A stretch of DNA of 64,000 bases from Fistulifera solaris. Its lineage: Eukaryota > Bacillariophyta > Bacillariophyceae > Naviculales > Stauroneidaceae. The stretch spans positions 1,291,536-1,355,535 of the forward strand of contig AP026134.1 in the NCBI GenBank assembly GCA_030295235.1. Direction: 5' to 3'. Under the pieces are notes generated by a model, which was given only the letters and a program-made list of their open reading frames with translations, was not told the DNA's origin and did no database searches. Shown here one piece after another: positions 1 through 64,000 of this stretch. The position numbers were made by a program, and so were the translations under genes. Within the stretch, counting starts at the first letter, position 1, and each line of letters begins with the position of its first letter.

Positions 1-606
1 GTTGCTGATGTTTCGACGGAAGAAGGACGATTTTCACTCACAGAAGCGATTACAAATAAGTTGACTGTTCTGCATGGTTTAATCTCGAATGTCGGAACCA
101 ATGTTCGGAAATCATTTGAACTGCAAACAGCGGAAGAATATCATGCAATCCTTCGTACTAACGTAGATTCGGCTTATTTTCTTGCAAAATCCTTGTCGTC
201 CTTGTTCATTCAAGGATCGACGATCGTACACGTTTCCTCGGCCGCCGGTGTACAAAGTTCCGGAACAGGCATTGCTTACGGACTCAGTAAAGCGGCCTTA
301 CACGGATTGTCGCGCGGCTTGGCGTGTGAATGGGCACATCGAGGGATTCGTGTCAACGCGGTCGCTCCTTGGATGACGATGACACCTCTATTAGAAAAAG
401 CCATTGAAGAGAATCCGAATCAACTTGATAAGGTCAAGGAATGGACCCCCATGCATCGTCTGGCGGAAGCCAAGGAAGTGGCAGCGCCAGTTGTGTTCTT
501 GTGTTTGCCCGCGAGTTCTTACATTACAGGACAGATTCTGGGAGTTGACGGAGGATTAACGGCGCAAGGTTTTGCGGGGCCATGTGTTGATAGTACTGGA
601 ATCTAA
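1..606 (+). CDS. Short-chain dehydrogenase/reductase, tropinone-reductase-like (5' partial)
   Basis: NAD(P)(H)-dependent oxidoreductase of the classical SDR family. The reading frame is open from base 1, so the N-terminus with the TGxxxGxG cofactor motif lies outside the window. Visible parts are ADVS (the acidic residue loop), [10 protein letters not shown] in the NNAG position, the catalytic Ser in HVSSAAGV, the catalytic Tyr and Lys in AYGLSKAAL, and RVNAVAPW after them. The NxGTN-RKS and LACEWA features resemble tropinone-reductase-like SDRs of plants and algae. The substrate cannot be told. The first Asn of the usual NNAG is Ser here. Family assignment is firm, specificity is not. Confidence 0.88.
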
Positions 607-671
607 AGAGCAAATAATGAGACATTTCGGAATATATGACTATCTGCCTTTTTCAATAGCTTATTGTGTTG

Positions 672-1984
672 TTAATTTGACGGTCTGACGTTAACAAATG
701 AATCCTCTACGGTTGGATCGGGAACGCACAAGTCACCAATTAATTCTGACCCTTCACACCACGACTGAGATACAGCTTGGTCCAGCAAACGATGGATAGC
801 CGCATGCAATGCGGTCCGTTTCTTTTCATTCAAAGGCCACAACAAAGCTAAAGCATTCCAAGCCGGTTGTGCATGTAACAACAGATAGGTGTTTTCGGGG
901 TTTTGTTGATAGGAGTAAAATCCCAATGTCACCGATGTCGCCAAACGACAAGCAATTAATAGAGGTATAGCTCGTCGTTCAGCTTCTGACAATTCCGTGA
1001 CGCTATGGTATCCACGCAAGACAGCGGCTGCCGCCGAGATACCGCGTTGCGATTTCCCGTACGACGATAACATGGCGTACGCCATGCATACGGCGACATC
1101 GGCGACTCGCCAAGTTTCAACGGCATCGCCATAATCAATTACACCCGTGACACGACACTGCTCATCACAGAGAACATTCGCATCATTTAAGTCATTGTGA
1201 CACACGCCGACGGGCAACTTTTGCTGGAAATCCGGCAATTGAGCTGCAAATGCATCCAGAATAGACAGGATTCGAGCTTGTTTGTCGTCGACTGTGGGTA
1301 AATATTGTATCACAAAGGGACGAATGTCCAAGACATGCCGAAGGTTCCAAATGTGATAGCGTTGTGCTGCCTTTTTCCATGGTGCATCCTTCTCGGCATG
1401 TTGTTGAGGAAACGCGACATCGAAAGCTCGATGCAAATGTCCTAAATAAAGACCCGTGAGAAACAGGGATTCAACGGGCAAGAAGAGAATCGTCGACATG
1501 GGTCGTCCCGGAACCCACGACAATAGACGACAACACAGTGTCTGGGGTGAATGTTGCTCCGAAACGACGGACAAGGAAGCGGATAGAACTGTTGGAGCCG
1601 TATCGATAGGATTTTCGAAGAGTTTTCGGTCTTTTCGACCGGTAGATTGGAATTTATATGAGGCACAGGACGTAAAGCTTCCATAAGAGCATTCTGAAAG
1701 GCAATACAGGACGTCTCGGCATCTTGGAGGAACTGTTTCGATTCAACACCATTGTGGATTTTGAATAAATAAAACGTATCATCCAGTTGCACTTTATAGT
1801 TAGCATCATCGTATGAGTCGAGCTGTTGCAGGACTCGGCATGTTTGGGCCGTGAAGTGTTGTCGAAGGAGCTGTTCTACTGCTTCAAGAGAAACTGACGG
1901 TACAAGAAGCTTTCGCCACTCTTCTTCAGTTCGTTCTGCGTCACTTTTCTTGTTGTTATCACTGGAATAGGGGGACATTTCCAA
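672..1984 (-). CDS. Hydroxylysine-kinase-like aminoglycoside phosphotransferase (APH) family enzyme
   Basis: Small-molecule kinase of the APH/choline-kinase fold. The best family match is hydroxylysine kinase (HYKK/AGPHD1), which uses GTP on 5-hydroxylysine. The N-terminal lobe has the ANYKV and FKIHNG strands. The central LLSWVPGRPM segment, the Brenner loop CHNDLNDANVL (HxDxxxxN) and the metal-binding GVIDYGDA are all present. The protein lies in two overlapping frames: codons from 1984 down to about 1636, then a second frame to the stop at 672. One extra A in the run at 1632-1635 (+ strand T4) joins them into a smooth 437-aa protein without an intron. An 83-nt intron is a less attractive alternative. 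Substrate is inferred by family only. Confidence 0.8.
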
Positions 1985-2806
1985 TGTAGCTTTAAGTCGT
2001 TAGGTGATAAGTAGCAAAAATTAGCAACCTTGAATTCTTTAATCGATCTTTCAAGTTGAATGTGCTATTCGTAAGCGGATTCAGATAGGAACTTGGCGAA
2101 ATTTAATGTGCATCGTGACTGAAAACGCTATAGTAATCAAGGAAAATAACGATCCGCAAAAAGTCATGGATTTGCGTTAAAATCGAGCTGAAATTGATTT
2201 TAAAACGCTGCAGCAGGCAAGGTAACAGATTTAAAGCTATAGGGCGTTTACAGACTGGTAGAACGAACGGAAAGTAGGATTCATTCATGACTGAGATGCA
2301 GTCGTGACAAATGTCGCGGACACTATCCCTTCGCGAATGTTGATGAATTTCACATTTTCTACGCCTATAATATTAACAAAGGTGGTAGAAGTTCAAATTA
2401 AAACAAACACTATTTTTAAACCAATCCATAGTTTATTCTGGAAAGTGGGTCTATCGTACAAGGAAAACCCAGCGTCGACTAGAACCTCCCTTCAACGTAA
2501 TTTAAACTAGCGATAGAGAAAAAAGTGAGTGCATTCGATCCCGTAATAAGTGAAATTTGCGATTGTTTTTTATCATTGTTGTCAATAGAGTTGTTGTTGC
2601 TGCTTGACATTTTGCAATCTTTACTTATCAACTAATTAAGCGGAAAAAGAAAGACAAAACCTAAACGCAGCAATCCGGTCAGCCCTTTTCGTCCGACCAG
2701 CATAGTTGTACTTTTTAATCGAGAGGCTAAAAGCTGTATACAGCAAACTGGGATACTTCTAAGCATTCTGACATCTAGAAAATGCAGACAGCCCTTCTCG
2801 TGGGCA
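1985..2806. other. Gene-free interval with palindromic element
   Basis: No credible gene is seen. AT-rich, with only short random ORFs. At 2286-2306 it carries one copy of the imperfect palindrome TGACTG-N5-CAGTCGTG that recurs near 38.98 and 45.16 kb. Confidence 0.6.
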
Positions 2807-3304
2807 TTATTGCGCCACATGACTCGCTGATTGCAAAAACTCCACCATAGCTTTCAATTGCACCAATTCTTCGTCGTCGTCTTCGTGATCCGGATCTTCT
2901 AATATTTCTCGCAATTCTGCTTGCTTTGCCTCTAATGCAGTTTGTTGTTCTTGATTGCGCTGATAAAGAAGTGTTGGTTGTTTTTCTAAGAGTATTTGTG
3001 CCGCGGGAACCGTTGTAGCATGATGCAAAGCCGTATCTCCATCATGATCTGTAGCATCGACACGAACTTGCGGTTGTTGCAACAGCCATTCCATGACAGA
3101 TATTTGACCGTAGGATGCAGCTGCTTGTAGCAATGTGTAGCCGTTCTCATCAGCACAATCGGGAGTTTGTTGCAAAGTACGCAAACAGTCTTTTAGTATG
3201 ATCAAGTAACCTTCCGATGCAGCACTCCACAAAGTGGAAGGATCGTCTAAGGGCCAATCGTGTGTGTTGCTGTTTGCACTGGGGCGTCCTAAGCCGAATG
3301 ACAT
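2807..3304 (-). CDS. Small ankyrin-repeat protein
   Basis: 165-aa soluble protein built mainly of ankyrin repeats, which mediate protein-protein contacts. An N-terminal partial repeat (LWSAASEGYLIILKDCL) is followed by one clear repeat (NGYTLLQAAASYGQISVMEWLL) and a second (DHDGDTALHHATTVPAAQILL). The tail is acidic and helical (DPDHEDDDEELVQLKAMVEFL). There is no signal peptide or membrane segment. The start ATG at 3304 is the first in the frame and sits just before the first repeat. Partner and process are unknown. Confidence 0.8.
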   Translation of the reverse strand: MSFGLGRPSANSNTHDWPLDDPSTLWSAASEGYLIILKDCLRTLQQTPDCADENGYTLLQAAASYGQISVMEWLLQQPQVRVDATDHDGDTALHHATTVPAAQILLEKQPTLLYQRNQEQQTALEAKQAELREILEDPDHEDDDEELVQLKAMVEFLQSASHVAQ

Positions 3305-3705
3305 TATTTCTTTTGTTTTTCGTTAAGTAGAAGAGGAATTGCTGAACGAAACGAAGAAGAAGAATATATATTGCAACTACTGTTATAGAGATTTGTTGGT
3401 TGCTAGTTATAGAAATATTGGATGGAGATTAAGGAGACCGACGACTGACAGACGGAAGTCATTCATGACTGCCATAATATAATGAGAACCGTAAACCGTC
3501 GTGTGTTGAGACGACGACGACCTCCTCCTCACTCCTTCCACTTCCACGTCAGATCAATCGCGATCGCCTCACTCTCGTCTTATTGTACTTTTCTTCCTTT
3601 TCTCACAATACTTTCTACCGACACAACGGTTCTCTATCTGTTCCATTTCATAATCAATGCTATTTACTCTTCTACCTCTTCCACCTTTTTGCCTCTGAAG
3701 AAAAC
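3305..3705. other. Divergent promoter region
   Basis: Shared upstream region of the ankyrin gene (minus) and the FtsH-like protease (plus). No specific site recognised. A partial TTCATGACTG half of the palindromic element occurs near 3463. Confidence 0.4.
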
Positions 3706-5193
3706 ATGCGGGGCGTTGCTGTAATCCGTCTGCTGTTCAGCTACTACCTGGCATCACAGAGTTGTTCTGCACTGCAAACTACTAAGCCTTCTCTTTCATC
3801 GGCATCACTGCAACGACTCAATCAAGTGACTTCTGCTACACATGCACAGCAAATATTACAGCAAGCAACACAAGACAGTCCAAATCGTCTCTATGCATCG
3901 ATAAAAATTCCTACGGGTGCGAGTAGCCGAGGAATTTCCGATGGTGATTTGGCCATTCAAACACGACTCGTCAACAAACAGTATACGATCGAAGAACTCT
4001 GTTTTGATGCAGTAACGGGGCAACGCGATGCGAATCGAGCATCCTGGGCTGTTCTTTGTATCATGATTGCTAGTGTTTCATCGACGATATTGGTACAAAG
4101 TATCACGCTCGGACCCGAAATACTACGTTTTGTGGTGGCTTGGTGTACTTGTTTTGCGCCTTTGTTCTTCGCTGGATACGGCATTGCGCGAACGGAACAA
4201 TTACAAGCTGTCTTGGCCAATGTACAACGACAGCTCTTTCCTTCTTATCGGAAACGGTTACTGCAGCACGAAGCTGGTCATTTTCTCATGGGGTATTTGT
4301 TAGGATGGCCGATACAAAATTATCAATTGGAGGATGGATTGCAACAAGCGGTGCTATTCTATCCGTTAGCGGATGAGTTTGTCGGAGTTACTCGAGCGCA
4401 GCAATTGGGATTTGATAGCAACAGGAAACGAAGAGACGAGACATCACTAGAAGAGCAGAAGGAAGTGAGTGCTCCGTTTTACAGTTCTCAAGGACGTGGT
4501 CAACGAGAGTTGTTAGAACAATCTGTCTTTCGGAAGAACGCCAATTATGACAACAGAGACCAGAAACAACAAGATTTTTCACGCTTACCCAAACTTCAAG
4601 ATCCTACGACTGTATGGCCGTACAAAGGATTCTCCGATGCGGTTTTGGATCAAATCACCGTCGTAAGTGTAGCGGGTGTTTGTGCCGAACTATTGCTGAC
4701 GGGCAGTGCGGAAGGAGGTGTTGCCGATCTACAACAGCTAACAGTCATTTTAAAAGAATCTTCGGCTGAAATTCTCACGGAACGTGATGTGTGTAACAAA
4801 ATACGGTACGCACTAGGATTTTCAATGAGTCAGCTGCGAAGACATTTGGGGGTTTTGGATGCACTTGCCGAGGCTATGGATGAAGGCAAGAGTATAGCTG
4901 AGTGTGTTTATGTGATGGAGACGTGTTCGAATGTCAGTGGACAAACACTGACTGTTCCAGATTATGAGTTGCAGCGACGGCAAGCATATCGAGAGGGTAA
5001 TTGGTTGGAGCGGGCTCTGTTAGGAGAAACCAAACATTTGGACGCCGACGAGGACCGATTCGTGCAAGGCAAGGGTGGAGGTTCACGGAAGGAAACTTTT
5101 CGACTCACAGGAGATGATCCCCTTTACCTCGCGCTTGCCCTTTCGTTTTGCTTCTTTATTTGGGCCAGCAATGGTGGACTGTCCTTACATTAA
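3706..5193 (+). CDS. FtsH-like (M41-related) membrane metalloprotease homologue lacking the AAA domain
   Basis: 495-aa protein from the ATG at 3706, chosen because it begins a signal-like segment (RGVAVIRLLFSYYLASQSCSAL) whereas the upstream open frame is low quality. Two hydrophobic segments (AVLCIMIASVSSTILVQ and FVVAWCTCFAPLFFAGY) precede a zinc-protease motif HEAGH (residues 188-192). GGVADLQQLTVI matches the region holding the third zinc ligand of FtsH peptidases. A C-terminal hydrophobic segment follows (LYLALALSFCFFIWAS). No Walker motifs are present, so this is the protease-like part alone, as in plant plastid FtsH-like proteins. Plastid envelope or thylakoid location is plausible. 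Whether it is an active protease is unknown. Confidence 0.72.
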   Translation: MRGVAVIRLLFSYYLASQSCSALQTTKPSLSSASLQRLNQVTSATHAQQILQQATQDSPNRLYASIKIPTGASSRGISDGDLAIQTRLVNKQYTIEELCFDAVTGQRDANRASWAVLCIMIASVSSTILVQSITLGPEILRFVVAWCTCFAPLFFAGYGIARTEQLQAVLANVQRQLFPSYRKRLLQHEAGHFLMGYLLGWPIQNYQLEDGLQQAVLFYPLADEFVGVTRAQQLGFDSNRKRRDETSLEEQKEVSAPFYSSQGRGQRELLEQSVFRKNANYDNRDQKQQDFSRLPKLQDPTTVWPYKGFSDAVLDQITVVSVAGVCAELLLTGSAEGGVADLQQLTVILKESSAEILTERDVCNKIRYALGFSMSQLRRHLGVLDALAEAMDEGKSIAECVYVMETCSNVSGQTLTVPDYELQRRQAYREGNWLERALLGETKHLDADEDRFVQGKGGGSRKETFRLTGDDPLYLALALSFCFFIWASNGGLSLH

Positions 5194-5275
5194 ACGAAGA
5201 AAGAGCTACGCATTCCAGAAGCTTCGACGAAAATACATAGCTACGTTGAATTCATTGTTGATTGACGATAAGCAT

Positions 5276-7442
5276 TTACTTTTGGATTATGGTGAGAATC
5301 TTGTTGGTGCGAGCCTTGATGAAGTGCTCACGAACGACGTTCCACTCGTTCATTTTGTCTCCCTCGTCAATTAGAAGAGAGACCCAGCATCGCGCTTGTT
5401 GTCGCGGTAGCGGGTCACGATGCGTGGACCCTTTATAGGTCCGATTGATGTGAGGAAGACTACGATCTTCGGAGACCTGCAATCCAAGTGACAGTTGCGT
5501 AAAGATCGGGAGACGCGACGGTTCACTTTTGGGTTCCGCTGCAGTTTCAACACAATCAAGATTGGGAATCATTGGAAGACCATGACTTGTCGAACTGTCC
5601 GAATCCTGATACTTCATGTCGACGAAGCCTTTCCAGATAGTATTTGTGGGGCCATCGACGTCGTTCAACTGATACTCACTATCAATACTAGGGACCGGAG
5701 TTTTCTTGTCGGTTATTTCTCGGCCTTTGTTCACTGGCCATTCCCATCGCAACCAATGCTGTTTTTGAAGCTCGAACCGTTCTTTCAGTTGCTCCTTCTT
5801 TTCATCCAACAATTTCAAGGACTCGTATCGATCTTTCATGTTGCTCATGAGTTCGGTTTGCAGGACGTCGAGACGGTGCTTCAACATATCGGTTCCGAGG
5901 TAAAATGCATCCCCGTCATGAGAGCGGATCATGGTGAAGTGATCGATCGAATCGAATGCGGACGGCTTGACAGGACGGTCGTTATCTTCGCGTTTGAGGG
6001 AACGTTTCCAACGAAATCGCTTTGCTTGCTGGGGTGTGCACATTCCGACACTTGCTTCGTCGATGTTGAACCACAACGCCACTCCCCGCACAGTAGGATC
6101 CTCATCGGGACCAAACGCAATCTCTCGCACCAGAATATGTTCATCTTTGTGAGATCGATAGTCCGAAATCGGAATCTCATTGACAACAAGGTTCTTGACG
6201 GAGAAGGCTCGTTTTTGAAGCACCATACAAAGCTCTTCGTAAACGACATGCTGTGGACGGTATTTGTACTGCCACTCGGGAGAGGAACCGCGCATTTGCA
6301 ACGCAATTTGTAGCTTGACGATGGGAGGGACCGCTTTCTTTTGACGGCGACCGTCGACCCATCCATTCTTGACGTAATTGATGTTGCACACGAGCTTGTA
6401 ATATTCACTCCAGTTCTCGTTCACCATGCTGAACTGGTGTCCGAACGGATGGCCCATCAAGATGTGATTCTGGCGCTTTTGATTGAGAGCTTCCACGTTA
6501 ATATCGGTTGCCATGGTATTCCCTTGTGTCTCCGTCTGTGGCAACCACGAGTGATAGGTTCCTCCGACACGAGGATCGTGAATACTGGTACAGCGTTTAC
6601 CGAAAGGACTTCGTCGATAGTCGAGAGTAAGTTGAGGTATAACAATGCTTACAAAACAGCTGACCTCATGCAAACATAGTTCTTACCATGAACCTGTGGA
6701 GATCCAAGTAAAGCACGGCTTGATGCGATACGTTTCCTTATCCACCAACCCGGCTTCATGCAAATCCCATAATTTGGTCATTTGCAATTCTTCTTCTCCG
6801 TGCGCATAGGTGCATTCTGTTGCAAGTCAAGATAGAGTCAAGTGAGTGCGATGGCGCAGCGATGCAGTGCAACAATCAAACTAATATGCTCCACTTACCC
6901 GAACCAAACGGACACATTTTCCCGTTCATGTAATGTATGCACATTTCTGTTTTAATACGAGTCTTCCGATTCAATTCATCATCCGTTGATGTAGCGGTTG
7001 CGACTTGTTTGAAAGGCGATTTCTTCCCGAGAGGACTTTTAAGTCGCGGCGATGCACGAAACGTGCTGTTGGCTGGACTGCTGTTCCAACGCATCATTCC
7101 GAAGGAATCATCTCCCCATGACTCGGACACTGTATCTTCTGTGACGAGACTTCGCATCGAAGGAGACGTTGTTCCGTTCTTTTGATAGACGGGAGGCGTG
7201 TAACGACCCGCTGTGTTTCGTTCTTCTTTGATGGGTACAAAATCGTACGGAGAACGCGGCTGCGGAGTGCTCCAACCTCGCGAAACAACCGTAACAGGAC
7301 TTGTCATCCCATCGTCTCCGGTATGAGGAATTTCAATGCATTGTATGCTCGGAGATTGTGTGCGGGAACGCGAAGGGATAGGACGACGAATGTGAAGAGG
7401 AGAATGATGCTTAGGTGATTGTTGCGGACGATACGGTAGCAT
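5276..7442 (-). CDS. Tandem CCCH zinc-finger RNA-binding protein
   Basis: Probable post-transcriptional regulator with two TIS11-type CCCH fingers. Three exons: 7442-6899, 6816-6687 and 6608-5276, with GT-AG introns of 82 and 78 nt. Splicing exactly rebuilds both fingers. Finger 1 is [20 protein letters not shown] across intron 1. Finger 2 is [20 protein letters not shown] across intron 2. Both are C-x8-C-x5-C-x3-H. The first 140 residues are Ser/Pro-rich and basic. The long C-terminal part (about 430 aa) is charged with a coiled-coil stretch and has no domain I recognise. About 668 aa in total. The 3' end is convergent with the FtsH-like gene. Confidence 0.87.
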
Positions 7443-8064
7443 GTTATGGCTCTCTGTGCACAGAAGGAGGAGTTTCGCTTCGATGTATCGATAAGCGAGT
7501 GCAAGAAAGACAAACAGGAGGCACAATACACTTTTAAATGAAGTGATTTGTCTGTCGAGGAAGTGAGAACCTGTTTGTGATGATGAAAAACGAGAGAGGA
7601 AAAGCGAGGTTTGTTGGATGCATCCTCCTTCTTGGGCTTGGGTGGCATAAAGAAAACAAGACGTTCCCATACGCCAAATTGGCAACTTATCTACTGTGTA
7701 AAGTCATTTCACCGTTATACTATAACGCTAAATGTGGCCGGCATGGAGTTTTTTCACAGTTGCAAACACGCGAAAAACGTTATACAGACTAAATGTACTA
7801 ATGTAATACTTGAGGAAACAAAAACTGAAAACCGCTTCAACCTGTTTTCGCAAATGATTATTGATTGTCATCATCTGTGATCGGTGCATCCACAATGTAT
7901 TGATCCTCAACCCTTGTGATGATGAGCTGTGAAAAGAGCTCGTTTGCACCGCCAAAATTGCAGTCGAGTGTAGCGCACAAATACAAGTAGATACGAAAGT
8001 CAAGCTATCTCTTTTACTGATAATATTATTCACTTGTACAAGAACCAACAACAAGAAATAGACC
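7443..8064. other. Divergent promoter region
   Basis: Upstream region shared by the CCCH gene and the TMEM39-like gene. No further gene seen. Confidence 0.4.
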
Positions 8065-9532
8065 ATGATACAAAATTTGCAGTTACCGTTAAATCACTTG
8101 TGGTACAAAGTAATGGGACCTACAACAAAGCACTTTGAATTGGAAGTGTATTTGTGGTTCGCGTCGCTACTTTTCATCATTTCCAGTTGGCAAGGTCTTT
8201 ACAAAGAATTTCCTCCTTTGCGTTTGTTACTCATTGTAGGAATTGCATCGTCTCGACCTCTTTTCGCAAGATGGTTTATATCCCATTACAATCCTCGTTT
8301 ACTGTCAGCGGGGCATGTCATGGAAGTTACAGAAGTTACTCCGCCGACACTCATCTCAACTTACTGGACACGTTATTGGCCTCAATGGATGCCGCCATTG
8401 CCATCTTTTGCTACTTTGCTTCCCATTTCTGTATTACTACTTTATATCAAAGCTTTCTGGAATTTGGAAGAGAGAGAGGATACTATTTCATGGAATTTAT
8501 TAGCCATGGAACATCGACCAGACTTGAATTTGCCTGGACCGGCTGGCTTTTATTCGACCGAACGTCCTGATTGGAGACATGTGTTCTTCTACTTCACGGT
8601 TGGAGGTATTGTGGGCAGTATTTTGGTTTTTGGAAGACTTTTCCCGCCTCTACCGGATTTTGTGGCCGGCTCCACTGTCTATCAGACGATCAAATCAATT
8701 TATCCGAAACAAACATCCTCGCCTTCGACAATTACCGGTCCCGAACGCTTTTTTCCCGTCACCAACTGCGACCGACTAAATCTTCATTTGAAGTTGCTCG
8801 TACTTCGGCTACTCGAAACCGTTTGCGTGTGTGGGTGGCTTCCTCGATCGGAATGGATGCTGCGATTCCTTCGTCAACGAAACACCATGATTGATCTGGA
8901 ATACTTTTTATTTTTTGCTGGTATCACAGGACCGCGTCGCAAAGATATACCCGAACCACTATCGGATTCGTATTCGGCCTCGTGGATTTATGCAAGCCTT
9001 GTCTCGTCGACGGTCTTTTTTACTAGTGGCGCAGTCTTTGTTGACCGATCGCTCGTATCTTTCGACTCTGGCATTTTGGTCGACCGAATGGAGACTCACA
9101 GAACCTCAGCAACAGCCACAGCAAGCCTCTCTTTGGGACGCTCGACACAAATACAAACCGGGTGATTTTTGTGTCTACAACAATCTTACGTACCAGGCTG
9201 TGTTACACCATCCGCAAGGACCACCTATGCTTCGGTCGACACGGTGGATGAATTGGCTGTATGAGTGGTTGCAGGCCGAAGTAGGACACGGTGTGATGCA
9301 TTCCCGAATTTGGTCCGAATTGCTACGCGTTCAATCTGTCTTGGTGATGGTGTTCCTAGTGCTCTGGTGTTTCGCCTTTTCTTCCTGGAGCAGTGGCTTG
9401 GGGACAGCGTTCCTAGCACACTTGGTGGTGTGGTATGGCTTGGTGCAAGTGGGTTCCACCGATTACGTTGCGTTACAGAAACTGGCGACTGAAGTTCAAG
9501 TGACTTCCGAAATTGCGTTGAAAGTGTTATGA
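8065..9532 (+). CDS. Polytopic membrane protein, TMEM39-like
   Basis: Integral membrane protein of about 463 aa with roughly six to eight hydrophobic helices, for example LWFASLLFIISSW, FATLLPISVLLLYI, VFFYFTVGGIVGSILVF, VLVMVFLVLWCFAF and FLAHLVVWYGLV. The frame changes near 8.92 kb. A 76-nt GT-AG intron at 8921-8996 (exons 8065-8920 and 8997-9532) joins …EYFLFFA to ALSRRRSFLLVAQ and keeps the frame. The C-terminal third (a W-x-P-Q/KPGD-like strand segment followed by two helices and a polar tail) resembles the TMEM39 family of ER/autophagy-linked proteins. That match is from memory of the family pattern and is moderate at best. Confidence 0.62.
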
Positions 9533-9713
9533 AACGTGGGTAGGTTAATAAAGGGAACCATAGGTTACGTTTATTAGGGAGTAAGAGGCTAACCTAGTAA
9601 TATTGCGCTCTTGATTTATTATACATCGATATGACGAGCCGCTGAAAAGGATAATGTGTTTCGATTCGACAGAGGAGAGTAGCAACCTTTTCCTACTCCA
9701 CCGTTCTTTTGCT

Positions 9714-10176
9714 TTAAATGGACTCACTTTTCTTGGTTTGCTCTAAAGACTTCAATCGTTCCATAGCCTTTTCGTACTTGTCTTTCCATTCATCCAGTTC
9801 GTCTTCTAACTCGTTGATTTTTTGAACGAATACGCTGACGACTAGCTGCAGCACTCTCTCGATTGCGGACGCGACGAGCTTCCCGTCGCCACGCGGCAAG
9901 TTGATCTTTGTTCATCGGTACGGAAGGATCATAACGAACTTGTGTTTTCTTTTTGCCTTTGTTGTGATGAGGAGGCGCGTCATCGGCTTTGCGCTTCTTG
10001 GGTTCACTCGAGTCCGTTTCTGTTTCCATTTCGTTGTCAACCTCGTCACGTTGTGATGTAATAATGGCTTTCCGACGTTTGCGAGCTTCCGCTGGGTCTG
10101 TCTTTTTTGTATCCGTATCGTCCTTCATTTTCGTTTGTATAGGAAATGCGTGGGTTGAAAATGTGAAGCAAGACAC
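9714..10176 (-). CDS. bZIP transcription factor (one-base frame break in the zipper hinge)
   Basis: Basic-leucine-zipper DNA-binding protein of about 153 aa. The basic region RRVRNRESAAASRQRIRSK carries the diagnostic N-x7-R pattern. The zipper (INELEDELDEWKDKYEKAMERLKSLEQ) is in the neighbouring frame. Removing one base from the T6 run at 9818-9823 joins them in register, as the intact paralogue at 10710 shows. So this is an indel (error or real mutation), not an intron. Start at 10176, or 10128 (MKDDTDT), which is more natural. It is divergent from its paralogue and they share a 530-bp upstream region. Confidence 0.82.
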
Positions 10177-10709
10177 AAAGAATGCGCCGTCTGTAACTAC
10201 CTTCTCGCGTCGAAGAAAGTACTTTGTAGTTCAACAATTCAATCCGTGCAACACGCGGAAGTCCTCTTGGTCTTACACGTTGAATGAAATCGTTTCAAGA
10301 CGCGAAAGCGTGTCGCTGCTGTGTCAGGGAAGGACGTTAAAATTCTGCCTCCCAGTACAAGATTCTACGTAGCGTCTACGACAAGGCAGAATTTAAACGC
10401 CATTACCAGAAATTTGGATGGCGTTTCGGCGAAGCAATACTGACGCAGCGGTACTAAAAACGTCGAACTGACGTTCATGCCCCTCGCGCGCGCTGCGCGA
10501 AGACAATTGCCGCGTGGCATTTTTGGAAGTACTTTGTATTCTTGACGACTTCCTCTTGACATCTCTTTTCGCCAGTTTGCTACGTCACCCATGACTATCC
10601 ATAATAATGTAGGCGACGAAGGAATCGTGTTGCAGACCCGCACCTCGTTTTCTCTCACTCCAGCGTTATTTTTTGCATTCACTACCTTTGTCAGTTTCCT
10701 TGAAATTCA
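10177..10709. promoter_or_regulatory. Divergent promoter region between two bZIP genes, containing a MITE
   Basis: Intergenic region between head-to-head bZIP paralogues. It contains the miniature inverted-repeat element at 10332-10401. No other gene seen. Confidence 0.5.
10332..10401 (+). mobile_element. MITE-like miniature inverted-repeat element, copy 1
   Basis: About 70-bp element with imperfect terminal inverted repeats: left GGACGTTAAAATTCTGCC, right end reading inward GGCGTTTAAATTCTGCC. The core contains TACGTAGCGTCTACG. A nearly identical copy in opposite orientation lies at 54544-54613. Non-coding. A non-autonomous DNA transposon is the simplest reading. A conserved regulatory hairpin is the alternative. 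Confidence 0.65.
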
Positions 10710-11697
10710 TTGAAAGAACCATTGAATAAACAATCATCTTTTTCATTGCAATCACAAGTCATCGTCATGCGATTATCGACTCCTCTTGACACTGACACAC
10801 TAGCTCCTACCGCTGTTCGTAAACGGCGTATCGAAATGCGCCAGCTGCAGCGGTTTGAAAGTGAGGACGACTTGAAGGCCTCCAACAGCAAGCGCGTCCG
10901 TTACGATGACTCGCTCTCCAGCTCAAGTAGTACTAGCGGTGACGAGGAATCTTCTTCTTCTGCGGGAAATGTTTCGATTCGAGGATACAAGAAGCATGCC
11001 CGGTACGTTCCGGAAGTCCCAATGACCAAGGCAGAGCTTTCGGCTTGGCGGAAAGAGGCACGTCGGGTTCGCAATCGTGAAAGTGCAGCGGCGTCTCGAC
11101 AAAAGACGCGTTCGCGCATTGAAGAGCTAGAAGGTCAAGTCGACAAACTTCAGGAAAAGTATTTGCAAGCGTTACAGCGAATCGCGGATCTAGAAAATGG
11201 TGTCCGTGGTAGGTCCACCCCGGCGACACTTTATCAAGACATGATGCTGCATATGGGTCATACTAGTTCTTGTACTCCAGCAGCCGATGTGTTCGTTCAA
11301 CCGGAACTTTCTGTCACCGTTTCTCCGCCACAGTCACCGCGCTCGGAGCCACTTTTTCATTTCGGAGGATCTCAATCAGTCGCAGCACATGGATATGTTC
11401 TCACGATCAACTGACGTTTGATTCGTGGACTCTTAATGGTTGTTTACAACCAACATTAAACATTTCCTTCCAGCAGTGAAGACCTGCCATGATGTTGCAC
11501 CTTCTGATGTGAGCCCTCTTGATTTGATTGGTTCTTCCGATGTTGCATCGACTGTCGACGAGGCACGAGTTTCGGAACCTTCTTCCTTGGATGCCACGCA
11601 CATCGCATTAAGTGATATGCACGATTATGAGCTTGGGGAGTTTCTATGTGAAGCTTTTGCTGAACATGATGCGGAAGATACTTTGACGATTCTTTGA
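10710..11697 (+). CDS. bZIP transcription factor with acidic C-terminal region
   Basis: bZIP regulator, paralogue of the divergent gene at 9714. The N-terminus is Ser-rich and acidic. The basic region is RRVRNRESAAASRQKTRSR, and the zipper (IEELEGQVDKLQEKYLQALQRIADLENG) directly follows. Exon 1 is 10710-11396. An 85-nt GT-AG intron at 11397-11481 restores the downstream frame and exon 2 (11482-11697), ending in SDMHDYELGEFLCEAFAEHDAED, an acidic-hydrophobic stretch like an activation domain. The acceptor choice is inferred, since an upstream CAG would give a stop. About 301 aa. ATGs at 10710 and 10767 are both possible starts. Confidence 0.83.
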
Positions 11698-11933
11698 AGT
11701 TCAGTCTTGCCACTTTTCTCATATAGATGTACCCGACGACTTTCATCCACTTTTCATCATCCAATAAAATAACTCCGAAGAACGCCTGGATAATAATCAA
11801 TTTAGTTAATTGTAAGAAGTATTAATCTATAAATTTCATCAATACATGCATTGTACAAGTTACAACCGGTTGGAGCTACTCTGCGATATTGTTATTGTCA
11901 ATTGAACCTACAAGAAAATTCAGGTCTCCGAGC

Positions 11934-13841
11934 CTAGATTGTCGACCAGTCATTGTTTGCTTTTCCCCAGGTTTCGAAAAACCTTCTCGACCTTGGTGTC
12001 ATCTTGTTCGCCACGGCCGCAGGAAATTCAAATAGCTTCGGAGTCTTCAATTCGCTCTTGATCGCGGCTTGAATTTCAATTTCAATTTCTTCCACCGGAT
12101 GTGGTGTGGCACGTTTAAGGATCGATCCACGTTTCACACATTGTCGGAGATTTGAAACGTACGACTCAGCGACAGATCTCATTGTACTTGTATCTATTAC
12201 CGTTGCCGTTTGAACCGGTTCCCCACTAGTTGCTTGTGTTTGAGCGTTTCTAGCCGCAATCAAGTGTTGAACGAAACTAGCCCGTGCATCTTGTGGGCCA
12301 TGAATCTTTTCCGGGTCTAGCGCCTCGTGCTTTTCCTGGCTTTGAGTTGGCGCTAGGGCCGTTAAACTCTCGGCTAAGCATTCGATTTGCGCTTTTACTT
12401 CCTGTAGTCCTTGCATTGTCTTAGTCTCTGCCGTTCGAATTTCGTGTACAAACTCCTCTTTACTCATTTCCAGCGCAGCATCGATTTCTGTACGAATTTG
12501 TTGGATCGCTTCTTCTCTCAAATACTGGATTGTCGGGTCTGTGTTTTCAATGTCTCGATTCATACGGGCCGAATTAGCAACCGGGTTCATCTCCTCGGTT
12601 CTCTCCGTCCGAGCTACGTATCGTCGCTCAAAGGTAGTGATTTCGTCTCTTTCCTGTACTGTATCGGTGGCAGAAAGGTTATTAGCATAATGGAAATTCG
12701 CTGTTTCATTCCGCAGATCCGGGCACTCCTGAGTCATTTTGAATGAGTCAAAAGTATTCAAGTCGTCGTTGACTTTTTGATGTGCTTCAGAGTTTCTCCT
12801 TGTGACAACGATGCAATCATCATGTGTTCCGTAGTGCTCTTGCAACGCGTTAGTCTCGAAAGCATAATTTGAATCTGGATCGATATGTGCAGCCCCTCGT
12901 CGGTTTTCGTCCTCTTTCAGAGCAGTAACGGCCTCGGTAAGTATTTGGATAACCAGGTTCCGTGGAAACGTCACTTTGAAGATACTCATGCTAAGATCTA
13001 CGTTTGTAATGACTCCCTGCATCAATCCAACGATATTCATCGGCATCCGAAAGTGAAAAATCTCCGCATTTTCCGCATCATGATTCCCTTGCGATGTTTT
13101 TTTTCTCAACAGCAGGATTTGATAAACTCGAAACTGAAATATCTTTCGTCTCATGTACCGCAGAGGGTTCCAGAAAGGAAGAGTCGATTGGTATGTGGTT
13201 TACAAATGGCGATTTGTGATGTTGCGTCGGAGATGATCCCCAAAAATCTGCTGGAGTTGGACGTCCCCAAACATCGTTGGCCATGAGATAAGCTCCATCC
13301 TGCGGTATTTGATACTCTGCGCCGTGTCCAATTTTCGTAAGATCCTCTCGATATGGATCTATTCTACGTGCCTGTCGAAAGAAATCTGGATCAGGTGCCG
13401 ATCCCAACAAGTCCGAAGCTCTTCCGATCCGAGGAAATTCCATGGTATCCTTTGACGAGCAAGTAATCTCCTCTTCAGTCGCCTTGCCATCTGAATTTGA
13501 TGTAGAAAAACGATGCAGCGCTTCTGTAATGATCACATCCACGACTGACTGCGGTAACTCCCATGGTAAAAGGGATTCTCTGGAGGAATCGACTCCAGCA
13601 ACATTCGTTTTACGAGGTGATTTGGCAGAGATATTGATACAGACTGTCCCTCTTCTTTTTGCTCTAAGGCATCTAACGGCTGAAACTTTACGAACACAGG
13701 ATCCGGTGATGCAAATAATCTTAAAGACGAATGAAACCGGATTTGAAGTTTGTTTTGTTGTTTGACCGATCGATTGAGGGAAAGAGGTGTCACCCAAGCC
13801 CCGACGGAGGCAAGGAAGAACCCTGAAATTGAGGTCCTCAT
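11934..13841 (-). CDS. Family gene A: presequence-bearing low-complexity protein
   Basis: First of eleven lineage-specific family proteins in this window. Signal peptide RTSISGFFLASVGAW, with W at residue 16 at the predicted cleavage point, is followed by a basic Ser-rich stretch ending SSLRLFAS. This is typical of plastid bipartite presequences. A helix-like motif recurs three times: SLPNHLVKRMLL, ELPQSVVDVIITEAL and FPRNLVIQILTEAV. The middle has DPDFFRQARRIDPYREDL and TPADFWG. The C-terminal half is Glu/Gln-rich and probably coiled. Continuous reading (about 635 aa) needs one base added in the T4 run at 13608-13611 and one removed from the T8 run at 13097-13104. A 65-nt intron is an alternative at the first. 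Function unknown. Confidence 0.7.
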
Positions 13842-14359
13842 TGCACTTCTTCTTAAGTCACAGACGAAGGTAGAGGAAATAAAATAGAAAATCGTTACGA
13901 CGCGTTTTAGTTTGAAGATCGGTTTCCCGCATCTCAGATGAGAAATAAAAAATGTGCATCAATCATCGCATCACATAAAGACACAAATACTAGAGGCAGG
14001 TGTTTTTGAGTTTTCGCATCCGTGATCGCATGATTTATTGTTTCTCCCTTCAAATGTACCTGGTAGCGGTACTCATTTGCCGTCGGATCGCGATTGAGGA
14101 AAAGATTCTTCTGTCTAGGACGCAAAGTGTATTATTTTAGCGTTTTCACGCATGAAGTACAGTCACGATTCGTCGTGAGGACTATGACTGATTTTCATTT
14201 TCCGCAGCTACTATCACGCCTATTACTTGTTGAAAGAAGATCCAATTATCCCTTAGACCTAATCTCTGGCTTCACCATTTCTCTATCCGTTACTAAGCTT
14301 GTCTTTGACTGCTAAAATTCGTTGGGAACCTCGTCGGACTACCTTCGTCACCACCTCCC
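13842..14359. other. Gene-free interval
   Basis: Nothing recognised except a GTACCTGGTA motif near 14056, one of several dispersed in the window. Confidence 0.4.
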
Positions 14360-14770
14360 TTAGAAGCAGATGTCAAAGAGACCTCCGCCTCCAGCCGAGG
14401 GTTTCGAAACAGTCAAAGTAAGTTTTTGCTGACCACCCGTGCAATGACCACCTCCATAGACAGAGCAGCCATAATAGTATGTATTGCCTTCAGACAATCC
14501 CGTCAACTCGCAAGTGCCATCTGACACTTGCGCACAGATCTCAGTTGCCCCAGTAAAGTCGCAGTTATCGTGGGCAGTTTTATCCGGAAACTGCACCACA
14601 TTGTGTGAACCAGTCCAAGTAAGCGTCACCGGCAAATTGGCGCTTGAAACAGTTTTTGTTTTTGCAACGCCGTCGTTCGACCACGGAATGTTGATGGCAG
14701 CAAGTGAAGGTGCGGTTGCCATCCAGGTTGTCAAGACGAACACAGATAGACTATTGGAAGTTATCTTCAT
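14360..14770 (-). CDS. Secreted cupredoxin (phytocyanin/plastocyanin-like blue copper protein)
   Basis: 136-aa protein with an N-terminal signal peptide (ITSNSLSVFVLTTWMATAPSLA) and a single cupredoxin domain. Type-1 copper ligands are visible: His56 in WTGSHNVVQF, then Cys102 and His109 in CSVYGGGHCTGGQ, with Gln114 in the axial position as in stellacyanin-type phytocyanins. Cys110 and an upstream Cys probably form a disulfide. It ends in a Gly-rich tail without an obvious anchor. Likely a secreted or lumenal electron carrier or copper-binding protein. The partner is unknown. Confidence 0.85.
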   Translation of the reverse strand: MKITSNSLSVFVLTTWMATAPSLAAINIPWSNDGVAKTKTVSSANLPVTLTWTGSHNVVQFPDKTAHDNCDFTGATEICAQVSDGTCELTGLSEGNTYYYGCSVYGGGHCTGGQQKLTLTVSKPSAGGGGLFDICF

Positions 14771-15695
14771 TTTTAAGGTGAGGAAGTAGGATCTATGAAA
14801 GAGAAAGGAAAACGACTTTTAAGTAAAGAAAATGGAAAGATCGGCTTTATCTTTTCTATCTACTCCGTATCTGTCAAAAGTTCAGGAAAAAAAAAGATCT
14901 CAATGCGTTGTTGCGTTGCTTGGCGTGGTGAGTGGTGACCGCTGACCGCTGAGACCACGTGACATTGTCCTACATTAGATTCGCTAGTCGGAATTCGAGT
15001 TAAAGTCAGTACTGGACCTTCCTGGTATCGCCGGAAGGACACGTGACGAATTACGAATTACTCCGTTGTCCCGTCGATTTGAGTCACGAATCTCGCATTG
15101 AATTGAACGCATTGATTGATGGTGGATGGTGGATGAAGCCCACGCACAACGAAGCGGTGGAAGGCTTGGAAAGAACAAGTCTAGACCCGATTATTATTTT
15201 TGAACGTCATCAGGAAAAATTTATTGACAGCAACGCTTCTACAAAAAAAAACGTACGTTCTGAGAAAGAAAGCCTCCGCCTGTTTCCCATAACCAATATA
15301 AACAAGACAATCCGTTCTTACCGAAAGCCATAGTTGCATATTGCAGGCGATCCCACTCACGATAGCTGGTAGGTTATTCAATGTAATGGAGAAGGCATGC
15401 TCAGCTCGCCCGTCTTTGGTGGTTTCCTTTTTCTCATGTCGTAGACTAACGATCTCCTTGCAAGTGATCTCATGTTTTTTTGTTGAACGTTACAGAGTAC
15501 ATACCAGGCACAAGACCTCATAAAGCAAAAACAAAAAAACATGAACCTAGAACACAATTACCGATCAATCACTGATCACTGGTCACTGGTGTCACGGGTC
15601 ACAGTGTCAGTGTCACGGTTCTCGGTCGCTGACAGACCACTGAAGCCGCGAAAATCGAAAGAACAATTCTCTCGCCAGAAAATGACAAAAAACCA

Positions 15696-16046
15696 ATGAC
15701 CCTCTGTTGCAGTTGTGACCCGATTAAGGTTCTGGCTTCTCAAGAGCGTGAAAAGCGTAGCATGTACGGACCCCCTTGCCACGAACGCAGACGAGACTTC
15801 ACTCCCCTGGTCTTTTCCATTGACGGAATGATGGGACAACAGGCTATTTCAGCATCGAGACAGCTTGCAAGAAAACTTCAGCGGAAGTGGAACAAGCCAT
15901 ACTCCGAGATCTGTGGCTTCATCCGGGCGCGCATGAGTCTTTCCCTGGTCAGGTCAGTTAGTATGCTTCTGCGAAATCCAAGAGAAGGAATGCCAAAACG
16001 GAATCCCCCTCATTGGGAAACGGGCTCGGGACTGGCCATCTACTAG
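15696..16046 (+). pseudogene. 5'-truncated retroelement (LINE-type RT C-terminal) remnant
   Basis: Fragment containing KVLASQEREKRSMY, HERRRDFTPLVFSIDGMMG, RKWNKPYSEICGFIRARMSLSLVRS and PHWETGSGL. This block is what I recognise as the conserved C-terminal end of pol proteins of algal non-LTR-type elements (the DFTPLVFSVDG region). No reverse-transcriptase catalytic domain is found upstream, so it is a dead 3' piece, as 5' truncation during LINE insertion would leave. The family call is from memory of the motif. A host gene fragment cannot be excluded. Confidence 0.6.
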
Positions 16047-16098
16047 TGCACTAAGGCTAGGGAGTTAGAACCAAAGCTTACTCATTGAAGTGTCAGAC

Positions 16099-16190
16099 TG
16101 AAATATATGTGAATGAAAAGTGGAAAATTCAGTCGAATGTCAAGATTAGATTCTGACGATTAAAAAAATTAGGAATAAAATATATATGTG
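16099..16190 (+). repeat. 91/92-bp dispersed direct repeat, copy 1
   Basis: Matches 29084-29174 base for base except one A in an A run. It begins TGAAATATATGTGAATG and ends AATAAAATATATATGTG, so its ends share a direct rather than inverted repeat. Non-coding. Confidence 0.9.
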
Positions 16191-16752
16191 TTGTAGTGTG
16201 GTTTGCTTCAGATATCAGGCGGTCATAGGTATGGTCATCGGTCATCGATCTTTGATCTGGGATCACGGATCGATCGATCAAAGATCAAAGTCTAGAGAGT
16301 GCACTGTGTAATAGGCAATAGGCAATAGGCGATAATTTATTTACGACCTGTGCAGAATGCAAAGTTCGGGAGTCGGGAGTCGGGAGTGATTACAAAGTAC
16401 CAGGTACAGATGTAGTACAGATTACAGACAGACGACCTGGAGACCTGTCTCTGTAGATCTGTAGAAACAAAAAGACATATGAACAATGAACATAAGAAAG
16501 AATTCACTCGGAGTAATTACAATTATACAAATGGTACTGACTCCGGAAGGAACACGAATGACGAACATAGATAGCCAATAGCCAACGGCCAAGCTAACCT
16601 GTAAGGAGTAAGGAGTAGTAGGAGAATGCGAGTCTGATGATGTCGTGTCGGTGCTCAAACCGAGTTTTGTTTTGAAATTGGTCGTAAACGATCGGTCATC
16701 TCATTTCTCCTTTTGATTGATTCTTTTTTTTTTTTTGCTTTTCATTTAATCA

Positions 16753-17956
16753 ATGGAACGGCGACGCAGTAATGACAACGGTACTTTATCTCAGTCAAAG
16801 TACAGAGAGCCTGAGTTATCGAATCCTGATTTCGAACTGGATCCTCGGAATGCTCGGCGATTAATCCGTGCTGCTGAAAAGACATTGCCACCGGCTATTC
16901 TCAAAGCTGACGCATCATCTGGTAGTTACAGGCGACAGGATATCAAGGTTGGAAAAGTTCTAGGTGTCGGTGGCTTCGGTCACGTAAGCGAAGTTCTTTC
17001 CATGAAAGGTTCGAACGATATGTTGGTCATGAAGACACTTGTTCCGCATAAAAACGCGGAGCATGCGTTGTTTGCCTGTCATCACATCGCGATGGAAAAG
17101 TATATCTTAAGTCAATTGGATCATCCCAATATTATCCGTCTCCGTGGAAGCAACAAAGGTGGGCTGAGTGCCATCGCCGAGACGGCTCGAATGGACGCTT
17201 GTTTCTTGCTTCTAGATCGTCTACCAGAAACGCTGTCGGATCGCATTGAGCATTGGCAGCGACAACAGGCAAAACCGAAACGCCGACGAAGTTTAACTGA
17301 ATCACTTTCCGCGTTGGTAATTTCGAGAAAGAGCTTTGCGCAAGATCCGGACGTCTTTCGCGAAAAACTAAGCATCATGATTCAAATTGCCGCAGCGTTG
17401 GAATATCTTCATTCTAAGCGCATCATTCTCAGGGATCTAAAACCGGTAAGCAATTTTTTAATACGTCAGGATCATGAGATTATCTTGTATTCGTTTGTCT
17501 AAATTTCTTTGCCGGCCGGAAAAGGACAATGTTGGATTCGATATGAAGGAACGACGCGTCGTCAAGCTCTTTGACTTTGGAATGGCGGAGCCTCTCCCTG
17601 AAAATGTTGACTTGGAAAAAACGCACGATTTGGCCGGCAGAGTGGGGACAACACGATATATGGCGACAGAAGTGCTTCGAGAGGAACCATACAACGTCAA
17701 GGCAGATGTTTTCTCATTTTCTTTGGTTGTTTGGGAAGTCTTAACTTTGGAACGTCCCCATGATCGTTCCAGTCCTGATGCTTCTGTATTCGGAGAGCGC
17801 CCGAAGATTCCCAAAGAATGGCCTTCGGCCTTGAAACGAATTCTCCAACGCGGTTGGTCCGACGATCTTGAGACGCGGCCTTCGATGATCGAATTTAGAT
17901 TGGTTCTCGAAGACTTGAAACGTCAAGCTGATGAAGAATCTGATGACGGCTTTTAA
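16753..17956 (+). CDS. Serine/threonine protein kinase, TKL-like
   Basis: 374-aa cytosolic kinase. Exon 1 is 16753-17445. A 79-nt GT-AG intron lies at 17446-17524 and exon 2 is 17525-17956. Splicing gives LRDLKP|DNVGFD, the catalytic loop. Glycine loop GVGGFG at residues 71-76, Lys94 in VMKTL, DFG at 248-250 (KLFDFGMAE), activation-segment end GTTRYMATEV, then ADVFSFSLVVWE. The HRD His is Leu (L226-R-D), which is tolerated in active kinases. A roughly 40-residue basic insert lies in the N-lobe/C-lobe linker (QRQQAKPKRRRSLTES). The compact C-lobe ends at the stop. Pathway unknown. Confidence 0.9.
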
Positions 17957-18069
17957 GTAGTGCATAGTTTTAGGTAGAAAACAACACAGCAGCTAACAAA
18001 AAAATTACTACCTTTTTCTTTTAAATAATGCTGAGATGCAGAGCTAATTAATCTTTACTCCGTATCTTG

Positions 18070-18762
18070 TTACCAGGCTCGCTGACCTTGGGACGCCGCT
18101 ACGTAGACTGGCTCGGGCATAGGAACTCCCTGCGGTTCAGAGCCTTTAGTTTGCGATTGAGGGCCTTTGTAGGGCAAGAAGTTGGGACCTTTCAACTTGT
18201 TTTGACTCTCTTGCTTCGACGAAGCCGAAAGAGCATCCAAGTAACTCAGATACATGGCAGCTGCTTCCGCCTTTGACTCGATTGGTTCTCCTTGCGCAGG
18301 AGGCAAGCTAGCAAACACTTCTTGTTTACGGCGTTCCGCAATCGAGGGTGTCCCGATGAGCCAGTCATCTCCTCTTTTGTGAATGACAGGTGCATACGTT
18401 CCGATCTGAACAGTCTCCAGTACGTCGGCAGGTAGCAACCATGTCGGAGGTTTGTAGGGAGAATCGGCCATAGCCAAAAGCCGCAACATGTTGGTAACGG
18501 CGATGGAAGGATAAATTCGAGGAGGGCCGTCGTGCGTTCGACGTCCATCTTTATCGGATCGGCCGATTTTGTGAGAGGTAATAACATCGGCGGGATAGAA
18601 AGAAGGATTCTTGGAAGATCTCTCATAGTCGAAATTGTCTCCTACTTTGAGGAATTCATGTAGCGCGAACGATTTCTGCGACGATCTGATTTCCTGATTC
18701 ATAAATGCAGCAACGCTGCTCAGAGACGACACGGCGAACGCGGTGAAAAGAAGTCGGAACAT
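18070..18762 (-). CDS. Family gene B: compact two-PADV, SYLD, GPNFLPYKGP protein
   Basis: 230-aa family protein, the shortest complete member and so the clearest view of the motifs. Signal peptide ends SSLSSVAAF (F20). PADV boxes at 57-60 (FYPADVITSHKIG) and 111-114 (LLPADVLETVQIG), each followed by an I-G. SYLDAL at 173-178 and GPNFLPYKG at 192-200 close the fold. Gene K near the telomere ends with the same SYLD…GPNF(M)PYKGP pair. The start at 18762 is chosen because the signal peptide begins there; the longer upstream frame is not protein-like. No frame break. Plastid targeting is inferred from the presequence. Function unknown. Confidence 0.85.
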   Translation of the reverse strand: MFRLLFTAFAVSSLSSVAAFMNQEIRSSQKSFALHEFLKVGDNFDYERSSKNPSFYPADVITSHKIGRSDKDGRRTHDGPPRIYPSIAVTNMLRLLAMADSPYKPPTWLLPADVLETVQIGTYAPVIHKRGDDWLIGTPSIAERRKQEVFASLPPAQGEPIESKAEAAAMYLSYLDALSASSKQESQNKLKGPNFLPYKGPQSQTKGSEPQGVPMPEPVYVAASQGQRAW

Positions 18763-19400
18763 CGTGATGCTTTTCTTGATAATAAACTTGGACGATGATT
18801 CTTGTTGACAAGTATTTGTGACTAGCTTTGCTGCAGCTTGATTACACACACAGTCTTCAAATTGTTGAAATAACAAGAAGTGAACCTTTGAAAGATCTTG
18901 TTGCTTGTTGGCTGTTGGGTACCAGGTACTGTCGACGGTGAATCGATCGATGTGCGCTTTCGTGATGGGTGGCCGGGTTCGCTTGCTGGATCCAAAACCG
19001 TTGCGGAGTTTCAGCTTATTTAGCGGCAAATTTCAGAAACCGAAACAAATGTTCTTAGGATCGAAAAGTGTTCCGCCTTCCCTTTCTATGGAAGGTTGGT
19101 TGCACCGGTACTGGATGACGTAATTCAATTATTGAAATTGATTCGGTCGCTGAAAACGACTTGATTCAAATGCGTGACGTGTGACGTGTGACGACGTGTG
19201 ACCCACGGAACAGGAACAGGGAATCCATGAGCAACTTCAATTCCGGCTCCTACAACCTAAAGAGCGTTCTAATCAAGTAGAACTAATTGCTGAATCCTAC
19301 TGCAGTTGAGCTACAAGCAACGTGAAGAGAGGTGAGCCTAAATATGCAATGTGATTACTCGACCATTTAACAAGCTTTTCACCAATTCGATGGTTCAAGT
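18763..19400. other. Intergenic interval
   Basis: 5' region of gene B and 3' region of gene C. It contains a GTACCAGGTAC motif (18919-18929) and a short GTGACGT-type tandem (about 19172-19200). No gene seen. Confidence 0.4.
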
Positions 19401-21629
19401 TCATTGCCGATCCTGCAAGAGTAATTCTTTCAGAGTAAACAGGGCCATCTCTCGAACCTTTGTTGATGTTAACTTCTTTTTTTCTGTCTCTTCTTCTCCA
19501 CTATCTGCTGTTTTGACTATTGACAGACCGATATCTTGTGTTTCGCTTGCGTCCATCTGTTCGCACGTATCCGACGGTTCGCCAAGGTCGTTGCTTGAAC
19601 TGTCAGCATCTTCAACGGCACTTTCAGTGGGTTCAGCCTCAGTGACTCCGAAAAGTATGTCCAAAAGTTTGTCTGTTGCAGGTGCGGGATTTGCACTCTT
19701 TCCGTTGGAGGGACTTGTCACATCATCAACCGTGCCTTCCCCGTTGTGACCCTCCCCATCGATGAATGGTGTTCCGTCTACCCCATTTAGGTTAGCAAGA
19801 ACAGAAGAAGGATCGGCAAGATATTGACTGACCGTTTCGTCCGTCAACTGATCGGAACCATCGGGGCTCCCAGTAAACAAGTACTGCAGAAGCTCCTTAG
19901 TTGATGATTTGGCATTTATGGGAGCCATGGATCCAATAGATGTCTCATCCCAAACGTTCGAAGAGCCTTGGGTTTCAAAAGCAAATTGGATCTTGTTCGC
20001 ATGGTCGGATTCTGATACTAAACTTGGTTGAGCAACATTAGAAGTAGAATCGAGTTGGCCTTCCGGGTCGCCTTGATTATGGTCTCCGTTCAGGCGGACG
20101 CCTGAATTTAAATGCAGATGCTCGGAAATCGTTTCGTCGTCGGAATTCGTTAGCAATTTAGTTTGATCAGTTTCCGTTGAAATCGCTTCTGCCTTGTCAT
20201 CGAACGAAGCCAGGTCATGTACTCCATTAACGCTGGTTGGTTCCATCGTTTCCGATTCCACTACGGAACTTTCTACTACCGAAGGCTCAGAAAACGACAA
20301 CTCTGTTATTTGAAGATCCGCACCTTTCTCAACCAGGTCTGTCTCTGCTAGTGGTGAACTCGTTATTGTCTCAGAGCCGACCGCAGCGTTCTCCGATTCC
20401 AATGAAACTGGCTCTAACAAAGAGTCATTTGTCACTGCAACCACCAACGTATCTTCAACATCCGTTACTGATGAAATTGCTTCGTTTTCCACGTATCTAG
20501 GGCTTTCTCCGTCAATCTGGGCCGCCTCTTGAGCCGCATCAGAGCTGAGAGCGACAGAACCTTCAGTTATTTCCATTGGTGCTTGGTCAGAAATCATGTC
20601 CATTTGCGCTGTTTCTAGATCAATAGACTCTCCTACTTCACCAGTGACTGCAATAGATGTCGAACGAAGACCTTGCTCATCATTTTCATGCAATAAATTG
20701 TCCTCGCTCGACTCCAGCAATGTGCTGTCCAATATCGCTTCAGTCTCGTCATAATTAAAAACCGATGACTCTTCCTCTTGATGTGTACCGTTGACACCAT
20801 TGATAGGCGGTTCTTCTTTAGCATCCTCTATGACTTGTGTTTCCGTGTTCTCCGTCGATGGCTTTCGAAATCCCTGCCGATTGCGTGCCTCTTCTTGCTC
20901 ATTCATGCGATCACGCCAAAACTGTACCTGAATATCACCGACTACAGGTTGCTTCGAAAATGAGTTCCTTGTCGAAACCGCAGAGGCAGATACCGAGTCT
21001 CGTTGTTCCGAGAGAGTTTCCGTCGTAACAACGTCGCCTGCGTGTTCCTCGAGTTCAGCTTGGTCGCTTGCTGCCGACTCGGAACTTGTTTCCGGTAACT
21101 CTTGAGTGTTGTCTTCGCTTATGTTTGCATGAAAGATGGAATTACGTGCTTGTTCCGTTGAAAACGCGGGTCGAAACCCCTTTTTATTCCGCTCTTCTTC
21201 TTGCGCCGTCATGCGGTCACGCCAAAATAGAATATTACGATCATCTACCGAGGTAATGGGCACTGAAGGACGCTGCGGAGCCGAAGGTCGAAACGCACTA
21301 GGATGAGTCGTTGGGGCGGGAGGCCTGGAAACACTCGTCGCAGCTGAAATTAAAAACAGGTCATCCTGATCGCTCGGCAAAGATGATACGGCAGTCGTAT
21401 CTTCAGGAGGAGTTGGTGGAGCTGTAGACTGCAAAGGCTGCACGATAAACGGTTGTGCAGTAGTAGGTTCCCAAGAAGGCTTTTTGAATACATCTGCGGG
21501 CACGAGATAATCTGGATCGTTTACAGCAGACATTTTTACGGATCGAGCTGACATTCGATGCGGACGAATAACCCACGCATCTGTTGCAGTGAACGCAAAG
21601 AATGATACTGTTACAAATCGAATAATCAT
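19401..21629 (-). CDS. Family gene C: long acidic disordered protein with FWRDRM repeats
   Basis: 742-aa acidic, Ser/Thr/Glu-rich protein, probably disordered for most of its length. Start ATG at 21629 begins the signal peptide IIRFVTVSFFAFTATDAW (W19), followed by a basic stretch RPHRMSARSVKMSA. PADV box at 44-47 (YLVPADVFKKPSW). Two copies of FWRDRM-x-E-x-EE-x-RN-x-x-GFR lie in the first third. The C-terminal part has two related short helices (KELLQYLFTG and KLLDILFGV). It ends KVREMALFTLKELLLQ. The reading frame is intact over 2.2 kb, which shows the family is under coding constraint. Function unknown. Confidence 0.85.
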   Translation of the reverse strand: MIIRFVTVSFFAFTATDAWVIRPHRMSARSVKMSAVNDPDYLVPADVFKKPSWEPTTAQPFIVQPLQSTAPPTPPEDTTAVSSLPSDQDDLFLISAATSVSRPPAPTTHPSAFRPSAPQRPSVPITSVDDRNILFWRDRMTAQEEERNKKGFRPAFSTEQARNSIFHANISEDNTQELPETSSESAASDQAELEEHAGDVVTTETLSEQRDSVSASAVSTRNSFSKQPVVGDIQVQFWRDRMNEQEEARNRQGFRKPSTENTETQVIEDAKEEPPINGVNGTHQEEESSVFNYDETEAILDSTLLESSEDNLLHENDEQGLRSTSIAVTGEVGESIDLETAQMDMISDQAPMEITEGSVALSSDAAQEAAQIDGESPRYVENEAISSVTDVEDTLVVAVTNDSLLEPVSLESENAAVGSETITSSPLAETDLVEKGADLQITELSFSEPSVVESSVVESETMEPTSVNGVHDLASFDDKAEAISTETDQTKLLTNSDDETISEHLHLNSGVRLNGDHNQGDPEGQLDSTSNVAQPSLVSESDHANKIQFAFETQGSSNVWDETSIGSMAPINAKSSTKELLQYLFTGSPDGSDQLTDETVSQYLADPSSVLANLNGVDGTPFIDGEGHNGEGTVDDVTSPSNGKSANPAPATDKLLDILFGVTEAEPTESAVEDADSSSNDLGEPSDTCEQMDASETQDIGLSIVKTADSGEEETEKKKLTSTKVREMALFTLKELLLQDRQ

Positions 21630-22041
21630 CTTGACTTGAATTTGAAAGAAGGAAAGGGATAAAATGGGAAATAACGACGTAATAAGTATCCAAGGAGAAA
21701 GTAGAAGTCGCGTGCCCAAAGTTTGCAATGCATTCCTTTTGTCTTGCAGAAAAAAGGTGCAGTTTTGGTTGGGGAATTTCGGCTATGGATTACGTTGAAG
21801 TGACGTCATGCTGCAAACGTCATCCACTCCCATGGATGACTTCAGATGCGGGACCCAGGTGAGCGAAATAAGCAGGCCTGATGAGTGATCATTGATCAGA
21901 CGTTGCTAGTTCCTACCAGGTAGGCAAGCAAATAATGTTTGATGTGGATTACCAGGTACCCTCTTTAGATAGTCCGCGAACCTAATTGCATCGACCTATA
22001 AAATCTATTAATAGGCATACACTTATGATTCTCCCATGCCC
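21630..22041. other. Intergenic interval
   Basis: 5' region of gene C. TACCAGGTA motifs at about 21914 and 21949. Nothing else recognised. Confidence 0.4.
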
Positions 22042-22800
22042 TTAGTTTCTTCCTTTTCGAGATGGGGATGAATTGCTTTTCTTCCGACGACTCGATTTTG
22101 CTTTTGTAGATGTGTCCTTGGTATCCACGGATTGCTTTTTAGATTTCCGGTGTGCATCCCTTCTTGCCGCTTCATCCCAGCGAAGCATTTCTTCTTTTGA
22201 AAAGCTTCTTTCTCTGCCAGACGCTCGAGACTCTTTTGTTCAACGCGTCGAGCTGCTTCGGCCCATCGATCCATTTCGGCTTGTTGAAATGCAACTTGCT
22301 CGGGAGTTAGTTCACGTGGTTTCGCTGTAGGAGTCACTGCAGCTACTGGTAGATAATCGACCGGGTAACTCACTGGAGGGGGAAATGGTTTGACGCCAAC
22401 CACGAACGCCGACTTCGTCAGCCGGATGACCTCGTGTGACTGTTGATGCTGGTACTACTACTCGTGGTGTCGCAGGGACGGGTGGCGAAATAATCTTTTC
22501 TCGTTCCAGTGATGCAGAAGGGTCAATGAGTTCTCCACGTGCCGTAAAAGGTTCTGTTGTCGATTGCGTGCTGTCTGGTGAAGAAGAGCGACTAGCTGCT
22601 GTGGGATTACTGTCATAATTTGAATAAGTGATGCCGCTTACTGGTTCACCTGTGCGACTAATTACATCGGCTGGCAGGAAGTGTGAATCGGAATGGAAGA
22701 TACGAGTGCTCCGCCGATTCGTTAATTGATTGGAGATAATCCAGGCGCTTGTTGTTGGCAGACAACAGATCGCTGTGAGTGATGCCGATCGAACTTTCAT
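22042..22800 (-). CDS. Family gene D: PADV protein with RWxEAARR repeats
   Basis: About 252 aa after repair. Signal peptide KVRSASLTAICCLPTTSAW (W20), then RRSTRIFHS, PADV box 43-46 (HFLPADVISRTGEP). The C-terminal part holds two related helices, EMDRWAEAARRVEQKS and EMLRWDEAARRDAHRKSKK, matching gene E's ELARWEEAAKRDALRRAKK. The repaired reading needs one G removed at 22400-22401 (a 58-nt intron ending at a good polypyrimidine-AG is an alternative) and one A added in the run at 22195-22198. The second shift is strongly supported because it reveals the second RWDEAARR. The stop is then at 22042. Function unknown. Confidence 0.7.
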
Positions 22801-23896
22801 TTCTGTTCTACTTCTTGGTCAGATGATTCGCTAACAATTTCTTATTCTTTTCAATGTTTCGTCCCTTATTGCATCGATTGCAGGAGATAACAAGAAGTAG
22901 ATGTTATATTCTTGAGATGTTTGCCCTCTTCAGTTCAAGTCACTGTTTTTCTGCGGTTGCCTTTCCTTCTTGGCATTTTCATTTTTTTGCAGACGTCAGT
23001 GAGCACCTTGTTCGATAGTAGATACCCTTCCGGGACTGGATTTCCGGTGAGGAGTCGTCGTCGTCGTCGTCGTCGGGATACACTAATTATGAAAGGAGTC
23101 CTAGGTCCTCGCAACGCTGTTGCTTGACATTCCATTATCACTTTTTTAACAGTAACATTCAACATCTCGAACTTGAAACGTCATGAGATTAAAGATGCAA
23201 TGCGTCAAATGGCTACGTAAGATCTACGTTGGTCTAGTAGGGAAATTCATCGACGGAGGAGGACCCGGACATTCTTAAGTTTCGTCTTCATCAAGTTTCA
23301 GTTCTTCTTGCCACAATTGCCTTCGCAACTGTCCCTGATCTATTTACTTTCCATCAAACAGAAGTACTCAACGCCAAATCAAACTTCAACATAAGAAGGT
23401 TGAAAGGTGCAACGCTTGAAATGTCTACGTGATTTTGACGTAGCCGCCGTAGGAAATAAATCGATTTAGGATTTACCCGGATATGGCTTGTGTTTCACCT
23501 AGTCGAGGATTTTTAGGAACGGGTCAAAGAAACAACGGTACCGCGTACCTGTTAAAATGTACTAAGCAATGTTTTGCGTTAAGGTCGGGTTGAATATTTG
23601 TTCGCAGCACGCTATGTTATACTTCCTACTAAACGACTAAATAATCTGTATGCACGAACACGTCAAAGTATGGGGCATCTTTTTCATTCCTATGGTGACA
23701 ATCATAAGTAACATATATTGATTCGGCTACTTAGTCATTTCCAATGGCAACAACCGAGAGAGTACATAGAGTTTGCCTTGTCTTTGTTCTTGCTAGTGGC
23801 CGAGGATGCCTGTGCCCATTACCAATCGTATCAACTACATACACTCTTTGTCATTCGCGTCACGGAAATTGTGTGACAGTATTTTCCATAATCATT
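22801..23896. other. Gene-free interval with trinucleotide repeat
   Basis: 1.1 kb without a credible gene. A short CGT trinucleotide tract lies near 23057-23075. The rest is unremarkable. Confidence 0.5.
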
Positions 23897-25057
23897 TTAT
23901 TCCAGCTTCTCACCATCGGAAGGTGTCTCATCGCTCCATTCTAATCCATTGAGATCAACGCCTTCGTCATCTGGCCGATGGACGAAAAAGTCGCCTTTCT
24001 TTGCTCTCCGAAGTGCATCACGTTTCGCAGCTTCCTCCCACCGTGCAAGCTCGCCGTCAATAAAACTTTTTTTGTCCGACAACGGTTCATTTTCAAGGGC
24101 ACCTTCGTTCTTAACCTCTGTCTCGCCGTCTCGCATCGACGCATTCAGTTCACTGTCAATTTCAATTACCTCATTTTCGATAATTTCATTTTTATTTTTA
24201 GCTGTGTCTTCTGATGTTGTTGCCGAACCGCTGTCATTAATGGTCGAAAACGTTTCTTGTTGCTGGAAGAGTTCCTTTTTGGCCTGTTCGACTTGCAAAT
24301 TCCTCTGCGATTTTTCTTCCGCGAACTCGGCAATATTACCGTGCAGAATATGCTGCCCGGCATCTAAAAATGACATCATTTGGTGCTCCGGATACGGAAG
24401 AGGAATGTCTGGTATCGTAGTTATGCTTGTCGTCGATACTATCGGTAAAGAATCAACCTCGAGGACCGGAGTGTCTGGCTCTTTGGGGAGTGTCGGTGGT
24501 TGTAGTTGAGGTGTGAAAGACGGCATAATGGCTTCTGGCGGCGAAGTGCTGGGTGGAAGGGACTCGCCGGATGAAGTGGGATAGTACGGAATGCGAATTT
24601 TTGTGGATACGTCAGGATGCATCACGTTGGAATTAGAAGGCACCGGCGAAAATGATGACAACGCCGGCTTCGGAGATAGATTGCTAGAGGGTGAAGACCA
24701 TGAAGGACGCCCCGGTGAAGGAGACGAAAGCGCTGACTTGCGAGATAGCATGGACCCCGGTTCATTGTAGTACTGATTTGTTGAATATTGTTGTGACGAT
24801 GAAGAAGGCACTTTTTCTGGTTTGAGTGTTGAAGACCAGGACGCCGGATAGTAGCCCGAACGATGCGTTCTAGAAAGATTCTCGAGCCATTGCGGACTAC
24901 CCAAGATTTCCGGCGCCAAATCTGAGTAAAGGTCATCTTGCGCTCCCGATGCACCGAACTGTCGTGCCGTTGACGAACGTCGACTATGAGAATGCGTCAC
25001 CCATGCTTCTGACACAGAAAGCAGGCATACAGAGATTGCAGAAGCTCGCAAGACCAT
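23897..25057 (-). CDS. Family gene E: Pro/Ser-rich presequence protein
   Basis: 386 aa with an unbroken frame. Signal peptide VLRASAISVCLLSVSEAW (W19) then HSHSRRSSTARQFGAS, a transit-peptide-like basic stretch. The middle is Ser/Pro-rich with HPDVSTKIRI at 147-156, the same motif type as the repeats of genes F and I. The C-terminus is acidic and helical with ELARWEEAAKRDALRRAKK, shared with gene D. It has YPASW and LAPEIL near the N-terminus in the place of the PADV box. Start ATG at 25057 is the only one fitting the signal peptide. Function unknown. Confidence 0.85.
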   Translation of the reverse strand: MVLRASAISVCLLSVSEAWVTHSHSRRSSTARQFGASGAQDDLYSDLAPEILGSPQWLENLSRTHRSGYYPASWSSTLKPEKVPSSSSQQYSTNQYYNEPGSMLSRKSALSSPSPGRPSWSSPSSNLSPKPALSSFSPVPSNSNVMHPDVSTKIRIPYYPTSSGESLPPSTSPPEAIMPSFTPQLQPPTLPKEPDTPVLEVDSLPIVSTTSITTIPDIPLPYPEHQMMSFLDAGQHILHGNIAEFAEEKSQRNLQVEQAKKELFQQQETFSTINDSGSATTSEDTAKNKNEIIENEVIEIDSELNASMRDGETEVKNEGALENEPLSDKKSFIDGELARWEEAAKRDALRRAKKGDFFVHRPDDEGVDLNGLEWSDETPSDGEKLE

Positions 25058-25972
25058 TGTTTTTCAGTTCCTAAGATAGCAGGAATAAACGTCGTTCTCA
25101 AGCGAATCGTACTGTGAACGAAGTGTCTTTCAATTTGCTGTGATAGAGGCGACAATGAAGACAAGATGAGAGCGTTCCGATTTCTTCTGATTGCCAAAGA
25201 TACCGTTCTTTCGATGTTGCACGAGTTTTCGAATCGAAACAAGTCAGGTTGCGAGAGATAAAGCTCGCCGAGCCAAGATCTCCGTTACAAACAATACGAT
25301 AGATACACTTTTGTTCTGAAATCAACAGAAGCAAAGAAAAAAGGAAAGAGCCGCCGTTTTCCCTGCGTCCTTGCGCGCGCGCCATGTGCTCTCATGACAG
25401 CTGTTGTATTACGTCATTGCCACGTCACATGCAATGGCTCGAGTAAGGACCAAAGAGAAGGAAGAGAGGGTGCGACTTGAACTTCACTGCCGAACTGCAC
25501 GTCAGGAGTCAGGACTCCTCCGGACGTAGACACCAAACAGTTCCTGATTAGTACAAGTACATTCTACTATCCCATTTCTTCGAATTGGGTTGTGAGATTT
25601 CAGGCTACTGTGGCTATGGAGCTAGGGACGGGTATTAGTATTAGTTCCACCTGGGCTTGGTAAGTCTCTCCGACAATCGCATCTACCTAGATGGACCAAA
25701 TGAAAAATACATAAAAGCAAATCAAAAAAGAATGTGGGGTATCTCGTTAGACTCTCTCCTGTCTTTCACGGCAGTTACAACGAAAAATTTATAGATACCA
25801 TGCATTACCATTATACTGCTCAATGAATAATAAGAATAGTGATAATATAATTGCACGTTCCCATCTGAGAGACTGTTGTCGCTGTGATTCTTCGGAATCG
25901 ATGTCAATCGCTGTCTTCGCAAGAAACTTGCAGAATATTGAAGCACAAGTTAATTGTAGAACAAACCTCGTC
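25058..25972. other. Gene-free interval
   Basis: 5' region of gene E and 3' flank of gene F. No gene or repeat recognised. Confidence 0.4.
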
Positions 25973-28609
25973 TTATTCGTTCTTGCTTTCCTTGGCCTTT
26001 TTCTTCGCCAATTCAGCCAGCCCGTTGCCATCGTCGACGATTTCTGCGTCAATTATGCCGTTTATTGACTTGCCCTTTAATAAAGCCTCTTTTTTCTTTT
26101 TGATCTCCTCTAACTTCGCCTTCTGCTTTTGAAGAGCTGCTTCGGCTTCTTTCTTTATTTCTGCTTCTTCGCGAGCTATTTCCGCCAAGATTGCGGCTTC
26201 TTTCTCGGCCGCTTCCTTCCTTATGCGCGCTTCTGCTTGAAGTCTTGCCGCCTCTTTCAAAGCAGTATCAATTTTATTTTTACTGTCATCTGTAACGCCC
26301 TCCGCCGTTTCCTTCGTTTCGGGTTCGTTGTCTGTCTTTTTCTGTTTCGCCTTTTCCGCCCAACGAGCTTGTTCTGCTAGTCGCTCTTCCTCAGCTTTGC
26401 GCGCTTCTTCTGCCCATCGAGCTTGTTCCGCTTTACGCGCTTCTTCGGCTTTCTTTGATTCTTTCAACCATCGAGCCTGTTCCGCTTGTCGAGCCTCTTC
26501 GGCTTTGCGAGATTCTTCTGCCCAACGAAGTTGCTCCGCTTGGCGGGCTTCCTCTGCTTTTCGGGCTTCTTCCAGCCAACGTGCATGTTCTGCTTTGCGT
26601 GCTTCTTCTGCCCAACGAGCTTGTTCAGCTATTCGATTCTCCTCTGCTTTCCGAGCCTCTTTTTCCATGCGGGCTATTTCTGCGAGACGGGCTTCTTCTG
26701 CTCTACGGGCCTGTTCGACAAGTCGCGCTTCTTCAGCTTTTCGTGCTTCTTCTGCTAAGCGGGCTTCCTCTGCTAGTCGTGCTTGCTCGGCAGTTTTCCG
26801 AGCCTCTTCGGCGAGTCGGGCGTCTTCGGCCAAACGAGCTACTTCTGATAGGCGAGCTTCCTCTGCTAAACGGGCCTGCATAATTCTGCGCTCTTCTTCA
26901 GCTTTTCTGGTCTCTTCCGCAAGTCGCATTTCCTCGGCGATACGAGCCTCCTCAGCCAAACGCGCTTGTTCAGCCAATCTTGCTTCTTCTGCTAACTGGG
27001 CTTCCTCTGCAAGTCGTGCTTGCTCCGCCAAACGAGCTTCTTCCGCTATACGTGCCTCTTCCGCCAATCGAGCTTCTTCCGCTTTACGCGCCTCTTCCGC
27101 CAATCGAGCTTCTTCCGCTTTACGCGCCTCTTCCGCCAATCGTGCTTCTTCCGCTTTACGTGCCTCTTCCGCTAAACGTGCTTCTTCCGCTAAACGTGCC
27201 TCTTCCGCCAATCGCGCTTCTTCCGCTAAACGTGCCTCTTCCGCCAATCGAGCTTCTTCCGCTTTACGCGCCTCTTCCGCCAATCGTGCTTCTTCCGCTT
27301 TACGTGCCTCTTCCGCCAAACGTGCTTCTTCCGCTAAACGAGCTTCTTCGGCAATTTGTGCTTCCTCTGCTTTGCGAGCCTCTTCTGCGAGACGTGCTTC
27401 CTCGAGACGAAGTGCCTCTTCTTCTTTCCGCGCTTTCTCCACGAGTTGTCTTGCCTCCTGTTCTGCTTTCTGGAGCTCCTCGTACTGCTTCTGAGCAAGT
27501 TTCGCAGCTTCTATGGCCTTTAACGTAGCCTGGTGCGCCGCCTCAGCCGCTTCGGCAGCTTTTTTTGCAGCTTCCGCCTCCTTTGTGGATTTTGTACTAG
27601 CCAATTTTGCAGCCGCTGACATTTTTGACTGAATCGTCTCAGCACCATTTATCGACCCCTTGATGATTTTGGAAGTAATTCGAATCTCGTCTTCGACATT
27701 CTTGCCAATGTAGTCATCGTACTGATCCGGGCTTGCAGCTGGCCATTTCCCGGTCCCCGTAGGCTTTGATGCAATCAAGGGCTTATTTCCCGGCATATCC
27801 GGTGCTCCCAAGGCCTCACTCCCCAACTGTCGTACCCAAGTTTGACGCGGAGCAGGTGGAGGCTGAACACGAATTTTGTTCATGACATCTGGTTGAATGT
27901 CATCTGCAGGGGTTGCTGTGGAATAAGACCAGCTAGACGTCCACACACTTTTTCCCATGTTTTTACGACTCTCCATGTATTGTTCTCTAGCAGCTTCGGC
28001 AGCTGCATCACTGTCGAGTGCATCCGTGCCCAATTCGTTGACCCAGGTTTTCTTCCTAGGTTTTTCTTCAGCAATTCGAATACCTTTGGTGATATCCGTT
28101 CCAATTTCGTCGTCGTTGTGTGATTTTGTATGCCATGAGCTTGACCAAACCGTTTTTGGCTCTGTTTTCGTTCGAATCACACCTTGTTCGTCGACTTTAT
28201 ACGATTGTGTCGGTGTCGAGGGCGCAGGCTGATCAAACTTCCCTGGTACTTGTTGAGTGATGCGTATTTTATTGAGAACTTCTGAGCTGAATTCATTATC
28301 AAAGGAGGAACTGGACGGCGTCGGTAGAGGCTTGATTGGCGCCCCATTCTTTGGCTTTGAGTTTTCTTCTGTACTCGAATCAATTCGAATACTCCTAAGA
28401 TTCTCTTTACTAATGTAATCTTTATCATTTGAAGAGGCTGACCACGATGCTCTCGGCGATTCCTGATGCAAAAGAGCACGCGTTAAAGGCTTTGTATTCG
28501 TCGGACGTTGCAGCGAAGCAGGAATAAAAGCAGCTGCTCCTGTGAAAGCTTGACTGGAAGCGAGTAGTGCAGCAACAACAGCAGCCGAGTATTTGAATGA
28601 AAGTCCCAT
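25973..28609 (-). CDS. Family gene F: presequence protein with long EEAR(L/K)AE single-helix/coiled-coil domain
   Basis: 878 aa. Start ATG at 28609. Signal peptide GLSFKYSAAVVAALLASSQAF, with a second AAF shortly after. Residues about 50-330 contain five spaced motifs of the [SP]xDV-x3-IRI type: SKENLRSIRI, SSEVLNKIRI, GTDITKGIRI, QPDVMNKIRV and KNVEDEIRI. From about residue 370 to 790 runs a nearly uninterrupted Ala/Glu/Arg/Lys sequence with 7-residue periodicity (LAEEARK/AEEARLA), expected to form a very long charged helix. A Lys/Glu-rich tail follows. The motif-then-rod layout suggests a spacer or scaffold. No frame break in 2.6 kb. Confidence 0.85.
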   Translation of the reverse strand: MGLSFKYSAAVVAALLASSQAFTGAAAFIPASLQRPTNTKPLTRALLHQESPRASWSASSNDKDYISKENLRSIRIDSSTEENSKPKNGAPIKPLPTPSSSSFDNEFSSEVLNKIRITQQVPGKFDQPAPSTPTQSYKVDEQGVIRTKTEPKTVWSSSWHTKSHNDDEIGTDITKGIRIAEEKPRKKTWVNELGTDALDSDAAAEAAREQYMESRKNMGKSVWTSSWSYSTATPADDIQPDVMNKIRVQPPPAPRQTWVRQLGSEALGAPDMPGNKPLIASKPTGTGKWPAASPDQYDDYIGKNVEDEIRITSKIIKGSINGAETIQSKMSAAAKLASTKSTKEAEAAKKAAEAAEAAHQATLKAIEAAKLAQKQYEELQKAEQEARQLVEKARKEEEALRLEEARLAEEARKAEEAQIAEEARLAEEARLAEEARKAEEARLAEEARKAEEARLAEEARLAEEARLAEEARLAEEARLAEEARKAEEARLAEEARKAEEARLAEEARKAEEARLAEEARIAEEARLAEQARLAEEAQLAEEARLAEQARLAEEARIAEEMRLAEETRKAEEERRIMQARLAEEARLSEVARLAEDARLAEEARKTAEQARLAEEARLAEEARKAEEARLVEQARRAEEARLAEIARMEKEARKAEENRIAEQARWAEEARKAEHARWLEEARKAEEARQAEQLRWAEESRKAEEARQAEQARWLKESKKAEEARKAEQARWAEEARKAEEERLAEQARWAEKAKQKKTDNEPETKETAEGVTDDSKNKIDTALKEAARLQAEARIRKEAAEKEAAILAEIAREEAEIKKEAEAALQKQKAKLEEIKKKKEALLKGKSINGIIDAEIVDDGNGLAELAKKKAKESKNE
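26340..27420 (-). repeat. Coding minisatellite of AEEAR units in gene F
   Basis: The DNA is a tandem array of imperfect 21-bp and 42-bp units (GCCTCTTCCGCCAATCGAGC on the + strand and variants), most homogeneous between about 27050 and 27330. It implies recent unit duplication, and an assembly could easily mis-size it. Confidence 0.85.
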
Positions 28610-29351
28610 TTTGCACTTGCTACGCTGTTTCTGCTTATTTGATCTTATGAATCTCAAAGAGAAGAGCAGCGTCAATTCCAATTATCGTAAAGTGATATTT
28701 ATTTGCTTTAAAGCGGAACATCAACAACGTTCGGTGGTTGTGATGTTCGGGTGTCGCGGCGAGAAATTTGAAGCTTGAAGCGAAGACAACCTTTACGCTG
28801 CGACATTGCGGTTCGCTGAATCCACGAAAAGGCTTGATTACATAGGAACTTTTCCTCTATCTATCCATGTATTATGGAAACTGTTACATTCCACAGATGC
28901 ACTCTACTATCGACGCTGGTAGATAAATCATACTCTCTGCGAGATACTAATTATGACGTACGTCACTTCTTGGCTGTGTTTTACTCGTGACTTGACTCGT
29001 GACACAGTGATTAGTGAGTGAATAGTCCGTCTGTCGGACATTGCATGGGGCACGCATTTTTTGTTGGCCTTTTTTCGACAATATGAAATATATGTGAATG
29101 AAAAGTGGAAAATTCAGTCGAATGTCAAGATTAGATTCTGACGATTAAAAAATTAGGAATAAAATATATATGTGGAAAAATTTCGAACGCAAAAAAAAAA
29201 TACTTTGTACTGTACCTGGTAAACCTTACAAGCAAAATTAAATAATGCTCCTCATTCCTATTGAAAACAACATAAGCATCATTATTCGTAGTTGCTTTGT
29301 ATACCTTCTTGTTTTTTGCAAATTGCCTTACTATTATTTAAATATAAACAC
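28610..29351. other. Intergenic interval with 91-bp repeat
   Basis: Divergent upstream region of gene F and UBA3. It carries the second copy of the dispersed repeat and a GTACCTGGTA motif at about 29212. No gene seen. Confidence 0.5.
29084..29174 (+). repeat. 91/92-bp dispersed direct repeat, copy 2
   Basis: Same orientation and same sequence as 16099-16190 except for one A fewer in an A run. Thirteen kilobases apart and non-coding at both sites. Confidence 0.9.
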
Positions 29352-30828
29352 ATGAGTGAAACTGGGATGGTGAAGCGCCCATTGGAATCGGATGATATGG
29401 TAAGAAGTGAAAGAATAAGATCGTGTATAAATTCTTGAAAGATGCTGCGTGACTTGTACTCAAATGCATGAATAAGTTACCTTTTCTAACCTTCTTTACC
29501 TTCATTCTCGCAAATAAACATAATTTTAGATCATAGACTCGTTAGATCAACAGCAGCGCATTAGTTTAAACACTTTATTGTCCCGTCCTTCGGAATTTGG
29601 CAACGAAACGGGTCCTCTCGCGTGCGGTGAATTTGATCCTTCTATTTCTCTGCAATTGAAAAAGGTTCTTGTCGTCGGAGCAGGAGGTCTCGGGTGTGAA
29701 ATACTCAAAGACTTGGCTCTCAGTAGCATTCCCTTGAATGTTCACGTCATTGATTTGGATACCATTGACGTGACAAATTTGAATCGACAATTTTTGTTTC
29801 GTCAAAAAGACGTTGGAAAGAGTAAAGCAGAAACCGCAGCAGCTTTCATTCAACAGCGTTGTCCGTGGATTCAAGTCACGCCGCATGTTGGAAAGATTCA
29901 GGAGAAAAACTTGGATTTCTATCGACAATTCGATGTTGTTATTTCGGGTCTCGACAATATCGAAGCGCGACGTTGGTTGAATGCAACGATAGTAGGACTC
30001 GTTGATACCGATGACGACGGAGATATAGATCCATCTACCATTATTCCCATTGTGGATGGAGGTACGGAAGGATTCAGTGGCCAAGCGCGTTTGATATTGC
30101 CCAAAATTACATCGTGTTTCGAATGCACGATCGACAGCTTCCCGCCGCCACGTGCATTTCCTCTTTGTACCATTGCGGAAACACCCCGACGGCCGGAACA
30201 TTGCATTGCATATGCGTATATTCTACAGTTCCCGCGTGAATTTCCCGACACGGTCCTGGACAAGGACAGTCCCGAACACTTGCAGTGGATTTATCAGCAA
30301 GCGGCAAAACGAGCCGAACACTACGGTATCACAGGTGTGACCTACATGATGACTATGGGTGTCGTCAAGAACATCATTCCTGCGGTCGCAAGTACCAACG
30401 CTATTATTGCTGCAGCATGTGTCAATGAAGCCATCAAGTACTTGACATTCTTTAGTCAAAACATGAACTCTTACATGATGTACATGGGAGCGCAGAGCAT
30501 TCATTCGCACACATTTGCCTACGAGCCATCGGAAGACTGTCCTGTCTGCTCCGCTTCGGTCCGCAAAATGACAGTTCCTGCTAGCATCACATTGAATCAA
30601 TTCATTCAAGCGCATCTCAAGGACAGCTCTTTGCGTATGTCGTCTCCCAGCTTGGTTTCGCCTAGTCAAACGTTGTATATGGCCAAGCCAGCGGCACTGG
30701 AATTGGCCACCCGACCTAATCTCGACAAGTTGCTGAGTACTCTCATTCAACCCGGCGAAGAAATCACAGTCACCGATCCGACGTTGCATGGCATTCATGT
30801 TGGTCTGGCCATTACATTTGAAAACTAG
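29352..30828 (+). CDS. UBA3: NEDD8-activating enzyme E1 catalytic subunit
   Basis: Adenylates and thioesterifies NEDD8/RUB1 together with the APP-BP1/ULA1 subunit, feeding cullin neddylation. Exon 1 is 29352-29399 (16 codons). A 130-nt GT-AG intron lies at 29400-29529 and exon 2 is 29530-30828, giving 448 aa, the usual size. ATP-binding GAGGLGCE lies near residues 66-73 and DLDTIDVTNLNRQFLF follows. The catalytic Cys is about 229 in PLCTIAETPR. Zinc cysteines are in CFEC (about 212-215) and CPVC. A C-terminal ubiquitin-fold-like domain follows. The most conserved gene in the window and free of frame breaks. Confidence 0.95.
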
Positions 30829-31463
30829 AAAGAATTTTTTTGCAATGTTAACTGTTGCAGTAGGAAGTTCGACAAACCATCTGCTGTTTACACACGGAGA
30901 ATCGAATGTTGCCGGATGTACTTGTAGGATTGACGTTGAAATGTAACGAGTAGTTTTATACGCTACATTCGGCTCTAAAGATTATAATAAAACTATGGAG
31001 AAGGAAAATTACCCGACGAAGCATCAAATGATCACGGAATGATGCCTGTCTGATACAATTTGGAAAAACCGTTGATTGTGTCACATTTTCACTTCACAGG
31101 ATGCTTTTAAAACAAGTTGACAAAGTATAATATATGCCTCATAAAGTATCTGTTTGCAGGGGCAAAAGCGTGGCCTGTCAAAAGGAAAGCAGCACAGCTT
31201 TGTGAGAAGAAATAATGTATGCTTCGTAACTGTCCAGTGCGCGAATTGCCTTTATCAGACCAGGTATATCGAAAAGCATGATTTGAATTTGTATACGGAA
31301 CGGCGTGGAATCTAGAAAACAATGCATGTGCCTCGTCAAACGAGGTCTCCCTGTCTCTTTAGGCCTCTCACATCATACAATGTGATATAACCATTATATA
31401 TTTCGTTCCAAATTGCTGAGACAAGCACCAAAATTCACTCTTACCGATCTCGCTCTGTTGCCA
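30829..31463. other. Gene-free interval
   Basis: 3' flank of UBA3. AT-rich with nothing recognised. Confidence 0.4.
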
Positions 31464-31682
31464 TTATCCTTGTCGCTTCACGTTCGCACTCGCACCTTGT
31501 CCAGCACCTCCAGAGGCATATTTCGAATCATCTCGATATCCTAACTGTTTGCGTAATTTTACCTTACGCAGCTGAAACCATCTTCGCAAGTCTACTGCAC
31601 TCGGGCTGCAGATTACTATACGCAAGGTTGTTAAGGTCACAATCAACAGCAGTGGCCACCAAGATCCTTCGGAAGATGTCAT
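31464..31682 (-). CDS. Possible small single-pass membrane protein
   Basis: 72-aa frame with one hydrophobic segment (WWPLLLIVTLTTLRIVI) followed by a basic amphipathic stretch (RRWFQLRKVKLRKQLGYRDD) and a Gly/Ala tail. Composition looks protein-like and the ATG at 31682 is well placed, but no family is recognised and chance cannot be excluded. Confidence 0.35.
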   Translation of the reverse strand: MTSSEGSWWPLLLIVTLTTLRIVICSPSAVDLRRWFQLRKVKLRKQLGYRDDSKYASGGAGQGASANVKRQG

Positions 31683-32180
31683 TGTGGGGACACTCTTTGT
31701 ATTCGAATGATCGAAATGATGATAGAGTTGTTTAATTTTACAGAATGAACAAAGGTACCTGGTAGCAGATTTTTCATTTCGTTGTTCATCATCATCAGCT
31801 TGACTTGCCTTATCGCTTCACAAAGGATAAGGGTGCAACGGGTTGTTCTACAGCGCGCGGCACGCCGACCCACGTCACCTCACTTTTCCTAAGTAAATTG
31901 TTATTACGTCGGTTTCAAGTTAAGGACTATAGAGACAGTTCTTGTGAGCGCGCCAGGCGGACACTAAAGCGACATGAGGTTACTAATTAAGAGATAGAAA
32001 CGCGCCGACACCCCCACAAACCATTCATCGATCGTCGAGCGATGGTCGACACAAAATCAATGAGAAAAAACTTCGGCTCATCTCTGCTGTTTCTCATTCT
32101 CTGACCAACAAAGAAAGGAAAAGACGCGAAACAAGAACTGTACTTCCATTGTCAATCTTTCAACTGAAAAAATAGAAATA
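31683..32180. other. Intergenic interval
   Basis: Upstream of gene G. One GTACCTGGTA motif at about 31755. No gene seen. Confidence 0.4.
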
Positions 32181-33607
32181 ATGTACATCCGAAAGTTCGC
32201 GTTCCTGCTTCTAAGTGCATCGAGCACCTCGGCTGCGTTTGTAGTGAGTCAACCCTCATTCGCCGATTCTTCACGTACATCGACAGCACAAAACATGTAC
32301 ACCGATGGTTTCCTTATGCCCCAGGATGTCATCTCTTGGAGAGATCAGCAAACTACGTCGTGCTATACTGCTCCTGTGTATGCCGATCCGAACAACTCTG
32401 TGCGTGCACCTCCCTCACCGTGGCCTGAATCGCGCGGCGATCGGCCAACCCCTGCATTCTTTGAAGAAACAAAGAAACAAGAGGACAGAAAGATCCAAAT
32501 GTTTGACTATTGGATGCAACCTTCATCTTACATGGAAGAGCTGAAGAATTCTGGCCGAAGATCTGAGTCACAATGGACTCCAGATGCCACGCCTCCGTTC
32601 TTTACAACTGGTTCTTTGAGCACGCCCGAGTCTCGATGGGCACGTGTGGATCCGGGCTTTACGCAATCCACTCCTTCGTTTAATCAGTACACATCTTCTT
32701 CTTACGCTACTGGGCGATGGACTTCGATTTATGAATCAGATGCGATGAAATACCGTCAGATGCACAATTACATGGATGTTGAGGTTCAACAAGCACCTCA
32801 AGAGGCCGTCGTGCCCGTACCTGTCATTGAGGAAACACCTATCGCTTTGAATGAGCCGGATATTCGAGTGGAACAAACAACGGTAGAAGAAGTGTCTGCT
32901 TCAGTCAGCGAACCAGAACCAGTCTACCTTTCCGAGCCATTTCTGGAACAAATCACGGCACCGTGGAGCCAGCCAGATCCTGCGGTCGAGACGGGCGCTA
33001 TTATTGAGGATATAGTAATGGAAATGCCCAGTTCAGAGCCAGTGAGTGCGATCTCAAAGGATCTTGCTGAAAAGATATCTGCGTACGAGAAAAAGATTGA
33101 AGAAATGCGAGAAGTCGAAGCGGAGTTTGTTGATATTTTGAACCAGTCACGCAGTCGCTACGTCAATGACTTGAATGACATATTAACAGTCGAATCTAGT
33201 TCGGATTACGTCGAAGAAGAAGAGTCCACAAGTGAGACCCAAAAGAAGGCGCACAACTATCTAGCGGCGTGGAAGAGCATCCTGGTGCGGAGACTTCCGT
33301 TGATACGGCTGCCACAACCACTGCCAGCTACACCAATTCCATCGATGTCTTGGAAGCAGAACTAGGCGACGAGATCATGAGTACAATCCGTCGTGAATCT
33401 CATGTTAACACACCAGATGCTTACTTGAGCGCGGGGTCGAGCATGTACCAAAGCAGCTATTATGGTAGCCCAGGCCCGCAATATTCCACTGCAGGACGAT
33501 CGGGTCCCAACGTTTACCATAATGCCTATCGAAACGCGGCACCCCATTACTCAAACGCGTACGATCGCCCTCTGAGCGAACGAAATCACTGGGACCGTAT
33601 CTATTAA
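32181..33607 (+). CDS. Family gene G: PQDV presequence protein
   Basis: About 475 aa after repair. Signal peptide YIRKFAFLLLSASSTSAAF (F20), polar transit-like stretch, then MPQDV at 46-50 followed by ISWRDQQ, the box seen as PADV in B, C and D. The centre is Tyr/Ser/Pro-rich, then acidic, with a short coiled coil (KISAYEKKIEEMREVEAEFVD) and VNDLNDILTVES, close to gene I's KNDLDDIITVDS. The frame switches in an A4 run at 33241-33244. Adding one A gives a smooth path into DTAATTTASYTNSIDVLEAE and a Tyr-rich C-terminus. Function unknown. Confidence 0.78.
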
Positions 33608-33981
33608 GAGGTAGCTCGTTGCAACAGCATTTATCATCATCGCACCACGAACTCGGACGCAGGCTGCACCCCTTCTTCAATCTAGCCGTCTAGTATAATC
33701 ATCAAAGCGCACGTATATATTGATTCCTGATCTACAAATACCAGTAACTTTATTAGTAGTTATACCGGAGTAAGTTCTAGGAGATCTTTGGTGACACCGG
33801 TATAACGCGGGCCCTAAACGGGAAGCTCTGAATGTAACACAAAAAAGTTGCGACCTGTTGCGAGTGCGACGCATTGATGTATTTTTTATATTTTTATCGG
33901 ATGCATTGAAGATTCTCATTTTCCATCGTACTACAACTAGCTCATTGTAACTCATCTTCTCCTTTTTCCACTTGACGAAAG
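33608..33981. other. Intergenic interval
   Basis: Between genes G and H. Nothing recognised. Confidence 0.4.
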
Positions 33982-35635
33982 ATGCGTGTTAGTTCACTAA
34001 GGTTTGTACTGACAGTGTTGTTAGCTCTTCCTTTTACAGGTTACGCTTGGATTTTACAAAGAACGACCCCACGACAACGCGTTCTTTTTAACGGATCGAC
34101 CATACAAAGATCCAGCAATCCTCGTCTTTCCGGCGAACTACTTCCTCAGGGAATTGTTGATTCATCAACTGTGTATCGGGGTGGCCTCATTGAAAAGCCG
34201 CAATGGAACGGTGCTCCTGCTGAGGGATTTCGCGAAGCTCCGTCGATCCAAAACATGTATTATTCTCTTTCTACTCTTCCAGAAAAAGAGACAGAGGACG
34301 AACGCGATACAGTAGAGGCCAACAGACTTTCTGTGTCGAAAGAAAACAATATTCTTGACGATGGAAACGAGGTTCTTTCGGATACCAGCAAGCTAGATCA
34401 CACTGATTCACTGTCGGAGAAAACAATCGAAGCTGCTTTGAGAGATCATTCTTTTGCAACAGAAACAACAAATGATCAAAGCCTTAGCGATTCAGATGTT
34501 TTTCTCATCAAAGACGAAGATGACAGCCTTGAAAACAAGTTTGATGGCCATCAAGGTAATGAAGCTATTTTGACGGAAGAAAGTACGGAAAAGGATGAAT
34601 TTTTTATGAAGATTCTCTGAAATTTATGAAAGCTTCATTCGAAGACACTGAGGGTGATTTATCAGCTATAGAGGACAGGCAAGATCATTTCGTTGCAAGA
34701 ACGGAGGAAATGGAAGAAACAGAAGAGGATAGAGGGAATGACGAAAGTTTTTCAACGCCTGACGAAAGCGAAGCAATTGATGCAAGATTGGAAGACGGCG
34801 CTCTGCAGCTCTTATCTTTACAAGCTATGGCGGACAACGAGCTTGATGATGAGCTACCTACAAGCATCGAAGAAGAAAATGCGATAACATCGGCTGAAAG
34901 TGATTTGTTGACAGAAGTCGAAGATGTAGATGGCACATTCCAGGAAGAAATAGTCGAAGATCTTGGAGCAGCACCGACGGAGGACGCAAAGAGCATGTGA
35001 CCCTTAACGGCTCACATGACGCTATCGTAGAGAGCTCGACCAATGAATTGACACAGCCGGAGCTAAGTGCAGAACCGATGATTTTGGGGAATCATGTGTT
35101 TGAGCAGAGAGAACCGGCGCTTGACCAAAACGAGCAACCCGATGAAGAAACAACAACACTTAGTTTGAATGTTGATGTCCATCATGAAAGCGATCTGACA
35201 TCTAGCAAATTCTTTGGTGAAAAGCAACAAAGAGCCGAATCTCGCCCAATTAGTGGCGCGTCAGCAATGTCGATTATTGAATCATCTACGATCATGCAAT
35301 CCCTAGATTTCTGTCAAAGACCACTCAAGAGAATACCACTGTTCCAAAAGTTGAATGTTGACGCTGATAAGGAGTCAGCCTTTTTACGTGTCGTTCGGAG
35401 ATATACCGAGGCGGACAAGCGCCGACGAAAACTAATCGAAGAACGACGAATGGCTGAGTCTATCAACGGGCTGGAGGATGTAGACGCATTGGATGACTTG
35501 TTTAAGAAACTGACTTCGGTGGGTATTATTCCAAGGGTAAAAATGTATGGAAAACGTGTCACATTGGATGATGGGACCACGGCTATGGGGAAGAGACGCA
35601 AACTATGCATCGAACTAGAATGGGAAATGGATTGA
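33982..35635 (+). CDS. Family gene H: LPQG presequence protein, acidic
   Basis: About 551 aa after repair, adjacent paralogue of gene I. Signal peptide RVSSLRFVLTVLLALPFTGYAW (W23), basic stretch QRTTPRQRV, then SGELLPQGI at 50-58 and IEKPQWNGAPAEGF. Gene I has SGQILPQGI at the identical position. The centre is strongly acidic. The C-terminal 100 residues are basic and helical (RVVRRYTEADKRRRKLIEER), then IPRVKMYGKR, matching NVKMYGDR in gene I. Frame breaks: one T missing in the T6 run at 34600-34605 and one A missing at 34988-34990. Both flanks read smoothly when corrected. Function unknown. Confidence 0.78.
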
Positions 35636-36133
35636 ACATGGACGCTTTTGCTTCAAAACCCGCTCTTGTCTCATGTCACATATAGATGTAGCTAAACTAC
35701 GTATAGTTGCTTGTAATTTATTGCTGAGACCTAATTGAAACTAGGCTGGCTGAGGAGATGCGATTTTTTTATGATAGTGTGACGGGCCGCCTCAAACGTT
35801 TGCGGCGTCGCACGTCGCACCGCAGTTAACACATTGAAGTTCAAATCCGCTATTGCAGACGTCATTTTGGCTATGAATCTTTGTGTAGAAGACTGTCTTG
35901 CGACTGGTGCATTTCCGTTGACAACAGGATCTGGATTTTGATTGGATCGTGTCGTCGTTCGCACGGAGCATGGAGATATCATTCGAGAGGAGTTGACGAC
36001 GTTTGCGACATCAACACAAAAAAAAAGCATCTTGAAAGATTTGGCGAGTGTTTTGTTTCATAATTGCTTCGTTTCGATTGCTTTCTGCGTCATTTGGATA
36101 AAGCATTCTTTTGTTTTCATTGAAGGCTTTAAA
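35636..36133. other. Intergenic interval
   Basis: Between genes H and I. The open frame reaching upstream of 36134 is not protein-like. Nothing else seen. Confidence 0.4.
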
Positions 36134-38831
36134 ATGAGCGTAATGTTTCTCCTGGTTTTGTTGAGTTGCTTCGCGGAGACACAAGGCGCCTGGGTCAGCA
36201 ACAGTCCCTTTGTGTTGACAACAACTCAATCTGTACGATGCGCCTCTCAAGCATCTAATTACAATGATCCTTACGCTCTTTCGGGTCAGATCTTACCTCA
36301 GGGTATCTTAGGAATGTTCCGTGAGCCATCAACGAACAAAATGCCGTGGAAAGGATCCGGTGCTGTAGGCTTTCAAGAACCAAACGCAATTCGAGAGATG
36401 TCTATTCTCGATAGATCTTCGCCATCTCAAGCGAAGGCTGAGACGACAAAGACCCAACAATTAAAACTCTCTCAGGCATCGGAGCCTGGTCCGAAGAGGA
36501 GCGAACTAGTTCCTTTTGTTCAGAGACCGGATCCTAATTTCATGTCGCCGGATGTCATTGCATCTGTCAGGATCAACCAGCAGCAGTATCAGCTTCCTCA
36601 ATCGATGAATGCGGTGTCTACCAAATCGTCGAGCCGAAAAGCGCGTGACGCTGCTATATTGCGATTCGAATCGAGTTCTTGGGCTGCAGCAAATCTCAAA
36701 TCAGAAAAGGCATCTGCGGATGTTCTCACTCGAGTCAATATCGGTATAGGTGCTCCTATTGCGGGCACGTCATCGGCCCGTGTCGAAAGTGCTACGAAAG
36801 GAACGCAAGAATGGACTATGGAAAAACGATCAAGCCGTCCAAAGATTCCGCGGATGTGCTGGTCAAAGTGCAGATTCATGATGACATGGTGAATGCACCC
36901 GTATCACAGCGTGTCCACGCTACTACTGCTACAAAACCAGATCAACCCGATGTAGTGGATAAGGTGAATATTAACGAAGGAAAAATAGCCAATAACTCGG
37001 GTGCTACGGCCAAACCAACCAAGGCATCCGCAGATGTGCAAACGCCTGTCAAAATTCATGAGGATGTCAAGTTGAAGGAAGTTGCTGAGCCGACTGAAGA
37101 ATCAGCCGATCTACAGTCGAAGGGAGCTACACCATCGTCAACACTACAAATCAATGGTGACAAACAGGATATCGTCAAACCGTTCGATAAGAGTAACTCT
37201 CAGCCACCCATCGAGCCTATTCTCGTCGATAAGCTGCCGGAAAGTAATTACAAGAACGACTTGGATGATATTATTACTGTTGATTCACAAGTAGACAGTT
37301 TTGTTACAAACACTCCGTCCACTACGCAGGAGGCAGCAGCAAAAGATTCATCGGATTTGAAAACACCGGCCGAAAAGCAGGAAGCTACCTCTGTGCCGGT
37401 TGTACAGACACCAGAGGAGTCCAAAGAGTTGTTGAGCTCCGTTCAAATCACCAAGGATGCCAAGCCAGCTCGAAATCCGAAACCAGGCAAAAATCTGCAG
37501 ATGTTCTTACATCTGTCAAGATTCATGAATCTGCCGATGTTTTGACGCCAGTTAAAATTCACGCTGAAAAGAAGCCGGTACAGGTTGCAACACCACTGAA
37601 AGACTCAGCTGATGTCCTAACTCCAGTTAAAATCCATTCAGACACGAAGCCGACTTCAACATTTGCCAAACCATCTAAGGAGTCTGCTGATGTTCTCACG
37701 CCGGTCAAAATTCACGACGATAAGCCACCTGCACAAACCGTTACTCCGGTGAAGAAGTCTGCCGATGTTTTAACTTCGATTAAGATTCATTCAGAGAAAA
37801 CACCGTCTCAAACGGCCAAACCCAGCAAGGCCTCTGCTGATGTTCAAACGCCTGTTAAAATTCACGAAGATATGAAGCCGGTCCCAAGAGGAACGCCATT
37901 GAAGGACTCCGCTGATGTTCTAACTCCTGTAAAAATTCACGCAGAAGAGAAACCTGTCCGAGCAGCTGCGCCGGTAAAGAAATCAGCCGATGTACAAGCG
38001 TCTGTCAAGATTCACGCAGAAGACAAGCCGAGACAGCCTATTACACCATTGAAAGACTCCACCGATATCCAAACGCCAGTCAAAATTCACGCAGAAGAGG
38101 AACCTCGACAGCCGTTTACACCACTGAAAGACTCCGCGGATGTTCTCACGCCCGTGAAAATTCATGCAGACGAGAAAGCTAGACAATCTCCTACACCACT
38201 GAAAGACTCCGCCGATGTCCAAACGCCAATAAAAATTCATGCAGAGGAGAAACCTAGACAGCCTCTGACACCACTGAAAGACTCTGCCGATGTCCAAACG
38301 TCTGTCAAGATTCACGCAGCAGAGAAGCCGAGACAATCTCCTACACCATTGAAGGATTCCGCCGATGTTCTTACGCCTGTTAAGATTCATGCTGAGACGG
38401 TATCGAAACCACTTGCTAAACCTTCCAAGGATTCGGCCGATGTTCAGACACCGGTAAAAATTCATAGTGAGGACCATTCAGCGAGACGAGAAAGTCCGGC
38501 TGATTTGCAAACCGCGGCAACAGTGTCAACCAAATCGTCTGTAAAGCCGAAAGCGAATAACACAATTGGCATCAAAAGTACGGCTCCTGTCACACCCGCT
38601 ACGCAAGCATCATCGAGTAAATCCACAAAAATGGATGGTACTCTAGGAGGCATTCAGAGCGATTCTGTCACGGATTTGTTCGCGAGTCGCGTGATTGCAG
38701 ATGTCATAACGAATGTTAAAATGTACGGAGACCGGATACCAGCGGCTAGCGCATCCGAGCCAAAGTCGCCGAGCGGTCTGAAATGGAAATCCGATTTTGA
38801 TCCAAATCGATGGGCCCCGCTTAGTTATTAG
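36134..38831 (+). CDS. Family gene I: 25-residue SADVLTPVKIH tandem-repeat protein
   Basis: About 899 aa after repair. ATG at 36134 starts the signal peptide SVMFLLVLLSCFAETQGAW (W20). SGQILPQGI at 50-58, MPWKGSGAVGF and FMSPDVIASVRIN follow. From about 36.7 kb the protein is made of SADV(L/Q)TPVKIH units joined by Lys/Pro linkers. Five are divergent and then thirteen are near-perfect 25-26-residue tandem copies (37.54-38.50 kb). The C-terminus has IADVITNVKMYGDR and a Trp/Pro-rich end. One A is missing in each of two A5 runs, 36822-36826 and 37489-37493. Correcting each restores a repeat unit exactly. Multivalent binding is inferred from the repetition. Confidence 0.82.
37542..38510 (+). repeat. 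75-bp coding tandem repeat in gene I
   Basis: Thirteen units of 75-78 bp encoding [DEK]SADV(L/Q)TPVKIH plus a 13-15-residue Lys/Pro linker. The ADV and VKIH positions are almost invariant while linkers vary (TPLK, KPSK, APVK), so the core is selected and not just drift of a young minisatellite. Confidence 0.92.
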
Positions 38832-38968
38832 GCTGACATAGTGCTGCTCCAAATATTGCTATACTAAAGGAGAGGAACTTAATGAATCATTCTGTTCTAG
38901 TTTCAGACTGAGGAATTCGTTAAATTTGGTATAATTAACCAACTATAATACTCCGTAGATCTTACGCT

Positions 38969-38993
38969 CTTGACTGAAATGCAGTCGTGGCGT
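38969..38993 (+). repeat. Palindromic element TGACTG-AAATG-CAGTCGTG, copy 2
   Basis: Same 19-24-bp element as at 2286 and 45151. Here it overlaps the most upstream possible ATG of the epimerase gene (38979), which argues against that start codon. Confidence 0.6.
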
Positions 38994-39068
38994 TTCGTAT
39001 CATCGCGTTGTTCTTCATTCCGCATGCACCAGTTTATTGCTTCTCTTACTCCTTTTATTATCACTAAA

Positions 39069-40136
39069 ATGCCACGTAAAGTAATTCTAAAGAACTCAAG
39101 AGGAGTTCATGTTAATATTCTGTCGTTGGGGGCGACAATACAATCGTGGACGTTCAATGGCTTCGACATTGTGTTAGGTTACGATACAGAGGAGGAATAT
39201 CGCGAAGGAGATTTGTATTTTGGAGCAGTTGTAGGACGTGTAGCCAATCGCATCGCCAATGGGAAGTTTTGCCTAAATGATCAAGACTATCAACTAATTT
39301 GCAATAACGGATCTCATCATCTTCACGGAGGACCGAAAGGCTTTCACAAAGTTATGTGGGAGGTCGAGGAAGCGGACGCCTTGTCGGTTCGTTTCTCGTA
39401 CGAAAGTCAAGATGGGGAAGAAGGCTATCCAGCTCACTTGATCGTTTATGTAAAGTACTCTTTGCATCCCCACCAAAATGAGTTAACTGTGGAGTACGAA
39501 GCAAGAGTGCTAGACAACGACAAATCGACGCACATCAACCTAAGTCAGCACTCTTACTTCAATTTATCGTCCGATCCTACTGTGGAAAACCATCTTATCA
39601 CCATTCATGCCGATTCATTTACTCCTACTGACGCAACTTCGATTCCCACCGGAGAGATTCGTTCTGTGCTGGGCACTTCCATGGATTTTCGCAGCCCTCG
39701 TCTCATTCGAGACGCTTTGGAGCAGAGCCATAACTATGAACAGGTACAGTGGGCTGGTGGCTTCGATCACAACTTTTGTTGCAACAAGGCAGCGAATGCG
39801 TTCGCTCCAGTTGCCAAAGTTACGTCCGGTCTCCGTACACTTGAAGTTTGGACGACCGAGCCCGGGGTGCAGTTTTATGCAGGCAATTATTTGCACGGCA
39901 AGGGCAAAGGCGGTAGGAAATATGAAAAGCGAGCGGGGCTGTGTTTGGAAACGCAGCATTTTCCAGATTCACCCAATCAACCCGATTTTCCCTCAACACG
40001 TCTGAATCCTCGGGAGACATTTTATAGCAAAACGATGTATCGATGGTTGGACAACAACGACTCAGAAGATGACCTAGCTTTTGTGTCGCATGCCAGAGAC
40101 CTTGATGACTTCATCGATTCGGAGAATGCCGGATAA
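39069..40136 (+). CDS. Aldose 1-epimerase (galactose mutarotase)
   Basis: Interconverts alpha and beta anomers of aldohexoses, feeding galactose/glucose metabolism. From ATG 39069 (PRKVILKNSRGV…) the protein is 355 aa, the family's usual length. ATGs at 38979 and 39024 are in frame but add non-family residues, unless they encode a targeting leader. Active-site motifs: GRVANRIANGKF, HHLHGGPKGFHKVMW (His), QHSYFNL (the general-acid His) and LETQHFPDSPNQPDFPS with the catalytic-base Glu. The stop overlaps the 3' end of the convergent gene at 40111 by 26 bp. Confidence 0.92.
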   Translation: MPRKVILKNSRGVHVNILSLGATIQSWTFNGFDIVLGYDTEEEYREGDLYFGAVVGRVANRIANGKFCLNDQDYQLICNNGSHHLHGGPKGFHKVMWEVEEADALSVRFSYESQDGEEGYPAHLIVYVKYSLHPHQNELTVEYEARVLDNDKSTHINLSQHSYFNLSSDPTVENHLITIHADSFTPTDATSIPTGEIRSVLGTSMDFRSPRLIRDALEQSHNYEQVQWAGGFDHNFCCNKAANAFAPVAKVTSGLRTLEVWTTEPGVQFYAGNYLHGKGKGGRKYEKRAGLCLETQHFPDSPNQPDFPSTRLNPRETFYSKTMYRWLDNNDSEDDLAFVSHARDLDDFIDSENAG

Positions 40137-40575
40137 ACCTTCGTAAATCGTCCACAAATTGTTGACGAATGATTTTCCTTGCTTTGGCTCCGTGCGAGAT
40201 CATGTAGGCGCGTGACTTGTACACTGCATAGCGCAGAGCCAATTGAGCCAGTGCCATTTTCATTCTTCCGTACTTTCCGGATAGCAGATCCCGGTATTCT
40301 TGCATTACAACACGAAAGTAGCCTCGACAGAACTTTACGAACAAATCATATTGCGGGTCTGAGCGAACATAATGGATCCATTTGCTACCTATTTTACCGA
40401 ATTGCACCATGAGAACCATCGACACGCCGTTCAGTATCCAGAATTGCCGAAGAATTGCTGAGAGGAGAATAACCGCGTAAACAGATAATGCACTAGAGCT
40501 TGACCAAAAGTGGTAATCATCGTCGGCTGTCCGCATTCTTATGTTGCCCGTGCACTGGTGATGCTGTAACTTCAT
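40111..40575 (-). CDS. Small two-helix membrane protein, paralogue of the 43.0-kb gene
   Basis: About 141-154 aa (ATG at 40575 or 40536; the latter aligns better with its paralogue). Two adjacent hydrophobic helices (ALSVYAVILLSAILRQFW and LNGVSMVLMVQFG), then a conserved soluble part: SDPQY-x3-F-x-KF, FRVV-x2-EY, L-x2-G-x-YG-x2-K-x-A. The paralogue at 43031 keeps all of these. No known family is recognised. The CDS ends inside the convergent epimerase gene. Confidence 0.72.
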   Translation of the reverse strand: MKLQHHQCTGNIRMRTADDDYHFWSSSSALSVYAVILLSAILRQFWILNGVSMVLMVQFGKIGSKWIHYVRSDPQYDLFVKFCRGYFRVVMQEYRDLLSGKYGRMKMALAQLALRYAVYKSRAYMISHGAKARKIIRQQFVDDLRRFIRHSPNR

Positions 40576-41000
40576 ACTTACGCGCGCCAGATGTTTCTAC
40601 AGTTTGGAAAGAAAGAGGGCAAAAATATTCCTCTTGCGGAAAGAATGGTTGGTATTTCATCAGAAAATTGTCGTTCGTTTGGTGCATGAGTCCATCAGAA
40701 GAACGAACAAAGATAATAAACTGTGCTTGAATTTGAAACTCGAAGACTTTCGAAAGCGTCGCTAGAGGATGTTCGAAGAAGAATGTGAAATACAAGTACA
40801 TGGGTTGTCAGGCATACATAGTAGTCAAGAAAAGAAACTGTGCTGAAGAAACTAATGGCAATGGCAACCAAAAGAAGAGCCCAGCAATGAATATAATCCA
40901 ATGAGATAATGTAGGTCTGGTACAGCTAGAAAAAATTTACACTGGTTTGAACTTAGCTACCAGTTACCACAAGCGGTTGAACGCCCACATCAATGTTCGT
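40576..41000. other. Intergenic interval
   Basis: Between the small membrane-protein gene and the subtilase. Nothing recognised. Confidence 0.35.
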
Positions 41001-42284
41001 CTAAATATTTTTCGTCTGTAGCAGAAGCCCAGTGGTTCTCCTGGCTCGAAAGAAGCGAGCAATTCGACGAAACGGTAGCAATTTTCTTGAAAAGTAAACG
41101 GCATCGACTGCATCATCTCGCATAGCATTCCAAACTTGGTCGGGCGTCCATGTCGGATTGGCTTGCAAGTAGAGAGCAGCTGTCCCAGCCACGGCGGGAG
41201 CTGCCATACTAGTACCACCTAAAATGGCATAAGCGTCGTCGTCAAACCAGTAAGCAGAGTAGACGTCAACACCTGGCGCGAAAATATCTACGCATGAGCC
41301 GTGGTTGGAAAAAACAGCAACCGCATCAAATATATCACTAGCACCCACGGTGATGGCACTCGGCACATAAGAGGGAGACGCATTACAGGCTTGCGTTGCT
41401 TCGTTGCCAGCAGCTACCACCACAACAATACCCGCCGCCACAGCGTCATCGATAACCTCTTCGAATTCCGTAAATCGTCCTGGTCCACCCAGTGACATGT
41501 TGATGACTTTAAGCGAGCCAGGGCTGTCGGCAATAACAAACTCTATCGCGTTGATGATAGTAGAGAATTCGGCACTGCCGTCGAAACCGAAAACCTTGAC
41601 GGTCACCAAGTTGACATTCTTAGCAACGCCCACGGTCAAGCCTCCCACTGTGCCGGCAACATGGGTGCCGTGGCCGTTTGAGTCTCCACAATCTTCACCT
41701 ATGACGAAGTTTTGTCCACAAGTGACTCGACCCACTAGCTCTTGGTGAGTCGAACGAATGCCGGTATCAAGGATGTAAACCTTGACTCCTGTTCCGTCAT
41801 AATCGTATTCGTAGGTGCCATCGAGTGGGAGAGAGGTCTGATCGATTCGGTCGAGTCCCCAGATTGGTTCCGTTTGCACTGTGTCGATCGTGATAATGAA
41901 ATCCTGCGAAATTGGTGTGTGTAAGCAACATTCTGGGTGACGAAGATGTCGCATTTTACACGTTCATGTCGTCGGGCACTTACTTGAATGACTTTTTTGA
42001 CACCCTTGTCCTCCGTCAATACTTCCACCTGTTCCTCACTGATTCCTGCAACAGCGATCGCTCTCTGAAGTTCGCGAACAACACGGAAGGAGTCGGAAGA
42101 AGCCACTGTCGATTCGGATGAGAAGAAGAGACGTTCATTCGTTGCGATCCGATCGGCATCTTCATTGTAGTAAACGATGTATTGACCTGGAATCATTTGG
42201 GGTTCTTTCTTCGCAGCATGGCCTTCACGAAATGATGATACCACGAAGAAACAGAGAAAAAAGGCTATGAAGAGATCCGACCAT
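41001..42284 (-). CDS. Secreted subtilisin-like serine protease (S8, proteinase-K type) with I9 prodomain
   Basis: Secreted endoprotease of about 400 aa. Exon 1 ends at 41984. An 80-nt GT-AG intron lies at 41904-41983 and exon 2 starts at 41903, joining KKVIQ to DFIITIDTVQTEP. The prodomain (QYIVYYNEDADRI…VEVLTEDKGVKKVIQ) is inhibitor-I9-like. Catalytic Asp in VYILDTGIRSTH, His in NGHGTHVAGTVGG, oxyanion Asn in VAAGNEATQ, Ser in GGTSMAAPAVAG. The signal peptide (DLFIAFFLCFFVVSS) is out of frame with its ATG at 42284 unless one G of 42277-42278 is removed. The extreme C-terminus after DAVDAVYF is uncertain: a T4 run at 41090-41093 gives two possible tails. Confidence 0.9.
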
Positions 42285-43030
42285 GATGATGAAGTACTCC
42301 TTTATACTTTGAAGAAAAAACAGTTACTTTTTCCTTTTGCTCGTCGTGGTTTCGTCGAAAATTATTATACTTTTGAGAAGTTGAAACTCCGTGAAAGTCT
42401 TTTCGAGCCGTCGAAGTCCGAACTCCGAGATCCGAGGTCCCCGAAGCCAAAAGCCAAAACGCCCAATGTGGACATTTTACACTTTCGCTGATTGTCACTT
42501 GTTTAAGCAAACGACAAACATCAAAATAGTTAGCACATAAAAGCAGTACACTAGTTTCGTGGTAGATACAACTATGTACGTAGGAACAACCACGAAACAT
42601 GACTTCATGACCGGAATGAAGAACTACTCATCATCATCCGAGGCAAGATGTGCAAACTGCAAAGATGCAAGGTGCGAATTGCGAGTGTTGTGCGGGTTAT
42701 TTATTTGTGGGGAGATGTAAGTTTAAGGTTATAGTTCGTGACTCAGAAATTCCCGCGATCTGAGACACGCGACCTGGACACGTGTTGCAACGATGATTAT
42801 TGTGTCTGTACCAGTACAGTGTACATTGTACTTTTCGAGCTAAGGTACTTGTAAAAATGATCTCAACGGACCGACCAGTTTCTGGTTCTCGAAGATCGCA
42901 GAAACAATCGACCGCTGTTGTTCTTGTTGTTGACGGCAAACCATAATATAATACGCCATACGACTCCTTCATTCCTGCAACTTTCGTAACAATCAATCGT
43001 GTTGCTTATAATACTTTCCTTGCAAACATA
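42285..43030. other. Intergenic interval
   Basis: Divergent promoter region of the subtilase and the small membrane-protein paralogue. No gene seen. Confidence 0.4.
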
Positions 43031-43552
43031 ATGCTTGCCGATTCTCCTCTTGTTCAATGCAACAACGACCTTCGTTTCTGGACGAGTCGAATTGCCTTAT
43101 GCATATATAGCAATATACTTCTCGCCTTGTTCTTTCGTCAGTTTTGGGTTCTTTACGGCGTAGCTTTCATTCTTACAACGCAAATCGCTATGGTGCTGGG
43201 GAAATGGGTAGCTTTCGTTGAATCAGATCCCCAATATAGTGAATTCCAAAAATTCATGCATCAAAATTTCCGGGTCGTGTTAGATGAATACGATAATCTA
43301 ACGAACGGACGCTACGGTTGCGCCAAGCTTGCGGCTGGACGCCTTGCGGCGGAAGTCGGCCTAAAACTCATGATGGAAAAGCTTGTGCGAGCGCAAGGAA
43401 ATTTTCGATCGATGCGAAACGCACTGGAAAATCAGTTGAACGAACATCGAAATTCGTTGTCAAGGTATCAGGCATCGCAGCGTCGGTTGTCGTTTGCTAC
43501 GGACGACTCTTCTTCCTCGTCATCTTTGTCGTTCCGGGAAACAGAGGCTTGA
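43031..43552 (+). CDS. Small two-helix membrane protein, paralogue of the 40.1-kb gene
   Basis: 173 aa. Helices RIALCIYSNILLALFFRQFW and LYGVAFILTTQIAMVLG, then SDPQYSEFQKF, NFRVVLDEY and LTNGRYGCAKLAAGRLA, matching the 40.1-kb gene residue for residue at the conserved positions. It has an extra Gln/Asn/Ser-rich tail of about 50 residues. The two copies face away from the subtilase between them, so this is an inverted local duplication. No family recognised. Both helices together look like a hairpin insertion, possibly into ER or plastid envelope. Confidence 0.76.
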   Translation: MLADSPLVQCNNDLRFWTSRIALCIYSNILLALFFRQFWVLYGVAFILTTQIAMVLGKWVAFVESDPQYSEFQKFMHQNFRVVLDEYDNLTNGRYGCAKLAAGRLAAEVGLKLMMEKLVRAQGNFRSMRNALENQLNEHRNSLSRYQASQRRLSFATDDSSSSSSLSFRETEA

Positions 43553-43843
43553 AAGACATTATTCTGTTTAAATGCAGCCGTAAAGTGGGGCGACAATTCA
43601 ATGGCAAGTCGACCTGGAGACTTTCCAGAAAGTAGGAGCAGTCTCAACATTACTTCACTTTAGTTGAAACGATGATGGTTTTGCATTGGGCTACAGGTTT
43701 GAGTCCATTGATTGACGATGAAGTGCACCGTAGTTCGAATCATATTTGTTTGCAGGATAACGCTCGCCACGATGGCTTCTAATTTTTTTGTGAGTTTGCT
43801 TGAAGAAATTACTTGATTCTTTCATCAGACTATTATTTAATCT

Positions 43844-44928
43844 CTATCGTGAAGACATGCGATCCCTCCAAACGGATGCCTTTCGTACTCGTCCTGCCAA
43901 TTTGAATAAACTGTTTTTCCATTCAGGGGTGGCTTGTTCATCTTCATCCGTGATACGCATAAGCAAAGATCCCTGCGAAAACGACTGCATAGCCTTCTCG
44001 TCATCTTCGACAGGGCCATGTGTTGACCAGAATCCGGGAATTCGCTGCGAAAGACTCATTAAAGCGGAGGGAATCTTCGCCGTGGGCCTTCCTTTTAATT
44101 GCAATGTGCAATAGCGACCATACCACACCGGTCCTTCTCCGTAGCGTGTGTAGTCTACTGCAGATGTCGTAGTTGACGATTGTCGCGCTATGATATATCG
44201 ATACGTTTCTTGTGCCCCGAATCGTTTCTCTGTCACACTGTTTCCGCCGAATTGAATGAGTTGTCGTCTCGGTGTCGGCGTCGCGGATGTCGAAGAGGAA
44301 GATTGCTGATTGTTGAGCTGCCAAGGTGGTAGCATGGCCTCGTGTGGCTTCGAACGAGGACGCGCAAACGTCGTGATTCGCAAGTTGTTGTCCGTAGAAT
44401 GATCTACAGTTGCAGCCGACCATAAGGATTGACCATCCGGCCACTGCGCATGAATATACCATTTCGATTCATCGTTTCCCGCAGGATCCGGAACGTAAGT
44501 CACGGCCATATCATAAGCAGTCGCCGCTTGATTGAGAGGAATGATGCGTTTCGGACTTGTTGGCCTCAACTTGAAAGACTGAAGCCATCCTTTTTCTTTC
44601 TCCAGATCACGATACGCAAATAATCGGCGAATTAAGACGGATTCTGCTTTCGTCGGCGTTGATATCAAGGGCCTAGAAAGTCGGCGGATCATTTCTAAAC
44701 CTTCTACAGCAGCAATCGGCTGTCCTGTCATCGGATCATACAATGTTCCTTCATAGACCCATACTCCGTGTTTGCCACCATTTTGATTGCATCGGGTTTC
44801 AAGAAAATCATTCAAATGACTATGACTTTTCCGGCTGTGCTCGGGAAGCGCAGAATATATCAGCTGAGAGTGATAGAATAATAAAGCGGCAAAAGAGCTA
44901 TCCTTAGGCGATAGTTGATTGCTTTCAT
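43844..44928 (-). CDS. Conserved unknown protein with signal peptide and YEGTLYDPMTG motif
   Basis: About 361 aa. The long open frame (to 43844) has no in-frame ATG before the conserved part. The ATG at 44928 starts KAINYRLRIALFAALLFYHSQLIY, a signal peptide or anchor, once one base is added to the A4 run at 44891-44894. The conserved centre contains GVWVYEGTLYDPMTGQPIAAVEGLE, which recalls DUF1838-like or plant/algal plastid proteins of unknown function. Ser-rich linkers and EGPVWYGRYCTLQLKG follow. It ends KASVWRDRM, by chance or otherwise similar to gene C's FWRDRM. I do not recognise the family with certainty. Confidence 0.68.
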
Positions 44929-46213
44929 CGTGTAAAGAGAAGCTTTGTTGACGATACCATTCGTCTGATTCTTCACAAACCAAGATTTATCAGTACGATT
45001 GAAACTAAAACAGTCAACAACTGCAGGATTGATTTGAAATTGTGGTGACCGACGATCTTCAGCAAAAGGATGGCCACATCTTTCATCGTCGTCCAAGCCA
45101 TTCGTCCGCATCTCTCGTACGAAATCCGCGTACTTGCAAAATAAACTATTCATGACTGAAATGCAGTCGTGGCGAAACACGGACAACACTTTGAGCTACA
45201 TTAAATAAAATTAAACGAACAGCAATTCGTAAGGAATTTGTTGATCGATAAAGCGAGAAAGGCATCTCAAATGCCGCCGATGGTAATTGCATCATGACAA
45301 TGACGGTAGTAAGTCTGTAAGCCGGAAGAACAAAGGGAGCTCGAGGAGCGGTCGAGCTGGGAAAATATGATGATTCATGGCTAAATTGCAGTCCCGGTAA
45401 AACTGATACGGAGTACTACCAGTACCAGTACACTTTGGACGCAACGCACGCAATACCGCAACACGCAACAACCAAGGCAACAAAACCCCCGCATTTTTTT
45501 CAAGTTGCACGCGACGCTCGTCGCAATTTTCGTCGATTTCCACAATGAAACCAGATACGGGTATATTCCGATTGCATTGAAAGGCGCTACCAGGTATCTT
45601 TTTCAAGTGTAGATAACCTTCTTGATAGTTGATAGGGTACCGGTACCCGGTACCTGGTATGTCGACGCCCTGCAACGCGTCCCCGTAAATGGCCAACAAT
45701 GAGGACTCCCACGAGAAAAAGGACGCCAAGCACACTCTACAACAGCGTCAGACTTCCTTCGAAAGAGCAATAGGTCAAAGAGATAAAAAGGACTCTTGCG
45801 GGAAATAAGAGTTATAAGTACTACGTAGTACCGGTAAGTGGTATGCCAATATCTGAAAACTTTGAGAACACAGATGCTTCCGCTCAAATGTACATCTTAC
45901 TACTAGTAGCAACGACCAATTCCTCCAATTCCCATCATCTGTGATGATTTGCAGCATGAAATGAAGGATACAATGCTTCCACTGCCCACTTCTCCGTACA
46001 CTTCAATATGCTTTCTATTCTTGAAAGGACTCCCACGGTGCGTGACGTGTGAACGGAGAAACAAAACGATCCCTCTCAGGACATTTTTATCTGACGAAGA
46101 GACCTTTTCATTCGTCTCACAATTTCAGCTTTGATTAAGAATCAACGCAACTTCCACACGGACTCCTCAGCAATTATTTATTTCTACTTCTTCTCCTTTC
46201 ATTCTGTTTCATC
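44929..46213. other. Gene-free interval with dispersed motifs
   Basis: 1.3 kb without a credible gene. It holds the palindromic element (45151-45174), a diverged copy (about 45376), and a cluster of GTACC-type palindromes (CTACCAGGTATC at 45587, GGTACCGGTACCCGGTACC near 45640-45655, TACTACGTAGTACC near 45820). Confidence 0.5.
45151..45174 (+). repeat. Palindromic element TGACTG-AAATG-CAGTCGTG, copy 3
   Basis: Identical over 22 bases with the copy at 38.97 kb, about 220 bp upstream of the ATG of the YEGTLYDPMTG gene. Potential hairpin with an 8-bp stem (one mismatch). Confidence 0.6.
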
Positions 46214-47154
46214 ATGCAACTCTCTGCTGCTTTGTTAAGTCTTTTGAGTCAGACGACGACGGCGGAACCTTCTCCTGTTGCAATCGGCTTGCAGTGCAGC
46301 AACGTCCCGATGGATCGCCTTAGCCATCGTGCGCATCTCATTGTTGCTCAGGCATTGCAAGATGCTTATCCTGCAGTTGCAAAGAATAAAAACTTCCTTT
46401 CTGATGTTCGTTTTGATCGTTCGCATGCGACCAAAGAGGACGCTTTGACTTGGAACGGCACCTGGAACTATGGCTGCCGTCTCTGCCCTAACGACGATGA
46501 TGCTATGAATGCGGCACCTGTGGGCGCCTACATTGCCAATTTGGGAGGTGACATCTCACCAGCTGGTCTTCAAGCTTGGGAAACTGCTTTGACATCGGTG
46601 TTCCGCGCTACCGGGCATGCTGAATTGAAGAATGCCCGTGCCTGTCAAATCTCCTTGTATGATCAGAAGTACGAAGAGGAGGCCATGGTGGATGTGTCCA
46701 TCGGTGTTCTTTGCGGCGGTGTTGATGCGGGTGCGCTCGGTGCTGGAGTCTCGGCTCGCGCTCTGGAAGTTGCGTACAACAAAGTGCATGAAGCATTCAA
46801 TGGCGGCGACAATCTTCTTTCTGGTGTTCACTTTGATCAGATGCAGGCTGGCAAGGAAGCGAAACTCAAGTGGAACGGAACTTGGAACTATGGCTGCCGC
46901 TTGTGCCCCAACGACGATGATTCTATGAGCGGTAAAGTCTTGGAAGTGCCCGTAGCTGAGTTCATGGGCCAAATCGGATGCGCCTTTGCGACCCAGAAGA
47001 CAACATCTTGTTGACGGACGACGCGGCATTGCGTGCCTGGGAAGCCGAGTACACGGCGGCCTTGCTCGAAACTCACAGCGAAGTCTTTGTCAACGTCCAC
47101 GATTGCGTGATCGACATTATTCCTAGCGCTGGCGGTGCCACTTCTAAGGCCTAG
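46214..47154 (+). CDS. Secreted protein with two tandem WNGTWNYGCRLCPNDDD domains
   Basis: About 313 aa after repair. Signal peptide QLSAALLSLLSQTTTA. Two homologous halves each end in L-x-WNGTWNYGCRLCPNDDD, preceded by a helix (VAQALQDAY / LEVAYNKVHEAF) and LSDVRFD/LSGVHFD. NGTW is an N-glycosylation sequon, and paired cysteines suggest disulfides, so it probably acts outside the cell or in the secretory pathway. The frame changes near 46971-46973. One extra A there leads into MRLCDPEDNILLTDDAALRAWEAEYTAAL and a stop at 47152-47154. The family is not recognised. Confidence 0.78.
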
Positions 47155-47370
47155 ACACAAAAGTTATCACAATGCTTGCAAAGAAGTAAAGCTCTAATAT
47201 GTATAGAAAGTGATTCATGATATGTATCTTAACTATTATTAGTAGACCAATTTTCACAAAGAGGAAGAAAATATAAATATGCATTGATGTGGGCTAGCTT
47301 CCAAAACTTATTTACAAAGCAAACACTGCAATCCGACGTCGATACGCGGTTGATTGATTGACAAGATCCT

Positions 47371-48522
47371 TCATGGTGATATGCTTCGATAATTTCGCCT
47401 AGCTGGTGAATCTTCATCACTGCTGCTGCAGTACTCAACAGTAAGCGTTGTGTATTCACTGTCGTGCTTGACGAGGGGAAAAAACGCTTTGCCGCCTACA
47501 AACTCTGTCTCTTCATTCTCGTCACTCTCGTCGTCATCAAACAGATCGCCGTATAGAAGGTCGTATATTTGCTGGCATCGCTGTTTGCCGTGCATTAGAA
47601 AAAGTGCCAATATGCAGACTAGCCCCGCAACAAGCGACCAAAATCGACCTCGATGGTCATCTTCCACTATCTCAGGAAAACATCCAAAACCTTTTGGAGG
47701 ATCATCTGATAGTTCACATACGGTGGCGTCGATCCAATCCGCAACAGCGCTAACACGAGCATTGATAGCCGGTAGATCCGGATCCGCGCATCCCACTCCC
47801 CACGAAACGAGTCCTACCAAAACTTCCTTGCCGTGCTCATCCGTAGCTATAATAGGACCCCCACTATCGTAATCACATGCATCCTTGAGAGGCGTATGTG
47901 TGCACAAGTTTGTTTCATGAATGCGCCCTTCGTAACTCGTCTCGCCGTTGCTGGAAGCATTACAAGCAGCATTCAAAATAGTTTGCAGTGTAACTTGTTG
48001 CAACACATCCGGTCGTTCATCTGTGTCATCTCCTAAAACTCCTAAGCCCAACACGACGACATCTTGATGTTCACTCGGAAATCGGGGGTTGCGATTGAGC
48101 GCCAAGTAAGGCATTTTGGAAGAACCTTGCAATTTGATGATGGTAAAATCATAGACCATGTCTTCAAAATCATCATTTCGGTCAAACAGAGGATGCCGAA
48201 AGGCATGCTGCAATCGAAACGACTCTTGATAATCGTCATAGGAGTAGGCGCCGACATGTGGATGCACACGATGCATATGCTCGCCCTTGCAATGGCCGGC
48301 CGTCAAAATAATATCCGGAGCAATTAGGACTCCACCACAATAGTCTTCCAGAGTACAAAAATATGGAAATTGAGTCGGATCGGCGTCGGCTCCATTTACA
48401 ATGAGCGAGCGGCGCTCGACGTCAAGCAATTCTTCTGACAAAGAAAGAGAAAATTGCATCAATACAAACAAGAAAATTGATGATTTGTACATCATTTTGA
48501 CGGAAAGAGCAGATTTGTACAT
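47371..48522 (-). CDS. Trypsin-like serine protease (S1A) with C-terminal membrane anchor
   Basis: 383 aa. Signal peptide (KSSIFLFVLMQFSLSLS; ATG at 48522 or 48495). The protease domain begins LIVNGADADPTQFPYF. Catalytic His in LTAGHC, Asp in VYDFTIIKL, Ser in CDYDSGGPI. GDSGGP has become DYDSGGP, which keeps the Ser and following Gly-Gly-Pro. After the domain comes one transmembrane helix (WSLVAGLVCILALFLMHG) and a 70-residue acidic cytosolic tail with ESDENEETEF. A membrane-tethered extracellular or vacuolar protease is the natural reading. No frame break. Confidence 0.9.
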   Translation of the reverse strand: MYKSALSVKMMYKSSIFLFVLMQFSLSLSEELLDVERRSLIVNGADADPTQFPYFCTLEDYCGGVLIAPDIILTAGHCKGEHMHRVHPHVGAYSYDDYQESFRLQHAFRHPLFDRNDDFEDMVYDFTIIKLQGSSKMPYLALNRNPRFPSEHQDVVVLGLGVLGDDTDERPDVLQQVTLQTILNAACNASSNGETSYEGRIHETNLCTHTPLKDACDYDSGGPIIATDEHGKEVLVGLVSWGVGCADPDLPAINARVSAVADWIDATVCELSDDPPKGFGCFPEIVEDDHRGRFWSLVAGLVCILALFLMHGKQRCQQIYDLLYGDLFDDDESDENEETEFVGGKAFFPLVKHDSEYTTLTVEYCSSSDEDSPARRNYRSISP

Positions 48523-49279
48523 AAACAGGCGAGGGAATAAGGGCCTTGAAAGAAGTCAAACGAAGATTTGCGGATCAGATGTCTCTCGTAGCGGCTTGTG
48601 ATCGTACTGCGGGAAGTCTCCGTCAAAACGTTGAGGACGACTGACTCGTTAAGCCGATGAATCTTCAACCTATACCAACAAAACTCAAAGACCCTTCACG
48701 CTCAAACATCGGCACGCAAGAAGACAGCGTGATTGATAGCTTGTGACCGCGAAAGTGAAAATTGAGATCGCCCTTTCCTTGTTTTGTTGACAACAAAAGA
48801 CCGTCAAGGTGTCAACAACAAACGAGTGAGCGTGTGTGAACTTTTTTCTTTCCATTTATTTCTCCCCCGCTGTCAAAGTTCTCACGCCAGACACACTAGC
48901 TTTTAGAGTGTAGTATCTCATCAAAGTTTATCATTGATGCTGTGCGTCATTCGAAAACGATTATTAGTATCACGCCAAGTGTAGAGGGTACCGAATTTCT
49001 GACCAAATTCGGCCAATTGGCGAGCTCGTCGACTGTAGTAGCACATTCACATTTTACATAGGCTGCACCAACTCGAAGCGACAGCTTACGGCACCCAAAC
49101 ACCATTTCCGTCTGTCCTTCGTGGTACTTATTGCCTTCAGGCGAAATAAAAGATCCGATGAACTTTCGTGACGCTTTTGCTTTTTTTGCGTCGGCATTCC
49201 GTCGACACGTTTCGCATTGCATGTCAGATCTTCCATTTTATCAGTAATGTACGACTTTTCCTCACATAAATTATATACA
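48523..49279. other. Divergent promoter region
   Basis: Upstream of the trypsin-like and the carboxypeptidase genes. Weak open frames exist on both strands but none is convincing. An undetected 5' exon of the carboxypeptidase may lie here. Confidence 0.4.
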
Positions 49280-50997
49280 ATGATGAACTTTACAAAAGAA
49301 GAATTCTTCGTACAGGGTTTGGAAAACATTCAAGCCGCTTACGCCGAGTTTGACGGTCACATGTACGCCGGAATGTTGCCTGCCGATAATGGCGATCGCA
49401 TCAATCTTCAGACCATGTTTTGGCTTTTTGAGCCCACTACGCAAGAGATACCCAATTCTATGATTCTCTGGTTGAACGGAGGACCGGGCTGTAGTAGTTT
49501 TAACTGCGGAGTCATGATGGAACACTCGCCCGTTACGCAACCTTTACATGCTGCTGGCTATTGCTGCTTGCAGCCCGATCCGGAGTTACATGTCAACCCA
49601 CACGCTTGGACGAAAGGAACGACTGTATTGTACGTCGAACATCCCATCGGAACGGGATTTTCGCACGGAACGTATCCTTCGAATGAGACGGAAGCTTCAG
49701 CCGATTTGGACGCTTTCTTGCAAAACTTTCTTGCCGTCTTTGACCATTTGCAAGAATACGACTTTTTCGTCATGGGAGAGAGCTACGCTGGAATGTTTGG
49801 TAAGTCAAGAGGGGGATTGATAGAAAAGAGAATACTCCTTATGTCGTTCCGATTTGTTAGTCTCATGTTCTTTCGTACTGATGATTCATGTTTCAATTCC
49901 CAGTTCCTTCCGTCGCAAGGGAGATTCACTTGAACAATAAGAAAAATAAAGCGGGTCGCATTCCTATCAAACTAGGAGGTGCTGCATTAGGCAACGGATG
50001 GATTGATGGTATGATTCAAGGACCGGCGACGATTGATTATTCCTGGTGGCATGGTTTGATCGATCAACCTACGCGAGATGCCTTGCATGATATCTTCCAG
50101 GTATGCATGTCAGCACCGGAAAAGTTGTCAGCCCCCTTTCATCCATACACGGTGCAAGACGATTGTGGTATCATGTGGGGCATTCTGCAAGCTGCCGGGA
50201 ACCCGAACGCGTACGATATCACGACATGGGATCCGAACGTCGATCAAGTTACGTTTACATCGGAAGCCTTCTTCAACACTCCCCAAGTCAAAGAGTTGCT
50301 GCACGTACTTAATCCTGAACATATCTGGCACGGTTGTCAAGCTGGAAGTGGTCGTCGTCGACAATTGGCACGCCAGTTGTACATGGACAACGACCGTCCC
50401 TTGTCAGTGGTTCCGTACATTGCAGAGTTGCTCGATGCGGATATCCCCATCGTCGTTTACAATGGTGACCGCGATATGACCACCAATATGGTAGGAACGG
50501 AGCTTTGCTTGAATGGAATGAAATGGAAAGGTACTGACAACTGGATGGATGCTCCCCGTGGCTTGTGGAAAGTAAACGACTATCCGGCTGGTTGGGCGAA
50601 AGAATATAAGAGTCTGCAGTATGTTGTAGTTTACAACAGTGGTCACATGGTACCCTATAACGTCCCCGAAAGTGCATACGACTTGTTGAAACGGCTGCTG
50701 ACCAAGAAATCTTTCATCGATGATGAAGCACCGGTCATTCGCGCCCCCAAATCCGTATCTGATCACATGTCAATGTCTAAGCACATGACCGCAACTACCA
50801 CTACAACCACCATGTCCTTATCGGCTACAGCATTGCCCAAAGAAATGGCGAACAATGTTGCCGGCGAAGGATTTACGATGATGAGTTTGCTTGTGGCAGT
50901 CGCGATTGGAATGATGTTGGGTGCTCTTTGGGGCAAGAGACGCGGCAACCAAGTTGGTTATCATAGCATTCCGAATGCTAACCAAGAGTCGCTTTAG
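49280..50997 (+). CDS. Serine carboxypeptidase (S10), KEX1-like with C-terminal transmembrane helix
   Basis: Removes C-terminal residues in the secretory pathway or vacuole. Exon 1 runs to 49799. A 104-nt GT-AG intron lies at 49800-49903 and exon 2 is 49904-50997. Splicing joins GESYAGMF to VPSVAREIH. Catalytic Ser168 (GESYAG), Asp in YNGDRDMTTN, His in NSGHMVPYNVPESA, and the S10 signature LWLNGGPGCSS are all present. The C-terminus has Thr/Met-rich linker, helix SLLVAVAIGMMLGALWG and a short basic tail, as in KEX1-type enzymes. About 537 aa. No clear signal peptide follows from ATG 49280 or 49247, so the true N-terminus may be on an unseen exon. Confidence 0.92.
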
Positions 50998-51450
50998 AAC
51001 AGTCTAAGTAATAAGTAACAAGAGGTGGCCGATATTAGACCTAGAGTGAAAGAAATTCACTTTTGTCTGTTTTTTAGTTACGGAGTATTAAAATGAATTC
51101 ATTGCTCTCCATAGCCTTGGTCGTTTTTGTCTCGAGCAAAGCTCTCAAGACTACTTAAAATGGTACAGTGTTTTCTTCTATGGAACAGAATGAACGAAGC
51201 ATGACATCATACTTTGTAGGGTCGCAAGCGTTCTGCACGAGAACAGCACGAGGAAAATCCTTTCAACCGATACGTAGCTACCACGTAGAAATAAGTACTG
51301 TGCGTGATGTTGCCTCTTTATTCTGCCGGGTGGAGTGTTTTACGTTTGATTGATGCTTTTAATTCTGCACTTCCTGAAAGAGAATGCGTTTCAAAGAGAC
51401 TCTTTTGTCAATCTTTATCAGTTTTAACAGAAGATCTTCATTGCTTCTTA
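50998..51450. other. Intergenic interval
   Basis: Between carboxypeptidase and the cation transporter. Nothing recognised. Confidence 0.35.
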
Positions 51451-53165
51451 ATGATGAACAAGCAACGAAGGCTTTCAGTTGTCGTTGCTGCGATAGTAAT
51501 GTCGCTGTCAAAAATAGATGCATTTGCTTCTTCTTTTGTGCAACGACCCGCGCGCACAAAAGTGACTTTTTCATCCTATTCTTCGCAACGGGCGATTTCT
51601 ATGCACATGGGGCACAGTCATAGTCATCATCATCATCATCATCACGATCATGCTTCGTCGACGTCGTCTTTAGTATCGCAAGAAGGCTCGACATTTCTTA
51701 CTCGAATCCTCCGTTTTGCAACACGACGAGTTGCTCGATTTTCTTTGCCGGAGCTGCTGTAGCTGGAGCTGTTTATTTGCAAAAGCGCCATGTGCGTCCG
51801 AGTGATATTGGGTTATTTCTGGTTACTGCTCTTTCGCTGAGTGTGCTGGATAAAATCAAAGAACAAGTCAAAGATTGGAATGTTCGCTTTCAAGAATTTA
51901 CAAAGACTCTAGAAAAACATGCGACGCCGCTTTTTGCAGGAGACGAGGAAGAACGAAAGTCACGGGAACTACATCGTGCTGCAGATCAGGTCACATACCT
52001 AGGAGTTGTTATTAATTTGGTGCTCAGTGGTGGCAAGGCTGTCATAGGTGTTCTATGCCATTCGACGGCTCTGATTGCCGATGCCGGTCATTCTTTGTCG
52101 GATCTATTTTCTGATTTCATTACTTTATATGCGGTGCAGCTCGGTCGCTTACCACCCGATGACGATCATCCTTATGGTCACGGCAAGTTTGAAGCAGTTG
52201 GGAGCTTATTTCTTGCTTTGACTTTGATCGCAACGGGTCTTTCAGTCGGAGCTACGAGCGCGCAGAAACTCTCAGAAATTCTCACATTATCATCATCGAC
52301 GATTGCCGCACCTGCAATTCTACCGAAGCGACCTGCATTGATCATGGCGGGACTCTCGATTGTGTCGAAAGAATGGCTCTATCGTATCACAAAACGCGTG
52401 GGTGAGGCACTCAATTCACAAGTCGTCATCGCAAATGCCTGGCACCATCGCAGCGACGCCTATTCCAGTATTCTCGCCTTGTTCTCTATTGCATTAGCGA
52501 TGAATGGCTGGCTAGCGGCGGATGCCGGTGCCGGATTGGTCGTTGCAGGGATGATTGCACTCACTGGAGTGGAAATTATGGGAGAATCAATCAAGCAGCT
52601 AACCGACACGGTCGATGAAACTCTTGTTCAGCGCGTTGAAATGGTCCTCCATCAAGCCATGCATCACTACGGAAATCGTGTCATTTCTGGAATTCAACGT
52701 GTTAGAGCACGACAAGTGGGTTCCAGTTCTTTGGTCGATGTATCAATCGTGACACCACCAAATGTCACGAATCCTCGAGCCTTGGAAGATGAATTGCGCT
52801 CAAAGATTATGAAACAATTACCTTGTGTAATTGACGCCGAGGTACGGGCAGTCCCCAAAGAAGACAATGAACATGATGCCGCCGCATCACAGTCCACGAC
52901 ACCTCAATCCGTAGTAGAGCAGGATGTTCGAGGTGAAATACAGAAACATGCATCTGTCGTGAGTATTGGGGAGGTTCGCGTCGGTAGTAGTGGCAATGTG
53001 GATGTTACAATCCGCGTAGACCCCTCATCAACCGTACAAGAAGCCAACGGATTGGCTTTGCAACTCATTGATTCGCTGCAGAGTTACGAGACTATAGAAT
53101 CTGCACGAATTTATCTTGATTTGAATGAACACATGTCCATGCCTATCGTCAACACCTCAACTTAA
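51451..53165 (+). CDS. Cation diffusion facilitator (CDF) transporter with plastid-type presequence and His cluster
   Basis: Divalent-metal/proton antiporter (Zn, Mn or Fe) of about 571 aa. The presequence NKQRRLSVVVAAIVMSLSKIDAF then ASSFVQRPARTK has the plastid-type F after the signal peptide. A HSHSHHHHHHHDH cluster precedes the membrane part. Metal-site motifs DAGHSLSDLFSD and NAWHHRSDAYSS, plus DDDHPYGHGKFE, are typical of MamB/FieF-like CDFs. The C-terminus carries two ferredoxin-like CDF domains in tandem (DETLVQRVEMV… and VEQDVRGEIQKH…), unusual since one is normal. One T is missing in the T4 run at 51739-51742, joining RVARFF to FAGAAVAGAVYLQ. Confidence 0.88.
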
Positions 53166-53243
53166 ACACCAGTAAGATACAGCTAAAACGATTTTTTCAA
53201 ACAAATGCGTCTTACTTTTGTACAAGTCTATTCATTTCGATAC

Positions 53244-54209
53244 TCAGCGGGAGATATGTTTTAGGACGATCGCTAAATGATTGACCATGATATTCAGCTT
53301 CTCGACGCAGGCCTCGTCTAAAGCCTCGTCTCCTGTTATTTGTAGAACCGCCAAGACATCATGCTGATTCGAAGCTAGAATAGGAGCCAGCAGAACGCGC
53401 TGTTGATTGTTCTCGGACGAGCAAATAATTTGCCGCGAAGCCATACAGTCTTGCACGGCATTGCTTCCGTGGGATAACATTTCTATATGCGTTCGTGAAG
53501 ATGATCCTTGCGTTTGTGCATGTATTCGATCGAAATCCTTACTGAAAGGCATATAAATGGTACATCTGGTATGCAGTGGAAATACAGATCCTGCATCCAT
53601 CATATCCTCTACGATATTCTTCAGTTGCTTAGCCCGCTCGACTCGATCACGAGCATCTAAATCGACCAGCAGCAAGGTTGTTGCTCCTACAGCGCAACCA
53701 AAAATAACCCCTACAACGGCTCCTAACATGCTAACATTGCGACAAATAGGCAATTGCCGTTGCGCAGGCGTCAATTGAGGAGGTGTAATCCAGCGTGCTT
53801 TCGTCAAGAATCGCTCTAAAGAACCCCCGAAAACGACCCCCGAAACGTCGCTTACAACTTGCCCCGCTGCGGCAGCTGTCATTGTTGCGAGACCCAAAGT
53901 AACTCCTAGGGTGCTATCAATGTATTGTCCTGCCTGAATCATAACGACATTATCCATAAAGCCGAAACCGACCATCGGAATAGCGCTCGCTAAAAACAGT
54001 TGTTGCAGTGCGGTTTGTGTGGGCTTCGGAGTCGCTGTAAAAATGCTATTCGTCAGCGTTGTAGGGTCGAGGGAATGAATGGGAGTGCTCGGGAGCCTTG
54101 ATGATTCGTTCTTTCGACTCGAACGGCAGGTAATTACGGCGGTCGATTTCGAGCGACTGCGAAGCACGCGTAATCGCTGCATTACCGATGCAAAGGACTT
54201 TGTTCTCAT
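53244..54209 (-). CDS. TMEM65-family membrane protein fused to a GAF-like C-terminal domain
   Basis: 321 aa from ATG 54209, whose first 40 residues are basic and Ser-rich, like a mitochondrial presequence. The membrane part AIPMVGFGFMDNVVMIQAG, DSTLGVTLGLATMTAAAAGQ and VVSDVSGVVFGG is the TMEM65 signature. TMEM65 is a mitochondrial inner-membrane protein linked to Na/Ca exchange. After a third helix the C-terminus has alternating strands and helices (VFPLHTRCTIYMPF, RVLLAPIL, VLAVLQITG, CVEKLNIMVNHLAIVL) that fit a GAF-type sensor domain. That part is inferred from pattern only. No frame break. Confidence 0.82.
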   Translation of the reverse strand: MRTKSFASVMQRLRVLRSRSKSTAVITCRSSRKNESSRLPSTPIHSLDPTTLTNSIFTATPKPTQTALQQLFLASAIPMVGFGFMDNVVMIQAGQYIDSTLGVTLGLATMTAAAAGQVVSDVSGVVFGGSLERFLTKARWITPPQLTPAQRQLPICRNVSMLGAVVGVIFGCAVGATTLLLVDLDARDRVERAKQLKNIVEDMMDAGSVFPLHTRCTIYMPFSKDFDRIHAQTQGSSSRTHIEMLSHGSNAVQDCMASRQIICSSENNQQRVLLAPILASNQHDVLAVLQITGDEALDEACVEKLNIMVNHLAIVLKHISR

Positions 54210-54717
54210 GGTAAAAGAAAGGGTAAAGTTACGAAGAAAATAAGCACAAAGCAACCTTTCAAAGCTTTGAATCTGTTGTGAATACGCGGAATGACTGATG
54301 GCTGGAAATGAATAGTACTTGTACTGGTAGTAGCACAACCAGCGCGAGACAAGAGATGACGACGACAAAACACGAACTGATGGAAACCGAAACGCCGACG
54401 GAAGATGAAAAACGAAACTTTAACGGATAAAGCGCAGAAAGTTCCATACATCTTCCGGAAGAATGGCTACTATTGACTTTGAAGTAGTTCATAAGTGGTG
54501 CGACAATGAATTCGACACGGAACTAAGTCTACTACTCCGGAAACGGCGTTTAAATTCTGCCTCTTCGTAGACGCTACGTAGAATCTTGTACTGGACGCAG
54601 AATTTTAATGTCCTTTCCCGTACTACGTAGATAGACTACCCGAGAAAGCAAACCGATCAGTTAATCGATTCAGATACATTGTACATATTTATATTAAAAA
54701 AGAACTACACCTCACCA
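54210..54717. other. Intergenic interval with MITE
   Basis: Between the TMEM65 gene's start and the 3' end of gene J. Contains the second MITE-like copy. Confidence 0.5.
54544..54613 (-). mobile_element. MITE-like miniature inverted-repeat element, copy 2
   Basis: Reverse-complement copy of 10332-10401 with only a few differences over about 70 bp. Same terminal inverted repeats around TTTAAATTCTGCC and same TACGTAG core. Target-site duplication is not obvious. Confidence 0.65.
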
Positions 54718-57700
54718 TCAATTGCTTTGCCCGTCGTCCCACCTCCTCTGTGACATGGAATCGAGATAAGAGCCACCACCAAACCAGCTGTTCTTCACTT
54801 CAGGATACACTTGGTTGCCTAATCTGGGCGTCGGGGGAGATGTATCGCTTTCCGGCTTCGTTTCCGTGTGAGTCTGGGCGATCTCGTTGTTGTTGATATC
54901 ACTGTAAGTAGATTCAGAAACAGAAATATCTGCCGATGACCGATCGTCTTGCATCATTAACTCTCCGTAGCCATAGTGGGCAAAAGGATTTTGGTTGGGA
55001 TCGGCTCCTTCTTTCGGATTCCATTCCGTATTTGGAAAGAAAGAAGGGAGCTGCACTGAAAACTCCTCTTGTTCAGGAAACGATGAAGAAAGAGTGTGTT
55101 CGTCGACGGCCATTGACTGCTCTTGTGGCAATTCATCGTAAGATTCCAACGTTGGGGACGGCGCCTCGAACTCTGAAAGAGGGTTCTCTTGTACAGAATA
55201 TTCATTTGTCTGACTAGATTTATACAAAGAATCCAGATACGATCGCATTTGAGGCCGGGAAGCCTCTGCAAAACTGATAGCAGGGGGATAGTCATCGCGC
55301 TCTGAATAGTACATGGTCGGCGTCTCTGAGTAGCCACCTGGATGGATTCCAGGAAAGTCGAGAGCAGGCACAGGCTCGCTACTGTTCTGTTCTGTGACGT
55401 AAGAACCCCAATCGAAGACGCCATTGCTTTCTTTCAACTCCTCGTCATCAGGCCGTCGCATAGAATCAAGATATGATTTTCCGTTTTGCCAGCTAGAGGA
55501 CTGAGCGTCATTACGCTCGCGAAAACCTTCAACACCTAAGAGCGGACCATCGCTATACTCTCCACAAACATCGTTTTCTCTTTGATAACCGTCTTCAAAC
55601 GAAGCATCGGACTGAATTGGAGGGAATTCGTCATATGAATTTGAGAAAGGGATTTCGCTAGGGTCAAGAGGGAGGCTTTCGTCGTACATGGTCGTGGGAA
55701 AATCGCGGTCTTCATAGGCAGAGCGTTCGCCGAAAGAACTCGGAGAATAATTATCGCTTTCAAAAGGGGAGGCATCACCGTAGGGGCTCGGAGGGAACTG
55801 TTCTTGACGTTGCTCTTCTTCGCTAGGCAAATCTATAAACACGCTCTCGGCAGGATTGTCCTTGTATTGAGGCGGCCTGCCCCATCCTCCTTGAAATGGT
55901 CCAAACCCTCTATTTGCAGTGTTGTCAACGTACTCTGGTTGCCTTGTCGTAGTCGAACCAAAAAGATTTTCGGGAATATCCAAACGGAGACTACCGGGCT
56001 GGTAATTGCTCCTCAAAAACTCTGTAAAAAATACCGCCACGATTGCTATTACTGCGAACAGTGCCAACACGGTCTCGGTTAAGGTTTCGTTCTGGAGTGT
56101 TTTCAAACTCAGAGCCAGTAAGTGGACGTATTGAAGGAGGAGAAGCATCAGTGCCCCTCGTGGCTTGGGTTGATGCAACTTTAGATTTGTTAGTTTCGCT
56201 TGGACTGCTAGTTTGTTTTGGCGACGGTTGTTTCATGCCCCCAAAAATTGCTTCTCGGGTAGTATCGCCATCGTAAATGGTGGCGGAGGAGCGCTCTTCA
56301 TTTTGTTCAAAAGATTGGCAAAAAACTTTTTCCTATCCACATTAGCGTCATTCGCCTCGCTGGACTTGTTTTCAGCGTTTTTCGCCGGGACTGACGATGT
56401 AAGAGATTGTCGAGTGGGTTGGGCTTCCTTCTGCTTTGATGTCGGTTTCTCTCCAACTACAGCGGGCGCGACGGATACTTGCTGTTTCTTCGTTGGCGGA
56501 GCAATTTCGGACTTGGACGTAGCTTCGACTGGCTTTCCAGTCCCCTGTTCGACCCAGACTTCCTTTTCCGGATCCCAGTGAAGTGGAGCAGCTTCCCCAG
56601 TCAATATTTTAAAACGGCTTCCCGAATAATCACCGGAAATTTGACTGTTTTGAACAGGAAAAGAATCGTCGTCGGCAGTGGGAGCGTCTCCGAAGTGGGC
56701 TCTCGTGGCGTCTTGTAGATACGAGATAACCCCCGATTTATAAGCCGGATCGAAAACACCATTCGGTTGTGTGTAATCAGAAATTGAATCCGAAGGCGTT
56801 GAACTGGAAGCCGAGTTCCAGGACGAAGCAAAACTTTGACTTGCACCTTGAACTCTTCCCCCTCCGGACAAACTGCCGCTAGGATCGAAAGTGCCAGAAA
56901 CTGTTCGTGGTCGATTAAAAACGCCCTGCGGGCTGTATGTTGATGATGAAGGACCGAGCGGAGACGTAGCACGAGAATCCTGAGACGACGCGAACCAATC
57001 GTTTCCGGAACCACCATCACCGCCGCTTGAGAAGTACTGTGGAGTTGACGAAGGAAAAATTGTCGATTTGCCCAAAGTTTGTTTGAGTACATCGAAAGCC
57101 CATGGATCCCATTTCTCTGCATGACTAAAAGAATTGGAGGACGAAGAATCCGAAGACCGTGAAGAATCGCTACCCCACGAAGGTTCGGTTGATGGCGCTG
57201 ATGGTGGCTCGGGAGCAGGAAATGACGTTGATTTACCCAAGGTTTGACTCAATACGTTGAAAGTCCGCGGATCCCACGTTTCTGTCTTTTCATACGAAAT
57301 CATGCGCTGCCCTGGCTGTGGTGTCGGAAATTCTTCCACTTGATCACCACCTGTGGAAAAGTCCTGTGGAGCAGACGATGGGAAGTGCGTTGATTTCCCA
57401 AGTGTTTGACTTAAGACGTCAAATTTCCAGGGATCCCATGTTTCCGCGCGCTGAAAGGATGACCGAGAAGACGAGTCTCTCGTTGATACCGAAACATCAG
57501 TTGTCGACGACAGAGATATACCTGTGTTGGCAAAGTCTTCGAGAGAAGATGAAGGAAACATTGTTGATTTACCTAGAGTCTGGCTCATTACGTCGAATTT
57601 CCAGGGGTCCCAACTTTTCGCTCGATCAAATGATGGATCTGATAGTGCTTGGCTTCCAGCACTAAAAGCGGAAGTGTCTTGGTTGCCACTGGAATCAGAA

Positions 57701-60288
57701 GACGCTTCATCGGGTACATAATCCGCTGGATAGGATGAAGGAAAAATTGTGGATTTTCCCAAAGTCTGACTCATAACATCGAATTTCCAAGGATCCCAGG
57801 TCTCTGCTCTTTCGAATGCGCCTCGACTTGGAGAAGGCGTTCTCGCCCCGAGAGAAGTCTCTAGCCCCGATCCCGCAAAATCTTCAAGCGTGGACGATGG
57901 AAACTGTGAAGATTTTCCTAGAGTCTGACTCATTACATCGAATTTCCAAGGATCCCACGTTTCTGCTCTATCATAGGCATTAGTAGAGCGCTGACTGGAA
58001 CTAGCACCACCACCGTCCGCCGAGTAACCCTGTTTCGCGTCGCCCGTCTCTGAATAAGAATCCGATCCAGGAAAAGTGTAGTCCCAACCTTGATCATCCT
58101 GCTGAGTGTCGAGTATCACATTCTCCGATTCAGAACCGCCCCCTTCACCAGACATCTTTGACTTCGCTAACTGATTCACAAAAGAACCAAAAGTTACTTG
58201 GTGGTTTTCTTGGGTCCCACTCCTCAACGACTGAATCGCTCCTTATCTCGTCATCGACTATGACAGTTGGATTGGAAGCCGTACCGCCTTGCACTGGCTC
58301 CTTGGGTAAGCTATCATTCGCAACCGCTTCCACGTATGCGCCAAACTCACTAGCGACCTTCGGAGTGCCGTCCGCTTTAGTTTCTTCTACCGGCATGCTT
58401 CCTTTTGCTACTTCCTTTACAAAGAGCCAAACTCCTCTGCGGGCTTCGCGGACCCACCACCAGAATCGGGCATCATATCCTTTGCGATTTGTTGTACAAA
58501 TGAGCCGAAATTTGTCGGTGGCTTAGTTGGATCGAATCCATTGCTGCTTAGAACTGTGTCGGACTTATAAGAGCTGGGTGGACTAAACGTGTCTTTTGGT
58601 AATAGAGGAGCAGGAGGTGATCCAGGCTCAAATGACGGACTTCCCGGAGCAAGACTATCGTTCGGCAGTAATGGCGAAGGAGGTGAGCAGGCTTTAAAGG
58701 CTGGAATGGTCGTGCCGGTATTCACATCGGGAACAAGTGGAGCTGGTGGAGATCCAGGCTCAAACTTGGGACTAACTAATGAAGCACTTTCTTTCGGTAG
58801 CAACGGCGCAGGAGGGGGGCCGGGCTCAAAGGCTACGCTGTAAGGTGTAAAGTTGTCGTCGGGCATGAGCGGCGTGGTACGAGACGAGGACACGACCGGA
58901 AAAGGGCGTGCGGCGTCTACGTCAATATCATCGAGCGGTTTAGAAGCTTCGAGATCCGCTGATGGGAAAGGAGCAATTGGAGAAAGTGTGACATTCTCAT
59001 CTGAGGTACCATTAAGTGTGTCGAATCGCATAGTCTCTTTGCTGGAAATCATGCTAATGGCCGAAAATGCAGCGTCCTCTGCACTTGTGTTAGCCAAACT
59101 GAAAGTTTCCTTTATAGCAGACTCAAAACTTTGACCAAGAGAAGTAAGGTTCGACTTGCCCTCAATAGTCGGCACAGAAGTTGGCCGTTTTCGATCCGAC
59201 TTGGCGGGTTCATCCAACCACGTCACCTTCATCTTTGGTATCTTCTTGACTAGCCGCTTCGACGTATTGTTCTCCTCTTCCCCTAGCTTATTTGGCTGCG
59301 ATTTAGAAGTCTCCAATACAGGTGTTGTTCTGTTCGATAGCGTAACGTCTATCGACGCCGATGACGATGACCTCTCTTTTCTTGAAATAGTTGAATTGCC
59401 TGGAACGACGTCCGTTGCATTTGATGCGTTCGCTAATCCGGCATCCACAGCTATAGTGGTATTTCTCGCAAGAAGACCCGTGGACTCTTTCGACGGAAAG
59501 GGAGAATCTGTGTCGACCGGGTCGGCAGTTTCTAAAGTCGCGTTGTCCGTTGAAAGTGATAAATAAGCCTGCACCAAGGAATCATTTGAACCTACGGTAG
59601 ACACAAGAGTCCTGGTCAAATTAGTGGAAAGCCCTTTCTCGAGTTGGTTCTCTTGCAACGAGTTAGCCGATAATTTCGATTTCGTTGCAGTCGGCTGCGT
59701 CGCATTCAAATCGCCAAAAAATCCTGCCAAAGCTCTCGCCACCGATGATATCGGTTTCTTGTCAACACCAGATTTTGTGTCATTATATCTTGGACTGTTC
59801 GTATTGTTCAGTAAATAACTGTTTGGACCAGTGGCTTCGTTTTCGAGAACGGTGCTGTTGGTGTTTTCTTTGTGAATGATGCCTTTAGTCTCTGTTGTGG
59901 CTGTTGCGTTTCTTTCGCTGGATTCACCTGGATTCCGCTGTGCGAAAAGCGAAGTTTTCCACCGTCGACCTTCTATCATTCTGGCGCTTTGTCGCTTATT
60001 TAAGCGAACCCAGGGAAGTTGTCCGACTACTTTTGCCTCATCATGTTTCTCTGAAGTCGATTGTTGGCTGTTCACTTTTCTGCGTTTCCCGATCGCTCGA
60101 CTAAGATCCTCATCTTCAATGTTGATATCTCTCTTGTTAGTGTTATCCGGAAGGGGAATGAAATGTGGTTGTAGGGCGCCGCAATAGAGATGGTGCAAAG
60201 GGACGGTGACCCATCCCTCCGCATAGATCACAAGATGAATAAAAAGGATAGGAAGACAGTAAATCGCTCGTTTCCGTGTTTGTCGCAT
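54718..60288 (-). CDS. Family gene J: giant mosaic repeat protein (about 1,856 aa)
   Basis: Four overlapping open frames form one gene. Order from the N-terminus: signal peptide ending LVIYAEGW (W26); a 550-residue Asn/Ser/Thr-rich region with many N-x-T/S sequons; four PGSPPAPLLPK-type repeats; four NFGSFV-x3-AK-x2-M repeats; six WDPWKFDVMSQTLGKS-x-FPSS repeats 53-70 residues apart; FTYDGDTTREAIFGGM; one transmembrane helix (ETVLALFAVIAIVAVFF); a Tyr/Pro/acidic region with three SYLDS(L/M) motifs, the last near the end. Joining needs one base added at 58421-58423, one removed at 58189-58192, one added at 56275-56277 and one removed at 56100-56103. Motif continuity across each join (EEFGS|FVKEVAK, SNF|GSFVNQLAK) supports this. 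Function unknown. Confidence 0.78.
57035..57990 (-). repeat. Six coding repeats WDPWKFDVMSQTLGKS in gene J
   Basis: Units begin [RHK][AT]E[TK]WDP and end FPSS or FPA. The 30-residue core is conserved to nearly 80 percent by eye, with Ser/Asp-rich linkers of varying length between. Core contains Trp-Asp-Pro-Trp and a predicted short amphipathic helix. Confidence 0.92.
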
Positions 60289-61113
60289 TCTTTGTGTGAG
60301 TTTATATCAACAGTTTGAAGTCAAGTAGCAGTAAAGCCTCATGTCCTCCTTTGTCTGAATGAAAAGGCTTCGCACTGTATTCATTCGTTTTTGTAATGTT
60401 GCGATTGCTAGTACCTCGCGCCATCACGATCACGATGCAACACGAAAAACGAGACACGAGACGACACGAGCGCTTCGAACTCGGCGAGCAGATCTTTCGT
60501 CTGAGTTGCAGTTCTACACTTCGGTGATATACAGTTAGCAGCAGGTAAGAACAGATGGCTGTCTTGATTTGTACCGTGAGTACCACACCCTGTACTTCAA
60601 ATTGTATAGTCAGCGATCGGATCGCCATTTTGAATATTTTCCTTGCTTTTAAGTAAACGTGTGTCCAACGCCAGATCATGGATTGTATTATGGCCAACCG
60701 AAAATTATCTCTTATATACTAGTAAGCGTCTGAATATGAAATATCGCTGCTGGCAGACAGCACAATCCCGAAAGGACTGATGTCATCGATGTGTCTCTCC
60801 GTAGAATTTACGCGCGTTTGTCGTAGGGAAAGAATAGAAACACAAGGTGACGTGGCCTGTCCGCCGCTCATGCAAATTGCAACGTTCAAGTCTTAGTACA
60901 CTAAGACTGTATATACCAGTAACATGCATTGCGTCCGTCGCTCTCTTTTCTCGTACGTTTCATTCAGCTCGCAAATCCTCCGACAAACCATCACAAAACG
61001 ACGCAGATCGACAATCAACAACTTTTAAAAACAAACGACCGCTTTGTCCCTCCATTGCAATAGCAACCGAACTTCTTGCTTGATATTATTTTAGAAAGGC
61101 AGCCTCGCTAATA
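60289..61113. other. Divergent promoter region of genes J and K
   Basis: 825 bp between two family genes transcribed in opposite directions. No gene or repeat recognised, so a shared bidirectional promoter is possible. Confidence 0.4.
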
Positions 61114-62353
61114 ATGACATCAATATCTTTGAAACGCCTTCCTACGAGCCGTCGATGGCTCGTAGCGCATCACCTCCTTTTCTCGGCTGTCGCACCAATC
61201 AACGCGTGGATTGTACCCCCTCCTGTCTTTGATCCTAGAAATCCTATGCCTCCGCAATATTCTTTCTTTCCGGATGAACCCATGGGTGCTCGAAATAGCG
61301 GTCTCTACGGTCGAATAGGGCAGGACGAGCCATTTGTACACCTAATGCAAGACTGGAAGCCTTCGGTCGGACCTTTCTTTAACAACCCGGAACCCCGAGA
61401 ATGGAGAGAACCCAACAACGGACATTATCAAGCACCAGAGCACATGCCTTCGTCATCTCCCTACTACCGCGAGCATCAAGTTCAGCAGCCGCTCGGTCCG
61501 AATGCTTGGGGAAACCCGCTGCCGGAAGCTATGGTTCTTCATTTGCGCCCGATGGGACTTTTGCCGGGCGGAGACGTGAGGTCGCAGTCCCCAAATAATG
61601 ACTCCTGGAATACACAACGTCCGAACAAGTCTCCTTGGCCGGAATGCGTCGCCTCATTCTTGGCGAATAGTGGGGTAAATCCTGCTAGTTCGCAGCAGTG
61701 GATGAATGAAGAGCAAAAACAGACCGTCACGACAGGCCACCGAATATGATGGAAGAGCCTCCGCCAAGGACTCTGGGATATGGTCATTGGCGAACATTCG
61801 ATCCTCGCTCCCCTCTTGGCTACCAGTCAAATTACCCACGATCTCAATGGCGCGCTCGTGGCGAGCCTATGTTCAATGATGCACCATGGCAGGCCGTCGC
61901 GATATTATGACTTCGCACTACGCTTCTGTGGGTGCCGATGAGCCGTGGGGAAAGTCTTGGAATATGCAACACGAGAAAACTTCAATTTGGGAAGGACCAA
62001 GTCATTCGTCATCCTCGTTTGGTTCTGGCTCTTTCTACAGTCAATCGGTGCATACGACCCAAACTTCGTTTGATGGAAGTTCGAGATCTGGTTCTTCTAC
62101 AAACTTCGACAAGCAGTCAGGTAAAACTTCCAGTAAAGTTATCGGGCGAATTCTATGTGGAGTCAGAAGCAATAAAAGACAAAGGAATGGTGAAGGCGGC
62201 TGCATTTACCCAACGAACTGTTGCTCCAACCAATGGTGTTGTTGGGATGCCCTCTACCTTCAAAGCTACCTTGACACCCTTTCTCCAAGAAGTTTCTCCG
62301 CGGGGCGATGGAAGGGTCCAAATTTTATGCCATACAAAGGCCCACAACATTAG
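61114..62353 (+). CDS. Family gene K: telomere-proximal SYLD/GPNFMPYKGP protein
   Basis: About 413 aa after repair and the last gene before the telomere. Hydrophobic leader VAHHLLFSAVAPINAW (W32), then a Pro/Trp/Asn-rich body with repeated short W-containing stretches (REWREPNN, GHWRTFDPRSP, QWRARGEP). C-terminus: SYLDTLSPRS, then GPNFMPYKGP, as in gene B. Restoring the frame takes four one-base changes: add in A5 61715-61719, add at GG 61888-61889, remove in A4 62123-62126, add at GGG 62244-62246. The last one recovers the SYLD motif. Four breaks in 1.2 kb could mean a decaying gene or poor subtelomeric sequence. Confidence 0.7.
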
Positions 62354-62970
62354 GTAGAACTTCGAATAGTACTGCAATTATAATAGAAATTAATTTTAGT
62401 GATTGGCGAACTATGATGACAACAATCTTTTATAATTAATCGGCTTGACCCAGAGTGCGTTATGCCCAGCGCAGAGAGCTGCGCAACTTCGAAAAGACAA
62501 CCGACACACAAATCTGAGGCTCCAGGGTACCGGTACCTCTCTTGGAGTTGATAACGGCAAAGAACAAAATCCCTGATGCAGGGAAGGATCACCCGATCTG
62601 AAGTGATATAAATGCAACACTCTACTTACTAGCACTCTTTCCTGTTGCAGCAAAATCAACACCTCATGTCCATGAAAGCGGTAAACTGACGCGCAGGGAG
62701 TTTTAAGCTTCTCACCTACACATCATTGATTACAAGTACTTGCCATAAGAAAATCTGCCGGGGCACAAATCTGTCTCAGAATCACTAAAACACACATTAT
62801 CGACTATGGTGGAATCACACTGACTCGTAGAAAATGATTGTACACTGTACAGCTAAGAGATAACCGAATGCAGATAGAAGCACATTCTAGAGATTTATTG
62901 CTATGCCTCATGCCTCTGAGCATAAAACTCCACACCTCCCAGATTACACCTTGGGTCTAATGGGCGCGGC
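62354..62970. other. Gene-free subtelomeric interval
   Basis: No gene. GGTACCGGTACC at about 62527. It leads into the satellites. Confidence 0.5.
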
Positions 62971-62974
62971 AAAT

Positions 62975-63165
62975 GCTTGCTGCAAAAGTTCTGACTGCTG
63001 CAAAAGTTCGACAATTGAAGAAAGTTCCAACTATTTCAAAAATTCCGACTATTGCAGAAGTTGCAACTATCAGAAAATTTCTGACAACTGAAAAAGTTCT
63101 GACTATTGAAAAATTTTCAACTAGTGCAAAAGTTCCAACTATTACTAAAAATTTGGACATTTGTA
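62975..63165 (+). repeat. Degenerate subtelomeric satellite, TTCCGACTATTGCA orientation
   Basis: Diverged tandem of roughly 18-24-bp units around AAAGTTC(C/T)GACTATTGCA and variants. Its core is the reverse complement of the next array's core. Confidence 0.8.
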
Positions 63166-63257
63166 TGGGCTGGCGTGTAAAGGACCCCCTTCTCTGACCC
63201 CCTTCTTCCGTCTTTGACCCCCTCCGTCATCTCAGACCAAAACAATCATTGCTGGAC

Positions 63258-63417
63258 TTCCGAATATTGCAGAAGTGTGCAATAGTCGGAAGTGTGCAAT
63301 AGTCGGAAGTGTGCAATAGTCGGAAGTGTGCAATAGTCAGAAGTGTGCAATAGTCAGAAGTGAGCAATAGTCGGAACTGTGCCATAGTCGGAACTGTGCC
63401 ATAGTGGGAAGTGTGCT
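63258..63417 (-). repeat. 18-bp subtelomeric satellite, TGCAATAGTCGGAA orientation
   Basis: About eight to nine units of AAGTGTGCAATAGTCGGA, with later units varied (AACTGTGCCATAGTCGG). More homogeneous than the facing inverted array at 62975. Confidence 0.9.
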
Positions 63418-63698
63418 CACTTCTCACATCTCACTTCTCACTTCTCACATCTCACATCTCACTTCTCACTTCTCACATCTCACTTCTCACTTCTCACTTA
63501 ACACTTCTCACTTCTCACTTCTCACATCTCATTTCTAACATCTCACTTCTCACATCTCACTTCTCACATCTCACTTCTCAGTTCTCACTTCTCACATCTC
63601 ACTTCTCACATCTCACTTCTCACATCTCACTTCTCATATCTCACTTCTCACTTCTCACTTCTCACATCTCATTTCTCACATCTCACATCTCACTTCTC
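63405..63698 (+). repeat. 7-bp CTCAC(T/A)T-type telomere-adjacent satellite
   Basis: Tandem of TCTCACT/TCTCACA heptamers (CACTTCTCACATCTCA). Junction with the telomere is at 63698/63699. Confidence 0.93.

Positions 63699-64000: not shown

Follow-up and report, generated by a model that had tools for sequence, protein, structure and literature searches.

The telomeric end of one chromosome of the oil-making diatom Fistulifera solaris raises the question of whether eleven genes found there encode plastid proteins that act together, as an earlier note on this DNA had proposed, or merely ended up close to one another. F. solaris is allodiploid, with two subgenomes and pairs of homoeologues. Across the window, the whole 64,000-nucleotide stretch analyzed, we computed gene structures and presequence types, the lean of the proteins toward disorder, the sharing and conservation of motifs, and dN/dS between the subgenomes. 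The best reading, which we hold at about even confidence, is that the eleven genes are a set of multivalent, mostly disordered plastid scaffolds. In the open-access literature, no title or abstract start among the matches listed concerned this locus, and the FisN_23 gene names were not found.

Eleven genes next to a telomere

The subtelomeric position was borne out by an AGGGTT repeat at the end of the window, and all eleven genes, here A to K, lie where the earlier note had placed them. In the list below, a slash marks the presequence cut site, placed by hand in all eleven genes.

11934..13841, minus strand: gene A, about 636 residues, two frame breaks; presequence SVGA/WVTP; PAD-type box TPADFW at residue 195; dN/dS 0.45
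18070..18762, minus strand: gene B, 230 amino acids; presequence SVAA/F; two PADV boxes, SYLD and GPNFLPYKGP; dN/dS 0.04 against its homoeologue, with 98.3% residue identity
18161..18189, minus strand: GPNFxPYKGP motif of gene B (C14:1309696-1309724)
19401..21629, minus strand: gene C, 742 amino acids; presequence ATDA/WVIR; VPADV box at residue 43; two FWRDRMxxQEExRNxxGFR repeats; dN/dS 0.46
22042..22800, minus strand: gene D, two frame breaks; presequence TTSA/WIIS; LPADV box at residue 42; RWxEAARR twice (22160-22182 and 22246-22268); dN/dS 0.43, from a model with its last segment out of frame
23897..25057, minus strand: gene E, 386 amino acids; presequence VSEA/WVTH; HPDVSTKIRI; RWEEAAKR at 24021-24043; dN/dS 0.17
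25973..28609, minus strand: gene F, 878 amino acids; presequence SSQA/FTGA; five KIRI-type motifs at intervals of 40-70 residues; a long charged repeat and two W(S/T)SSW...TWVxxLG units; dN/dS 0.09
32181..33607, plus strand: gene G, about 475 residues, one frame break; presequence TSAA/FVVS; MPQDV box at residue 46; YVNDLNDILTVES, resembling a segment of gene I; dN/dS 0.15
33982..35635, plus strand: gene H, about 551 residues, two frame breaks; presequence TGYA/WILQ; LSGELLPQGI box; VKMYG close to the C-terminus; dN/dS 0.55
36134..38831, plus strand: gene I, about 899 residues, two frame breaks; presequence TQGA/WVSN; LSGQILPQGI box; VKMYG; 17 motifs of the [SP]xDVxxxVKI type, the final twelve spacings being 25-26 residues; dN/dS 0.22
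37492..38465, plus strand: tandem SADVxTPVKIH array in gene I, 75-base unit
54718..60288, minus strand: gene J (FisN_23Lh002), about 1858 residues, four frame breaks; presequence YAEG/WVTV; FGSFV units; six WDP[WR]xFxV repeats spaced 53-62 residues apart; three SYLDS; dN/dS 0.37
61114..62353, plus strand: gene K, several frame breaks; presequence PINA/WIVP; C-terminal SYLDTL...GPNFMPYKGP at 62315-62343; dN/dS 0.40, from a model with its C-terminal end partly out of frame
63699..64000, unstranded: telomeric AGGGTT repeat

Single-base frame breaks split several of these genes. Such breaks also occur in ordinary genes nearby, and they are common to both copies. A shorter open reading frame from 56148 was rejected as the start of gene J and is an artefact of the breaks, because the published FisN_23Lh002 spans three broken reading frames.

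Of the 12 genes counted by eye from A to I, 9 are members of the set. In Phaeodactylum tricornutum, 1315 of 10,814 proteins, about 12%, are given as plastid proteins (PMC12136025); against that share the binomial probability is 9e-7, for a region and a count chosen post hoc.

Plastid address and protein composition

As set out in PMC12136025, proteins bound for secondary red plastids carry a signal peptide followed by F, W, Y or L at +1, with +1 to +3 uncharged and +1 to +15 almost without acidic residues. The earlier note had described signal peptides with AW, AF or GW presequences, and with hand-set cut sites all eleven fit this rule: residue +1 is W in eight and F in three, +1 to +3 hold no charged residue in any, and +1 to +15 hold 0-1 acidic residues in every case. 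Presequence type thus gives computational support to a plastid address for all eleven, and the nuclear gene products would be imported into the plastid. A periplastid role, one alternative in the earlier note, appears less likely from the sequences, given the F or W at +1 and the few acidic residues at the beginning of the transit peptide.

Diatom wall proteins are typically low-complexity and Ser/Pro-rich and carry signal peptides, a likeness that speaks for secreted or silica-associated cell-wall proteins with ordinary signal peptides. The same features of +1, +1 to +3 and +1 to +15 in 11 of 11 genes argue against that origin of the set, which we consider improbable.

A different reading is that these are unrelated, lineage-specific disordered plastid proteins, brought together by chance or by gene birth in the subtelomere, true relationship being confined to a few pairs (B-K, H-I and D-E). 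A crude blind presequence rule is in keeping with it. That rule flagged 8 of the 11 genes, missing G, J and K, and it flagged 11 further frames in the window, mostly short or overlapping; its 19 frames in the 64-kb window versus 11 in the adjacent 40 kb amount to no excess density. The transit peptides of G and J have a net charge of -1 and that of K has -2, a point against the best reading. On the other side, the residue at +1 is W in 8 of the 11 genes, whereas it is F in the 10 of 16 antenna loci that have a clear presequence.

The mature proteins lean toward disorder. The share of TOP-IDP disorder windows is 0.67-0.93 in the eleven versus 0.10-0.56 in ten neighboring control reading frames, and no membrane span was found in any of the eleven mature proteins. 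By the charge-hydropathy line, however, A, B and I group with ordered proteins. Disorder combined with a conserved short motif in several copies marks C, F, I and J (I being ordered by that line), and most other members have one or two motif copies. Mature pI is below 6 in 8 of the 11 (K from a truncated model), the others being B (8.67), D (9.75) and I (8.80). An AlphaFold2 model of B, built from three sequences, had a mean pLDDT of 34.5 and was set aside as evidence.

Codon usage of the set is like that of ordinary neighbors and, as an indirect measure, does not suggest abundant proteins: the score averages 0.594 in the family (0.659 in B) and 0.618 in the ten control neighbors, versus 0.76-0.87 in 9 of 12 antenna genes. 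These same 12, long enough among the 16 loci, also served as the reference.

Motif sharing and conservation

The earlier note had named motif enrichment over shuffled sequence as a check. The PAD box, DVxxxVKI, SYLD, RWxEAAxR and GPNFxPYKGP all exceed local shuffles, with patterns picked post hoc and gene F scored over its first 330 mature residues only. The PAD box ([x]P[AQ][DG][VIFY]) occurs in 8 of the 11 genes versus a mean of 0.52 and a maximum of 4 in 1000 shuffles. The earlier note had put this box at about residues 43-60 in most genes, which holds for six (B, C, D, G, H and I, at residues 42-56); in A and J it occurs only deeper in the protein, and E, F and K lack it. DVxxxVKI-type motifs, proposed for E, F and I, were found there and in B as well, with 20 copies versus 0.07 in shuffles. 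SYLD has 5 copies in B, K and J versus 0.06, and three SYLDS motifs in J agree with the earlier description. Also as described, GPNFxPYKGP is common to B and K and RWxEAAxR to D (twice) and E, both above local shuffles, and VKMYG is common to H and I.

When residues 35-75 were compared using no preset patterns, two four-residue words were found in at least 3 genes versus 0.04 expected, a result reached by 2 of 500 shuffles; the top-shared three-residue word in that segment (4 genes) is ordinary, being reached by 65 of 500. The N-terminal box in six genes, together with the W-type presequence, suggests local duplication as the source of part of the set, which would then have diverged strongly.

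These four-residue words and the common position of the box in six genes count against unrelated proteins. Word sharing over whole proteins points the other way, at 157 versus a shuffle mean of 116 and maximum of 165, no excess, as does the want of a PAD box in E, F and K.

Relatives of five genes were sought in the genome, using B, C, the middle reading frame of J, the N-terminal portion of F and the repeats of I. A protein database was searched with five genes, as B, the C-terminal 1144 residues of J, and F, G and E joined in a chimera. Beyond this locus and its homoeologue, these searches gave only close relatives (82-96% identity) and a single unrelated stretch, the latter being a weak C16 match of the I repeats. 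The J and chimera searches scored the best 8000 and 7999 candidates by shared words, and F itself was absent from the matches. That B, J and the pieces of F, G and E yield close relatives only again favors unrelated proteins. With B, the genome search reached K (E 0.0025) and nothing beyond its own homoeologue, K and K's homoeologue. An exact search of the 51.7-Mb genome for the DNA of GPNFxPYKGP gives 4 places, namely B, K and their homoeologues. RWxEAAxR matches 10 places (2 for a reversed-pattern control), five of them in D, E and their homoeologues; of the five others, those on C17 and C29 are in open frames with no resemblance by eye, and one on C10 is outside any open frame of 60 residues.

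Several other matches were set aside. The charged repeat of gene F matched Plasmodium_HRP (E 2.5e-13, above the cut-off) and LED_rpt (E 2.6e-6), both taken as low-complexity matches; weak Pfam matches of H, I and one relative of E were to unrelated families. PDB sequence searches with B, J, F and the PYCO1 motifs returned nothing useful.

Between the subgenomes, dN/dS ranges from 0.04 to 0.55 and is below 1 in all eleven genes as point values; A, C, D, H, J and K exceed the highest control (0.31). Residue changes affect 22 of 557 motif positions versus 980 of 5832 elsewhere. The contrast amounts to a sticker-and-spacer pattern and is clear for C, I and J; it was not found in A (1/5 versus 137/591) or D (2/13 versus 32/210). 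Conservation of the motif residues is a further point against unrelated proteins, and taken together we regard that reading as rather doubtful.

Under the preferred reading of a scaffold set, the imported proteins would act as multivalent, mostly disordered scaffolds. The PAD box, DVxxxVKI, SYLD, RWxEAAxR, WDPW..QTLGKS and FGSFV would be stickers that dock on common partners, and the fast-changing linkers would be spacers. The set would probably work in a plastid assembly dependent on multivalent cross-linking, with the pyrenoid as the leading, if tentative, single candidate. In a bolder version, which we think unlikely, one docking box (PADV/DVxxxVKI) would recruit many different disordered proteins, one with more than 12 copies, to one plastid client such as Rubisco or its rim, and neighboring genes would thereby supply an entire condensate.

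Comparison with pyrenoid scaffolds

The earlier note had proposed a multivalent scaffold set, perhaps of the pyrenoid. The disorder-leaning composition, the repeats and the shared, conserved motifs uphold its first part; the pyrenoid step comes down to one weak Pfam match and analogy. In its specific form, the set would build the Rubisco matrix or rim in the manner of EPYC1 and PYCO1, using lineage-specific stickers.

The match is between gene B and PF25195, DPC2 ("Diatom pyrenoid component 2"), at E 0.08-0.11. It recurs in all three B orthologues scanned and aligns B residues 159-199 to profile positions 31-72 of 105, at the SYLD...GPNF segment common to K; its 13.3-13.9 bits are far under the curated cut-off of 70. 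Among 20 scrambled B controls, none matched DPC2 and three matched other families (E 0.05-0.22). Against a pyrenoid role, the SYLD/GPNF segments of B, K and J, when scanned alone, matched neither DPC2 nor anything else in Pfam. A DPC2 family search of the F. solaris genome gave no match and says nothing, because the controls likewise had none. No paper on a "diatom pyrenoid component" was found in the open-access literature.

Scaffolds of the pyrenoid or of other plastid assemblies seem to evolve too fast for homology searches. A linked set with shared, conserved short motifs would offer eleven concrete candidates for what holds plastid condensates together beyond P. tricornutum, and the allodiploid host supplies two diverged natural copies of each candidate gene.

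EPYC1, the Rubisco linker of Chlamydomonas, is disordered, with evenly spaced short motifs, some containing W. By description only, it resembles the set in its disorder and regularly repeated short motifs, but it is a protein of the green lineage. PyShell proteins are reported to form an ordered lattice, a difference from the mostly disordered set. They are diatom proteins described as sheathing the pyrenoid (PMC13159521), and they were set against the eleven by description only.

The comparison with PYCO1 (Phatr3_J49957), the Rubisco linker of Phaeodactylum, cuts both ways. Its stickers KWSPRGGS, AAEWGSMNQ, ASEWASMNT and GTGYNP are not matched in the eleven proteins beyond chance, since 14-34 of 100 shuffled sets did as well as their best matches; an early idea that the FGSFV units of J correspond to the PYCO1 large-subunit helix was dropped. 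PYCO1 is also one basic protein, with a pI of 10.03, versus eleven mostly acidic ones. With ordinary codon usage added, these points weigh against a pyrenoid role, and we advance it tentatively, at well under even confidence. Like the set, PYCO1 has a plastid presequence, is mostly disordered and repeats short stickers between spacers. Motif spacing is even in J and I, and that of J is of similar order to the PYCO1 repeats, given as roughly 80 residues (PMC10288592). Its authors report finding no PYCO1 homologue in other sequenced algae (PMC10288592), so such linkers may be lineage-specific, as the stickers of the F. solaris set would be.

Shared motifs and presequences

Judged from sequence, the eleven window genes A to K encode disordered, plastid-addressed proteins that form a real and conserved local cluster, in which short motifs are kept and their surroundings change. 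The earlier note had described these motifs and had named enrichment over shuffled sequence as a check; with patterns picked after the sequences had been seen, each motif exceeded its frequency in 1000 local shuffles. The PAD box, [x]P[AQ][DG][VIFY], occurs in 8 of 11 genes (shuffle value, 0.52), the DVxxxVKI type in 4 genes with 20 copies (0.07), SYLD in 3 genes with 5 copies (0.06), and RWxEAAxR, GPNFxPYKGP, and VKMYG in 2 genes each (0.00). Without chosen patterns, residues 35 to 75 held 2 four-residue words found in at least three genes (0.04 in shuffles; reached by 2 of 500) and 30 found in at least two (11.5; reached by 1 of 500), and the most widely common three-residue word there was not unusual (65 of 500 shuffles). 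Whereas these N-terminal words rise above shuffles, word sharing across the whole mature proteins does not (157 versus a mean of 116 and a maximum of 165 in 100 shuffles), which concentrates the apparent kinship within the set in the N-terminal box and the pairs B-K, H-I, and D-E.

With hand-set cut sites, all eleven genes encode a hydrophobic signal, then A or G, then W (8 genes) or F (3 genes), with no charged residue at the first three positions after the cut. Each has at most one acidic residue among the first 15. These presequences fit the plastid rule in the published description of ASAFind 2.0 (PMC12136025), applied here to the hand-set cuts, and bear out the plastid-type address proposed earlier. 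The transit peptides of G, J, and K have a slightly negative net charge. Among antenna-protein loci of the same genome (n = 16, including homoeologue pairs; 10 clear, 2 unassignable, and 4 incomplete), F was at +1 in 10 of 10 with a clear presequence, scored by eye. The excess of W in the set, followed by V or I in 8 of 8 genes, hints at presequences of common ancestry, a step we infer. A crude blind presequence rule gave no window excess (19 frames in 64 kb, 8 family genes among them, versus 11 in the adjacent 40 kb).

Genomic setting and gene models

The window is the terminal 64 kb of contig C14, in a genome of 51.7 Mb, and is closed by an AGGGTT telomere repeat; adjoining the telomere, 62981-63699 is mostly short tandem repeats with 17-, 18-, and 7-base periods. 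The collinear contig C13, which bears homoeologous copies of the set genes, also terminates in the telomere repeat and shares ~80-90% DNA identity with the window over long aligned blocks, as expected of Fistulifera solaris, which is described as an allopolyploid diatom (PMC5935921).

Searching this genome with B recovered only B, K, and their homoeologues. The middle ORF of J, the N-terminal part of F, and C each found only self and homoeologue, and the repeats of I found these plus one weak unrelated stretch. In a database of ~5.8 billion proteins, where such searches would miss relatives known by short motifs alone, the matches listed included, besides window genes, two relatives of B, two of J (one the homoeologue), one of G, and one of E, at 82-96% identity; we take four of these six to be from other Fistulifera.

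Other features of the window are as follows.

14300-14800, minus strand: putative frame similar to a small secreted protein with a Cys-containing domain, adjoining gene A
30346-30828: E2-binding domain of ubiquitin-like E1 enzyme (PF08825, Pfam match), an ordinary gene lying between F and G
40111-40575 and 43031-43552, opposite strands: pair of small ORFs encoding similar proteins (RQFW...KW...SDPQY...FRVV..EY)
51307-53165: region containing a cation-efflux ORF at 52344 (PF01545, Pfam match)

The two small ORFs have no Pfam match and are probably a diverged duplicate pair. An ORF at 51451, just upstream of the cation-efflux ORF, has a plastid-type presequence (SKIDA/FASSF) and may be the first part of that gene, which would possibly be a plastid metal transporter outside the family.

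Single-base frame shifts split many set genes, and frame breaks likewise occur in ordinary neighboring ORFs (bZIP, trypsin, carboxypeptidase, and kinase). Gene J has four, two confined to the window copy and two at an identical site in the window and C13 copies. Because neither homoeologue's published J protein is interrupted at the sites that the two copies share, the breaks are most simply assembly errors. A partial read-through of J matched F. solaris FisN_23Lh002 at NCBI with 99% identity and 100% query cover, and FisN_23Hh002 with 84% identity. The published model begins at an internal Met; in the window, the J presequence is encoded upstream of it, and C13 has kept this presequence. At the J repeat array (58414), the C13 homoeologue is longer by 569 bases, and the two published proteins contain 4 and 6 FGSFV-type units.

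Divergence between homoeologues

Set dN/dS ranged from 0.04 (B) to 0.55 (H), versus 0.08-0.31 in ten neighboring control ORFs, with A, C, D, H, J, and K above the control range. Residue changes affected 22 of 557 motif positions versus 980 of 5832 outside (Fisher 1e-19, taking residues as independent and with motifs selected post hoc). The contrast was clear in C (2/42 versus 169/649), I (13/193 versus 118/674), and J (4/191 versus 254/1610). B, E, F, G, H, and K showed the same tendency with small residue counts; A and D had no such contrast. The D and K models are out of frame near the C terminus, which kept D's second RW motif and K's SYLD out of the count. Six WDPW..QTLGKS repeats in J and two FWRDRM repeats in C are almost unchanged and their linkers drift, the pattern that sticker-and-spacer proteins would give.

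Disorder and the pyrenoid as a candidate site

By TOP-IDP, 67-93% of positions in A to K lean toward disorder, versus 10-56% in the ten control ORFs. Charge-hydropathy classes all but A, B, and I (8 of 11) as disordered, versus 1 of 10 controls, and none of the eleven mature proteins has a membrane-type segment. A structure model of B was uninformative. The best reading of A to K is a predicted scaffold function.

The earlier note had further suggested a condensate such as the pyrenoid. B and its two orthologues match the Pfam family Diatom pyrenoid component 2 (DPC2, PF25195) at E values of 0.096, 0.11, and 0.075, aligned at the SYLD...GPNF segment; DPC2 appeared in 0 of 20 scrambled or reversed B sequences at E up to 1, and these gave three matches to other families (E 0.05-0.22). 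Not significant alone, the match is suggestive because, to our knowledge, few Pfam families deal with diatom plastids. The pyrenoid is the leading candidate site for the set, unproven. When taken alone, however, the segments from B, K, and J have no Pfam match, the mature-protein pI is below 6 in 8 of 11, and codon adaptation is unremarkable (0.659 in B, higher than in 9 of 10 controls). The set also differs from PYCO1, the Phaeodactylum Rubisco linker, whose motifs occur in A to K no more often than by chance.
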